Shown here in pieces: positions 1-64,000 of a stretch of 64,000 bases of DNA. Origin of the DNA: Ulva prolifera (taxonomy: Eukaryota; Chlorophyta; Ulvophyceae; Ulvales; Ulvaceae); NCBI GenBank assembly GCA_023078555.1, contig CM041202.1, forward strand, positions 1,608,022 through 1,672,021. The letters are read 5' to 3'. The first letter of the stretch is position 1. Each line of letters begins with the position of its first letter. The translations under genes were made by a program, and so were the position numbers. Below the pieces are notes generated by a model. That model worked only from the letters and a program-made list of their open reading frames with translations. It had not been told where the DNA came from and ran no database searches.

Positions 1-146
1 TTTGAAGTCGAAACTTGTAGCGTACGCTATCGACAGGACTATCTTGCGCAGATCGTGACCAAGAGCGGCGGTTTCAAGGCACCGTGCATCCCACGTCCAA
101 CACAGGCAGACGGAAGTTGTTCTCTCACACAAACAACTGTTCGTAG

Positions 147-3100
147 GCACCAGGAGCAATCATCAGATCTTCAGGTCCAGAATTACAAGCTCACCGAGGA
201 GCTTGAGGATCAGAAGTCCAAGCTTAAGGACATCAATGACTTCCTTGTCAATGAGCTCAAAGCCCGTGCTCTGTCATACGCGGCTTTACAAGCCGAACTT
301 GCCGAGACCAAAAAGAAAATGGCAGAGGACAAAGCAGCCTTCACGGTACTTGTTTGACTCTGTTGCTGAAGCAGTGCCCTTACGTTGTATTGAGCGTTCC
401 ATCTCACTGCCCCTGCTTTCAGGCAGAGATGAGGACCGCAAACGAGAGTTCGGAAAAGTACATAGCTGAACTGCTTGAGAAGATGGCAGATAGTAATCGT
501 AAGGCTCGCTCTGCAGAGGAGTACCTTGGCATGCGCGAAGACTTGCTGAAGCAGCTGACAGAGCTTCAGGAGAAGATGCAGGAAAGCAAGAAGCAGTATG
601 AACACCAGATCAGCGAGCTTGAGAGAGAACACGTGAAGGACCGGTGATGCTCTTGCATCTGTATGTGTTGATGCCTGCGCAGCTGGTGCACCCTGGCAGT
701 CGGCTAGCTTCACTCCACCTTGGTCTGGTCATCAGCTGCCAACACTGCCAGTGATCTCCTCCAGTCCTTGGGCGCACATCTTCGCTGCGCTGCATCGGCA
801 TGTATGCCACAATTGTTCTGGCCCTGCAGAGACAAATGGAAGAAGACGATGCACAAGCGTATCCAGGACACAAAGCAGTACATGATCCAGCTTACAGACA
901 ACCAGCTCGAACTGACCACGAAGCGAACCATCATGGAGAATGAGCAGATGACTGCGGAGGTGGCCTACCAGAGCCACCAGACCAGCGCAGTGATAGCGCA
1001 GAACAAGGAGCTGGATGGCCGCATCGCAGAGCTCCGCCGGGCCCTCACCCTCAGCAGGGAGACCGAGGACGAGCTTGCCAAACGCAACATGGTGTACCAG
1101 AGCACCATCAAGCAGCTGGTGTGCATCTGCCCTTCGTTCCCCCCGGACACCGCTGTGTTTCTACGTTACTTGGAGAGAACCTGCTCAACCGGGAGCTCCC
1201 TGCGAATAGATATCCTACTACATGCTGTCTGCATACGAAGTCACGCATTACAGCAGATCTACCCCCTTTTCTGCTATATCTACAATCCCGCCGTGCCTCA
1301 GTATGGACTGGCGGTCGGTGCAGCTGCACATCGCACTGCCAAGGCCCTCGCTGATCCGTGGGGCACGTGTCGCCGGTGAGTTGTGTTGGTGATGTGCCCC
1401 TGTGGTCTACACTCATGGATCAACCTGAAATCACATGGATCGACCACAAACACCTGGAATATGGTCTGGGCAGTCTCGTGAGAGTGGACGTATTCGGCAG
1501 TGCTCCTTTTGAGCCCTTTGTTGTGGTTTCAGGGGCAGCAGCAGGAGCCATTGCTGCATGCTGCTGCACCCCAGCACCCCAATGTACTTCTGGTTGACAA
1601 CGCAGCCCAAGTGCACGGCGGCCGCAGCTTGATCGAGCACAGCCAGCCTGGGATGGACACATATGGCACTGATGCTGACAACAATTTTTGTCTAGCTCGT
1701 GTGGACTTCGGACATTGTGTTTGCGAGCGCAGTCGCGGCTGGGCTGAGCAGTTGCAGAGGACGGCAGCTCTGCAATATCGACTAATCTACAAGTGCATGT
1801 GGTTCATGCATGTAGTTGGAGCGGCTCCGGGACCAGGACGAGGCGGAGGAACAGCGCAGCAGCAGCCTGGCGGCGACGGAGGCGGCACAGGTGGATATGC
1901 AGCAGGAGCTCCGCATTCGAACGCTGGAGGCTGAGGCTGCAACAGAGGAGCTGGACGCTGCGCGTGCTGCGCTTGCGGAACATGCGGAGGCGCATGCAAA
2001 GCGGCAGAGCGACGCGGACGAGGTCGGGGCGTTCCTGCTGGCATGCATGGAGGACGTGAAGCAGAAGGTGGTGGAGGTGGAGCGGGTGGAGCGGCCGGAC
2101 GACTGTGACTCGATCGTCGTTCTGCCAGGTGTGCTTCAAACCTTAGAACAAAGCACGGAGGCCATGAAAACACGGTCGGAGAGCGCATCTAACATGGTCA
2201 CCTGGCGGTGTGGACGAACAAGTTACTGCCAAAAGTTCAGGCGCCTTGAGCAAATGTGACTAGAACAGGACACAATGGGTATGGTCAAAGTAAAGTAAAG
2301 TAAATCTAAATTTACTGAGCCGTATCCTATTGGACATTGACAACTCCGAATTAACGGGACCACATATGCCGAAGGGGTAAACCACCTGGAAACCCCCCTC
2401 AGACGACCGTACGCAACTCACAGGGCCTCCTCCTGTGCTAAGCGAGGTGGTCACGTGCGGCCATTTCGATTCCCCAAAGCGCACGCAGAATCGAACCCAC
2501 GACCTCCTGAAACGGAGGGGGTAGCTTTTAATCCGTCCTCAACCCATTGGACATGGTGAGTCGTGCCGGGTACGGAATGGCGCGTCCAGGTGCGCGTTAC
2601 TGCCATCGGCAGGTGCCGGAACACACCGTTGAATAGGAGTTTTGGTGCTTCGATAGTGGTGGTGACTTTCTGGAGCCCAGGGCGAGCCAGTGTGATGTGG
2701 AAGCGATTCGCCAGCTTGCCACAGCGCTGGCATACCACACGCTGCTGCAACAGGTCTGCCCGCGGCGGCGCTTTGCCTGCTGTCATGAAGTCTGGCCCAA
2801 AGTCTGGGCTCCTGGACATTTCAGTTTGAGTTTCCAACCTGGCCATCTGGCCTTGACAAGTAGTGCCACGTGTGGTCGCTTCTGTATGGCCGACACTCGA
2901 CCAGATGTCAGTTGTACCAACATGCAACCATTCGCCACTCTACTCACGCCGGATCCTGTTGGTTGATCATCAGAACCAACACGCCTTGCGATTGAAGACT
3001 CTGTGGACACGCGTGAGTCACATCATAACTGGCAGACACCGGGCTTCTGCAGCAGTCCAAGGCGATGTTTTCGCACCCAGGCCTCCCCGGCCGGCCAGCA

Positions 3101-4047
3101 GGTGCACTCACAAGTGCATCCAACCCATGCATGCAGGCCACCTGAAGGACCTCAACACGGAACAGCGGGAGCGCGTGCTCGCATTCCTGCTGGAGAAGCT
3201 CCACATCCTCCAGGGCAAGGACGCCTCTATCCTCGGCCTCGCCCGCCCCAGGTCACGGGACATCCACCTGCCGGACCTCATCCCTCCCACCCCCCTACCG
3301 GCTCGCGCAGGGCCGGCAATCAACCCTATCACCGCCGCGCTCGACCCGGACGGCATCCACGGGCCGCCAAAGATGCCGATCACGCCGCCGCCGAAGACGA
3401 TCATGCCATTCTGGGGGGGCTACACAGCCGGGGCCGTGCTGCACGAGAGGGCCCCGAGCGACGTCCCGGCATGCATGGTGAGCGCGGGGACGCAGACGGC
3501 GGACCCGGAGCTCGAGAGCGCGGACCGGTTGCTGGATAAGGTGATGCAGGACGTGCGGCCGTGGGGGACCCGGGCGAGGAGCCACCCGGTCGTTGTCCAG
3601 CCGCGTGGGGCGCGCAAGGGGGCCGCTGGCGCGGCCGGCGGCACTGCCGGGAAGCCGCAGAGTGGGGCGGTGCCCAGCCGCACGGGGACTGCAGCCGTGG
3701 CGACGCCGCAGGGGCGGCTGCCGAAGTTCTCTCGGGGGGCCCGAGGGGGGGCCTCGCGGGCGCAGATCAGCGGCGGTGAAGCCGGCGCGCAGGAGGAGGG
3801 GCTTGGGAGTCGGGGGGACGGTGCGGCGGGTCAGGAGGGGCTGGGGGATGGCGCCGGGGAGAGGGGGGACACGGCGGAGACGGGGGTGGGGAAGGGGACG
3901 TCAGTGAGCAGCCGCAGCGGGCGGATGTCGCCGCTGCCGTCGCACTTTGTGACAGCCACACCGCCCCCTCCGTCCCTGCAGACCGGTGAACGCTCTGGCC
4001 GGTCGATCCTAGACTCTGTTGACTGGCCTCCGCACATTCCGTCATGA
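147..4047 (+). CDS. BBOF1/CCDC176-like coiled-coil basal body protein (5' partial)
   Basis: Exons 147-345, 423-643, 830-1118, 1816-2128 and 3137-4047 join in matching phase with GT-AG introns to give about 644 residues; the start lies upstream. The first ~340 residues are almost continuous charged coiled coil. The third exon carries the family-like stretch QLELTTKRTIMENEQM followed by AYQSHQT and ends VYQSTIKQL, which I recognise as resembling the DUF4515/BBOF1 (CCDC176) family. The last exon starts HLKDLNTEQRERVLAFLLEKLH, a conserved helix near the C terminus of that family. The tail (about 3400-4047) is Gly/Ala/Arg-rich and low complexity. In animals BBOF1 sits at basal bodies/axonemes and aligns cilia, so the gene implies a flagellated organism. 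The intron at 2129-3136 carries a SINE-like repeat. Family assignment is from memory of motifs and was not searched. Other coiled-coil ciliary proteins remain possible. Confidence 0.72.
2287..2575 (-). repeat. Family S SINE-like element, copy 1 (tRNA-like B box, TTTAC tail)
   Basis: About 245 bp closely matching 30282-30520. Read on the minus strand, the head has a run of pyrimidines and the B-box-like GTGGGTTCGATTCTGCG (about 2485-2501), and the tail ends in repeated TTTAC units (2287-2304). A D-arm-like GTCC...GGAC hairpin precedes it near 2535-2555. The element sits inside the last intron of the BBOF1-like gene. The tRNA resemblance is partial: the T-stem is imperfect and an A box is unclear. 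Confidence 0.7.
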
Positions 4048-4680
4048 TAGCAGAACGGTGTATTGCGTTGGCCATTTCCGTAATGGCCGTTGTTGTTCGT
4101 CGGTGGAACGAGTTCGCATGGTTGCTGAAGCATGGCGGGCTACTTGTGATTGTGCTTGGTGTGCATCGGAATCATGTGACCGAGGGGCATTTCATTGTTG
4201 TGCTGGTGTTTCTATCGCATGATGATGCTACCATGCGATGTTATCCTGTCCTGGCGGCTACTGCACTGTGCTTCAGCAGGAGCCCTGTACCTGGCTCGAT
4301 CAAACAAGCAGCAGATTGCCTGCTGATAGGAACCTGGTCGACTAGAAAAGCAGAAACGATGACTCGACATCTGGCATGCGACATCCAGCATCTGTAGACA
4401 TGTTTGGACCTGAACCTGGGTTCATTCAATATTTCACTGGACTAAAGTGTCTGAGCATGCTTCACAAAAAACAGCAGCAGTCCCAAGAATCACCCACTCG
4501 AAGGTCCGAGGCACCCCGGGGCACCCCTGACACCCTCCTCCACACCGCCAAGCATGCAATCTAATCTGACACCAGCTGTCTAACAACACAGCAATCCCTT
4601 ATGCCACAATCCAGCATTCTACGCATGCTCCCGCACAACGCCTGCAGCCACACACATCATCCGGCTGCACCCTCACGCAG
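4048..4680. other. Convergent intergenic region
   Basis: Lies between the 3' ends of the BBOF1-like gene (+) and the WD-repeat gene (-). It should hold both 3' UTRs and polyadenylation sites. No coding exon or known repeat was recognised. Confidence 0.5.
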
Positions 4681-7175
4681 CTACGCATCAAGCCTGCTCT
4701 GCACCGTGCACAGCGGGATGCGCAGCAGGGAGTTCATGCCCAGCACGGTGCCGGGCGAGCCGCAGGCGACGATCATGCCGGCCTGCCCGACCGGCCGCTG
4801 CTGCGCGACGATGGACGTCAGCGCCGGGCGGCCCCGCACGACGTGCTCCTGCATCGCCGACACGTCCGCCGCGAGGAAACCCCCCGTGTAGAGCTCCCCG
4901 TGCGCGCAGCCGACGCACAGGTCGGTGCGGCTCCGGCAGAGTGCCTGCATGCATGCGCGGGTTCGCGGTCATGTGGTTGCTGATGGTGAGCGCGGCCACG
5001 CTTGGCTCTTCGGCGCCTCCGAAACGCTGAGGCGTTAGATGAACGTGGCTCTCGGGTGCTGACTGTGAGATGCACGCATGCTGCTTTGAGGATATGCCAT
5101 GTAAAGTACACTCTACCCGGGGGTGCGAACGAGGTGCACATGTCAATGCGGCGAAGAAAGACGACAGCCAGATGGTGAGACCTCCTCCCACATCCCCTCC
5201 CCCTTCCACCCGACGGTAAATCAACGAAAACTTGAATTACATAGCCGTATCTTCAAAAGGACATTGACACGTCCGGGTAACTGGGACCACAGTAACAAAA
5301 ACTCGAAGCCGGACGGTGTCCAACACCCACAAAAAGAGAGAGCATGAAGCAGCGGCGATTCGCACCTGTGGAGCGCTGCTGAGCTGCAGCGTGCCCGTCA
5401 CCAACCGCGTGGCCGTGCTGAAGTACCGTAGCGTGCCGTCCGCACAGCCGAGCGCGAGCCAGCGGCCGCTCTGGTCAAACTCGCAGCACTCCACCGCGCC
5501 CCGCACGCTGGGCGGCGTGCTGCGCAGCACCGCACGGTACGCATCGGCCGTCGGCGGCAGCGGCGCGCGCGCGGGGGGGCCGCCGGCGGGCTCGGCGGCC
5601 GGGCAGGCGCGCGCGACGCAGCCGCCGTGCTCCGCGGCGCGCGCGTCCCACAGCGCGGCCGTGCCGTCGACGGAGGCGGTGCAGAAGAGGGCGGGGTTGT
5701 CGGGGTGCTGCGCGATGTCGGTGACGGCCGAGACGTGGGCGCTGGTGCTGCCTGTTGGCTGGGGCTGGCCCGGGGCTGCCTGGATGCGTGCCTCGAAAAG
5801 TGAACTGACGCAGACAGACACAGCTCAAGCACGTGTTGCTGAAATCTGGGGTGCATGCATGCATGCATGTCAACGTACGCTCGCCCCGGAGCCACGTCAC
5901 AGCGAGCCCGTTCTGTGAGGCATGGCTGAGCTCCTGCCCTCATGGGCTGTTGCTGTGTGACAGACGGAGACGGGACTGTTGCATCAGCTGCTGCGAGACG
6001 AGCTACATGAGCTTTTGCATCAGCCGCTGCAAAAGCTGCTGCATCTCGGTGATCAAACCTCGCCGATCTCCTGTTGTTGGTTTGGTTTCCGTTTTAAAGT
6101 GCGCTTTTTGCCCGGCCAAGACAAGCAACGAAACAAAGATTCATAAAAGTAAATAAATTTGTTGTGCTCAGTGCTTTAGCTCAGAATCACTCTGCTGATT
6201 ATTTCTGTTCCTCAAGCTGCTGTATTTGCGGGGCTCACCAGGTCGTATGTCATCACGGTGCCGGCGCTGGTGCCTGCTCGCAGCAGCTGGCCGTCCGCTG
6301 CTGCAGCGAGACACAACGCATTCGGCGGCCGTGAATGTGCAAGATCGTCAGCAGATGCCTTTGGGATCTCCAGCCTGCTGACTTCCTGGAGGCCGCCATC
6401 AGCCTCCGCATGACGTGCCTGCCTCTGCCACAGCTTGATGCAGGCATCAGATCCACTGGAGGCCACAGCATCTGAGGCGCCACGGACTGCAGGGTCACGT
6501 CACATTGTATACAGAGGTCGGGAACATTTGAAGCTGGGACAGTGGCTGAAAGCGATGCTCTCGGCTGTTGCAGCTCTGCCAGATGCTGTTGCGGTGTTGT
6601 CGCACTGCTCGTTTGCTGGACTGACTTCAGCAGTGCATGCTCACACACAGCTAGTTCCCTCGCTATACTTCAAAGGGACACTTGCTGATCCACTGTGCGT
6701 GGACAAGCCTTGGGCGCTGGCTCGGTGCAAGCATGTGGAGACTCCGCTGGTACAAGTATGGCAGTGCAGCAGATCATCTACTCACATTCCGCACAGCCAA
6801 GCGATCTAAGAAAACAGGCAAGCAGTATGATTGGGAAAGGTACGTAAGCGGGGCCGTCTGGCCATGGCCAAGACGATAGAGGCGTCACAGGGACAGCCGC
6901 ATTGATGGCACAGCATCCCGTGATGTAGAACAGGTCACGCCACCGATACCAACAAGTCTGGTCACACCTGAGACATTGAAGAGGGCATGAACTTTTGGAT
7001 GTGCCGCCACAGAAGTGTGACTGACATCAGCTAGCTCTTGCTGGCCAAGACCGCCAAGGATGGACAGACTGAGCATGTACAGATCACCCAGTGTCGTCCC
7101 CAACACGACGCAGTCTCCATCTTGATGAGAAATGAGCGCGGATGAGGAGAAGTTTGCATTTCTGTGACGCGCCAA
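4681..7175 (-). CDS. WD40-repeat protein (5' end unresolved)
   Basis: Four minus-strand exons join with consistent phase: 7175-6968, 6486-6239, 5779-5366 and 4944-4681 (stop), giving about 377 residues. WD-type blades are visible: ASSGSDACIKLW in exon 2, HPDNPALFCTASVDGTAALWD in exon 3 (shown in part) and WLALGCADGTLRYFS later in exon 3. Gly-rich strands such as VVLGTTLGDLYML in exon 1 and MIVACGSPGTVLGM in exon 4 fit further propeller strands. Such proteins are beta-propeller scaffolds. Nothing seen assigns a particular complex; EML-like or Nup43-like propellers were considered and not supported. Upstream exons probably exist beyond 7175. The gene converges on the BBOF1-like gene. The intron 4945-5365 carries a decayed family S repeat. 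Confidence 0.68.
5216..5300 (-). repeat. Family S SINE-like element, degraded tail fragment
   Basis: The plus strand retains GCCGTATC, GGACATTGACA and GGGACCACA in the same order and spacing as the tail half of the copies at 2287 and 30282, with many substitutions. The B-box half is absent. It lies in an intron of the WD-repeat gene. Confidence 0.55.
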
Positions 7176-10129
7176 CTGGCGGTCAGCTCTGAAGGTCTCC
7201 GCAAATGGTGCTGGTCTACACGAGCCATGCTTACCTTGTTAGTGCATAGAAAAGCACCGTCAGAAGCAGCTCAGAAGAATTTCGCACGTTATATCTGGGA
7301 AAGGGATACTTTCGGCCGCAAGCATTGTCGCTTCAGTCCTTGTATGTTTTGGCGAGCGGTGCTACACGGGATCCGGCTGGTGCATTCGACGGGGTCAGTC
7401 GTTCAAAAGCTACGAAATTTCTGGATGAAATTTTGACTCGCTGTTACACAATGTCGGCCGCGCGTGAGGTGATCGCTCTGTCCTACACTGTGCAGGGCGT
7501 GACCATTCGCACAGGTGCAGGTGCAAGAGCCGACAGTCCGATCACACTCGATACTGCCATAAACGCATCACCTCAGGATGTTGTGAGCATCCCTAACAGA
7601 TAGCCACTACAAGGCCGGGAGATCATTGAGCTGCGGCGACACACAGACAGGTTACACTGCATGAATCTGGGCTTGTCTCCATCGAGACGACGGGGCTGTC
7701 CAGAGCAGCAACGCATCCCAGACGAGCTTGTGCATCAATCCAGCGCATTGACATTTCCGTTGTGCTTAAGGCATGAACTCAATATGCTGGACGTGTCGGA
7801 GTCCTGTACCGCTGTAGTGTGTACACTGTGCCGCTGGGTAATGACGGTTCGCAGTCACACGCATGCCCGTGCGAACTGCTGGCTGTGGCTTGGGTGCGCT
7901 GTGCTGGAGTGGTCAGCCATGAGCTGCTCACTGCTTCCCACATCACCGTAGCACAAGGCGGTATCCCTACATGTAGAACCTAACACAAAGCCTACACCAC
8001 ACTGCCTGTCTCTCGAAGAGCGACACATAGGTTTCCCCAACTGGTGTTTTTTCCGCTTCTGCAGCTGCAGTCGTAGCTACATGAGAGCTGGACTAGGGGC
8101 TGCAGGAGCTGTCGGAGGAAGCGCTGCTGGGACCGCAGCCAGAGCCAGACGTGCTGTGAGCCAGACGTGTCGCTGCAGCCGCTGCATAGCATGCTACCTG
8201 GACCGGCATACAGCCGCTGTATGCATGCAAGCCATGAGTGGCGGCATGTCCCCGTCTCCTTGCCAGGCAACGCTATCACATTGTCGCAGCGCGCCAGCTC
8301 TGAACAGCTTTCAATGTACCACTGTTGCGACGAAACAATGTGCAGTGTGCTGGAGCGCCTTTAGATCATGGGCCGATAGACCGAGGACATGAGCTTGCTG
8401 CAGCTGATCATGATTCCCTCAAGCCAACAATCAGCTTTGTAGTAGCGGTGTCTCTTTGGATATACCAGACCTTCAAGCGACTGTAAGGTCCATTTGAATG
8501 GCAGTCAGTAAGACTTCTGAAACCACAGGAGGTGTCGAGGAGTTTAGGTAAATGCTATGACGCCCTGTTGTAAGTGGGAGCACCCCTGTGTCGGAAGGGC
8601 GATTCACTTCAGGGCATAGCTGAAAGGCACAACTACGGCACACACCATTGCAGTCTCGTCACGCTTGCCTTACATGTGCTTGGTGGTGCCGGGTTGTTCC
8701 AGGTTGTTATCGATGCCTTAATGTAGCATGTTGCCTAGAAACACAGTGGCAAGAACCTTCATCTACATGTATGGATGTGACTGCCTCGTTCGCATCTAAA
8801 AGAGTGGCCATCACGCACTGCTCTGGTGCAGACATACATGGGAGCAACAGTAGAAGATGGGAAAAGACGGGACATGAGTGCAGCATACCCATCAGGAATT
8901 GCAGGAGGAAGCATTGCGTCACAAATAGAGAGACTCGACCAAACTAGCAAACTTTTTCCCCTTCTCAGCATTCCAGAGCGTGTTGACGTTGCGTCATCAG
9001 CCTTCGGCTGGTCTATTGACCGAAGGCCGATGAGCTAGCTGTTGCTGACAAAGACAACTGGAAACGGGCAGCCTGAGCATGACTCGGGGCAGTCCTGTTC
9101 ACAGAACGAGCAAGTCAAAATGTGTTGCAAAAGATTCGCTGCAGGCTGGAGACGGCCTCCCCAACTTGCAGGCAGCTCTGATTCTTTTCACATCTAGTGG
9201 CGGTCCGCGGTGAGGCACGCTTGTCCTGCAAGTGCCATGCGCAGCGCCTTCAGCCGTCGTAGAGACTGACACGCTAATGCTGGCAAGAACATCGAGGCAC
9301 ATCCGAGCGCAATCGTGAATGTAGACCCGTATCCCATCCGATGCAACACAACGGATGCCACGCTCAATCCGTTGGCGCCAGCACATCTAGCCATGCACAC
9401 GATATGCAAGCGCAGCACTGGCCACTGGATAAATAAGATCGTCATGAGGGTAACCGCGCATGTTGATCGCACCGTGAAGCAACAGACGCAGTGCTGATCA
9501 CGCAACAGGACCGGCGCCCAAGCAAACGTATCGCTTCAACGCCTTCCTGCAAATCGAAAAGGTGATTCATCGGAGATTATGAAGCCTTCCAATATGCAAC
9601 GTGAAACCACAGATTCTTGCAGCAGCACGGGCGCCGTCAGTGCGGGCGGACTAGTCACCAATTCATCGAGACGTCGGGAAAGCCCCGCAATCGCGCGCTG
9701 TTGAGTTGTCCAGCATCGTGATTCCAGGCTGGCCATCTGAATTGAATATATTGAATGGCGATAACAAGCAAGGAGTTCGTTTACAGGGCTGGTGCGTGTT
9801 TAACATAGACACAGCGCATAATCAGATGTTGTGTCTCAACTGGGTGGCATGAATCTGGAGTTTTGCCGGAACTTAACGAACATCGAAGCTAACACATGAC
9901 TTTGGCTTCAATTATTTCATCTGCAATGGCAAGCGTTGGCCAGTTGGGAGGCTCGAATAACCACTGTGAGCAAGGCCAGCGGAACAACTCAAACGCGAGG
10001 GCGAGCGGCATTGCAAGCAGTGCGCTTGCCATGAACAGAGTGATTTATGAACGCCTGTGGCGTCTTGTCAAATGCATCGATGCGTTGAAGGTTCTCCGTG
10101 CCTGAGTGCTGACACTAACAATGACGCAG
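7176..10129. other. Divergent region, no confident exon
   Basis: About 3 kb between the visible 5' ends of the WD-repeat gene (-) and the helicase gene (+). It should contain the first exons and promoters of both. Only short ORFs with no recognisable domain occur. No repeat family was recognised. Confidence 0.4.
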
Positions 10130-13100
10130 GTGACGACGATTCATTCGGAACTGCATGCGGGCAGGAAAACAGCGCAACAGACATTGAAGGATGCAGCAGA
10201 CGTTCTGGTACGACCTGCACTGCATGGCTCCCTGATCGGCACAATGATGTGTCTCCGTTGTTGACGACGTTCGCCTTCCACTGGCGCTGACGATTTTCGA
10301 CACGTTTTAGGGGAACAGGCATCAAGAAAGTGCTTAAACAGTACTGGTTCGACTCAAGACCTTGCGGATGATCTCGATTTCGGCGCATTGAAGATTACCG
10401 ATGCCCCGAGTTCAACGGCCAGCGGGTGTGCTGCACATGCAGCTGTTGTGCCAGGTTCCAGACCGCATCAGCGCAGGCATTCAATTCATTGTTCACCTCG
10501 AAAAAGTTTAGCCGCGAGACCAGGATGCCATACTGGACTTGATGAGCATCCCATAGATCCTCTGCAGTTTGACACATCCACGCATGTATCCAGAGTCCTG
10601 GCCGAAAGTGATGTAGACAACATCAGCAACGAAAAAAACTCTATAATCGCTGCGACACGCTACTCGGCTGATGCCCCTCACCGTGAGACGGTGCCCATCC
10701 TCACAAAGCCAGAGTCACATGGGCCTGCAGTTCCATCCAGCACAGTATCTGGGCCACAGGAAATTACAACTGCAATGGATTCCAATCATCCAGCAAATTC
10801 GTTATCCGAGACAGAAAAAGGTGCGGATCAGGGCCGTTGTGACTGGGCAGACGAGGACAGCGAGAACATGTGCCATGGTGCTGAGGAAAACTTCATGCCA
10901 GGCGATTCAGGACGCACCAAGCGACCTCCATCTCTGCAGCACCTTCCAGCTGTAATCATTGAGGGGTCGCCGTCGCAATCAGTGCAGACGCATGCCACGC
11001 CAGCAGTACGAGCAAATACCAATTCACGGGACAGCCAGACTGTAATTGATGTGTCCCCCTCGCCCACAGCTGCAGCGAGCCGAAGCGAGGCCGCAGATGT
11101 GGGGCCTCTAACATGGCAGGATGACTCAAAGGGCCTGAGCTTCTGCTTGCCAGCAGACATGCACAAACGCATGTATGTCCACCAGGTGAGCCTCTGCACC
11201 AGCATTCAGGTGTCTTCCTTCCTTCAGCAATTCCAGGGCTGCCATCCAGAAGCTAGACCCACAAATTTGGAACTGTGATCGATACGTGATCGCGCCCAAG
11301 GACACAACTTTGCTCTGCACCCTCCCAATGCACAGCTGCGTGTTGTCCACCGCGGATGCAGGCATGCATGCAGCGTCACTTGTCGCGGCAGGCGCGAGTC
11401 GGTCAGACGCGGCTCAGGCAAATGTGTTGCTACTGAGCATCGGATGCCTCGAGCACATGGCCATGCACATGGCGCTGTCGGTGCTGGACACATTGCTGCG
11501 CATACATGTGCTGTTGGTGGCAGTGGCGCTCAGCCTCAGCAGCGGTGAAAGTGCACCACGTTCCGCTGCGTGCATCCGCTGTAACACGTTCTGCAGCCCC
11601 ACGTGCCACCCTCATGCGAATCCACGTCTCGTAACAGCACATCGGCGCGTCCACTGATCCGATCTGTCTGACAATCCGCCACAGACGTGTTATGTCATGT
11701 ATAGCATAGTCGTGTTGTATCGTGTGTGCAGGTGGAGGCGATGCGGTGGATGTGGGGCCTCTGGTGTGCCGGCCACGGCGGCATCCTCGGCGACGACATG
11801 GGCCTTGGTAAAACCCTGACCTGCGCCGCCTTCCTCGCCGGCCTCAAGGCCCCCCGCGGCGCCCCCGGCCGCCGCCCGGAGCGCATCCGCCGTGCGCTCA
11901 TCGTCGCGCCGACGTCGCTGCTGGAGCACTGGGCCGCCGAGCTGCGGGTGGCGGGGGTGACGGCGATGATGTACCGCGGCACGGTGCCGCAGCGCGCGCG
12001 GCTGCGGGAGCGCCTCTTCCAGGGCCACCGCGTCGCGATCACGACGTACGAGACCGCGACGCGGGACGTCGAGGAGCTCTCGCAGTGCGGCCCTGCCCTC
12101 CTTGACCTCTCCCACGTCATAATGTGTCACTGGGCTGCTGGTAGATGCACCCCCTGTGTTGCGTCCGGTGTCTCGATGCGTTCCTTGCAGTCTCGGCTGC
12201 GCCGGCCGGCCCTGAAAGCCTGGCGAAGACCTTAAGCAGCCAGCCTGCGTGACTGCATGCATCTGAAGGCCCCTGTATGCTGCCCGCCTGCACAGTGCAA
12301 AGAGAGTGAACCTCTGAACTGCCGGCGCTCACCGCACGCATGCGCAGGCCGCCGTCGCACACCTCCTTCCCGGAGGACCACACCCCGGGCGTGCCGCTGT
12401 GGGACGTCATCGTGCTGGACGAGAGCCACCGCGCGAAGAACCCCCGCACGAAGCTCTACGCGGCGCTGCAGCGGCTGCAGGCGCGGTCGCGGCTGCTCGT
12501 GACGGGCACGCCGGTGCAGAACAACCTCCTCGAGCTGCACGCGCTCTTCGACCTCGCCTGCCCCGGCCTGCTCGGCGACCGCAAGCACTTCAACCGCCGC
12601 TTCGCCGGCGCGATCGAGGCCTCCCAGGCATGCCCCTCTCGATGCGTGCCCTCTTCATGCATGCTGCAGTGGCACGTGTCCTCTCCATGCATGCCCTCTT
12701 CGCAAATCCCTGTCGTTGCTCTCTTGTTACAAACCTTTTGGCATGTACCTCCTTGGCACATGAGCTCTTGATATGCCCTCTCTATGGATGCTGTCTGGAC
12801 GAACGGTCTCTCGATACATTTGTGACAGTCCAGTGGCGGGAAGGTGCCCAGAAGCGCACAGCCCTCGTAAAAACAAAATTAAATCGAATTTAATCGTCCA
12901 TCCGTGCAGCCCCCCGCCCACCCATGGGACGGGGGGGGGAGGGGGGGTCTCGTGGTACCGCTTTCCTCGGCTGACTGCGGAGGCTGGCCTGTAGGATCGG
13001 TCCGCCGCAGGCACCCAGATCGAGCTCGGGTCGCAGTGCGCCCGCGAGCTGCGGGAGCTCACCGCGCCGCGCCTGCTGCGCCGCGAGAAGCGCACCACCC

Positions 13101-15772
13101 GCATGATCACCGTCGCCGCCGCCCATGCCGCAGCCGCGGCACCGGGGAGCGCTGACGGCAGCGCCACCGCGACAGCGGCCGCGGGGGATGGCGGAGGCGG
13201 CGAGAAGCTCCCGGAGAAGACGGACCTCGTGCTATGGCTCACACTGCATCCTACGCAGCTGCGCGCTTACCAGGTGCGCACGCTGTGAGCTCTCGTAAGA
13301 GTGTGGTGCGTCAGGGTGTGGTTGTGGGTGCGTGCGGCGATGTCACATTGCCCGTATGGCGTGATCAGCACTCAGCTGCCGCATGGGCACGGCCCGGCTG
13401 GGCGACGCGACGAGAAGTCTGTCTCCTGTGTTGCTAGGTGACAGGCATCTTCTGCTAGGTGTACCTGGTCGCATCCTGCCGTAGATGGCTCCGCATCTTG
13501 ATCTCAGTGGCAGCGCGCAGGTAAATCGGGGTGATGGGCATCAGCGACGGCGGTGCGCTGCACCGATTGCCCGACGCATCATTCTGAGTCGCACGTGCAG
13601 GGCTTCCTCGGGTCGTCGACGGTGAAGGCGGCGCTCAACCAGACGGGCTCCGTGCTGTCGGCGATCCAGATCCTCAAGAAGATCTGCGACCACCCAGCGT
13701 TGCTCAACGGCCGCCGCGCGCTGCAGGCCGTGCGCATGCCGCGCCGCACCGACGCGCAGCGCGTGCGCCGCGCCACGGCGAAAGCAAAGCGCCGCCCGCC
13801 GGCGCCGCCGGCCGTGCAGCGCCGCCCGCTCGTCCTTGACGACTCGGACTCGGACGACTTTGGGGGTGCTGCCGGGGTGGACGGCGGCGGCCGGGAGGGC
13901 CGGGGCAGCGGCGACTCGCTGACACAGGGGAAGGGCTTCGACGTGTATGTCGACGGGGTGCGGCAGCGGAGCAGCCGGGACGAGTGCGTGGCGGATGCGG
14001 CAGCGGGGTCCAGCGTGCCGGCGGGGCTGGAGGATGACGTCGCCGATGACGTGCCTGGCCGGAGGGGTCTAGAAGACAGCAGCAGCGAAGATGGCGGCAC
14101 GGTGGGGGGCGGCGGCCGGGGGCACGGTGCGGCGCGTGCCGGCGACTCATCGGATGACGGTGCCGATTCTGGCGATGATGGCATGTCGGATTTCATCGTG
14201 CAGGACTCGGACGGCGGCGACAGCGGCGATGACAGCAGCGGGGAGAGTGACAGCGGGAGCGAGGGGGAGGAGGAGGCGCCGGAGGAGTGGCGGGGGGAGG
14301 GGGCCGCGGAGGAGGACGCGCAGCGGCTGATGGAGCGGCTGACGAACATGCAGGTCGGGGACTCGTGCAAGACGGTGTGCTGCTGGACCGGCGCCTCGCG
14401 GTGAGGGTGCCTGTGGGGCTGGGTCTTCTGTGTGTGCCTCCTGGGTGTGGCCGATGCCCGAGCGGCCCGGGGGTGTTGAGGCATGCATGCACGTAGCCTG
14501 TGTGACAGAGGTGTGTACGGGGCCGGTTCACGCATTTATCTCAAGAGGGTATGGGTGTGTCTGGACTGGAGCGCGCTCAGCATCTGCACAGCACGTCACG
14601 TCTCAGCCCATGTACGCATGTGTCCATGCGGCACCCAGGGGTCCATCCCCCCCCCCACATTCCATCAGGCAGCGTTTGTGCAACGTGGCGCGGGAGCTTC
14701 CTCTGCTGCAGTCCAGATGTTTGCCGCTGCTGCGAGGTGATCACTCACGCGGAGTTTTGGCGGCGGCGCTGACCGCCCTGTGTGGTGCAGGTGGTGACGC
14801 TGGAGCTGCTCGAGCGCCTCACCGCCGAGGGCCACCGCACGCTGGTCTTCAGCCAGAGCCTCGGCATGCTGGACGTGCTGCGCCGCGCGCTGCGCCGCAA
14901 GGGCGTGCCGTGCCTCCACATGGACGGCGCCACGACCGCCGCGGCCGACCGCCACCGCAAGGTCAAGAAGTTCCAGAGCGACGCCGGCATCCCGGTGTTC
15001 CTGCTGTCCGCAAAGGCGCGCTGTCCCCGCTGTGTGCTGTGCCGGACGGCTTGGTGGCAGCCTGTGGCACCAGCTCCTGGGCCGCGACGTCGGCTGCTGG
15101 TGTTGCATCTGCCGATGTATAGACCTGGTCATTGTGCCTTCGGTTGGAGTCCTCGGTCAGCCCAGCCCCGGCACCGTCCACGCGCTGCAAGCGCCCGGGC
15201 AGGCTGGGACTGTCTGTGGGCAGAGGACCCCAATCCCAATCCGTGGCAATGCAGCCATGCCCTGCCATGTCGCCATGAAAAGACACATGTACGCTGCATT
15301 GCTGAGCCCTCTTCGGGCCATGGGCTGGACGCAGAGGGAGCGCGCAACCCTGAACTGCCCATACAGCCGAGGTGGCATCTTCTATACGCATGCATGGCCC
15401 TCATGCATGCGCAGACACCTGCAGCCACATGCAGGTGGGCGGCCTCGGGCTGACGCTGACGGCGGCGGACCGCGTCATCATCGTGGACCCGGCGTGGAAC
15501 CCTGCCGTGGACAGCCAGAGCGTCGACCGCGCGTTCCGCATCGGCCAGGTGCGGCACGTCGTCGTGTACCGCCTCATCACGTGCGGCACCGTCGAGGAGA
15601 AGATCTACCAGCGCCAGGTGTACAAGGGCGCGCTCGCGAACGTGAGCATGCGGGACACCAACCCGACCAAGTGCGCCCCTGTAAACATCGCTGGCCTGGC
15701 GCCGCGTGCTGGTTCTGGCTGGTGTACATGCCGGCTGCAGCTAGCAGTCAGTGGGAGGGGTGTGTTTGTGCG

Positions 15773-15843
<71 letters not shown>

Positions 15844-16958
15844 TTGCGGCGACTGTCGGTTTTGCTGTTGTCCTTGGCGTTGGTCAGGCCCCCAGGAGTT
15901 TCGAGTTGTACGTGGACGCCAGCGCCACGGACATTGAGGCAAAAGTGCCATACTTCACTCGTCCGATGACACCTGCCTGGCTGACCATGCCAAGAGGCAC
16001 ACAGAGCCGATCCATGCCATCAGCAGTTGAGTGAGAGCTTTGTGTCAAACCAATACACAAAGTAGAGACGCAGTCCACAGTCAGCGTCCATCAGCCAGCC
16101 ACTGAGAGGCGGCGCCGGTTGGCAGGTACTTCTCCGGGAGCGAGCTCACCGACCTCTTCAAGATCACCCAGGAGGGCCTCAGCACCAGCGCCACCGCCGC
16201 AGAGCTCGAGCGCCACCACGCGCATGAGCGCGTCTACCCCGACGCCGTGCAGCGCCACCTCGCCACCCTCGCGACCCTGCCGCACTTCAGCGCCACCTCT
16301 GACCACTCGTTACTCTACTGCAGCGACGGTGCCGGCCCGACCGGCCCGGCACGTAGCGTGGCGGGCGCTCCGGCCAGTGGTGGAGATGAAGTGCCACAGG
16401 CTCGCCGGGTTTCGGGAGAAGGTGCGCATTCCTTGTGATGTATTGCCTCTTGCCTTAAGATTTCTGTGGTGTGCATGAGCCTGGTTCCTGAGACTGTCAT
16501 GCCTTGTGGTGTATCTTGGTGCGCTGCCATGCAATCGTCCGAGCTCGTATACTAGATTAGATGATGTGGTGCCTGAGTACCGACCGACGCTCAGCATGCC
16601 GTGCCTGTTCATTTAAAGGATGGCTCTCACGGAGGGCTCGTGCCTCCGCGGCATATGCGCCCAGGTGAGCGCCCGCACTGAGCGCCTGCCTGCCTGTGCA
16701 GCGCGCCCTGCACGGTACGGCGGCCTCGCGCCCGCGGCGGAGCCCGCCCGCGCGAGCGCCGAGCAGATCGAGCGCAGCAAGCTTGAGGCGCAGCAGCGGC
16801 AGCTGCAGGCGTCGGTGGCCGCGATGCAGTCCGCCGCGGCGGCGACGGGCGGCGGGGCGGGTCTGTCGGACGGCGGTGCGAAGCTGCGCGCACGCATGGA
16901 GGACGCGTCCGGGGCCCTCGACGCCATCGAGAAGGCGCTCGGCGGCATGGCTTTGTAG
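10130..16958 (+). CDS. SNF2-family DNA translocase, ERCC6L/PICH-like
   Basis: Exons 10130-10207, 10311-11185, 11732-12084, 12348-12627, 13019-13273, 13601-14374, 14791-15015, 15435-15670, 16126-16421 (or 16328) and 16702-16958 join in phase to about 1,210 residues; the start is unresolved. All helicase motifs are present: I GDDMGLGKT, II LDESH, III LLVTGTPVQNNL, IV LVFSQS, V GGLGLTLTAADRV, VI QSVDRAFRIGQ. The stretches VVYRLITCGTVEEKIY and YFSGSELTDLF, then SDHSLLYCSD, match the ERCC6L order. The family are ATP-driven DNA translocases; PICH binds stretched anaphase DNA bridges. The N-terminal ~310 residues are Ser/Thr-rich and disordered, an acidic insert splits the RecA lobes (exon 13601-14374), and the C terminus is coiled coil. 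Two introns use GC donors (12628 and 15016). The CSB/ERCC6 subfamily is the main alternative, but DDMGLGKT and the C-terminal motifs favour ERCC6L. Confidence 0.88.
11226..11295 (+). repeat. Family B dispersed repeat, copy 1
   Basis: Contains CAGGGCTGCCATCCAGAAG, then CTAGACC and GGAACTGTGATC, colinear with copies at 22787, 36131, 40016 and 48129. It lies in the helicase intron 11186-11731. Confidence 0.6.
15765..15842. repeat. (GT)n microsatellite
   Basis: About 35 near-perfect GT units in the helicase intron 15671-16125. Cys/Val open frames across it are artefacts of the repeat. Confidence 0.97.
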
Positions 16959-18158
16959 CTTTTGCATGCCGGGGCTTGGACAGGCCGTCACCTCTCACCT
17001 GGCTGGGGACGGTGACCTGCCGGCGCGCACAGCCATTGCGCTTCAGCCCCGGCCTTGATCTGCCGGCCCTGTAGCCAGGGTAGCCCTGTGAATGCACATG
17101 TGTCCTGAGCCTTGTTTAGATTCGAATGTAATCGGTAAGTGTGCTTGTTCTTGGGGCCGTGGGCTTTGGGCAGCAAAGATCAGGAGGCTGTCTGTTGCTG
17201 GAATTAGGTGTGTTAATGTAAGATGGCAGGCAACAGGGTGGCCCATACATGATGTTGCTGGTGAGGTGGCATTCCTGGGCGACCCGCACACCATTGACCG
17301 CAGCCTGGAGCACTCCTATCACAAGCGAACTGCAGTATATGGTGTGAAGCCCATGACATGCATGCAAGAAAGGCTGCGAGGAGCATATACACATATATTG
17401 GCCCTTCTCACTACACTATGGGTGTGAGTTGTGTGCTGGTGATTGCGTGCATGTGTTTGTGGCCTGCGGTGCTACGTGCCTCTCCGGCGTTGTCCTTGTA
17501 ACACATCAGGGCCGTCTGATCGGAATGCTGATTTGGCCCAGCCTGTTCTATATGCATGCTGATGGGAGGTGCAAGAGCGAGTTCTTGTTTTGTCAACCAT
17601 TTTTTTACCATCTTAGGGCTCGCTGGCCTTCTTATTGTAGTTACCAGCTTTTTTTGTTACACCCAATTTTGAGTAAGACCTGTTGGGGCAGCATCGTTGT
17701 ACGCAAGCACTGTGTGTAAACGTACCTGTAAATCCAATAAACTGGCAACACCAACAGAACCACTGAGTGCATGTAAAATGTTGAACCCCTGTGATGTACC
17801 TGTAGGTAATGCAGCACTAAATGCCGATCGTGAACAATTGACACCACCAACCTATCGCTGCATCAGCAGTGTCACGAGCTCTGTCACAACTGCTCCAGCA
17901 TGTGCTAACCCACTTTGCCAAAACTTCATGTCGCTGTTCCGCGACCACATGTGTGAGCCATCAACTGCAACCCAGCAGCACATTCCTAGCAGCGGCAGCC
18001 TGGCCCAGCTGCTTTCCAACGTCCCAGCCCCTCCAATTTGCCGTGGCAGAATCGTGTCAGCCCCAAGCCTGCCACTGAAGCTGTGCTGCTGTGTCGCCCC
18101 CCAACAAGCACTGAATTGTTGCCCCCCCGCTCGCATGCCTGGACACCTCTGCGTTCTC
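16959..18158. other. Convergent intergenic region
   Basis: Separates the 3' ends of the helicase (+) and channel (-) genes. Apart from a family A end fragment at 17461-17505 nothing was recognised; it presumably holds both 3' UTRs. Confidence 0.45.
17461..17505 (+). repeat. Family A retroposon 3'-end fragment
   Basis: Shows TGCGGTGCTACGTGCC then GTTGTCCTTGTAACAC, the conserved family A terminus, with substitutions in the middle. No TSD was found. Confidence 0.55.
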
Positions 18159-21100
18159 CTAGCCATCGTCAGACCCCCCACTATCGCCATCGCTGCTGGG
18201 CGGCTCTGCATTTGCGGCACGCAGCGCGGGGGAGAAGCTGACATTGCGGCGAGATGCGGGTTGTGCTGGCACTTCCTGTGCCGGCAGCGGTGTCGTCCAG
18301 CTCCGCGTCATCAGCGCACCCCTGCTGCCGCCCTCACCAGCAAGACCCTGACCCAAGTCCCAGTGTGATGCCGTGTGTGTTTGTGGCTGCTCCGGTGGGG
18401 ACGACATCCCAGCACTGTGGTCTTCGCCCGGCTCCACAACTGACACGCGCCGCTTCTGCACACTCACTGCTGCAGAAGACTCTCTGTGTCCCCTAGCCAC
18501 ACTCGAGCTCCTTGAGGACACGGACCCTGCCGGACTCGCGCCTGCGGCTGCGAAGCCAGAGCCATGTTGGGCGGAGGAGTCAGTGGCTACAGGTGCATGA
18601 GGATCAGCGGCAGTGGCAGCCGCTGCCGCAACGTCTGCGCTCTGCACAGACGATGTCCGAGAGTTCTGCCGGGCGAAACGGGCGACGGATTTCCATTTGC
18701 GGGACAGCTTGATGGCCTGTGCGGACTGGGTGCGGCGATGGGAAAAGTCGAGTGAGGCGGCGGCTGCGGCCGCGATCTCCGCTGTCGGCATCGTCTCCGG
18801 CGCAGTATCTGCATCATGCACCATGCCCCATCGGCCCGTGCCCCACAATGTGTTTTCCAGCGCCATAAGACATCGATGATGCCGTAATCTCATCACTCGT
18901 GGCGCAACACTAGCGCCAGAGCACATGCACTGTGGCCACACGCACCCGTCCAGTCGGTACGTGAACACCGTGCCCAGCAGCATCAGGCAGGTACACATGC
19001 ATGCGCCTAGCACAGGCTCTTGCAGCACGCACGCCAGCCCAGCCAGTGCACATCCCGCAGCCCAAGCTGGGCGCGCGCCGTGGCTGCGCCGAACCTAGCG
19101 GGTGGGTGCACACCTGAAGTGAACTTGAGTTCGCGGGCGATCTCGGGCCACTCGCGCGCGAGCTCCAGCAGCGCGGCGCGGCGCAGGCAGTACAGCTCGC
19201 AGGTGGTGATGGTGACGATGGAGGCCGACCGCGCCGCGCCCGTCCAGCACGCGATCTCGCCAAAGTACTCCCCGTGCTGCAGCTTCCCCACACGCCTGCG
19301 CACCAAAACCACCAAAATCACCTATGCCACATCCTCGGGTCCCAGCCATCTGCCGCCGGCGTGCACAGCGGGAGGCAGGGCAGGCGGTGCTGCCGTACGC
19401 ATGCTCCAGCTATCTGCCGCTGCGGTGTGCGCAGATTCGGGCCTGTGCCAGGCGATATGCCAAACCAGCCCCCTGCGCACCTGCGATCCCGCATGCCTCC
19501 ACGCACACCATGCAGTAGAACGTTGTCTACAGCGTTGAAATCGGCGTTGTGCCCGAGCATGAGACCTGCGCCCTTACGTGTTTCCCGGATGCTCGACGCA
19601 CCTGAACGGCGCCGCCTGGATGCCGATCATGCGGTCGACGATGCCGTTCCCCTCCCCGCCGCCTCCAAACTCCAGTGAGTCTTCACTGCCCTGCCCAGTG
19701 TCACTACCACCCCCCGCCGGCGGGGACCCAGCGCCAAACGGAATCACGCGGGAGCCGCTGCGCATCCCCTCCGCCACCGGCCGCGCCTGCGCCCCCGCCG
19801 CCTCCTCCAAGTCTGGGCCCACAAGCTCCTCTGCCGCATCGAGGTGCATACACCCGGGCAGCCCCCCTGTGGCGTCCGGTGCACCCCCCCCCACATTCAG
19901 CCGCGACGCTGCAAAGCCACCCAGCTCCAAAGCATGTTCAACGGCTTGCAGCGCAGCAGCTCCGGAGCCAGACGGCCGTGGCTCGCTGGCATCCGCGGTA
20001 ACCGCGCTGGTGGAATCGGCCGCCTTGGCCGCGTCAATCACAGCCAAGAACGCGCTGCCACGCTGGACGGCAGGGGCAGAGTCAGGCTCCGTGGCCGCCA
20101 CATCCTCCTGAGGCTGTGGCAGGGGGGCGCCTGCGGCCTCCATCTCGCCGCAGGAGTCCGCCCGAGTACACTCCAGCTCCAGCCCTTCGTCGGTGACCCC
20201 CGCTCCCGCGCCAGGAGCGCCGCCGGGCAGCCGGGTGCCGATACCCGTCCCGCCGACGGCGGGCGGGAGGATACTGCGCAGCAGGTGGATCGGGCGCATC
20301 ATCGCGGCGACTGAGCGCTCCCGGAGCGAGAGGTCCGTGGGGCCCTGCGTGCGCTTCATCGCGCTCGCCGCGTGCCACTTGAAGACGTCGTGCTGCCGCC
20401 ACAGCGCCTGCGCCTTGCGCTCCAGCGAGATCCCGGGGCTGCGCTTGCCCTTCCTGAGCAGGTCGCGGCCGCGGCTGATGCGCATCCCGGGGACGGTGGC
20501 AGCACGCGCCCGTTGCTTGCCTGCATAGCAGCCCAGATGAAGCGCCCCAGGCGGGAGCTCTGTGGTATACACGTCGTGACTCGGGTGCAGTTCCAGCATG
20601 CTACCCACCGTGTTGCTCCGGAAACAGGAACAGCGCTACGCGATGCATTTCCGTTGTAGCGTGGCATGCGTTTCTACAGCTTCCGGGAAAAGAATGCACT
20701 TTGTGGCTTTGACGTGATGCATCTGATTGGCGTGGACACCAGCACTACTCCAAACAGAGCTCATGTAACATGCATCCTGCATAGACGCGTAGCGTACAGC
20801 CTGCCAGCGCAGGCGTGCACTTTCAGGGCACGTACGCTTCTGTTTTGTGGCTGGCGAGGGCGGCACATCCACTGTCACCCGCACTTCCAGGAGGCCCTCA
20901 CCGACGAAATACATGTCGGAGCTGTGGTCCCCCTGCCAGATGACATACTCCCCGCTGCTATAGAACTCCAGCTTGAGGTGGGGAATGAGCTGCTCCAGGA
21001 ACTGCGGGTGCTTGTTCTTCAGGAAAGGCAGCCGATCAAAGAGGTTGGCGTGCATCGTCAGCAGCACCTGCACCCCACACCACGCCTCTCCCAGACAGCT

Positions 21101-24100
21101 ACATTGGATTGCTTCGGGGGACCACAAGCCTGCGACTTTGATGGTTCCTCTGCAAGGGAAGCACTCAGCATTTCACGCTCCGCCACCAAGACTCAGGACC
21201 CAGACGGATGCATATCAAGGCATGGCCATCTGAATGTCTGCCTAGCTGCTCACAGGTCCTTTGAGGCACCGCAGGTTGCAGCCCATGCACATGTCTGAAT
21301 GTGGTCCCCATAGAATGGTGCTAGGCAAGTGCCCGCCTGCTTCCGCCTCACTCCAAAACTGACCCGGGCAAGTACACAGAGCAACAGGGGGCAGCAGACG
21401 AAGCACAGCGCAGAGGCGGGGGGAGCCGTGCCTGCTGCCTGAGGGTGCCAGAGAGCTGCTGCACGAGGTGGAGGTCCTCCTGGTGGATGCGGCGGCGCAG
21501 CACATGGTCAAAGTACTGCTCCAACTTGACACTCAGGGCCTTCGGGATGCGGTGCGTCCGGCAGAATGAGTCGAGCTGCCGCTGCTGCTCCTGAGTGCGC
21601 TGGCTCTGCAGGCCAGTGGTGCTTCTTGTAAACACACTGGCAAAGGCAAGACAACAGGGCATGTCAGGATAGTACTGTATAATAATAATACTGTACCTGT
21701 ATTATACAGTATTATACAGTATTGTTATACCTACAGTAGGACAGATGCCAGAGCGTGCAGGCAATACGAGACGCAAAGTTGAGGTGCCGGTTTTGGCCAC
21801 ATTGTGGCAGATTAAGCCACAGCGACTACTCGATTGCTGCTAGTGAAAAGATCATGGTCTAGCCCAGGCCGAGCGGCGCACCTGGGCATTGAACGTCGAC
21901 AGCAGTATGCTTGCGGTTCCTGTGACGTAGGCAAACACTGTGACGCCAACGAGCATACCCGCCATCGCGACGAGCTTCTCCGTCGTCTGAATCGGAGTCA
22001 CATCGCCATAGCCGACCGTCGTCATCGTTGACATCGCCCAGTACACAGATGTGACATACCTGCAGCTGTGCTGCTGTGAACAACGGGAGACTGTAACTTG
22101 CTTGTCCCACAGAAGGCGACAGCGACAAAAGCAGCAAGCGAGCTTTCCAATTTCTGTACTTGAATGCATGCAGCAGAGCCAGCGAGCTGAAACAGGCACA
22201 GATCTAGAGCAGAAGAGTTCCAAAAGAGCCACCAGGCGGCCCTGAATGCCTACTATGGTATGTTCCCGATTTTGTTTTTTTTGAATTCGGTCCAACAACA
22301 CAGGCCAGATCCTCAAATGACCCCAGGTCCTTTGTTGTGGGACACCAGCTCCTGTCATGGAGGTGCCAGAACGTAAGCATCGGCGGCGGTGCGTCAGAGC
22401 ACCCACAGGCGTGGCTCAGGAGCATCTCACCTGTCCCAGATGCTCTCACTGTTGACGATGCCCGAAGCTTGCACCCACGTGCTGCCAGATTCCGTCATGA
22501 TGGCAACGTAGTGAAACACGCAAGCGAATACGTGCAGGATGAAGACGATCATCGATGCTGAGGCGCCGATGCGGACGTACGAGCGCCCGAGGGTCTGCTC
22601 CAGCCGCTTCATGATCATTGGAGCCTGCATTCATCATCACCACACATTGCAACCAGCATCACGCCACACATGCAGCTCCCACTCCAGCGCAACTCTCAAT
22701 TCATGGTAAACTCACGTGAGAGGGTGCATGACAAGCTAAATCTGCAGTGCCCGGGAGGGGGCCTCCACATGAGCGGTGGGACGCCGTGCAGCACTTCGAG
22801 GGCTGCCATCCACAAATTAGACCTAAATAATCGGAATTGTGCGATATGATCGCGCCTCCCGCTGCACTGCTCCATACGCCCGCAAACAACTACTTTTCAC
22901 GATGCCCGCATCCGCCCCAACGCGGCCGCTCATGCATGGGTGAGCAAGCACGACGTGCACACCTTGAGCAGGCGCAGGATGCGGACGATCTTGAGGATGC
23001 GGATGGCGCGAGAGAGCTTCACGAACTTGGAGGCCTTGAAGAGCTGCATCAGGCCGAAGCCGCCGTTGCGCAGCACGAGGTCCCACGGCACCGTCGACAT
23101 GACGTCGATGGAGAAGAAGCCGAGCAGGTAGCGGCGCACGATCGCGGCGCGCCTCGTCACGAGCACGTCGCCGCCGTCGACCATGATGAAGCCGGTGCGG
23201 AAGTTCATGTACATGTCGACCATGAAGGTGGCGTCGACCATCGCCTCCCACCAGCCTGGCACGGGCACACCACGTCACGATACAAACAGAAGCCCCATCT
23301 CAGAGGTCGGTGTCGAAGAGGCGAACAGGAAGAAGACGACGTAGTGAAGCAATTCACAAAGGCGTTGGCCTCAGCACCGCGCCATGTCACGTGGCGGCAC
23401 GCATGACTACCGTGCAGCAGTGTACCAAAGCCAGGCCTCTTTTGAGGGCACCTAGACGTGTCGCAGAGGCAACACATCGCTATGCCAGACGCACTGCAGC
23501 TATTCATGTGCACTAGGACATGGGGCGGGGGGGTATCAGACTGCGGCTGGGCCCTGGTGGTCACACCCACGTATGCGCATGTCCTGTGCAAATGCAAACG
23601 TGCACCCACGTGCACTTTGCCGTGGCAGAGTGCTGAAGGTCACTGTGCCTGGCTGCTTTCACGACAGTGCGTGTATGCTGACACACATGGACTCCCACGC
23701 GTGTCAGCATGCATGGAGCAGATGTCCGACATCTGCTGAGTCAGCACATGTGTTACAAGGACAAAGCAAGCGAGGCAGGTAGCACCGCAAGCAAGAACCA
23801 GGGGAACCGCACACCACGCAGCAAGCCACACGAAGCTCACACCAAAACACCCACGCAACGTCAGCACATGTGTGTCCCGTGTACACTGACACAGATGCAC
23901 AAACAAACGAAACTCACCGTTCCGTGTGTGGTGGCCGTCGGTACAGCTATGTCGGGCAGTCAACAAGTTACAATATCTCAGGCCATTGGCAGAGCACCAA
24001 ACCAAACTACCACGCATTGCAGCAGAAGCAGCAGAGGGCGGCTGTGACTGTAGAAGCATGTGGGGCAGGAGGTGTAGTGCGGCGGGCCGCACCGAGGAAG

Positions 24101-24279
24101 GACAGCGGCCGCACGTGGAGGTCGAAGCAGATGAGGAACGGAGTGATGATGCAGACTGAGAAGAGGACAGCCAGGACGTAGAGGTCCCACTGCGTGCGCA
24201 CCACGCAGGACGGGTGCATGACAGCCCACCCGACGAGGTGAAGCATGCTCCAGGAGCCACACTCGGCAGGCCTCACCAA
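18159..24279 (-). CDS. Voltage-gated K+ channel with cyclic-nucleotide-binding domain
   Basis: Nine minus-strand exons join in phase: 24279-24093, 23255-22963, 22624-22431, 22059-21882, 21605-21432, 21067-20879, 20635-19602, 19295-19114 and 18895-18159, giving about 1,055 residues. S1 is in exon 1 (WDLYVLAVLFSV), S2-S4 in exon 2 with the voltage sensor LSRAIRILKIVRILRLLK, and S5 in exon 3. The K+-selectivity filter TTVGYGD and S6 are in exon 4, the C-linker in exon 5. The CNBD begins in exon 6 (GDHSSDMYFVGEGLLEVR) and resumes in exon 8 with the phosphate cassette GEYFGEIA...ARSAS. Exon 7 inserts about 345 disordered Gly/Ala/Glu-rich residues between these halves. The order is that of KCNH/HCN/plant Shaker-type channels of the plasma or ciliary membrane. 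Intron 5 has a GC donor (21431). Upstream exons encoding the N terminus were not found. Confidence 0.88.
21681..21735. repeat. AT-rich short repeat with self-complementary units
   Basis: Repeated ATTATACAGT and TACTGTA/TACAGTA words form small palindromes within the channel intron 21606-21881. No wider match in the window was noticed. Confidence 0.6.
22787..22876 (+). repeat. Family B dispersed repeat, copy 2
   Basis: GAGGGCTGCCATCC, AAATTAGACCTAAAT, ATATGATCGCGCC and ATACGCCCGC follow the family order. It lies in a channel intron. Confidence 0.75.
23740..23873 (-). mobile_element. Family A retroposon with 14-bp TSD
   Basis: A 106-bp insert (23754-23859) is flanked by perfect direct repeats GTCAGCACATGTGT (23740-23753, 23860-23873). 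In the minus-strand sense the insert ends with the conserved family terminus finishing TTTGTCCTTGTA, and the duplication then starts ACACA. It sits in the first resolved intron of the channel gene. Confidence 0.85.
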
Positions 24280-27200
24280 CTGCATGGCGCAGAAGTCTGT
24301 GTCTGGACCTCACACGTTGCACGCGTCGCACACAGACCGGACGACTTGCGTTTCCCCGGCTGTGCTACCTACCGGCCTCTCTGACTGTGTCCTGGTAGCG
24401 CACTGAGAACGAAAACCATTCACGCTGATGCCAGCTGTGGAAGGCATGTCAGAGTGAGCACAGATGCATTCAGGGAACTGCCAGGCTGCAAGGTGAAGGC
24501 AGCTTGTACTCATTGGGTCACCCGTGTCAGATCTGCTGTGCTCATTGTCCTGCCATTCAGAGCAGCATCGTTGCTACTGCATGACAGTATACCTTGCGAC
24601 CGGTTTGTGATGGCTTTGACAGCAGTCTCAGGAGGACACAGGCCGGGGAGACGTTACCGACACTGCGAGCGTGCTTGTGTCCTCTTCATCACACATCTTC
24701 TGCAAGTCGACCAGCTGCATCGTCCTCGGGATCAGCAGCAGCATCTTCAGCCAGTCTCGCAGTGGCAATGGAGAAAAGTACGTCATGCAGGCCCACAAGT
24801 TGCGGTAAAATCCGTACGCTTTGAAGCATTTCCACATCTCTACCTCATCGACTCCTTCGTTGTCATTCAACTCGTTGCAGCTTGGAGATCCCAAGAACGT
24901 GCTCACACCAATCTGTACACCACACGAACTTTCCACCACCACATTTCGACAGATACCAGTCACACGTTGGGACAACGGGGTTATCATCGAGAAGCTGTGC
25001 CAAGTTGCGAAAAACAATAGGTTCAATGATGTGAGATGTACTGGCGCGATTTGTGAAAGATGGTGAGGCCCCAGCGTGTAAGGCTATCTCTTAATTGCCT
25101 CGTGGTGAATTGAATTTTTGTATTCCGTGTGCCCAGGTCCTGCTGTGCAAAAAGGGATGCAGTTGCCTGTAGCGGGGCACCTGGTGCTGCAGTGGCACAC
25201 ATCAGCATTGCACAGCACTGGCATCCCATATATGCTTGCTGTCTTCACCTGTCCTCTGATGGCACGGCGGTGGCCGTAAGAACTAATCAAGCGATCATGC
25301 TGAGACTTCAAACACGATGATAGGTAATCGGGAGGAACCTCGCAGTGGAGGTCATGGTGGCGAAAGTATACAATCTGGCACAGCTTGCCTGCTGTGGAGT
25401 GTCACAATTTGATCTACAAAATCAAGGACGACCTGTATGGCCTGGCCACCTTTGACGTGTCACAGATCAATAAAAAATGTGTACATGTACGGATGCAATT
25501 TCGACTGGATGCACATCTGGCGTGTAGTGAGTCTGCAATGCTCTTGACAGTAGTAATATGGCTGGAGAAGCACTGACAACCTGATCTGGCGTTCACAGCG
25601 GACACTCACTCCCGCTACAGTGAAATTGCTGTGACATGTACTGGAATATAGCACAAGAGTGCTCGTACAAGCAGCTCATGCTTTGACATTGAAAGCGAAC
25701 ACGTACACAGATGATTTGTTGCGGAGATTGGTCTTCGTATCTCAAGGTCTAGTGGAGTAACACACCGGTGTGATGACAGACCTACTTGTTACGTTGCTGT
25801 TTGCCATGCTTTCACACACTGGTCCAAGCCCCCCAGCAATTGATGACGAAGCTCGTGATGCACGTCCATTGACATCAGCAGATCGCCTTGCAGAAACATT
25901 AAGCCTCCTTCTCGATACACTGCAGCCTTCTCTGCGAGGCGTGTTTGAGTAGACCGCTAGGTGGTTGCCTGTGATGCAGCGGCTGCTCAATCGCACCATG
26001 GGATGGCCTGGGGGATCTACTACGTGAAGCACCTGTGGACGTATATCGGTGGATTGTGAAAGATGCCATGAGAGCCTGCAAAGGGTCTGACCGACTGCTG
26101 GTGAAAACTTCCTGAGCGCAGGCCGCTCCAAGCTGGTAGAAACTCTCTGAGTGCAGCAACGGCACCTGGACACCTCTTCTCGCACAATCCCAGATATCTC
26201 ATCCCTACAACTCTGCTTTACGATCACGCCAATTTGTGCGGCAAGCTCCGAAACATCGGCTGGAGTCATGTTGCAGAAGACCTGCGGGTCTTGATGACAT
26301 CCATGCGGCATGTCCAAGGTACGGCTTCGTTCATACTGGTGCTCCATTGCCACCCAGCATAGTTAGCGTCGGCGTGCGCATTCGTCTTCTCCTGCTGACA
26401 GGCAATGGACGAGAGAAGCGGGTCGCATGGCATCCCGATTACCACAGCTATCGTTGATCTTGGTCAGAGGCTTAAACTAACTACACATACCGCTATAAGC
26501 ACCTGGGTGCTCATGCTTGGTGCCACTGCCTGGCATCATGCCCGTCAGGCTGGTCGACCAGGAAGTCAAGAACAAGAGAGCATGCCGGGGGGATAGACGT
26601 CAGACAGTCGCATCAGCCACTTTTACCTGTTTCTGTGGACTGTATAATTTCGGAATTAAGTGCTGTCTAGAACCTAAACGACCAAGCTGTTAATGTTGCA
26701 ACGCAGAGCTGAAACGCACTACATCGCACTGCGCACGCGTCAACCCCGTTGCGCATAACGTTTGACTTCAATCACTTTTTGCACCTGGACAGGTTTCCGT
26801 TCGCGATCGTTCTGTGTCGCGCCGGAGCCCCGCCAAGCTGACCTTAGCCGCGCGCGTGACCATCATTCGGCACCCGGGTGGAGCTGTTTCGCGGCAAAAA
26901 GGGGCCCTGGTGCCTTCTCCCAACAGGCCATGAGAGCAACGCCAGGAGGACGTAACCGACATTTGTTTCTTATGCAGCGCTTTGCGTCTCGTTGGCGTCT
27001 CTCTTGCGACATTGATGAGTTGTGAAAGCAGCTCACGACGTTGCGGCAGCTCCTGGCACACACCTTTGCGCTGGCACCGCTCTATGTATTCGGCAAGAAC
27101 TGTGAAAGATTGGTGAGACTTCGTGCGATCTTAATCATTCTGTTTGGTAGCGTGATGCCATTCAACGAGACTGTGAATCAGCCATGTGTATGGTTTACCT

Positions 27201-28460
27201 AGTGTACTGGGCTGCATGTTGTCTTTGCTGAACAAGACGCGCACATCGCTTGCACAACAATACCGGCACTGAGTGCTTTCAGCTATCACTGCGGGCAGTT
27301 GCTGCACCAATATCGCGGCAGGTTGAAGCGCCTTTCCTGGTGCAACTCCAAGCTCAAGCCAACTTGCTAGCACCGTTCCTGCACACTGCTGCGATTTGAA
27401 TTTGATTAGGAGGCTACCCATGCCGTCTCCATGCCACTGCTCTAAATCAAAGTCACCTTCAGAGGAATGACCACATGGCCTGCCATATGTCAGCACTTGC
27501 ACAGAGCGCTTGTTGCGTAGTGTGCGGTTCCCCTGGTTGCTGCTCGCGGTGCTACCTTGCTTGCTTTGTCCTTGTAACACAGAGCGCTTGTGCAAGGCAG
27601 TCTGCATGCCTGCTGCAGTCTGCATGCCTGTTTCAGCTGAATGTCTGGGTGAATGTTCATCATACAACAGCTCGGGCCAATGCATGACAGCGCACAGAAG
27701 CATACAGCAGTGTTTACCCGACCAATTCTATGCACATATCGCTTCGCGTCCTCAACATATGCAGCACTCCGTCCTTGCTATTGAATCATTGAGCACGGAC
27801 ACCCCCCCCCCCGTCTCACAGAACATATGCATGCCCGAGCCATGCGCCGCCAGCCCCGAGCGTTTCCCTCCCTCTACTCACCACCAACTTCAAAATGCTA
27901 CCACAAGCACAGCCACGTGCAGTCGCTGTCAAAGACAGGCTGGTTAACACCAGTCCCCATCCGCTTCTACTGCCTCACATCCGACGTGGACACGGGCAAT
28001 CACCACAACGTACACGTCAGTTGCGGGCACAGCCACGCAGGCACCACATCACATTGCAGTTTTTTTTCAGGCACCACATCTGACATGCATGCCTCAAGAA
28101 GCCTCTGCACAGAGGCAACACCCCCACAGGCACTCACACGATGCAGCTGAACAGCTTGCACCCCTCTACCGGCGACCCTTCGCCACGCAGCACACAAGCG
28201 TCAACTCGCGTGCCGCCTGCACTATCTATCGCAGCACACGCATACTCCGTCGCTAGACCCCGTGCTGGGTCAATGCTCTGCCTGCTGCATCACTTACAGC
28301 TTCACAACCGCCACAACACACGCCACGAATCTACCCTCCAGGCTGCAGCAGGAACAGATTCTGGAGCAATTCAAAGCGCGCACAAACACATGACATTTCA
28401 CCGCGGCACGGACAGCTGCGTACCACAGGTGCCACAAGGCATACTCAACCCCTCCTCTCC
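24280..28460. other. Gene-poor region upstream of the channel gene
   Basis: About 4.2 kb of lower GC content with only short ORFs. It should include the channel promoter and N-terminal exons on the minus strand; an open stretch at 24628-25026 (-) is possible but shows no domain. One family A insertion lies at 27500-27591. Confidence 0.4.
27500..27591 (+). mobile_element. Family A retroposon, shortest copy, 14-bp TSD
   Basis: A 64-bp insert (27514-27577) lies between perfect direct repeats CACAGAGCGCTTGT. The insert is only the terminal part of the family: GGTTCCCCTGGTTGCTGC, then GCGGTGCTACCTTGC, ending TTTGTCCTTGTAA. Confidence 0.85.
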
Positions 28461-31400
28461 CTACCACAGCACGTACAGGTCCTCATTTGCCGATCGCAAG
28501 TCCGTCAGCATACTGTCCGACAGAGCGCGCTCCCTCTGCTGCACGTTCAGCTCCCTCAGGCTTGCCAGCAGCAGCAGCGCAGGCAGCAGCGCCGCGGCCC
28601 CCTCCCGCCCGAGCCGCGAGTATGACACGTCCAGCACCACCAGCTGCGGCGCCGCGACTCCGCGCCCTCGCTTCCCGCCGACCGCCTCGGGACACAACGC
28701 GCCCGCGAGTTCCGCCGCGCCCTCTCGGCCCATCTGGCAGTAGCTCAGCAGCAGCTGCGTGAGGCCGCCGAGGGCGGCCAGCCCCGGCGCGAGCGTGTGC
28801 AGGCCCGGCGGGTCAAGCAGACTCTGGCCGAGGTCCAACACCTCGAGCCGCGGCACGCGCGTCAGCCCCTGCGCGAGCACCCGCCCCCCGCCCTCCCCGA
28901 GCACCGTCCCCCGTAGCCACAGCTCCCGCAACTCCTGCATCCCCTCCACGGCCGCCGTCACCTGCCCCGGCGACAAGAAGCAGTTCTCGAGACTCAGCCG
29001 GCGCAGGTCCTGCAGCGCAGCGAAGCCATGGGCCATCGCATCCTCCGCCTCTGCACCCTCTTGCAGCGTCTCGCATAGCACGATGGAGTCGTTCATGCTG
29101 AGGGACCGCAGCGCGGTCAGCATCTGTAGCGCGCCGGCGAGCGCCGCGGCGCCCGCGCCGCTGAGGTGCGACCCGGACAGGTCGACGTGTGTGAGGCACG
29201 TCAGGCCGGCGAGGCCGCCAGCGTACTCCTCCGCCAGCAGCGCCCCCTCCATATCCCCCGGCTGCCGCAGCACGAGCTCCTGAAGCCGCGGTAGCTCCTG
29301 CAGCAGCCACCCGACATCCACGGAGTCGTTGCGGTGGAGGCTGAACGAGAGGTCGAAGCGTGTGAGGCACGGGCAGAGGCGCGGGAGGCCCAGCATCTCG
29401 CGGGCGAGCCCCGCAGCAGACGAGCTGCGGTAGTCTCGCACGCACAGATCCTTCAGCTTCGGGAACAGGAAAGACCCCTCAGCCATGGACCGGGCGTCAA
29501 GGCCGTCGTGCGCGCCGAAGCCGTAACGGTCTGCGTCATACCCCAGTGTCAACACTTCAGTGTTGGGCATGAAGACACGCCCCCTGAGCAGCGCCGTCAG
29601 GTCTTCGGGTTTCCAGGAAATCTTATCACAGTGTAGCTCTTTGATGTTGGGGAACTCCACCATGCTTGCTGAGAGGAACTCGGGGACTGACATGATGGTC
29701 TCAGTTGTTGCCATCTGGATGCGGGTCAATTGTGTGAGGGTCATGATGGCGAGGGAAAAGGGCGGCCCGACGATCTCGGGGGTCTCAGGGATCACGTCTA
29801 ACTGCATTGCGCGCAACTTCTGTGCACCGAGCAACGCCGCGCCGAGCGAGACGATGTGGTGGTCCATGACCGAATCGTCGGAGAGGTGCAGCAGCGTGAG
29901 CTGCGGCAGAGCACACACAGCGCGCAGCATGCGGCCGTACAGCTCCTCCTCGCTTGCCACGAACGAGACCGTGATGTGCACGGCCTGGAGCGCCGGGAGG
30001 TGCGGGAGCGAGACCGCGAGCAGCTCCATGCATGCCGGGTTGTCCACGGAGATGTCGAGGGACTGCTCCGCATCAATGGGGGGCGCGCAGGCGCGTAAGG
30101 CGGCGGGCTGGAGGGCCGGGGGGAGAGATGAGAAGAGGTCCGGGATGCGGACGGGGGGGACGGGGAGGGTGACGGGCTTAGGGCCGGGGGGGCAGAAGGA
30201 CTGCCGGAGGATGCTGACGGCGACGTCCTCCGGCACGCTCTCCAGCACCTGCACAACGCGTGCATCAGCGCGGGGGCACAGAGTAAAGTAAAGTAAAGCT
30301 GAATTTACTGAGCCGTATCCAGTTGGACATTGACAATTCCGAGTGCACGGGACACATATGCTGAAGGGGTAAACCACCTGGAAACCCCCCTCAGACGACC
30401 GTACGCAACTCACAGGGCCTCCTCCTGTGCTGAGCGAGGTGGTCACGCACGGCCGTTTTGATCCCCCAAAGCGCACGCAGAATCGGACCCACAACCTCCT
30501 GCAACAGAGGGGGTAGCTCTAGAGTAGTAGGACGGGACTGGATGGCAGTGTGGTTGAAAATGTTTCGGCTTTGTGTTGCACCACCAATGCGGATGCTGCA
30601 TTGTAGCCGTTTGCAGATTCAAGTAGAACTGCATCTTGAGGGGCAAGAAGGGGGGGGGGGAGGTTTAAAGGCGAGCCGAACGCAAATGAGCTCTTCAGTC
30701 GCCTCAAACAGCAATGGTGGGCTGGAGATGCAGCACACAGCGCAGCACAAGCAGTGCAGCACACGCAGTGCGGCCAGGCGGCCGAGCCTCCCAGTCTGGG
30801 AAATTCGAACCGGGCCCAATACATCAGGAGGTCTCCGCAATTGGCCTTCGGTCCGGTAGTAACTTGAGTCAGTCAGCAGGCTCTGCACTGCAAGACGCAC
30901 GGACGGAGCTTGTTTCAGGATGTCGTGCGGGCGGTAGAATCTTTGATGGTTTTTTACACTGCCACCTGCCAGCGTCCTTGACAGCTGACAGATTCTGCAG
31001 AGGCCCCGCAAATGTGTGTCTTGAACAATTTAGGCAAGACACAGGCACACAACTGGCAGGTTCACAAGCAGGCCAGGGAAGCAGTTACTGCGGCGTATGC
31101 ATATGGGACATCTCTGACCAATTCCGCCTTGCCAATCACGCGCGACGTGGCGGACACTAGATTTTTGCCACCGACCATCGCGCGTCGCGGCACCCCTCTA
31201 CAATGTGACGCGCCGCGGTGCCCCTATGACGCGTCGCAGCGCCCATAACGACGCGTCACAGTCCCGGGGATGTCTTGTTCCTGCGGGATCCCGCCTTCAT
31301 GTCATGGGCGGCACAATGCGACCTCCTGTGCCACCGCGGCACAGGCCGGCGCCTGAGCAAGGCTGAGTGATCGATTCATGCAACAGGCGCGCCGCATTGG

Positions 31401-32763
31401 TCAGTACTGACAACGACCCGAACAACGAATTCGAAGATTCAGGCATCACTTTGCGTATTTACATGGTCATTCTGTAACACAGGAATCGATCAAGCCCTCG
31501 CAAGAGCCCTTTAGATCTCATGTGGCACATGGACAATTGGCACTGACATACTGTGAAACCTGAGGTAGAATATTCACCGCAGCTGTTTGGTTGACATCAC
31601 GAGCTGATAGGCCATTTGGCTAGCTGACATGTCTTGAGGACCTGATCCTGCCGGAGTAGTAGTTGGCAATGTGTGTTGTGCACGGGTGCTGGCTGCCGGC
31701 TGCCGTGCTGGTCATGTGTGTTAAAAGGGTGATCGCAACGCTTCGGAGGTTTTTTTGCTGTATTTGTCTGCACCCATGTACTCTTCAACAACATATGACA
31801 TATGACACGGTTTGATTCTGTTGTTGGCAATGACATACTGCAATGATTGCATGCATGCGGAAAACCAGTCACCCAGCAGCCCAGTAACAACAGCACCAAC
31901 ATAGCGTTGACAGCAGCAACAAAGCACATTCAAGGCCGAGGGACTGCCAGACAGAGGGGGCACACGTCTCACCACAGCAGGACTGTGCCTGTCTTGCACC
32001 GGGGCTGTGCCCATGGCTCTCTGTGATGCCTGCAGTGGTTGATGCATACTTGCCTTCCCAACATCACAGCTACTAAATTCAAGACATTGCTGACTCCAGT
32101 GGCGGCTCCGCAAACCACACACCACACAACAGCGCACCAGTATGGGGTATAGTTTGTTGCACCGGCATGGGGTACGGTATGTTGCGTGCTGCGTGCTGTA
32201 TCTTGCGTGCGGTCGGTATGTTGGTCGGTGTGTTGCTGCGTGCTGCATGTTGCTGTATGTGCTGCATGTTGCTGTATGTTGCATGCCGCGCGGATGTGTC
32301 TGTGTCCTGCGGTGCTACCTGCCTCTATCGCTTTGTCCTTGGAACACAACAGCACACCACACACCAACACGCCCGCTGCCACTTTCATCCTTGTAACACA
32401 CCAACACGCCACCACGCTCTGCCACACTCTTCGACTTGTCTTGGCTTAACACTCTGCCACACTCTGCCGCACACTGAAACACACTGCCACCACAACCTAC
32501 CAGACAGCTGGTCATGCCCTTTCACCAGAACAGCATGGAACCACAAGAACATACCAGTGATGAAATGGCATGCAGTGCGGGGAGGAGCCTTCTAGCAAAG
32601 GCAGTCACCAGTGTTCTTGCAGTTGAAGGAGCGTGGGAGGGGCAGAGATGCTCACCTTTTGTAGAGCAGCAGACAAGGCCGATGCGTCGGACTGCTGTGC
32701 TGGAGGATGTCCTTCATAAAAGCTCGTGCGGGTGGATTGAGGGGCCGTCTCTTGATTGTTCAT
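28461..32763 (-). CDS. Leucine-rich-repeat (RNI-like) protein, paralogue 1
   Basis: A long 3' exon (30252-28461) encodes about 597 residues beginning VLESVPEDVAVSILRQSF after a TGTGCAG acceptor. A 36-residue first exon (32763-32656, starting MNNQETAPQSTRTSFYEG) has a GTGAG donor and matching phase, joining as AALQK|VLESV; that link is inferred. The large exon holds irregular ~25-residue LRRs such as LTHVDLSGSHLSGAGAAALAGAL and LRRLSLENCFLSPGQVTAAV (shown in part), typical of cytosolic ribonuclease-inhibitor-like arcs used for protein binding. The protein shares sequence end to end with the gene at 36633-38708, including the ALRACAPxIDAxQ motif. A single 2.4-kb intron contains a SINE-like copy and a family A insertion. 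Binding partners cannot be inferred. Confidence 0.82.
30282..30540 (-). repeat. Family S SINE-like element, copy 2
   Basis: Nearly colinear with 2287-2530, sharing long identical blocks such as AAACCACCTGGAAACCCCCC on the plus strand. In the minus-strand sense it has B-box-like GTGGGTCCGATTCTGCG and the tail TTTACTTTACTTTAC. The head upstream of the B box differs from copy 1. It lies in the LRR gene intron. Confidence 0.75.
30783..30870 (-). repeat. tRNA-like sequence with A- and B-box matches
   Basis: On the minus strand GGCCAATTGCGGAG resembles a Pol III A box, and about 35 nt downstream CCCGGTTCGAATTTCCC is a strong B-box/T-arm match. A full cloverleaf could not be folded by eye, so a tRNA relic or the head of a second SINE is more likely than a working tRNA. 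Confidence 0.4.
32124..32359 (+). mobile_element. Family A retroposon with 16-bp TSD
   Basis: Insert 32140-32343 (204 bp) lies between ACACAACAGCGCACCA and ACACAACAGCACACCA (15 of 16 identical). Its 3' part has TGCGGTGCTACCTGCC and ends TTTGTCCTTGGA. Its 5' part is a TGCTGCATGTTGC-type internal repeat. It is in the intron of LRR paralogue 1. Confidence 0.8.
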
Positions 32764-32950
32764 GATGGCGCAGTGAGGGGCCAAGGGCAAGAGGCAGAGC
32801 TGGTCCGATGTGGAAGTCTGCCTGTGAGGAGGTGCTGCGCAACTACAGATGGATACCAGCTGCAGGCACAGATGCTGCGTAGGCATGCGGCTCGCAATTG
32901 CAATCGTAGTCACGTTGCCAGTCTGGGCATGCACTCAAAGCTGGTAAGGT

Positions 32951-32996
<46 letters not shown>
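32951..32996 (+). repeat. Uninterrupted poly-G run (46 nt)
   Basis: 46 consecutive G residues on the plus strand about 190 bp upstream of the proposed start codon of LRR paralogue 1 (minus strand). Such runs can form G-quadruplexes; length may be affected by sequencing. Confidence 0.95.
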
Positions 32997-32997
<1 letters not shown>

Positions 32998-34144
32998 AGC
33001 TGTCGCATCTGGCTATACATAAATGCGATCCCAATGCTATCATCTTTCAATGCGAATCGGCGTTCGCCTGCTCGGACGGGGCACGATTGAGCAACGTTCA
33101 GGTGGAAGGCATGCTTTCTTTCCGGCACATGCACAGGTCAGACCTTAGTGCCGGGACTCGGCAGACAACATTTGCAAGAAAAATGAAACAATATGTCAAT
33201 TCTCGTCTCAGGTGTAATCTCTTGCGCCATATAGCGGCATGGCGATGCGCAGGCTAGAACAAATGTGCAGACCAATCCAGCCTTGTCCCAAGCCCGACGG
33301 CAAGCCCACACGAACTACAGTTGATACACAAAAACTCAAGATGTATCCCACTTTTGACACAGCTGCAGCTATGCGCAGAGTCCACACCTCGGCGATTCGG
33401 TGTGCTGCCACTGGTGAACGCGTGCGCAGAGCAGAGGCTACGCTGCGCAGCGCGATATCACCCGCACATCAATAACAATCCAGCACCTGACATCAATTGT
33501 TCACACTGGAGATGTTCAGCCCTGTTAGCGACGCTTCTTGGATTGAGATCCCGTGTCAGCGCAGATCTGGTTCTGCAGCGTCATATGCATCGACTTGAGA
33601 AACTCTTGTGCTATGTTTGTTTGGACCCATTTACTCTTCAATGACGAAATTTGCAGCTTCATCGACGACTGAACGACGGTGCACCTCGCGCTTTGTGAGA
33701 AGTCAAGAGATGCTGAAGCTTTGTGCGAACTGCCTTCAATTGTCAACGCGGTCTCTGCAGCTGATGGTGATTCGGAGGAGAGCGTTTTGCTGTGTTCGTA
33801 TTTGCCCGTTCATTCTTCTATAACATCCTGCAGCTGATGGTGTATCGGTGGTGCGTTCGTGAGCTGATGTCATGCAGATCGCCTGCCTCTCAGGGCTGAC
33901 GCGTGACATCGACCGCTGCTCCGAGATAAAGATCTGTATAGGAGGATGCGGTATTGCAGCAGAAGCTACACCTGCGAGCTTGAACGGTCGACACACACTT
34001 GCGACATAGATCGTGCACGATGCGTGACGCTGCTGATGGCCATGCCGGGCCCTTTCGCCACTCTACATCTGCCGGAATTCATTTGAATTTACGTGCAGGG
34101 TCCTGTTGCGGAGCTCCAACGAGTACGCCAGGACTTGCTCTTTC

Positions 34145-34147
<3 letters not shown>

Positions 34148-34193
<46 letters not shown>
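34148..34193. repeat. (AT)n microsatellite
   Basis: About 23 TA units without interruption. Tyr/Ile ORFs across it are artefacts. Confidence 0.97.
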
Positions 34194-34196
<3 letters not shown>

Positions 34197-34780
34197 TTAC
34201 AGCCCTAAAGTTTGCCTACATGCACAGGCGGACTGTGCACAGGTTCACAATAAAAGTCCATGAGATTGCCGGCCGGCCCGAGGCCCCGTAGCCATTGCTG
34301 CGCTCCCACGCTGCAGCGTGCTCCGGGGTGGCTGCCGCTTTGACCGCATGATCGATCGATCAAAGGCATCGGCGAGGTGCTTGTAAGAAGAGCGATCGAT
34401 CGCGAGGGACAGCATGGGACAAGGACTCACTCGTGGCACGGTCAGACTGAGTTCAAAGAATGGCCGAAGGCAGTGCTCGTGCATGCCTTCCCTGCATGAC
34501 CTTGTGACAATCCAGCGAGGCATTGCTTTGACTGGATAGTCGAGAGTGCACATCACTGCGCTCTGGGCCCGAGTCACGTGGTACCTGGCCGCGGCCGCGG
34601 CAATACGTATAGCTTGCTTCACAGTACAGATCGCTTGCCTCGTTCGGTCGCAACTTCCGAGATTTGTCAATTTTCCTCTGGGCTTGGCTGTGCAGGCGTG
34701 TATACATACATACAACGAGTCCGTTCATACACAGCGCCGTTCGTCCGCGCGCGGCTCGCGGCCGCTCCGAGGCAGATCCA

Positions 34781-35158
34781 TGCTGGCCCGCCGGGCTCGC
34801 CACCCCCCTGCTCCGCCCCAGCCCGCCTCCCAGGTCGCAGGCCCTTCGCGCGGGGCGACCTTGCCCGCGGAGCCGATGCCTGCGACTCCGCCGCCGCCGC
34901 CGACCGCGCGCGCGGCCGCGGCGCCGGCACCTGCGACTGCTCCGGCCGCCGATGCCGATGCTGGACACAGCACCCAGATGGAGCGCCATACGCCGGATGC
35001 AGCGCAGGCTGCGGCGCTGGCGGCGACAGCGGCGCCAGTTGGCCAGGATACGGCGGGGCCTGGGGAACAGGCCGCTGGCGCGCAGGTGGCGGCGCTGGGG
35101 CGGGTGCTCAGGGTGGTGGCCCAGGAGAAACTGGGGGACATCATGTTTGTGCCGCCAG
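34781..35158 (+). CDS. Uncharacterised Ala/Pro-rich ORF, probable exon
   Basis: From an ATG at 34781 the frame stays open for 126 codons to a plausible donor at GCCAG|GTGACC (35159); without splicing it continues to 35391. The first ~80 residues are Ala/Pro-rich and disordered. The end, GRVLRVVAQEKLGDIMFVPP, looks like a structured amphipathic helix. No family was recognised. GC-rich third positions match neighbouring genes, but the antisense frame is also long, so strand is uncertain. Confidence 0.35.
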
Positions 35159-35391
35159 GTGACCCCTTGTGCATAGGGGACGTGCCGGTTGTGAAACCCT
35201 GTGCTGATACCTGTTGCGGCCGAGCGGCCCGGAAGAACGGCAGAAACCCCCCGGGGGTGCTGCGGAGACGCGGGAAACACAATGCGTATAAGACATATCG
35301 CTTGCACGACCCTGATCTGAAAGGCTCCCAACCTGACGGGGCTGGATACGCGAGCATGCTGTCGATGATGACATGTGATGATGAAACGTAA

Positions 35392-36632
35392 ACCAATTCC
35401 GGCTGTGCTGCCAGCAAGCATATCCGGCGCAGCTGCAACTTGTAACAATCAATGCCAGAAAATTGACAATCATTCCCCGCTGTACAATTGCAACTACCCC
35501 TTGGTATGCCATTACCTCAGATGCATGGTGCAAAGCACGTGCATTTGCAATGATACACCAGGCAAAGTATGTCTCAACTGCGAGAACTGTCTCACTATTT
35601 AGCAAGGCGGCAGCAAGTCAGGTATGTAGGGAGCGGTCACTTCATATACCGCAGTGGCTTGGTGGCACCATTCACTGCAGCGCTTCCGCACCTACCCACC
35701 CACAGCGGAACATTATCAGACAGGCTTCACTGCAACTGCAGTACTTGGGAGCAGGCCACCCACGGACAGCCTCTCGCGTCGCGATCTTGTCCACCTGAGC
35801 AACAGTCGCCACTCGCCGCAGCTGCCCTGTTGTTAATCCCGTGATGCGGGAGTGCGGCCTCAGCCAGCCTGCCGATCAAGTACCTGCTAAGCTGATTATT
35901 ACTCTTTCAGATTTACTTGACTTTACTCTCCTCAAATTAAACCCATGATGCAGCCTCCCCTCCATCACCCCCACCCTCCCTGTTCCTCCCTGCCCCAAGA
36001 AGTCTCCGCTGGTCAACAACAGCCTGGGCGCTCCGCCTCGAGGCTACAGCTATGGAACCACGCAACAGCATGTTGCATGATTCGTGCCGCCCCGCGCCCT
36101 CTGGGAGTGCCGGGCGTGTCCGCACTAGTGTTGGGTCGCTTTGCAGCATTTCCAGGGCTGCCACCCAGAAATTAGACCTGAATATTCGGAACTATTACAT
36201 ATGATCGGGCCCTGCGACCCAAGACTGGTCCACACGCCCGCTTTCTAAATCGGCAAAATCAGAGCGTTTCATTTTGTCCCGATACGAGGAACTGAAAGCA
36301 GGGCAGCAGCGGCACACAGGTATGTGCTGCCGCACACGCTATCATGCAGGGCATGCATCGGTGCGAAACCGATATGCATGCAGCTTGATCTCAGACGACG
36401 GCGGCCTTGAGACCATGGCAGAAGCCGCCTGCTCAAACGGTGCAGTCTCCTCCTGCTCTTGACCTCTCCCTCTGTCTCTCTTGAGTTCCATCAGCACTTT
36501 GCTTGCATGAACATGGGCGGAACCGCCAGGGGTGTATGATATCATCGCATCTGAAGCTGCTGCGCCTCCGTACGCGTGCGGGCGGAATCGCCCGAGGCGT
36601 ACATCGTATCACCGCGTCAACGCGCGGCGGGG
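35392..36632. other. Intergenic region with family B repeat
   Basis: Downstream of the 34781 ORF and beyond the 3' end of LRR paralogue 2. Apart from a family B copy at 36131-36237 nothing was recognised. Confidence 0.4.
36131..36237 (+). repeat. Family B dispersed repeat, copy 3
   Basis: Best-preserved copy: TTGGGTCGCTTTGCAGCATT, then GGGCTGCCACCCAGAAATT, then ATATTCGGAACTATTACAT and ATGATCGGGCCC. It matches the inverted copy at 40016-40120 through its full length. Confidence 0.8.
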
Positions 36633-38708
36633 TCAGCTGCCGATAAAAAGCGAGTGGTGCGCGGCGCGGAGACGCTGAATAACTCGGGCCACACGCCCCG
36701 CGCCCGGCGGCAGCCCATGCATGTTGAGCTCACGCAGCGCGGTCAGCGTTAGCAGCGCCGGGGCCAAAGCCTCAAGGCCAGAGGGGCCCACACCACAGTA
36801 CGAAAGGTCTAGCAACTGCAGTCCCTGGGGGCCGGAATCGCTGAGGGCATAATTGTGGAGGTCACCGGGACTACCCCTGTAGCCACAGTCTGCTATGCCC
36901 GGCTGCAGTGCGCCGGAGAGTGCCGTCGCGCCTTCCGGCCAGATTCTGTTCCCCGTGAGCACGAGCTCGCGGAGACCGTTCATCTTCCGCAGCACGGGGC
37001 CCAGCGCGGCCATGCCGCGGTGGTGGACGTCGCTGTTGCTGATGTCGAGCACCTCTAGCCACGGCACCTCAAGCAGGCTCTCCGCGAGTCGGATCGCGCC
37101 GGCGTCACCGAGGGTCGCACCGCTCATGCGTAGCACCTGCAGACACTTCAGGGAGCCGACTGCAGCGGCCAGAGCAGACGACGGCATGAAGCAGTGGCTG
37201 AGGTGCAGCTCGCGGAGCTGAACCAGGGAGGCCAGGGTTTTGGCGACGCTGTCCGCGAACTGCCGCGACGAGCCCTGGCAGATGCGCAGGTCATTGAGCC
37301 GCAGCACACGCAGCGCGCGGCACGCTTGCAGTGCTGCCGCAACACACCGTGCCCCTGACGCACACATGAATGTGCGTGACAGGTCGAGGTGGCTGAGGTG
37401 CGTCAGCCGTGAAATTCCAACCGCAAAGTTATGCGCGTCGCGCACGTCTTGACAGATCTGCGCCTCGCAAATGGACAAGTGCCGCAAACCCTGCACGCAG
37501 CACACCATGGATTCATCCGCCGCACACCCTGGATCACTGCCGCTAATGTACGTGAGCACCACAGGGGCGTCGCATGCGCAGAGACGATCGCAGCGGAGCA
37601 GCGCAGCAGGTCTTGACTCAATCGCACGGCCGACCTGCAATTGCCGGGACAAGCACACAGCCCCCCAAAACCATGGTTGCACTGCAGATCAATCGTGCGT
37701 TTAATTGCCCCTCACGTCAACGCGTCAACAACACGTCAGCCGCGCAGGCTGTCTGTGGCGCAGTCACACCTGCATCTTCATCAATGCATGGCCGACGTGG
37801 CAGATGTCCTGATGATGCATGCTTCGGTCCAGCTGCAGCCGTGTCACCCTCGAGCACTGGCCGAGCTGCCACGCGAGCACCGCCCCGAGGCCCCCGTCCC
37901 CGTCGCAGCATATCTCCACCTCCTGCAGCTCCGGCATCCTGCCGAGCGCGGCCGCAAGCCGCGAGCCGCCGCCGCACTTCGGGTTCACGCTGTTCAGGGT
38001 TATCGCGCGCAGCGCCGGCAGCAGCGCCGCGGCCTCCGCGATCTCCGCCGCCTCCGCGTCCGACACCCGCGCGTCCACCCAGCGCAGGTCGCGCAGCGCG
38101 CGCAGCCCCGGCAGTGCGCGCTTGAGCACCAACGCGTTGGCCTGCTTCGACGCGCCGCCCCCCATCTCCAGGCGCGTCAGGCTGGGCAGCGCCCACAGCG
38201 CTGGCACCAGCGCGCGCACCCCGGCCGCCCCAGCCCCAAACATCGTGTTCCACAGCTCCAGGGTGTGCAGCCGCCGCGCCTCCGGAAGGTTGTGTGCGAG
38301 CGCGTGCGCGCTGCAGCACGTGTGGCCGACGTCGAGGAGGCGGAGGGACTCGAGGCGCGGCAGGCAGCACGCAGCACGCAGCAGGTGCTCGAGCTCGGTC
38401 GCGGGGGCGATGTGGGACACAAAGCACAGCTGCAGGGTGAGGCTGGTCAGGGTTGTGAGGGAGGGGAGGGTTGCTGCGGCGAAGGCGAGGACATTCGGGC
38501 TGTCGAGCTCGAGGGAGAGCGTCTGTGCGGCGTCTATGCATGGGGCGCATGCGCGCAGCGCGACGTGGTGGAGTGACTGCGGGAGGGAGGCGACGGCTGG
38601 GGGGATGGAGGTGGGGCGGGGGGCGAAGTGGAGGGGGGCGGGACCGGCAGAGGGCACGGCGGCGCGGAGCAGCAAGACTGTCACTTCATCCGGGAGTGAG
38701 AGCAGCAC
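36633..38708 (-). CDS. Leucine-rich-repeat (RNI-like) protein, paralogue 2
   Basis: Exons 38708-37770 (313 codons, starting VLLSLPDEVTVLLLRAAV after a TGCATGCAG acceptor) and 37490-36633 (ending HHSLFIGS then stop) join in phase as LMKMQ|GLRHLSICEA. The combined ~598 residues match paralogue 1 in length, N-terminal LPDEV/ALRACAP block, repeat style and C-terminal LRELN helix. LRR units include LRVLRLNDLRICQGSS and LEVLDISNSDVHHRGM. A tiny first exon, 39110-39075 (MATSIAGPLQNQ), has an ATG, a GTGGGA donor and the right phase, but is only a possibility. The intron at 37491-37769 has no counterpart in paralogue 1. A cytosolic protein-binding scaffold is the likely role; no partner can be named. 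Confidence 0.82.
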
Positions 38709-38721
38709 CTGCATGCATGCA

Positions 38722-38790
38722 TACATGCATGAGAGCCACAATCCTCAGTCCTTTGTAACTACATGCATGAGAGCCACAATCCTGAGTCAT
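38722..38790 (+). repeat. Short tandem duplication
   Basis: ACATGCATGAGAGCCACAAT occurs twice, about 37 bp apart, just upstream of the large LRR exon. It looks like a local duplication. Confidence 0.85.
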
Positions 38791-39557
38791 GCACTCATGA
38801 CTATTCTGTACTAGTATATGTACCTGTACCGGTATAGGCCACCCCTCTGTGGGCGGTTGTCCAGTTTTCCCGCTGGGCTGAACCCACAACCCGTGAAGCT
38901 TGGCCATAGCTAGTCATGCAGAACGTACGTACGCGCGTTGCTAGTACACTTGATTAAGCTGATCCACAAACATCGCCCCATCAGAATCACGCCCCCACCA
39001 CGCTTGGCACTGCGGCAGGAGTTGCGGCGAGCATGGTGCCACATATGCATGCACACCCTGCGCGGCCGTCCCACCTGATTCTGGAGGGGACCGGCAATCG
39101 AGGTTGCCATCTCAGCCCCAGCCCATGCTCCCCCTGGGACCAGGCCAGGCTCCTGGGGGGGGGGGGGGGGGATGAATGGGGGAGGGGACCAGAACTTGTT
39201 GCCAACCCAAGCACAACTCTCATATGCATGCCTGTGCCGGCGGTGACGGTGCCGGCAGGCCACAACGGATTGCACCTGACGGCAATCCAGCCTACCCAGG
39301 TCTGCGACACTCGCAAGCGGCACCGGGGAACCCCATGCGTGCATGCATGCATGCTACACGCTGCCCCGCGCCGGGCACATGCCGCAGTGGCGACCAGACT
39401 CGGCGGCTGCCCCTGCTGCTGCGGGGACCCCTGCAACTGCGGCCCCGCAGACAGCAACCGCGCTGTTGCCGCTTGGGGGAGGGGGGGGGAGCACAGACGC
39501 CGCACGGAAGCCCTCGCGCCATGCATGCGTATTGCGTGAGTGACGAGAGCCGCACAT

Positions 39558-39750
39558 TGAGGAGCCACTCGACGGCGATGCGGGTGAGGTCAAGGCCGCA
39601 GCCGCCGCCGGCCGCCGGCGGCGGCGTGAGCAGGGTGCTGAGGCGCGCCATGTGCTCCTGGTCGACCATGGCGAGCGCGTGTGCGACGTGCTCCCGCTGC
39701 GACCGGCACACCTCCTCCAGCGTCTCTGAGTCTGCCAGCGCATCCGCCGC
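39558..39750 (-). CDS. Orphan exon encoding a charged helix
   Basis: Bounded by a TGCATGCAG acceptor and a possible donor AAT|GTGCGG, this minus-strand stretch encodes AADALADSETLEEVCRSQRE, continues as a helix-rich segment and ends RIAVEWLLN. Composition and GC-rich codons resemble the real exons here. It may be an upstream exon of LRR paralogue 2 or a separate gene. No family was recognised. Confidence 0.35.
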
Positions 39751-42700
39751 CTGCATGCACCCGCTGCTCCCTTGCTGCGCTGCGTCGCTGCTGTTACGAG
39801 TGAGGCTGCCACTCAAGCAGCACTATGTAGGTATCCCATCCTCATCAGTTGACAAGTAACCCTCCGGGGAGGCGCTTTACGTGCAACACCTATGCCTCCC
39901 GGCTTAAGCAATTGCGTTGCTGTAGCTGGGGCTACGTGTGCGCACAGTGGGACCTCGCGCGCGTGATGCATGTAGAAGCTCCGTGCGGCTGATGTGGGGT
40001 GACGCGTACACGCCAGTCTTGGGGCGTCGGGCCCGATCAAATGTAACAAATTCCGAATAGTCAGGTCTAAATTCTGGGTGGCAGACCTGGAAATGCTGCA
40101 AAGCGACCCAACACTGGTACACGCATCCACAGGAACACGTATACGAGAACAAGTTGCATAACTTCGGGCCGTTGCATGCACTAGGGGCACTGGGAGCAAG
40201 TAGATGCTCCATCCCCCACCTAGCTCCGGAGGGCCATGTTGGGAATGGCTGTGTGTAGCATGCATGCTGCAGCTAGCATGCATGATACCCACAGCCACAC
40301 ACGGGAATGCATATGCTGCACATGTGATGTTTGGAATGGCATGATTTTATCCCCACTGGCCTTAGCTACATCCATTCATCTCTTGTGGCTGGGGGACTGC
40401 CACGCCCTAAAATTTTTGCAGGGGCGAATCGCAGTGTAGTCTGTGGGAGAAGGCACGCGGAGCGCAGCGGTCGTGGGCTGGGTGTTTGTGGCGATCCTGC
40501 GACATGGCCGCTATACCACTGGGCTGCCACAGTGTGGGCTGTTCACTGCTGCCTCTGCTTCCGGGCTGTATCAAAAGTAAAAAGCCGGAGAGGCAGGCAG
40601 CACCGCATAACTATTTGGCGAATGAATGAATGGACATGAACAACACACCCGGTTCACAACAGGGCACATGCTTACATGCTTTTGGGTTCACAGGCAAGTT
40701 GATGGGTAGCACCAGAATCAAACGAACTGCGGATTGTGGACTGTGTATGCCCCACACAGAACCAGCCACCTGATACATTTTCATACAGCTGTCCTTGCTC
40801 CGCTCCCAGGTTCCTTTAGAACTTTCGAATGATGTCATGGCCACAACCCTCTACATAAGTTTGCTTGTGCAAAGCTACAGAAGTCTGCATGTGCAAAGTG
40901 AGTGTGGTACAGCTCTGCCTGGTGTTTTGGTCAGGCCCATCATCCTATGTGGCCCCATGCATGGGTTGGGTCACAATCATTAGGCATTGCTTAGGTAGAC
41001 AGATGATGGGTGTTGCCCTGATGATCCATGTGGCATAAGTATGTGGGTTGACAAGCATGCAACAGCAGCTGCCTCCGGGATTCATCATGTGTAGAGCACC
41101 AGCAGGTGGGTGTTCATCATCTGTTAGGATATGAGTATTCATGATGTGCAGCCAACACTGCGTTGCACCACAGCCTGCACCACAGTTGCATCATCACAAC
41201 ACATCACACATCATGATATGACCAGATGTACTTTACATCAGACTCTGTCAGTCTGTGCCAGACTGATTATGAGGCCAGAGCCACGCTTTTTGAGCACTGC
41301 ATCACCATGCATATGCTGTATTTGCGGCTGCTGTGGCCTGCTCTGTGCAAGCTGTTCTAGAGTATGGACAAACTGGACAAGCACAGGTACATTGTGACCT
41401 GGCAGAAAGCAGTCTCTTCCACCTCAGGGGAGGCTCAAGAGCAAGCAGAAGGTAGTAAGCATGGCACAGGATTGCAAAGGCAGCAGCTGAATAGAGATGG
41501 AATGACTACAGTGAGATGTCCAGGATGGCAAGTGTTGATGATTGGCTGAGGCCATGCAGCAAGAGGCTGCACCTGTGCCTTTGCCTTGGCTGTTGCAGCA
41601 CGCCTTGGTACACACAATGCATATGCGGCGTGGTAATGAGTGGTAATGAGTGGTAATGAGCAGTCCTGCCAATATGGTTCAGAGATGCAGGTCATCTGGT
41701 CTGGGCTAAGGTTTCCACCTGATCTGAGCTGCAGAACAAAACACAAGAAAGAGACAAGCACAACCTGTCCAGCTGCCCATCACAACCCGTCCACCCATCA
41801 CAACCTGTGCAGCTGCCCATCACAACCCCACAGCTGGCTCTTGAGAGCATGACAAATGATGTGACAAATTGCACTCCATGTTGCATGTGTCTACCTGTGT
41901 GCATGCAGTATCAGGCATCTTGTTCTATACATGTGCATGTGGTGTTGCTGGGCTGACAGCAAGCACCATGACCATGGCAGTGGTGGATTTGTTATGCACA
42001 GTATGGTTTCTCATCAGGTGAGAGGTTGATCTAGTGTAACTCAGAGTTTGCTGTTGGGCTTTTCCAGCCACCTGTCAGAGGACTGCAGCTACCTTGTCGC
42101 CTATTCTGCACACCCTGTCTGGACTGAAGAAGGAAATCCTATCAGATTCCTGTTGTTGAGTCTTTGATACAAACATGACTGTGGCATGTGGAGCTTGCTT
42201 ACTGAGCAGCTCCACGGCAAGTGCAGTGAGATAGCAAGTACATGTGCACTCGCACCAGTATCTCAAATGGACTGGCAGTGCATCTCGCTATGTGTCTTTG
42301 TTAGATATCTGCTATGCCATAGATCTGTCCATCAGTGTGTGCAGTGCTAGCATGAGCTGTCGCATTCAGCCAGCTGAAGCAGCCAGTAAGTCGAATCTGG
42401 CTAAACATCCGGGCATCGGACAATTGCGTTCTGGAAGGCAACCAGATTACGAACGCAGAAGCCTGGCATTGGCGCAGGAGTAGTCCGCGAAAGGTTGCAA
42501 GTGCAGCTGTCAGGCAATTGCAAGAGCACAGCAGCAATGATGCTCGATGAATGCGCATGCTGTCGCTCGCGTTGACGTGGTGCCAGGCGATTTGGGAATG
42601 ATTGATATGCGCTTCATGGTGCAATGATTGCTGGTGCGTGCATGCAATGTCAGGCAGGCCTGCGCGGAACTGAAACCTCGGCATTGCCGCATCCAGGTCT

Positions 42701-45569
42701 GACCAACCATGGCCATGGTTGCGATGGCGTCGTGACAGGAAGCTGGCATCTCCTGGCATGGCTGGCCAAGGACAGTGTCTGGACCTTGTCCTGGCGCGAG
42801 GGTTTAGACGATTTCAAGGGACAACGCGAATTCTCGGGAAGCACGACCTGACAACCGAGCGTCGCGAAGGCAAGCCTGGCAAAGTTGGCAACACCCTGAT
42901 GTTCACAGGGGTGCTTGGCCAGCATTCGGTGAGAGCAGGACTGCATGCATGGCCGGTGATGCATGCGTTGTGATGCGGAAACTCCGTGTAAGACAGACAG
43001 CATCCTGCAAGTACATTGCTAACGCGACCAAGGTCGGAGATCATGCTTAATAACTGCTGTATGACAGTTTTGATTCGATGGTGTAGCTTGTCTGAAAGTA
43101 TACAAGAAGTCATGAGCAACCTCGTTGGCCCGTTTGCTGCACTCGAGGCTCGTGGGAAGATAGTGACCAAGCAGAGACAAGGTCACCGGCTGTGCAGCTT
43201 GACATACAACATCACAACATCGTCCGTGGCTAGCGCGTGTTGTTCGGCGATGATAATCCCGTGCTGACTGGCCCTCGCGAGCATTCGAAATCAACGTTCA
43301 CTGTGGCACGGGCATCCTCTCACATTGAACTGCATGGCTCATATACAGGAGCAAGAAGAGCACACTGTCAAGGCATTCACAAGCTGAGCTGCTGTCATCT
43401 GCTGGCCTCGATGCATCCAATGCGCCTCTGCCCAGCGGCACGCGGAAGCCATCCAGAAAACAAACGCTTCCAGACCAAACGGTAGGGGAATAACCGCCCC
43501 AGGCACATGTGAGGTTCTCAGGTCACTGAGTATGGCGCTTCGAGCCACTGCAGCTGCAGGAATGACTACATCTCCTCCCGGAGCAACCACACTCAGGTCC
43601 CCAGCTTCGGCCAAGCGCAAGAAGCACCGGCATGCCTCGCGTGCGCACGCCGGTGTCGTTAGATAATCTACCTCACACATTCTAGCTGCCAGTCCACCTT
43701 CTACGGTGTTTCAAGAGCCTTCCTCGCTGGTACGAGCGTCATCAACGAGTTCAGCGAGAGGCATGCGCATGGCAACATGTTGCAGTACTGACACGTCGAT
43801 GATTAGGCTTCGCGTGAAGATACATGGACCATGCATAAGTTAAACAGTCTCTGGTGCTCCGCCATGATTTGCACTCTATTTACCATGCCCTGTGCCCTTT
43901 ATGCAGGTGGTCAGGGCTGACGGAGTGGCACACGCATTTGTTTGCATCAGCAAGGACTGCCCGCCGCACCTCTGGCCACAGCCTCGTAATATTGTGTCTG
44001 GCCAGCTCCGCCCTTGGTTGCGTACGCCATCACAGCGTCAGTCTAATCGCAGTAGAATATACAGTCCACTGTATGCAACCGTTGTCGCGTGGCTCACGCA
44101 TGCGCCAAACAGGCGCAGCGCTGCTTGGTAGGTGTGCGGGCTTGCCTCGAGCTAGATAGTAGTCAGCAGCATTCGAGGGCGAGTATCCCCACACAAAACA
44201 TTGGCATCTGACTCATTGCGTTTCATCTGATGTGTGGTGATATCGGGTGAAGATGCGGAGCTGCGGCCCTCACGCACTTGTCAACGTGACCTCGGCCAGT
44301 CAACTCTGTGCTCATGCCGTCAGCAATTCATGATCTTACATACACATCATACGCCATGTTGTGCCACTCTAACTGGACTCAAAACGTCGAGCCAGGCACG
44401 GTCGGAGCGAGCATGTCATCTCGGGCCACATGTACGGCAAACCGTTCAATACTAGCCAGCCTGACAGCCATCGCGCCATGATTTACCCCAAACAAGGAAT
44501 CGACAACTCATGAGGAGCGAATCGCAGTGCATGATTACAGGTCACGACGCTGACCTCATGCAAATGGATTGCAGGGAACGTCAGCAGCCTCCCTAGGGAG
44601 GAGCATGGTAAGAATCCATGTGCCATGTGCAACAGCTGATCCTGGTGCACAGGTTGAGGCAGATCCCAGGTACACCCAGTCAAGGCAAGAGCTCCACATG
44701 TTCAACACTGAGCCAAATTTCAGTGAAACCCTGCACAGGGAGTGCTGACAGATGACAGCTGACAGACATGGCATCTCTCTTCTCTGCTTCACCTGTACTG
44801 TACTAGAGCTCACCAATTGGGTCGTCACCACGAACAGCTTGCAGATCACAACATGCCATCATGGCCACCCACATCTCATCCTTCAGCTCAGCTCGATTTA
44901 GCTTGCCCCAACTCAGAATTCACAGCTGCTGGTCATTGTTGTGTACAGGCTGATGACATGTGGCAGCAATTTGCTTGACACTGTGTGGACTGCCAGAGCC
45001 AGGTAGGTGCCCATGCAATGCCCAGAATAATGCAACCAGTACTACCTTCGAATGACTGATACATTTGCTGCAATAGATGAGGTCTGTTGATCCAGGACAA
45101 CCTTGCTGGCAGGCAGCTTTCCATGTGATTCATCCTGCCACAGCTCTGGGATGCACTTCAGCCTTTAACCATGTCGGGCACCGCATTGTGATGCCACCTA
45201 TAATATAGACATGTTGGCAGCCCTGTAAAAGTCCAATGGCAAGACAACTCTACCACTGGAATTTCACAAGCCCTCGCATCATGCAATGCAGTCACATGCC
45301 AGGCCTATTTCGATATCAGTGCCCTTGATAGTGTAATTGCGAACTGGACCAGCGCTGTTGAACTGGCATCAGATATATACTCACAGTAGTCAACCCGGTC
45401 CGGCAGCTTCGCTGTGCAGTGAGATTCTGTCACATGCAGCAGGGCCAGGACACACTCGTTCTCAGTTCTCAGTTCTCAGACGTGCATCTTTGTGGCCACA
45501 ATTCCTGAGAAAGGCGGAGAGGCACGCAGCACCATTGGCACCACACAGGCAAAGATACAATCAAGGCAG
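39751..45569. other. Gene-poor region
   Basis: Roughly 5.8 kb of mixed composition with only short, unsupported ORFs. It holds a family B copy (40016-40120), a three-fold GTGGTAATGA repeat near 41636-41662 and a duplicated CAGCTGCCCATCACAACC block at 41768-41826. A family A-like fragment lies near 40540-40605. Confidence 0.45.
40016..40120 (-). repeat. Family B dispersed repeat, copy 4 (inverted)
   Basis: The reverse complement matches 36131-36237: TGTTGGGTCGCTTTGCAGCA, GTCTGCCACCCAGAATTTAG and TTTGATCGGGCCC in order. Confidence 0.8.
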
Positions 45570-45709
45570 AAAACTGCTGTCACCCAATGCAGGTGCTGCT
45601 GTGTGCTGACTGTCGGCAATGCGATGAGTGTTTGGTGCTCCACTCAATGTGGTACCATGTGGTACCCGCCTCTCCGACCTTGTTCTTGTACAAAACTGCA
45701 GTCACCCAA
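45570..45709 (+). mobile_element. Family A retroposon with 18-bp TSD
   Basis: Insert 45588-45691 (104 bp) is flanked by AAAACTGCTGTCACCCAA and AAAACTGCAGTCACCCAA (one mismatch). Its end, CCCGCCTCTCCGACCTTG then TTCTTGTAC, is a diverged family terminus. This is the one TSD that does not begin ACAC. Confidence 0.7.
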
Positions 45710-47782
45710 CTCAGCATGCTGCAGACCCCCAAGGCACCTGATGTGATGCTCCCTGATAATCTTGCATTTCGGTGGCGATGGCGCCATTCGGCATTCGGGA
45801 AATTTCGGACCCCAAGAATGTTGCACCGCTTGCTTCGCTTTGAAAGTCCAGTACGTGTGACTCCGTGCGCATGCGCACTTGGCACACACTCGAGTGATGT
45901 AACGGGAGGTATCCACGCCTGCTTCGCAATCGCATCACGTCTGACTGGGTCACAAGCCGCATGCAAGCTCAGCAGAGCTCTGTCTGCTGACATGCCTGGG
46001 CGCATGCCGCTGCACATGCGGTTTCCGAAGTCCCGTCGGCAACGCCAGCGCAACAGTAGTAGCTGCCCTAGCCTGGGGTCAAACGGCCGGACCCGACACG
46101 CTCGCCATGCAACGACTGCTACATTCAACGATCCTCCATCGTTGCCGTGTATGCTTGCAAGTATAGAGATCGCTTGTATCGTCGTTGCATGGGTGGGGGC
46201 CTTGCTCTCCACGTAAATTGCAAGCGCTGCGATCGCTATAGCTTTCACCAAGGAGACCTGATATTTTGAGGCATGTGACACATGCTTACGCCATCGGTGT
46301 CCCTTCCTGGTACCGCATTCAGTGCATTCTGCTGCGGCTCGAGATACGCTGGGTTGGTGAAGCGCGACCAGCATGGCGTTCCCATCGGAGCTGGAAGCAG
46401 AAGCGGTTGGGAAACGGTAGCGCTTGCACCACCTGAAAGTGGAGGAAGCACGCGGTCATCCGTGAGCTTGCATGCGGTTTAGCCTGGTGAATTTTCAAGA
46501 TTACTGGCTACGATCGGTCATCGGCATCGCTGATCGCTGCGACCTTGGCTGCGCGCGGATCAGCCCAGATGCCGCTCTGTGAAAAGCTGGCAGAGAGGCC
46601 ACATGCGCTATGGAGTCATGACCTGTCACCCAGCATCGCGTGATCTCGCGGTTAACGGCGGGACGCATCCAGCCCCGGCGTCGATGCCCGACTGCAGAGA
46701 CGTGGTAACCCATTCGCGAAGCTATGAGTTGTGTTACAAGGACAAGGCCAAGGCGCACACATCCACTTTCACTCGTGTGTTGACTCGACTCACGCAAGCC
46801 TGCAATGCAAAGGCAAGGATGGCCTGACATGTCCACATTTGGCGTGGGGAGCAAGAGCCCTTGCCTGTCACCCATGACAGCTGTGCTCAGTGTTCTGGGG
46901 CCAGTACATTGCTCACTGTGCCCATAGTCTGGGATTTGCGGCAGTGGCTAACAGCCGTTGGCTGTCCTGACTCCTGTAGAGCTGGTGCTTGATTGACAGT
47001 GTTGAAACAGCAACAGCTCGACCTTGCATGTCTGTAGCAAACCAGTATTACAGCGACTCAGTGTGTATCACTAGACTGCAACAATGTCGCATACCATGGT
47101 ATAAAATTCAAAAACACTGTATCGTCATAGCCTGTAGCACCGGTACTTTGAGACAGCTGGCCATCTGTCTCAAAATAATGGCGGCAACAAAGCAGATCCG
47201 GTGCTGTGGGAATTCAGTGGTGTGGCCGTTGTACCACTGGCATCCTCGCACGTTGCAATATCACTGGATTGCCACAGAGACCCGCTTCATTTCTGCAGGA
47301 ATCCACACACAGATGCAGCACTGGTTGGGGCTGTCACATGTTGGGTCGGATCGGTGGCCATGTTGTTGCAGTCCTCGCTTTTGCGGTGCTGCCCGCCTTG
47401 TGGCCTTGGTCTCGTAAACACTGCAGCAGTGTGTCTTACAAGGGTGCAGGCAGCGAGGCGGGCAGCATTGCGGAATCAGCATGCAGTGCGCACTGCTTGC
47501 TGATTATGCGCAAGAACACAACCACCAGCCAAGACCATCGCACCCACGCCACATTCGCGTTGTTACAATGCTTGCTGGTTCCGCCGTGCTGCTTATCGCT
47601 CGGCTTTTGTCTCGTAACACACAGCCGCAGTGTGAGTTAGGTGCAGAAGTGTCTCGCACGTGTGCGTGTGATAGAGGATGTATGAAGGTGCTGCAGTTCG
47701 GGAGAAATGCTGCAGCATGCCGGCAGCAGTGTATGGATGCTGTCTTGTATGAAGGTACGGCGGTGGCTTGCACGTGCAGTGT
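45710..47782. other. Gene-poor region with decayed family A copies
   Basis: No supported gene. Diverged family A termini occur near 46731-46760 (-), 47372-47415 (+), 47434-47475 (-) and 47557-47622 (+), recognisable by a GCGGTGCTGCCCGCC-type block and TTGT(A/C)TAA-like ends. Confidence 0.45.
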
Positions 47783-48002
47783 ACACATCATCGTGGTTAT
47801 GGTTATGGTTATGGGTGTGTGGGTCTGTGCGTGTGTGTGCTGGTGTGTGGGTGTGTGCTTGGCGGTCTGCGGATCTGTGTCGCTTGCTACGCCGGTGATG
47901 GGTGAGATGTTCGTGGGTGTCTTGGTGTTTGCTTCGTCTGCTTGCTCCTTTCGCGGTGCTGCCCGACTCGCTGCCTTTGTCCTTGTCACACATCATCGTG
48001 GT
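47783..48002 (+). mobile_element. Family A retroposon with perfect 15-bp TSD
   Basis: Insert 47798-47987 (190 bp) is flanked by identical ACACATCATCGTGGT at 47783-47797 and 47988-48002. It starts with TATGGTTATGGTTATGGG, then a GT-rich body, TTTGCTTCGTCTGCTTGC and the conserved terminus ending TTTGTCCTTGTC. Confidence 0.88.
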
Positions 48003-48128
48003 ACGGTGCAACTGACCTCTCGAACTTTGTCTTTGTGGCACCCCGAGGAAGCAATGCAGGTTCGTATAAATCTATGGTCATATGACCCTCGTCGGGCACA
48101 CCACGCTCCTAGGCAGGGTCGAGAGCGC

Positions 48129-48201
48129 ATGCAGAATTTTCAGGGCTGCCACACCGAGATGTGATCTGGGTATTTTTCGAATGTTGTATATGCAATCGGG
48201 C
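48129..48201 (+). repeat. Family B dispersed repeat, copy 5
   Basis: TTTTCAGGGCTGCCACACC and GTATATGCAATCGGGC correspond to the family with more divergence in the middle. Confidence 0.6.
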
Positions 48202-48383
48202 AGTGCTAGCCACATGTGCTAGCCACATGCATGTGCACACACGCACATGAAATAGCTGAGGCTGGCCGGGCGGACGGCGCCGGCGCCGGCGCATGCCGGC
48301 TAGCGGGCAGCTGGATCTAATCTACACTATAGTTCGGAGCAGTTAGCACGTGCAGTGCAGACCGGGCCGTGGCGCACCGTAGC

Positions 48384-48560
48384 CACAGGCGCACAGGCGC
48401 ACAGGCACACAAATTTTTTTATTTTTTTTTTGGGCGTGGTGGGTGTCGCGTGCGTGGGTGTCTGTGTGTTTGCTTCGTCTGTGTTTGCTTCGTCTGTTTG
48501 CTTCTTTCGCGGTGCTGCCCGCCTTGCTGCCTTTGTCCTTGTAACACAGGCGCACAGGCG
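48384..48560 (+). mobile_element. Family A retroposon with 16-bp TSD
   Basis: Flanked by CACAGGCGCACAGGCG at 48384-48399 and 48545-48560, though the site is itself repetitive. The insert opens with a T-rich run (48414-48431), then GGGCGTGGTGGGTGT, three CTTCGTCTG units and the conserved terminus ending TTTGTCCTTGTAA. Confidence 0.75.
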
Positions 48561-48951
48561 TCCCGAGTGTGGGGAGGGGGGCATATCAAGGAGGAGCCCG
48601 GCATTGGAGGGGGGAACATGCGGCCACACGTGTGCGGCGAACCGTGGCGAAGACAGGACTCAGAAGCACAGTGCCAACCCACGCAGCTCATCACCGCACG
48701 GCCCGACAAATGGACAACACATGCAAGACTCCCCAGCAGCATCGCAGGCCACGCTGGCAGACCATGCTTTTATTGCGTGTCCGTGGGAGCCAGTGATAGC
48801 CCCGGGTTGAATGTGTCAGACCGAATCGTGGCACAATGCGAACACATCATGCCCCATGGCCTTTGCTGCCTGTCCTGTGCTTGCGGTCCTGTGATCTTGA
48901 GTGTTTGCAGTGCTAGGTGGTGTCGCCTTTGGCCTGACCTGCGTGACCACA

Positions 48952-49075
48952 CATGAACAGCCTGTGTTACAAGGGCAAAGCAAGCAAGGCAGGTAGCACT
49001 GCGGGGAACACTCAGGGGCACCGCACACCCACACACAACCAGCAATGTAATACACACAGCATGAGCAGACTGTGT
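48952..49075 (-). mobile_element. Family A retroposon with diverged 16-bp TSD
   Basis: Insert 48968-49059 (92 bp) lies between CATGAACAGCCTGTGT and CATGAGCAGACTGTGT (14 of 16 identical). In the minus-strand sense it ends in the family terminus and the duplication then reads ACACA. Confidence 0.75.
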
Positions 49076-49250
49076 GTTACGAGGACAAAGCAAGCAAGGC
49101 AGGTAGCACCGCGAGCAACAGCCAGAGGAACTCACACCACGCTCGATCCACACGCAACGAGCCACACGCAGCACACACCAACACACCCACGCAACGGCAG
49201 CACCCGCACCGGCCACAGCCACACAGCCACACAGCCACACAACCGCACAC
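49076..49250 (-). repeat. Family A retroposon, adjacent copy, 5' limit unclear
   Basis: Starts at TTACGAGGACAAAGCAAGC and keeps the same body as the copy at 51622-51750 up to CACCGGCCACAG. It abuts the previous copy head to tail. It runs into a CCACACAG repeat and no TSD was found. Confidence 0.65.
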
Positions 49251-49589
49251 ATCCCCAAACACACACAAGCCGCGTTTCCTTGACGCCACCGACCGATGGC
49301 CTCTGACTCCAGCTAGGCCGGGTCCGATGGGCGTGCGGGATGCCTTCGTAGGGACTGCGGAGACGGCTTGGGCGATGCATGCATGTCCTGGGTACGGCGC
49401 GGCGTGGGCCGGCGGGGCTGCGCGGCGGTGTGTCATGCTGGCGTGGTGTGCTATGGCTCGGGGGGGGCGGGGGTGGGGTTTGGGGCTAGGGCGGCCCCCG
49501 GCAGTCGGGCGGCCATGATGGGCGGCCTCAGGCAGCAGTGTTTTCGGTGTGGCCCTGTCGTACGGCGGCGGGCGTTGTGGTGTTAGCGG

Positions 49590-50301
49590 TTGTGTTGTTG
49601 TGTGTTACAAGGGAAAAAGCCGGAGGGCCGGTAGCACCGCCAGGACCAAAAGGGAGAGCATGAGAAACGCAATGCGCACGTAGCAGAAGAGCAACAGCCA
49701 ACGCCAAGGCACAACAAGCACCCACACACCCCCACACTCCTACACACCACCACACGAACCACCCCCCACACGCACCTCCACACACACCCACCCCCAAACG
49801 CCCCGACACACGTGTGCACTGACACCCGACCCACGCGCCGACGCACCCGCACGCGGCCCAGACCCAACCCCCAACACACACACCCACGCGCCAATACGCT
49901 ACACGACCCCGCCACCCGCGTGGCAGCGGCAGCCCCATGCAGCGGCCTGGCCGGCGCCTGCCCCACACGGAAGCCGCCGGGGGCCCCCAGGACCCCCGCC
50001 CCAATGCCCCGACCAGGCCAGCCCCGAGCGCCGGAACAACACACACGGGGGCGCCCCCACCCGCCAACCCATCCGGAACGGAGCACGCCCGAGGCGCGCT
50101 GTGTTCGGGGGTCGGGGCACACGGCAGAGGCAGCACACGCCGTCTATCAGTGCGTCCGAGCCTCGGACGGCGCCCGGCCCGCGAGAGAGCGACGAGGACG
50201 CCACGGGCAACTCGCCGCTCAGGCCGGATGGCCAGTGAGCGGCGAGAGATCATCACATGGGACCGTAAGTCCCATCAGTACTGCCTTGTGTTGTTGTGTG
50301 T
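49590..50301 (-). mobile_element. Family A retroposon, longest copy (680 bp), perfect 16-bp TSD
   Basis: The 680-bp insert 49606-50285 is flanked by identical TTGTGTTGTTGTGTGT at 49590-49605 and 50286-50301. Its left end (minus-strand 3' end) is the family terminus, seen on the plus strand as TACAAGGGAAAAAGCCGGAG then GGTAGCACCGCC. The rest is very GC-rich with long CA/CCACACC tracts. Open frames on the minus strand (for example to 50256) are low-complexity Gly/Val/Cys/Arg with no recognisable reverse transcriptase, so it is non-autonomous or heavily truncated. Confidence 0.8.
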
Positions 50302-50339
50302 GGGCCGTGGGGTCTGTGCGTGCGTGTATGGGTGTGTGG

Positions 50340-50496
50340 GTGTGTGCTTGGCGGTCTGCGGATCTGTGTCGTTTGCTGCGCCGGTGATGGGTTTTCTGGG
50401 CGTGGTGGGTGTTGCGTGCGTGGGTGTCTGGGTGGGTGCTTCGTCTGCTTGCTTCTTTTGCGGCACTGCCCGCCTTGCTGCCTTTGTCCTTGTAAC
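50340..50496 (+). repeat. Family A retroposon, copy with the 47.8-kb body type
   Basis: TTGGCGGTCTGCGGATCTGT, CGCCGGTGATGGGT and GCTTCGTCTGCTTGCTTC match the copy at 47783-48002, followed by the terminus ending TTTGTCCTTGTAACAC. The 5' limit and TSD were not found. Confidence 0.7.
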
Positions 50497-50614
50497 ACAC
50501 AAGCCGCCCACCACATACCCACAAGCACACCCACACGCCCACCCCCACCCACACCGTGCGAAACAGCCAGGCGCAAGAGCCCCGACAGCACACGCAGCCA
50601 AGGCTGCCGAACAG

Positions 50615-50716
50615 TGGGCAGACTGTGTGTAATGGGCAGACTGTGTGTAATGGGCAGACTGTGTAATGGGCAGACTGTGTGTAATGGGCAGACTGTGTAA
50701 TGGGCAGACTGTGTGT
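50615..50716 (+). repeat. Tandem repeat with alternating 18- and 16-nt units
   Basis: Six copies of TGGGCAGACTGTGTGTAA, some lacking one GT (16 nt). Each unit carries ACTGTGT, similar to the ACACA-type family A insertion sites nearby. Confidence 0.9.
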
Positions 50717-51559
50717 ACAGTTAGGCATGCCTGCGGACTCTGCTGGAGCTGTGGTGCACTTGCTAGGCAGGTCCAAGGAGCATGCAATGGAGATGTGAAT
50801 GGAGATGTCAAATTTCCACGGACGAGACGATGGTTGGGCTGCCAGACTCGGCTCTGAAGACACGAGACTCGTCAAGCACAGGCTGGCTATAGCCTGGCCA
50901 AATGCACACGTACGCAGGAGCTGCACATGCACGTGTTGACGTTGCAATTGCGTCAAAGACAGCTGTGGCCGTACTGCACGAGGGGCACCAGCATCACCGG
51001 AAGCGGTGCTCATCTGTGACCACGCCGTTCTTGGCTCAGAAAAGCTGAGTGCTCTGCTACGCATGGAAACAATACTCGCACAGGCATCCATCGCGCATCC
51101 GGCAGGGCCATGACAAGCTGCCTGGTCAGAATGCAACTCACCTGTGTCATGTTCGCGGCAGCCAACATGTGTATCTATGTTCTCCATGGCGCGATGCTGA
51201 TGGCCACGCTTGATGCACTCAGCAACTGAAACGAACGGCCTCGTACAGGCGCCGGCGAGCAGTCAGAGCAGCTCCATCAACTGACAAACAACCATGGACA
51301 ACCTCTTTCTATCATTGCTTGCCTCTATGACGTCGGCGTATACGTGCCTGGGGATAGTCTCTGGACCTCAGAGGCCGCAACGTCACTCATCTGACAGATG
51401 AAGAACTCTTCCAGTCGGTGGAACAAAACATTGTATCTGGTGTGCATCAGCAGCTAGTTTGATACTTCTGCAGGTCTTGCAACAGTTGTCGCACGGCGTC
51501 ATCAATGCCAGTGGTGCAAGGTACCTGACAGACGGCAGCTCGCGTGGAACGCACTGAAT
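50717..51559. other. Gene-poor stretch
   Basis: No exon, tRNA or repeat family was recognised; only short ORFs. Confidence 0.4.
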
Positions 51560-51766
51560 CACACAAGGCAGAGATACTGCCCGCCTTGCTGCCTTTGTCA
51601 TTGTAACACAAAGCACAGACGCTGTGGCCGGCGCGGGTGCTGGTGGTGCGTCGGTGTGTTGGTGTGTGCTGCGTGTGGCTTGTTGCGTGGTGTGCGGTTC
51701 CCCTGGTTGCTGCTCGCGGTGCTACCTGCCTTGCTTGCTTTGTCTTTGTAACACAAGGCACAGACG
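51560..51766 (+). mobile_element. Two stacked family A copies, second with 16-bp TSD
   Basis: A family terminus (about 51572-51605) is followed immediately by a second insert, 51622-51750 (129 bp). The second is flanked by ACACAAAGCACAGACG (51606-51621) and ACACAAGGCACAGACG (51751-51766), 15 of 16 identical. It therefore appears to have landed at the ACAC tail of the first. It has GTGCGGTTCCCCTGGTTGC and ends TTTGTCTTTGTA. Confidence 0.8.
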
Positions 51767-53247
51767 ATATCCTTATTTTGTTCACCGGTGATGAAAGTCA
51801 CATGCCGCAGAGTGAGTTCACGCCTGACGTCATAGAAGTTGACACGCACGCACACATTCTGCTGTCAACACGACCATGCCCATCGACGCTCGCACTAATT
51901 TGCCAACTCCGCTGTCTCCGCTCCGCACAGGAAGCTCCATCAGCTGCAGCTACCTGTCTGTATTTGGCACCCGTACCGGCCGTTATGTGGGTATACAATC
52001 AGATGAGTTCGATGTCGCACAGGCGATACAAGCGATGCACTCCCACGCCGCGTGTTGAAGCTGCGGTGATCGCATCTTCACAACGCAAGCATGCCACGTT
52101 CAACGTCCATGTGGATTGCATAAATTCGGGACATGCTGACACGCGATGCAGCTGCAATGCGCATGCCGGTCCCGGATCCCCGCTGAAACAGGTCTGTTGT
52201 CCAAATTTCTCACCAAGTGTCGGGCCAAGGCGACGGACTTGCCGCTGAAAGCCGAGCTGTAACACAGCTTATGTCAGCGAGCGCAGCCCGCTGGCACCTG
52301 TCCCTCAGAGCGCCATGGCGCGCCACTCGGTCTTCACCATCGGGATTCCCTCCGCGGCTGGGGCTAACAGCCCTTTGTTGCTTCAACTTTAATCTCAAAG
52401 CACCCTTACAGTTGACATGCGATGAAGCAAAAGAAAGGTAAAGTGACCCCTTGTAGCCTCTGAATCGTTCTAACGTTACGACTGTAAAGTAAACCAGTGT
52501 TTTATATCAGGTTGAAATGGTGGTTAAGATAAATTTACAGCTCTAATGACAGGCCCTTTAGAGCACTGGTCCCGGCGCAGCGCGAACGCGGGCAGATTAT
52601 GTGGATTTGGGCCTATAGCTAGATCATCGCACACGCAGGCTCACTTTGCTCGATGCGGGTGTTGAGGGGCCGTTGTTCTGCGGGGGAATGCTAACTGTGG
52701 CTTGGGTGTGGCATGCTGAGGTGACAACGTTAACACAGTTCCAGATCTTGACCTACAGGTACAGGCTGTGCCGCACAGCGGTGCCGCCTGCCTACCTTAT
52801 TCACTAGGGTCATGGCGAGCTCGCCATGACCCTGTGGCATGGAGGGATGCACATGAGTCATGTGACACACATTTTTTCCCTTAAATAGATATTTTTCCTG
52901 GGATTCGCGTTGTCTGTTCACCTGACAGATGTCCAGGTGTCATTGGCATAGGTTCATCAGCTGTCCTGGCGACCAGTCCCACTCAACGCTGCTATCATGT
53001 GCCATGTGATAAGGCTGGTGCTGCCTCAAAGGACTGCGGCATCAGAGGAAGCACATTCACAATCTCTGGCTACACAAACCGCATGTGCCACATGCATACA
53101 GAACTTGAACCAAGGGAACGCCGTCCAGTCTTGGCCAGCTTTCATCTCCCGAGGTCATGGCCGTACCCACAAAGACAACTCCCCAAGAACGTGGCTACGA
53201 GTGCGGACCACAATGCATTCTGGAAACGACAGCCCCGTCCAGCAAGC
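51767..53247. other. Gene-poor stretch left of the LTR element
   Basis: No supported exon. A perfect short hairpin, ATGGCGAGCTCGCCAT, lies near 52811-52826. No other structure was recognised. Confidence 0.4.
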
Positions 53248-53252
53248 TCGCA
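53248..53252. repeat. Target-site duplication, left (TCGCA)
   Basis: TCGCA directly abuts the left LTR and recurs at 59406-59410 directly after the right LTR. Five bp is the usual duplication for Ty3/gypsy integrases. Confidence 0.9.
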
Positions 53253-53455
53253 TGAAGCCGTTGAGGATAGATAGTAATGTTTACACGAGATAACGATTAG
53301 AATACTGAGTCGAAATCCGTAGGTAAACTGTGGCGTCTTGCCTTATGTACCTATTGTGTTCAGAACAGTGTCAGCTGTGCCACAATGGCAGCAGCCCGCA
53401 GCGCTGCAGTACTCGAGATAACGAGGTACAGTGCAGCTGCAGCGAAATGGCATCA
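53253..53455 (-). repeat. 3' LTR
   Basis: 203 bp, starting TGAAGCCGTTGAGG and ending AATGGCATCA on the plus strand; read as identical to 59203-59405. Confidence 0.96.
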
Positions 53456-53456
53456 G

Positions 53457-53468
53457 TCCTCCCCTCTA
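53457..53468 (-). other. Polypurine tract
   Basis: The minus strand reads AGAGGGGAGGA immediately before the 3' LTR, the expected primer for plus-strand DNA synthesis. Confidence 0.8.
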
Positions 53469-53534
53469 GCTGTATGCTGCACAGGAGAAGATAGCACACA
53501 ATCAAAATCAAAACAACAGCAGAGCAGACAAAGC

Positions 53535-56500
53535 TCAGCTCAGGCCTTCTCGATCAGGGCCGAAATAATCATGCAAGGCGTTTTCCCAAACTACATCCAC
53601 CTCATCGTCACTTCCGTAGTCTTCTTCGACTTCAACTTCTTCGATTATTGATGAACCGTAGCTCTTGACTGACGCACACTTCAACTTCTCTGTGCGCTTG
53701 AATTTCCTCTCAAACAACTTCAACAACTTCCTTTCTTCTGGCTCTTGCAGCTTGCTCTGATGAAGCCATTCAACCCCGCCATCATGCCTCACCACGAAGT
53801 ACTCCGCAGGGATGTCCAGTAAGGATGATAGACGTGATGGAGCTCTACCAGCAGCTCGTTTGCGATCTAGGATCTGCACAATTGGATTGTAAGAGGGCTG
53901 CGGATGTAAAGCCGGGTAAGAAACATCAATGTCAGTCGTCCCGTCGTGCAGCCATGGGCGCACATCACAAACGTTGAAAACGTTGTGGATTCGAGAATAA
54001 GCGTCAGGCAAATTCAACGTAACTGTACCATGCTCAGAGACAGTGACAACCTGAAACGGACCAACGTATTTAGGTTGCAACTTCGGCACTTGTGTAGACG
54101 TGCGAACAACATCCAACACTTTGGTAGACACCTTGACCATGTCACCTGCCTGATAGACATGCGCACGATCAGATGCTTTGTGAGCACGGATCATGCCTTG
54201 TCGTGCATCCTCGAGTTCGAGGTGTACTTTGGCGAACTCGTCAACGCGCTCGTGTAGCCACACTTCGACATCAATGTGAGGCGATTGCGTCAAACCAGTG
54301 AGAGGTGCACGCAAATCACGAGGACACCAACCAAACAGTAGTCTGTGAGGCGTATATCCTGTAGCAGAATGTACAGTGTTGTGATATGCGAACAGAAACG
54401 CTGGGACTCTGCGTTCCCAATCAGTCTGATACTGGTTCACGTATGAACGCAATGATGTGAGAAACACGCGATGGAATTGTTCCGTTTGACCATCGGTCTG
54501 AGGGTGGTACCCAGAGGAGAGCCGCAATTCGACTCGGAGGAAGCTCTTGAGAGCTTGCATCATCGACGCAGTCAGTCTGGTGTCGCGATCACCAATGATC
54601 ACTTCAGGTAAACCAACCCAGCTAAAGACTCGCTCCCACAGGATGCGGATTGTGTCCTTAGTGGTCGAATGCGTAGCGATCGGGACAATGATAGCCCATT
54701 CACTGAATTTGTCGACGATATTCAGTACAGAATCGTAACCTTCAGCAGTCGTAGGAAGTCCTTTCAACCAATCGAGTGTGATTGTATGGAAAGGTCCTTT
54801 CGGTACCTCCAGTGGATGAAGCGGAGGCTTCGGCTGAACTGTAGGCTTGTTCAATTGACATTTCGTGCACCGCAAGACGTAGTCTTTCATGTCTTGGCGC
54901 ATAGACTGCCAATAATAATGCTGCGAAATAGCATGATAACTCTTCTCCCAACCGAAATGTCCGGCCAATGGGGAGTCGTGATACTCTGACAGCAACGAAC
55001 GACGCAGCAGGCCTTGGTCAGGCACGTACACCGCATGCACCTTGTCACGAACGTAGTACAATACACCGTTGTGTAGCGCGTAATGCGAGGTCTTCGAGAC
55101 GTGCACTGGGCCTTGCAGCGCTCGTTTATAGAGCCTGTAGGACTGTCTGTTCTGCTTGACTGCAGTCTGAATGCGACTGAGCCAGTTATCGTACGGCGCG
55201 ACTGCACCGATAATCATTAGCTTAAGATCTGGTCGACGTGACAGATCGTCAGCGAAGTCATTCGAGTCACCCGGAATGTACTTGACAGTGAGGTTGAACT
55301 CGGACAGGAACTGCTGCCAACGGACCTGACGCGCTGAAAGCGACGCCTGTGTCATGAAATGTTGCAGCGGCCTGTGATCAGTCTGACAAATGACTTTGAA
55401 CTCAGATCCGTACAGAAAGTGTCGCCAGACACGTAGTGCCAACACGATAGCGAGGAGTTCTCGCTCGTGCACAGGATAATTTCGTTCAGCGTGGTTGAGG
55501 CTGTGTGAGAAGAACGTTATGGGACGTCTTTGCTTTGGAACAGGCTCCTGTTCGAGGGATGCACCAACTGCATAATTAGATGCATCTGTGACAACAAAGA
55601 AAGGTTTCGATGTGTCTGGGTGCATTAGCACTGGTGCGTCGAGGACTGCTTGCTTGAGCTTGCACAAGGCAGATTGCTCGCGGTCGCCCCAACGCCATGG
55701 CGTGCTCTTACTAGTGAGCTCTGTGAGAGGAGCAGCAACATCTGCGTAGTTCTTGATATACGCTCGCCAGAACCCGAAGGTCCCGAGCAGAGAGCGCACT
55801 TCAGACACATTGTTTGGTTCAGGCCAACGCTGTAGTGCCTCCCCCCGGAGAGGGTCGATGGCCATGCCATCGGCGCTGACAATGTGACCGAGAAAATCGA
55901 TCGTAGTCTGCAGCCACATGCACTTTGACGGCTTAACGTACAGTTGCCGTTCACGCAGCCGTTGTAAAACAGCTCGAATGTGCATCAGGTGCTCTTCACG
56001 AGAGCGACTGAATATGCAAACATCGTCAAGATAGATTGCGATGAAATGCAAGAAGGACAAATACTGGCCCGAAGGCAGCTGTACATTATCCCTGAACGCA
56101 TCGTCCATCAGAAACTGGAACGTTGACGCTGCACCGCACAAGCCCATAGGCATGACAAGGAACTCGAAGTTCCCATACGGCGTGGTGAACGCAGTCTTAG
56201 GTATATCCTCCTTTTTCATTCGGACTTGATAGTACCCATCGAGCAAGTCCAGCTTGCTGAAGTAACATGCACCAGACATGCGTGTGAGCAGGTCTGCAGT
56301 ACGCGGCAACCGGTACGCAATCCTGTTGAGTGTTTTCGAATTCAATTTGACGTACGAAATGACCATACGCCAGGAACGTTTGCCTGTAACTGGATCAGGC
56401 TTCTTAGGCACAAACAGCACGGGCGCAGCCCATGGTGACAGGGATGGCTTGATCCAGCCTTTCGCGATGAAATCAGCAATGTACTGCTTAATTATCGTAT

Positions 56501-57506
56501 GTTCCTCAGCCGTAAACGGCAATGGAGGACGCGACGAAGGCGTAACGTCCGGCGCGGTTTCAATCGTGTGTTCGATTATGGACCCATCTGCAGCGGTCCG
56601 CACAGGTGGCAGACCGCCTGGAATCTGAGGCACCAAAACGTCCTTGAACTCGGCAAGTAGTTTGCGCATTTCCGGATCGTCAGCTCCAGGAGCTTGATCC
56701 TCTGTGACAGCGCGCAGTTCAGGCGTTACACAGGCCATGAACGCTTGCTGCACTTGCTCAGCTGGCATATGTTTCACGTCTGCCGCAAACTGTTGAAACG
56801 TACAGAGTTCGATGAAATCGGACTCGAATTCTGGGACAGAATCCTCAGAGTGTGCGTGAAGCACGACAGTGCTGCCATTGTAATTAAGGCGCATAGTGCG
56901 TGCGTGTGGAGCTAGCACCGCATGGTGCGCATCCATGAAATCCATGCCGAGTGTGGCATGAAACTGTGGCATGTCCACAACCAAGAAATGGTGTTTCGCT
57001 CGAAACGGCCCAAGCTGCACCCACATGGAGTGAACCTGTCCGATAATCGGCGCGGACGAGCCATTGGCCAGCTTGGCCGAAGAGGCATATTCGCGAGTGC
57101 GAATTCCTCTTGTGTCACAGAATTCTTTCGAAATGAAAGAGTGTGACGCGCCGGTGTCGGCCAGGAAGAGGCAATACTCATGGAGTGCTTGCCCTTCGAA
57201 GGTCATAGACCTTTTGCCCACCGGCAAAGAGCATATGGTGATACCACCTTGCCCTGGAGCTGAGGATTTCTCCTCACTTGTGCTCGAAGCCTTGCGGCTT
57301 GACTTGCCCAGAGGCAAAGCGTCCCGAGGACGCGAGCCACGTTCTCTAGAGAGACGGGCACGAGTGTGACGAGCATCACTCGAAGATGAATCAGACACGT
57401 CATAGACGAGGTCGTCATCACCGTATGCACCCTCAAGGGGCGCGAACTCGTGTTCGAGTTCGGGGAACGGTTGTTTCCGAGCCTCGAAAACAACTCGCCC
57501 GGGCAT
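53535..57506 (-). CDS. Ty3/gypsy pol polyprotein (PR-RT-RNaseH-IN-chromodomain)
   Basis: 1,323 codons with no interruption. Aspartic protease LADTGASHSF (Asp ~117). Reverse transcriptase about 330-520 with motif A FSKLDLLDGYYQV (Asp 419) and the active site YLDD (491-494). RNase H starts at FFVVTDASNYAVGASL (Asp ~640). Integrase zinc finger has H~842, H~849, C~879, C~882; the catalytic core has TLDWLKG (Asp ~911), IGDRDTRL (Asp ~972) and DGQTEQ (Glu ~1008). A C-terminal segment, PIVQILDRKRAAGR through EYFVVRHDGGVEWLHQ, resembles a chromodomain that steers integration to modified histones. The polyprotein copies the RNA to DNA and inserts it. The frame is open upstream of the first ATG and overlaps the end of gag in the -1 frame, so frameshifting is possible. 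Confidence 0.96.
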   Translation of the reverse strand: MPGRVVFEARKQPFPELEHEFAPLEGAYGDDDLVYDVSDSSSSDARHTRARLSRERGSRPRDALPLGKSSRKASSTSEEKSSAPGQGGITICSLPVGKRSMTFEGQALHEYCLFLADTGASHSFISKEFCDTRGIRTREYASSAKLANGSSAPIIGQVHSMWVQLGPFRAKHHFLVVDMPQFHATLGMDFMDAHHAVLAPHARTMRLNYNGSTVVLHAHSEDSVPEFESDFIELCTFQQFAADVKHMPAEQVQQAFMACVTPELRAVTEDQAPGADDPEMRKLLAEFKDVLVPQIPGGLPPVRTAADGSIIEHTIETAPDVTPSSRPPLPFTAEEHTIIKQYIADFIAKGWIKPSLSPWAAPVLFVPKKPDPVTGKRSWRMVISYVKLNSKTLNRIAYRLPRTADLLTRMSGACYFSKLDLLDGYYQVRMKKEDIPKTAFTTPYGNFEFLVMPMGLCGAASTFQFLMDDAFRDNVQLPSGQYLSFLHFIAIYLDDVCIFSRSREEHLMHIRAVLQRLRERQLYVKPSKCMWLQTTIDFLGHIVSADGMAIDPLRGEALQRWPEPNNVSEVRSLLGTFGFWRAYIKNYADVAAPLTELTSKSTPWRWGDREQSALCKLKQAVLDAPVLMHPDTSKPFFVVTDASNYAVGASLEQEPVPKQRRPITFFSHSLNHAERNYPVHERELLAIVLALRVWRHFLYGSEFKVICQTDHRPLQHFMTQASLSARQVRWQQFLSEFNLTVKYIPGDSNDFADDLSRRPDLKLMIIGAVAPYDNWLSRIQTAVKQNRQSYRLYKRALQGPVHVSKTSHYALHNGVLYYVRDKVHAVYVPDQGLLRRSLLSEYHDSPLAGHFGWEKSYHAISQHYYWQSMRQDMKDYVLRCTKCQLNKPTVQPKPPLHPLEVPKGPFHTITLDWLKGLPTTAEGYDSVLNIVDKFSEWAIIVPIATHSTTKDTIRILWERVFSWVGLPEVIIGDRDTRLTASMMQALKSFLRVELRLSSGYHPQTDGQTEQFHRVFLTSLRSYVNQYQTDWERRVPAFLFAYHNTVHSATGYTPHRLLFGWCPRDLRAPLTGLTQSPHIDVEVWLHERVDEFAKVHLELEDARQGMIRAHKASDRAHVYQAGDMVKVSTKVLDVVRTSTQVPKLQPKYVGPFQVVTVSEHGTVTLNLPDAYSRIHNVFNVCDVRPWLHDGTTDIDVSYPALHPQPSYNPIVQILDRKRAAGRAPSRLSSLLDIPAEYFVVRHDGGVEWLHQSKLQEPEERKLLKLFERKFKRTEKLKCASVKSYGSSIIEEVEVEEDYGSDDEVDVVWENALHDYFGPDREGLS

Positions 57507-57514
57507 AGCGAAAG

Positions 57515-58354
57515 TTAATTCGCTTGGGCTCTTTCAATTGGCTTCCCACGCCACTTACCCTCTTTCTTCAACTGAATCACTCGCTTGCAATCGTCAGTGT
57601 TATGCGATGTGCTCTTGTGGTATGCACAGTACTTGCCAGTTTTTTGCAATGCATTGACTTGCGGGGCCACGTTCTTACCGGGGGCACCGGCAGGAACCTT
57701 TCGATTCTTTAGACGTTCGCTGCGCTCAATATCTTCAGCTATTTTAACAATTTCATCAAGCGTGTATGCGCGACCAGCACGGATCTGCTCGTGAAAAACC
57801 AAGTCGGACAATGCCGGTTTGAGACCGTGGACAAATTGGTCCACGATGTCGTTGTCGGACAGACCAGTACCGTTCAACGCGATTTGCGACGACAACTGTA
57901 ATAACGCTGTGTAATACTTGTTCACTGTATCCCCGTCATGTTGACGGAAGCGGCGAAACTGACGACGCAAATACGATGTGTCAATGTCCGAGGCACCGAA
58001 ACGCTTCTTAAAAGCTTCGACAAAATCATCTAGCGTCGAGAACTCATGAAACTTGAGCTGACACCACGTGGATGCTGGCGAACTCAGCGGAAAGCAACTT
58101 TGCACAGCAACTAGCTTGGCATATTCGGGAAGTGAACGTTCCAACGTGAATACTCGTTCGACGCGTGCCAAGAAGTGCGATGCATGCACACGAGTTTCAG
58201 GCGTACCAGTAAACTCAGGCAAAGAGATAGTACCTTTTGGCAATAACTGGTTCAAAGTTGCACCAGTTGTCGTACTAGTAGAAGGAACATTGTGGGACGA
58301 TGGTGGATTACCTTGTCCTTGAGATCCGGAACCGGCGGGTTGGTTTTGGGACAT
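57515..58354 (-). CDS. Ty3/gypsy gag polyprotein
   Basis: Chosen start MSQNQPAGSGSQ (58354), 279 residues; the same frame is open upstream to an ATG at 58735, giving up to 406. The core shows the retrotransposon gag fold typical of the group: LPEFTGTPETRVHASHFLAR (region), then WCQLKFHEFSTLDDFVEAFK and LRRQFRRFRQHDGDTVNKYY. A zinc knuckle-like C-X2-H-X5-H-X4-C, CAYHKSTSHNTDDC, lies near the C terminus. Gag forms the particle that packages the element RNA. Its stop (57515-57517) lies 8 nt before the pol ATG, in another frame. Confidence 0.93.
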   Translation of the reverse strand: MSQNQPAGSGSQGQGNPPSSHNVPSTSTTTGATLNQLLPKGTISLPEFTGTPETRVHASHFLARVERVFTLERSLPEYAKLVAVQSCFPLSSPASTWCQLKFHEFSTLDDFVEAFKKRFGASDIDTSYLRRQFRRFRQHDGDTVNKYYTALLQLSSQIALNGTGLSDNDIVDQFVHGLKPALSDLVFHEQIRAGRAYTLDEIVKIAEDIERSERLKNRKVPAGAPGKNVAPQVNALQKTGKYCAYHKSTSHNTDDCKRVIQLKKEGKWRGKPIERAQAN

Positions 58355-59186
58355 ATCTAGTTCCGGGTCGACGTATAAATGAACACGAGGTGGACGATGG
58401 CTACCAGAACGAGTAGCACGACCGAATTCAAAGATCAAAGAGACCGTCATATTGCATGTTGCCTCGAGCACGCGCTCTTGAAATGGGGCGCATGCGTGCT
58501 TGGGGTAGTGCTTGTGCACATGCATTCGAGATCGCAATCGCGAAAACTCGCGACGCGGAATATTCGAAGGACCCCTGTGGGACCTTAAAGGACATACCAA
58601 GGTCCTAGAATTGTCGGTGGCCGCCGACAAATAGGAAAAGCTAGATGAGGCGTGCCGAGGGGGCGTAGCTAGCGCCCAACGTACGGCTCTAGCGAGTAGA
58701 CAATCGAAAATAGCTTCCAAACGACCAAAATTCATGATACTAGCGATGAGCCAGTATGGGACAAGTCCGTGTGTGCGGGGCTGCTCAGAAAATCAGCATT
58801 TGTATGTGACGAGCGTGCTCTATGTGGGGTGCGGAGCACTCGCCCACATGTGAACAACGGCCCGGAGCAATCCGGCGCCGACATTCAAGACTTTGCGCCT
58901 TCCTAACGTATAACTTACGTGTCGACAGAAGTTAATCGCAGACGAAAAATCACGGCAATTCGAGAATTCGTCCACAAAAACTAACACTCGTGCACATAGC
59001 AACACCATACGGGCGGCGTCACGGGAGCCCAACACAAGCAACCCGAGACACTCCGATTGGGGATCGTAAGATGACTCAGAAATGTTGTCGATAGTAGCAA
59101 CAAAACTATCATGATACGCGTGCATTTGAAGCATCGGGTTCAAACCTTTAACCCCGTGGGGCATAGTGCACGCGATCAAAGTGAAA

Positions 59187-59200
59187 CATCACCGATACCA
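59187..59200 (-). other. Primer-binding site (initiator-tRNA type)
   Basis: Two nt inside the 5' LTR the minus strand reads TGGTATCGGTGATG. The first seven bases complement a tRNA ending GATACCA, as initiator-Met tRNA primers do in many gypsy elements. Confidence 0.75.
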
Positions 59201-59202
59201 AC

Positions 59203-59405
59203 TGAAGCCGTTGAGGATAGATAGTAATGTTTACACGAGATAACGATTAGAATACTGAGTCGAAATCCGTAGGTAAACTGTGGCGTCTTGCCTTATGTAC
59301 CTATTGTGTTCAGAACAGTGTCAGCTGTGCCACAATGGCAGCAGCCCGCAGCGCTGCAGTACTCGAGATAACGAGGTACAGTGCAGCTGCAGCGAAATGG
59401 CATCA
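59203..59405 (-). repeat. 5' LTR
   Basis: 203 bp, read as identical to 53253-53455. Carries the element promoter for the minus-strand transcript by inference; no TATA box was clear. Confidence 0.96.
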
Positions 59406-61206
59406 TCGCATCTGTGATACATAGACAACATCAGAGATGCGGCGATACAACGAGACGTCAGAGACGCAGCACCATCATTCACATCCCCGAAGATATGCGT
59501 ATGGACTGGAATGCATGGTGGAGGCAATAGGCCGTGGCCCACATCCGCTGCGGAGTGCTCGTGACCACGGTCGCACGACATGCCATTCTAATTCGCAACG
59601 CTGGCTGCCGTGCAAGGTTTTGCGACAAGCGTCATGACTCATGGCCGTTCAGTGTCGTTTCGAGCCATTCACAGCCTGTGGTATCTCCAACGACGCCACT
59701 CCTGCTGCTCTGCACCACTCGCGTCAGTGCACACTATGCAGCGTGGAAGCAACGCAGACCTCTGACTCTTACAGCCAGTTGATTAGAGCAGTGAAAACAA
59801 AACGTCAAACATCTGCAGCAAGCCCGCCACATGGTTTCGTTTGCACAGGCCTCGACGCGGGAAACCTCGCACCCTGAACTCCCCCCCCCTTCATGCTTCC
59901 CCGATCATCATCATAATCATCATCATCATCATCTCATTGTGTTCATCTGCCTCTAGAGGCTTGAGTCTCGACCGCATCACCACATCGCCAGTCCACCCTC
60001 ACAGCATTATTCTACCGATCAACATCTTTCCGATCTTATTCCCGCCTCGGTGGCCCGGTCGCAAGGGCCTCGGTGGCAGCTATGAGGCCTCTGAGGCTGA
60101 GAGTCTTACCTGAGCACCAGCCCCCTCCGCAACCAGGGCCGCCTGTGTCACACGAGCTCACACACGCACACGCGCATCACGACCTGACTTCTCCGATCCC
60201 AGACATCCGATCAGCACCCTGACAGCCAAATGCACACATGGGGGCAGTCGCACTTGGGCAATGCATGCCCGCACCCCCGATGTCCATGCACCAGCGATCT
60301 ACTTCAATCGTTCCAGTAGAAGGGCTTGACGCAACGTCAAATCTGTTGGAAGAGCTCACGAAGAACATGCTCGGCGGATATTGCAGGTGCAATGAACTCT
60401 GCATTGAAGACTGGGGTGGATATGAGATCTAATCATGGCCCTTTTCAAAAGTAATTCTCTTGGGTAAAGAGCCTTCACTGAAGACAGAGATCAGAGCAAA
60501 CAGTGCTTCCTGGCCAGGGTATGCTGGCTGACATGCATGGACTCCTGTTTTGCCTCATACCGCATGCATACGCCCGCCCTGGACCGCCCGCGGGGCAAGC
60601 TGTGGTCTGGTGGCAGGCGTGCCAACAGGCCACAGGTTGGAATTGCTGCATGCCGCATGCCTTGGGATCTGTCAAGCAGTGGTAGACCTCCTCCCACCAG
60701 ACGTCTGGCGTACACCATTGGAGATCTGCCAGCCGGCTGCAGCCGGGGACGTGGAGAGCGGAGGCACCGCATGCATGCGCCTCCGCCGCAGACGGCCCTG
60801 GGGCCCACAGAGGCGGAGGGTCACATGCCCCCCAAGCGGAGCGTTGCGCACGCTGAGCTGGACAGGCACTCCCGCAGGCTGGATGGAACACGCGGGCGGC
60901 CGGGCAGGGAGGGCCGTCTCTGAGCGGCTGCATCCCTCAGACATGGTGGAAGCAGAACGGATGGACGCACGATGACGGCCAGCCTGCCGCGTGCCGCGCG
61001 CCTCCGCCGCCACCGTCGCATCTGTGGTGGCGGCCGTGCATGCATGCACTGTGGGCTTCGGCGTGTGTCTAGCATGCATAGGGAGGAGCGGTGGCGTGGG
61101 GAGCAGACAACACAGTGGGGTACCCCTCCAAGCGAGAGCGGCAGGCGCGTCGTCTGATAATGATCAGAGTCGCAGACCTTGATGAGGCCGGCAAACAGAC
61201 GTCTAT
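59406..61206. other. Gene-poor region right of the LTR element
   Basis: Begins with the TCGCA duplication. Contains an ATC/CAT microsatellite (about 59906-59936). Short ORFs only; some Cys/Pro-rich frames near 60500-60900 show no domain. Confidence 0.45.
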
Positions 61207-61466
61207 CGATTGAGCCTGTCGAGCCGGCCTCTGCAGAGGCAGCTCTCGATGCATGCTGTGCTGCGCACGGACAGCATGCCCCGCACAACGACCTCGTTAC
61301 CCTGCCAGACCCCCCGTGAGCTCGCGTGTTCACCCGGCACGAGAGGCCAGCGGGTGCTGCGGCGGCTTGGCGGGGGGCCCGAAGCCCCTTCGTCCACAGC
61401 CGCCGTCTCCGCCACCGCCGTCCCAGGTTCCGCCTTCTGTGCCTGCTTCGTCAGACTGATTCCCGT
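61207..61466 (-). CDS. Possible downstream exon, weak kinase P-loop resemblance
   Basis: The minus-strand frame after an AATCAG-type acceptor encodes a Ser/Pro-rich stretch, then SSRGVWQGNEVVVRGM, recalling the strand pair G-x-W-x-G-x-x-V-A-V-K of kinase N-lobes. The lysine is replaced by Arg and no other kinase motif follows. It could be the cytoplasmic tail of the membrane protein upstream. Treat as tentative. Confidence 0.2.
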
Positions 61467-61834
61467 TTTGACGCTAGGGAGGAGGCTGCACATCACACAG
61501 CCTCTCATTCGTATTTCATTCAGCTTGCAACAATCTGGGTGCCAACAAACAGCACCGCGCCACATGTTCACGGCCCTGGTACAGTGGCGTGAGCACGCAT
61601 GCATGCATGCATGCAACAAAGACACATCGCGGTCGACAGCTTGCAACATTCAAGGCATCTGAACGGTTGGTGTCGCGCTGCACCTGCACTCCCTCGGCGC
61701 CTCTGCTGCGGCGCCACACGTGCATGGCAGCACAGCACATCACAGCCCAGCACAGCACAGCACAGCACAGCACCGAATCGCAGACTGTGGAAATTCCTTT
61801 CAGTGCATGCATCCAGAGAATCCAAAGCGTGCAC

Positions 61835-63900
61835 CGCAGGCAGCATGCACAGCATGGAGAGGCGCGCACGGTCCAGCAAGCTGTCTACCCCCCGGCCACC
61901 ACCCCCGCCACCGCCTGCCTCCGCCGGTGGGGGCACGGCGGACGCGGCGAGCTTGTGCTGGAGCTCGCGGAGCCGCCAGTCCCACCGCAGCACCGCGCGC
62001 ACGAGCATGGCCATGCATACTGCAACCGCCGCGGCCGACGCGAGCGCGGCCACGGCGACGAGGCGCCCGTCGACGCTGCGCTCCCGCGCTTTAACGCTGC
62101 CGCCGCCCTCAACAACCCCCTCAGACGGCATGTTATTATGTTCTGATGCGTCCATTGGTTCGGCTGCCTCCCCGGCTGAGGCCGCGGGGGCAGGGGGGGG
62201 TGCGGGCGAGGTGGCGCTGGAGGGGGCCGGAGCGGCGGGGTCTGTTGCCGGTTCAGGCGCGGCTGCTGTTAGGTTGATGGAGGTCGGTGCTGGGGCAGGG
62301 GCGGGGGATGGGGCTGGGGCAGGGGCGGGGGATGGGGCAGGGGCTGGTGCAGGGAGGGGTGCGAAGGGGGCCGGCAGCGGCCCGAGGCGGGAGGTTTGGA
62401 TCTGCAGCTGTTCCTGCAGCGCAGCACATCATTGTAGATGACAAACAGTGTGAGCGATAAAGCAACACCCTGGCCGCCCTGGATCAAACTTTGACACGGT
62501 TGAACAGCTGTGCATTGGCACATGTAATGCCAGGCAAATTTTCATCAAAGCTTGCCAAACATGGCATTACTATATACAAAACCAAAGACACTTCGGCGGA
62601 TTCCCAGCTGCTGGCTACTGGGGTGCTTGCTTTTGAATGCCCTGAGATGTCTGTGGGATAGTTGAGAGATGCCTGGGATCTCGGGAAAGCGCAGTCCGTC
62701 CGGGGGGAGGCCTTGCAGAATAAGAGAAAAGCATGTTGAATTTGCAGAGAGGCGGCTACGCAGCGCTGTGGCGCAACCACGACAACTGCGCGGCGAATTT
62801 TTTTCAACTTACAATCGCGCAAGCGGGCCTTAGCGTGATATGCAGAGCATGGCTTGGGCAATGTCGTGGGATATGTAATGGAGACCCCAGAGATTTGCAA
62901 CTGTGGCAGCTTGGCAGAGTGAGTAGCAGCTTGGCAGAGACAGTAGCAGCCTGATAGAGAGAGCAGCAGCCTGGCAGAGACAGTAGCGGCAGAGACAGTA
63001 GCAGCTTGGCAGAGATAGTAGCAGCCTGGCAGAGATAGTAGCAGCAGGGACAGTAGCAGCCTGGCAGAGAGAGACAGACGCAGCCTAGCCGCAATAGACA
63101 CGAGCCACGCACGTCTTGTATCGACCGTAGCACGGCGTCGCTCTCAAGGAAGGGCGGGGCGTGGCCGCTGCTGTGCACGGCGGCCTCCGCGTCCTCGTTC
63201 GGGCCCCCCGGCCACAGCCACACCTGCATCCGCGGCGCCGCGTACACGACGGCGGCCGGGGGGCCTGCGGCGGCCGCCACCGCGCGGCCGTCCACCTGCT
63301 CCCCAAACAACAGGTCTCCGTCAATCACGACGTCCTACACACACACACGCACTTGCTCCAGCATGCGGCAGGCAACTTTGTATAGCAAATCTTACAATAC
63401 ATCTAACAATGAACTTGAGCACCGAGCCAGGTGGTGTTCAAGATCCACAGCGGTGTTCGACAAACTGGCCGTTTGGTCTTGTCGGGCGCCGCCCTCCAGG
63501 CCGTCGCACAAGTGGACCAGAGACACACTGGAGAAATACACCATGCGGATGGCAGCATTTTGAAACCAAAGTATACGGCTCTTAGGAATACTGCTTCGGT
63601 TGGACAGCCTGGTCGTCCTTGTCGGTGCTCTGCCATGCAACGGACCGGGTGATGGTGCAGCATACATTGACGGCATCAGAGACATGTACAGCACCTCAAG
63701 GAGCAGGGCAGCGCCGGCGCGCCCGTCCTCGCCAGCGCGGGCCGCGATGACCGTGCCGTCCATGAACTCCCTCTCAGAGTTTGGGTCCGGGGCTTCGAGG
63801 GAGATGTTGCGGAAGGTGACGCGGTGCAGCGTGGCCTGCGCGGCGGCGCCGACGAGGACGCCCGGAGCCTCGATACGCGCAAACTGCGTGATTGTTGTGT
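61835..63900 (-). CDS. Single-pass membrane protein with beta-helix-like ectodomain (partial)
   Basis: Exons 63900-63695, 63334-63113 and 62413-61835 (end uncertain) join in phase 0; the gene continues beyond the right edge. Exon 1 has strand-and-turn repeats such as ATLHRVTFRNISLEAP, typical of right-handed beta-helix (pectin-lyase-like) surface proteins. Exon 2 continues with DGDLLFGEQ and VVYAAPRMQVWLWPGG. Exon 3 starts with a PAPAPAPS-type stalk, then acidic/Ser-rich linker, then one TM helix, LVAVAALASAAAVAVCMAML, followed by basic residues (RAVLRWDWRLRELQ), so the C terminus should face the cytosol. Pro/Ala-rich stalks are common in algal wall and surface proteins. A receptor role is plausible but unproven. 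Confidence 0.6.
62908..63073 (+). repeat. Degenerate ~22-bp tandem repeat
   Basis: About seven units of GTAGCAGCCTGGCAGAGA with variants in the intron 62414-63112 of the membrane protein gene. Confidence 0.85.
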
Positions 63901-64000
63901 CTGCACACACCCCGCGCTCGTCTCGGCGTCGCCATGGCTACGCATTAATATTGCTCTACCTCCCCACAACTCTGCATGGCCACTGCAAGGGCTCTGCATT

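Follow-up and report, generated by a model that had tools for sequence, protein, structure and literature searches.

A 64,000-nucleotide stretch of the Ulva prolifera genome (hereafter the window) carries inserts of very different length that have only one end in common, which raises the question of what these inserts are and which machinery moved them. The preliminary description of the window, made from its letters alone, had taken them for a separate short retroposon family, Family A, probably produced by a LINE machinery, with no RT-bearing parent element in the window.

Family A inserts share a 3' block and are flanked by duplicated target sites

The 15-nt tail block GCGGTGCTRCCYGCC matched the window 19 times with up to two mismatches, against 1.67 ± 1.33 expected, and none of 100 shuffles reached 19; the terminus TTTGTCCTTGTAA gave 14 matches at the same tolerance, against 0.58 expected. 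The shared end, put at about 40 nt beforehand, was indeed conserved, and the part common to all copies measured about 37 nt. In the 88.9-Mb assembly of 44 contigs that contains the window, the block had 4306 matches with up to one mismatch (2114 + 2192), compared with 68 (32 + 36) for the reversed control. Among the best 120 of 5620 CCT1 matches listed, named chlorophytes had 69-71% identity, land plants about 67-69% and one entry labelled as fungal 56%, which places the genome in the green lineage, probably among green algae; a RuBisCO search gave nothing. At this tolerance the window holds 12 matches, where about 3 would be predicted from the genome mean of one per ~21 kb, and the tails are clustered locally at 46700-51770.

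Clear target site duplications (TSDs, score ≥12) were found at 7 of the 15 window tail ends tested and at 2 of 300 control placements, in agreement with the earlier report of TSD-flanked inserts (Table 1). The seven inserts are 64, 107, 130, 145, 191, 205 and 681 bp long; the TSD of the 93-bp insert is imperfect (score 9), and seven of the 15 ends showed no TSD. The tails at 40592, 47457 and 52778 stood outside this test, and the tail at 47383 had no TSD in the wider sample described below. Of nine insert lengths given previously, eight were reproduced to within 1 bp, and the 104-bp insert was not reproduced.

The wider sample comprised 14 tail copies in the window and others from fetched loci (48 contig-1 loci in listed order and four probe-selected loci). 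TSDs with a score ≥11 were present in 34 of its 70 copies, against 5 of 350 controls in which the TSD was sought in the upstream sequence of another locus; a convincing TSD was absent in the remaining 36. In a smaller sample, obtained with a pattern that skips some copies, the corresponding counts were 29 of 55 and, for the control, 1 of 55. Counting offset 0 only, 30 of the 34 TSDs were in register (25 of 29 in the smaller sample); these are 11-24 bp long and flank inserts of 57-1084 bp. In the pairwise matches listed, copies align collinearly starting at the 3' end and differ in where they break off on the 5' side; the constant 3' end and variable 5' end noted at the outset were confirmed. 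A DNA transposon, Helitron or hairpin repeat, to which the GC-rich terminal block might point, is an extremely improbable source of inserts with TSDs of such varying length, with a single constant end and, upstream, with the ORF end of a reverse-transcriptase (RT) protein.

Table 1 Family A copies and tails in the window
Feature	Position	Strand	Subfamily	TSD and its positions	Remarks
5'-truncated LINE copy, 107 bp	23753..23859	-	A1	CACATGTGCTGAC at 23860-23872, 23740-23752	
5'-truncated LINE copy, 64 bp	27514..27577	+	A1	CACAGAGCGCTTGT at 27500-27513, 27578-27591	
5'-truncated LINE copy, 205 bp	32140..32344	+		14/15 at 32125-32139, 32345-32359	
5'-truncated LINE copy, 191 bp	47798..47988	+	A2	CACATCATCGTGGT at 47784-47797, 47989-48002	
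5'-truncated LINE copy, 145 bp	48400..48544	+	A2	CACAGGCGCACAGGCG at 48384-48399, 48545-48560	
5'-truncated LINE copy, 93 bp	48967..49059	-		imperfect, 13/15 at 49060-49074, 48952-48966	adjoins tail of another copy
5'-truncated LINE copy, 681 bp	49605..50285	-	A3	CACACAACAACACAA at 50286-50300, 49590-49604	
LINE ORF end within 681-bp copy, last 21 codons and stop	50219..50284	-			AVLMGLTVPCDDLSPLTGHPA, then stop codon at 50219-50221
5'-truncated LINE copy, 130 bp	51622..51751	+	A1	14/15 at 51607-51621, 51752-51766	5' TSD abuts TTGTAA tail of another copy (51580..51606)
Tail copy	17466..17501	+		no clear TSD	block match and TSD test
Tail copy	49077..49112	-		no clear TSD	block match and TSD test
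Tail copy	50460..50495	+	A2	no clear TSD	block match and TSD test
Partial tail copy	51580..51606	+		no clear TSD	terminus match; 130-bp copy directly behind

Other elements were also seen in the window. Frames of 406 and 1323 codons at 53535-58735 on the minus strand correspond to gag and pol of a Ty3/gypsy-like LTR retrotransposon, and a 34-bp tandem repeat with TGTGTAA units occupies 50615-50717 (3 copies, 97% matches). No Rfam match was obtained in the window at the gathering threshold.

Longer copies run into the reading frame of a LINE

Family A falls into at least three 3'-UTR subfamilies, A1 (GCTACCTGCC...), A2 (GCTGCCCGCC...) and A3 (...CTCCRGCTTTTTCC...). Longer copies have a 3' UTR of ~560-614 nt, upstream of which lies an ORF ending in LTGHPA and a stop. 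Five long copies were inspected. Two of A1 and one each of A2 and A3, 624-952 bp in length, enter an ORF whose end reads L[ST]PLTGHPA or closely resembles it; the fifth, at 588 bp, is too short to hold the ORF end. A query with the last 118 aa of the ORF in an A3 copy gave 1423 first-look candidates in the genome. Among the 150 scored, 16 were 100% identical to the query, its own place included, and nine loci had open frames of 1440-1556 codons.

A full-length A1-type element was found at C1:782020-787455. It is 5,436 bp long, contains an open frame of 1,535 codons and is flanked by a perfect 20-bp TSD, CACACACACGGCCACAATGC; the stop codon is 560 nt from the TSD, and both lengths include an extra CT between TTGTAA and the TSD. 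A second long copy (L103), situated between two (CA)n tracts, has a frame of 1531 codons from stop to stop and an A3 tail. Compared with nine other ORF-end loci over 960-2076 bp, it was 99.2-99.6% identical to five and 94.1-95.8% identical to four; a tenth locus, L099, proved to be L103 itself and is not counted. The dN/dS between L103 and the A1-type element was 0.29 for the whole ORF, with 0.46 in the N-terminal region, 0.19 in the RT-linker part, 0.57 in a disordered stretch and 0.09 in the endonuclease core. The near-identical copies and the dN/dS values point to recent activity and purifying selection, and the LINE has apparently been active as a transposition system until recently.

We conclude with high confidence that the members of Family A are dead-on-arrival copies, truncated at the 5' end, of a group of long R2-like LINEs in the same genome. 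Following the copies upstream from the shared terminus led to parents with an RT frame, and the attribution of the inserts to target-primed reverse transcription (TPRT) by a LINE machinery holds. No parent with an RT was found in the window, as had been stated; its RVT_1 locus at C7:1663899 is Ty3/gypsy-like by Pfam. The notion of a separate short family did not survive, since the copies are 3' fragments of full-length LINEs and the 681-bp insert itself holds the ORF end. An RVT_1 search of the genome for the parent was unproductive: the 150 scored of 452 candidates looked like LTR elements by match length, and the Family A tail was not found at up to four errors in the 30 RVT_1 loci fetched.

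A distinct non-autonomous family of the SINE type, with a 5' head of its own and a tail borrowed from a LINE, would account for the many short copies (13 of the 30 inserts with an in-register TSD are at most 205 bp), and another repeat in this genome appears to share a LINE tail. It is nevertheless a very unlikely explanation of Family A, in which a fixed 5' end is absent over the whole range of lengths and the long copies examined run on into the LINE 3' UTR and ORF. The other repeat is SINE-like and lies on the minus strand of the window at 2290-2551 and 30283-30518 (98% and 92% identity to a piece of locus L042). By eye it has a B-box-like GGTTCGATTCT, and ARAGORN found no tRNA in it or in the window. 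Its 3' end resembles that of an APE-type LINE in locus L039 (4498-4546, 50 nt at 86%), and the two are apparently a SINE and a LINE that share a tail. The APE-type LINE, in L039 and L040 (C1:1767400, C3:1726100), has frames of up to 1574 codons; its stop codon lies within ATGTAA, and after its copies come TCATG and CATA-type repeats. It was rejected as the parent of Family A because its 3' end differs. A second truncated repeat, with a Family-A-like tail ending in CCCGGCCTCTGTCCTTTGTAAC at TACATACA sites, occurs in L042 (2563-2732), L046, L047, L051 and L039 (4820-4989); an RLE-LINE-like C-terminus was recognized by eye upstream of it.

Insertion favours CACA sites

The in-register TSDs began with CACA in 29 of 30 cases and had A at position -1 in 21 of 30. 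Of 54 sampled copies with an exact GTAA end, 42 had CACA next. By hand count, 80 of the 100 A1 junctions listed, out of 193 retrieved with a pattern that allows no T at base 13 behind the tail, read TTGTAA/CACA, and most listed junctions were not long CA microsatellites. Because insertion prefers A/CACA, the target is left beside most copies. Some new copies have landed at the very CACA that follows an older tail, as the 130-bp copy in the window did. The ~100 contig-1 matches listed include four same-strand tail pairs within 300 bp, where ~0.24 would be expected from the density as estimated by hand. Among the papers listed in literature searches, none had a title or abstract opening that described an RLE LINE with an ACACA target in a green alga.

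The target also bears on whether the stubs could be LINE 3'-UTR RNAs moved by other machinery. The APE-type LINE family with its 1574-codon frames would be at hand for this role. CACA-type TSDs are common to the stubs and the full-length RLE LINE, though, whereas the APE LINE ended in TCATG, with CATA-type repeats behind it, in 8 of 8 copies examined (one with a changed stop, two sharing a flank), and we consider such foreign mobilization highly improbable. For the copies of the RLE LINE, the last ~37 nt are kept across subfamilies and the rest of the UTRs differ. An alifold prediction on 27 distinct tails (TSD score ≥9, ending in AA, copy ≥75 bp) gave a 4-bp hairpin at -4.2, compared with -0.45 ± 0.81 for column shuffles, of which 1 in 100 got there; as the variation in the stem is one-sided, the hairpin is weak evidence.

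The parent protein is R2-like and has a CHDD motif

In parents whose frames are intact, a single frame of 1531-1535 codons encodes one protein, which contains an RT, a knuckle of the CCHC type and a restriction-like-endonuclease (RLE) core with KX2KY. The motif A aspartate of the RT was present in 138 of 138 aligned proteins and the xxDD of motif C in 137 of 138. Pfam RVT_1 matched the parent only weakly, below the cut-off, and the RT fold was supported by structure matches. The RLE core reads RGDIL...GDV and KRDKY, preceded by ARHN; in non-gap rows its residues were conserved as D in 133 of 133, D in 133 of 133, K in 130 of 133 and H in 133 of 134. KX2KY and RH are described in PMC5678591. 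The parent and almost every relative have the knuckle, spaced CX1CX8HX3C in the parent where CX2-3CX7-8HX4C is expected. Zinc-finger-like motifs (CPVC...H...H and CEYC...H...C) were seen by eye at the N-terminus; zf-Di19 scored 17.1 bits on the parent against a cut-off of 27.5 bits. An APE domain (PF03372/PF14529) had no match at E ≤ 1 in two parents, nor at their genomic places. The PDB sequence search returned two matches only, both R2 chains, and the fold matches put R2 first with LINE-1 close behind. By its domains and structure matches, the parent is an R2-like RLE LINE.

The RT motif of P0001-P0004 is CHDD instead of [YF]xDD. A motif of this kind is unusual among RTs, and a literature search on CHDD and reverse transcriptase returned nothing relevant. 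The profile search gave 252 relatives at E ≤ 1e-20, and 138 proteins were aligned (24 from earlier searches and 114 more of the best 120 of the 252). YLDD (60), YADD (22) and FLDD (15) were the common motifs among them; CHDD was confined to P0001-P0004, and nine other proteins had VHDD, LHDD, AHDD or YHDD. In the midpoint-rooted tree, which kept 136 of these proteins, the CHDD proteins formed one four-member clade (support 1.0) and, with node support 0.98, adjoined five relatives that lack H; the other xHDD proteins were located elsewhere. Genome sites matching a strict DDTYVQG pattern, whose number is a lower bound, had CHDD in 17 of 19 cases, with one YPDD and one WHDD. From about residue 1175 to 1370, P0001 is Pro/Ala-rich; this stretch, which lies between knuckle and RLE core, occurs in the CHDD lineage and is missing from relatives P0005-P0008.

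Proposed mechanism and comparison with known LINEs

The copies end in TTGTAA and their clear TSDs nearly always start with CACA. We infer that the endonuclease nicks the strand 5'-TGTG/T-3' (top strand A/CACA), and that the RT would recognize the ~37-nt 3' tail through the hairpin GCGG[UGCURC]CYGC and the end UUGUAA, and prime on the nick. First-strand synthesis would often halt early and leave stubs of about 60-1,100 bp. UGUAA is a poly(A) signal of green algae. Because it lies at the very end of the tail, the RNA may include a few downstream CACA bases of the parental site, which could pair with the nicked TGTG end. A further, tentative proposal, which we hold to be somewhat less probable than its opposite, is that this lineage of the R2 group, with an RT carrying CHDD as its catalytic motif, has settled on a trivial ACACA site instead of a multicopy gene and maintains a self-reseeding target cycle. 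Each insertion would duplicate its own landing site beside the conserved UGUAA tail, and read-through CACA in the RNA would prime at TGTG, so that new copies would stack beside old ones.

As TPRT stubs of an RLE LINE, the inserts in the window are ordinary, and it is the parent that is of interest; new here are the CHDD motif in one clade and the A/CACA preference. Were the parent not known, the stubs would be taken for SINEs or left as unclassified repeats. Stubs and parent together make up a complete transposition system, with near-identical donors, some of them with intact frames, thousands of tails and an exact junction at a short target motif. The CHDD lineage lets one test in nature how much change RTs tolerate in their [YF]xDD motif, and the system likewise offers a test of how RLE LINEs shift from strict multicopy-gene sites to short motifs.

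Human LINE-1 has the RT, the TPRT mechanism and a close fold match in common with the Family A LINE; it is APE-type, whereas no APE domain was found in the Family A protein. R2 (R2Bm 8gh6/8ibz, R2Tg 9dou/9nl3) is 12-16% identical to that protein in structural alignments. R2 inserts at 28S rDNA, a site specificity of R2 proper that was not found in the Family A LINE, which occupies dispersed sites, mostly starting with CACA. The Family A LINE further differs from R2 in its TSDs of 11-24 bp, its CHDD motif, its knuckle spacing and a low-confidence stretch of ~200 residues between the knuckle and the RLE core. Its RLE-LINE relatives from metagenomes and Diplonema papillatum (P0003-P0024, P0145-P0258) have the same core of RT, knuckle and RLE and, apart from P0003-P0004, mostly YLDD, YADD or FLDD in place of CHDD. 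CRE, R4/Dong, NeSL, HERO and Utopia are RLE LINEs like the Family A parent, and several RLE LINEs target microsatellites or other repeats, according to two published accounts (PMC4640811, PMC5678591).
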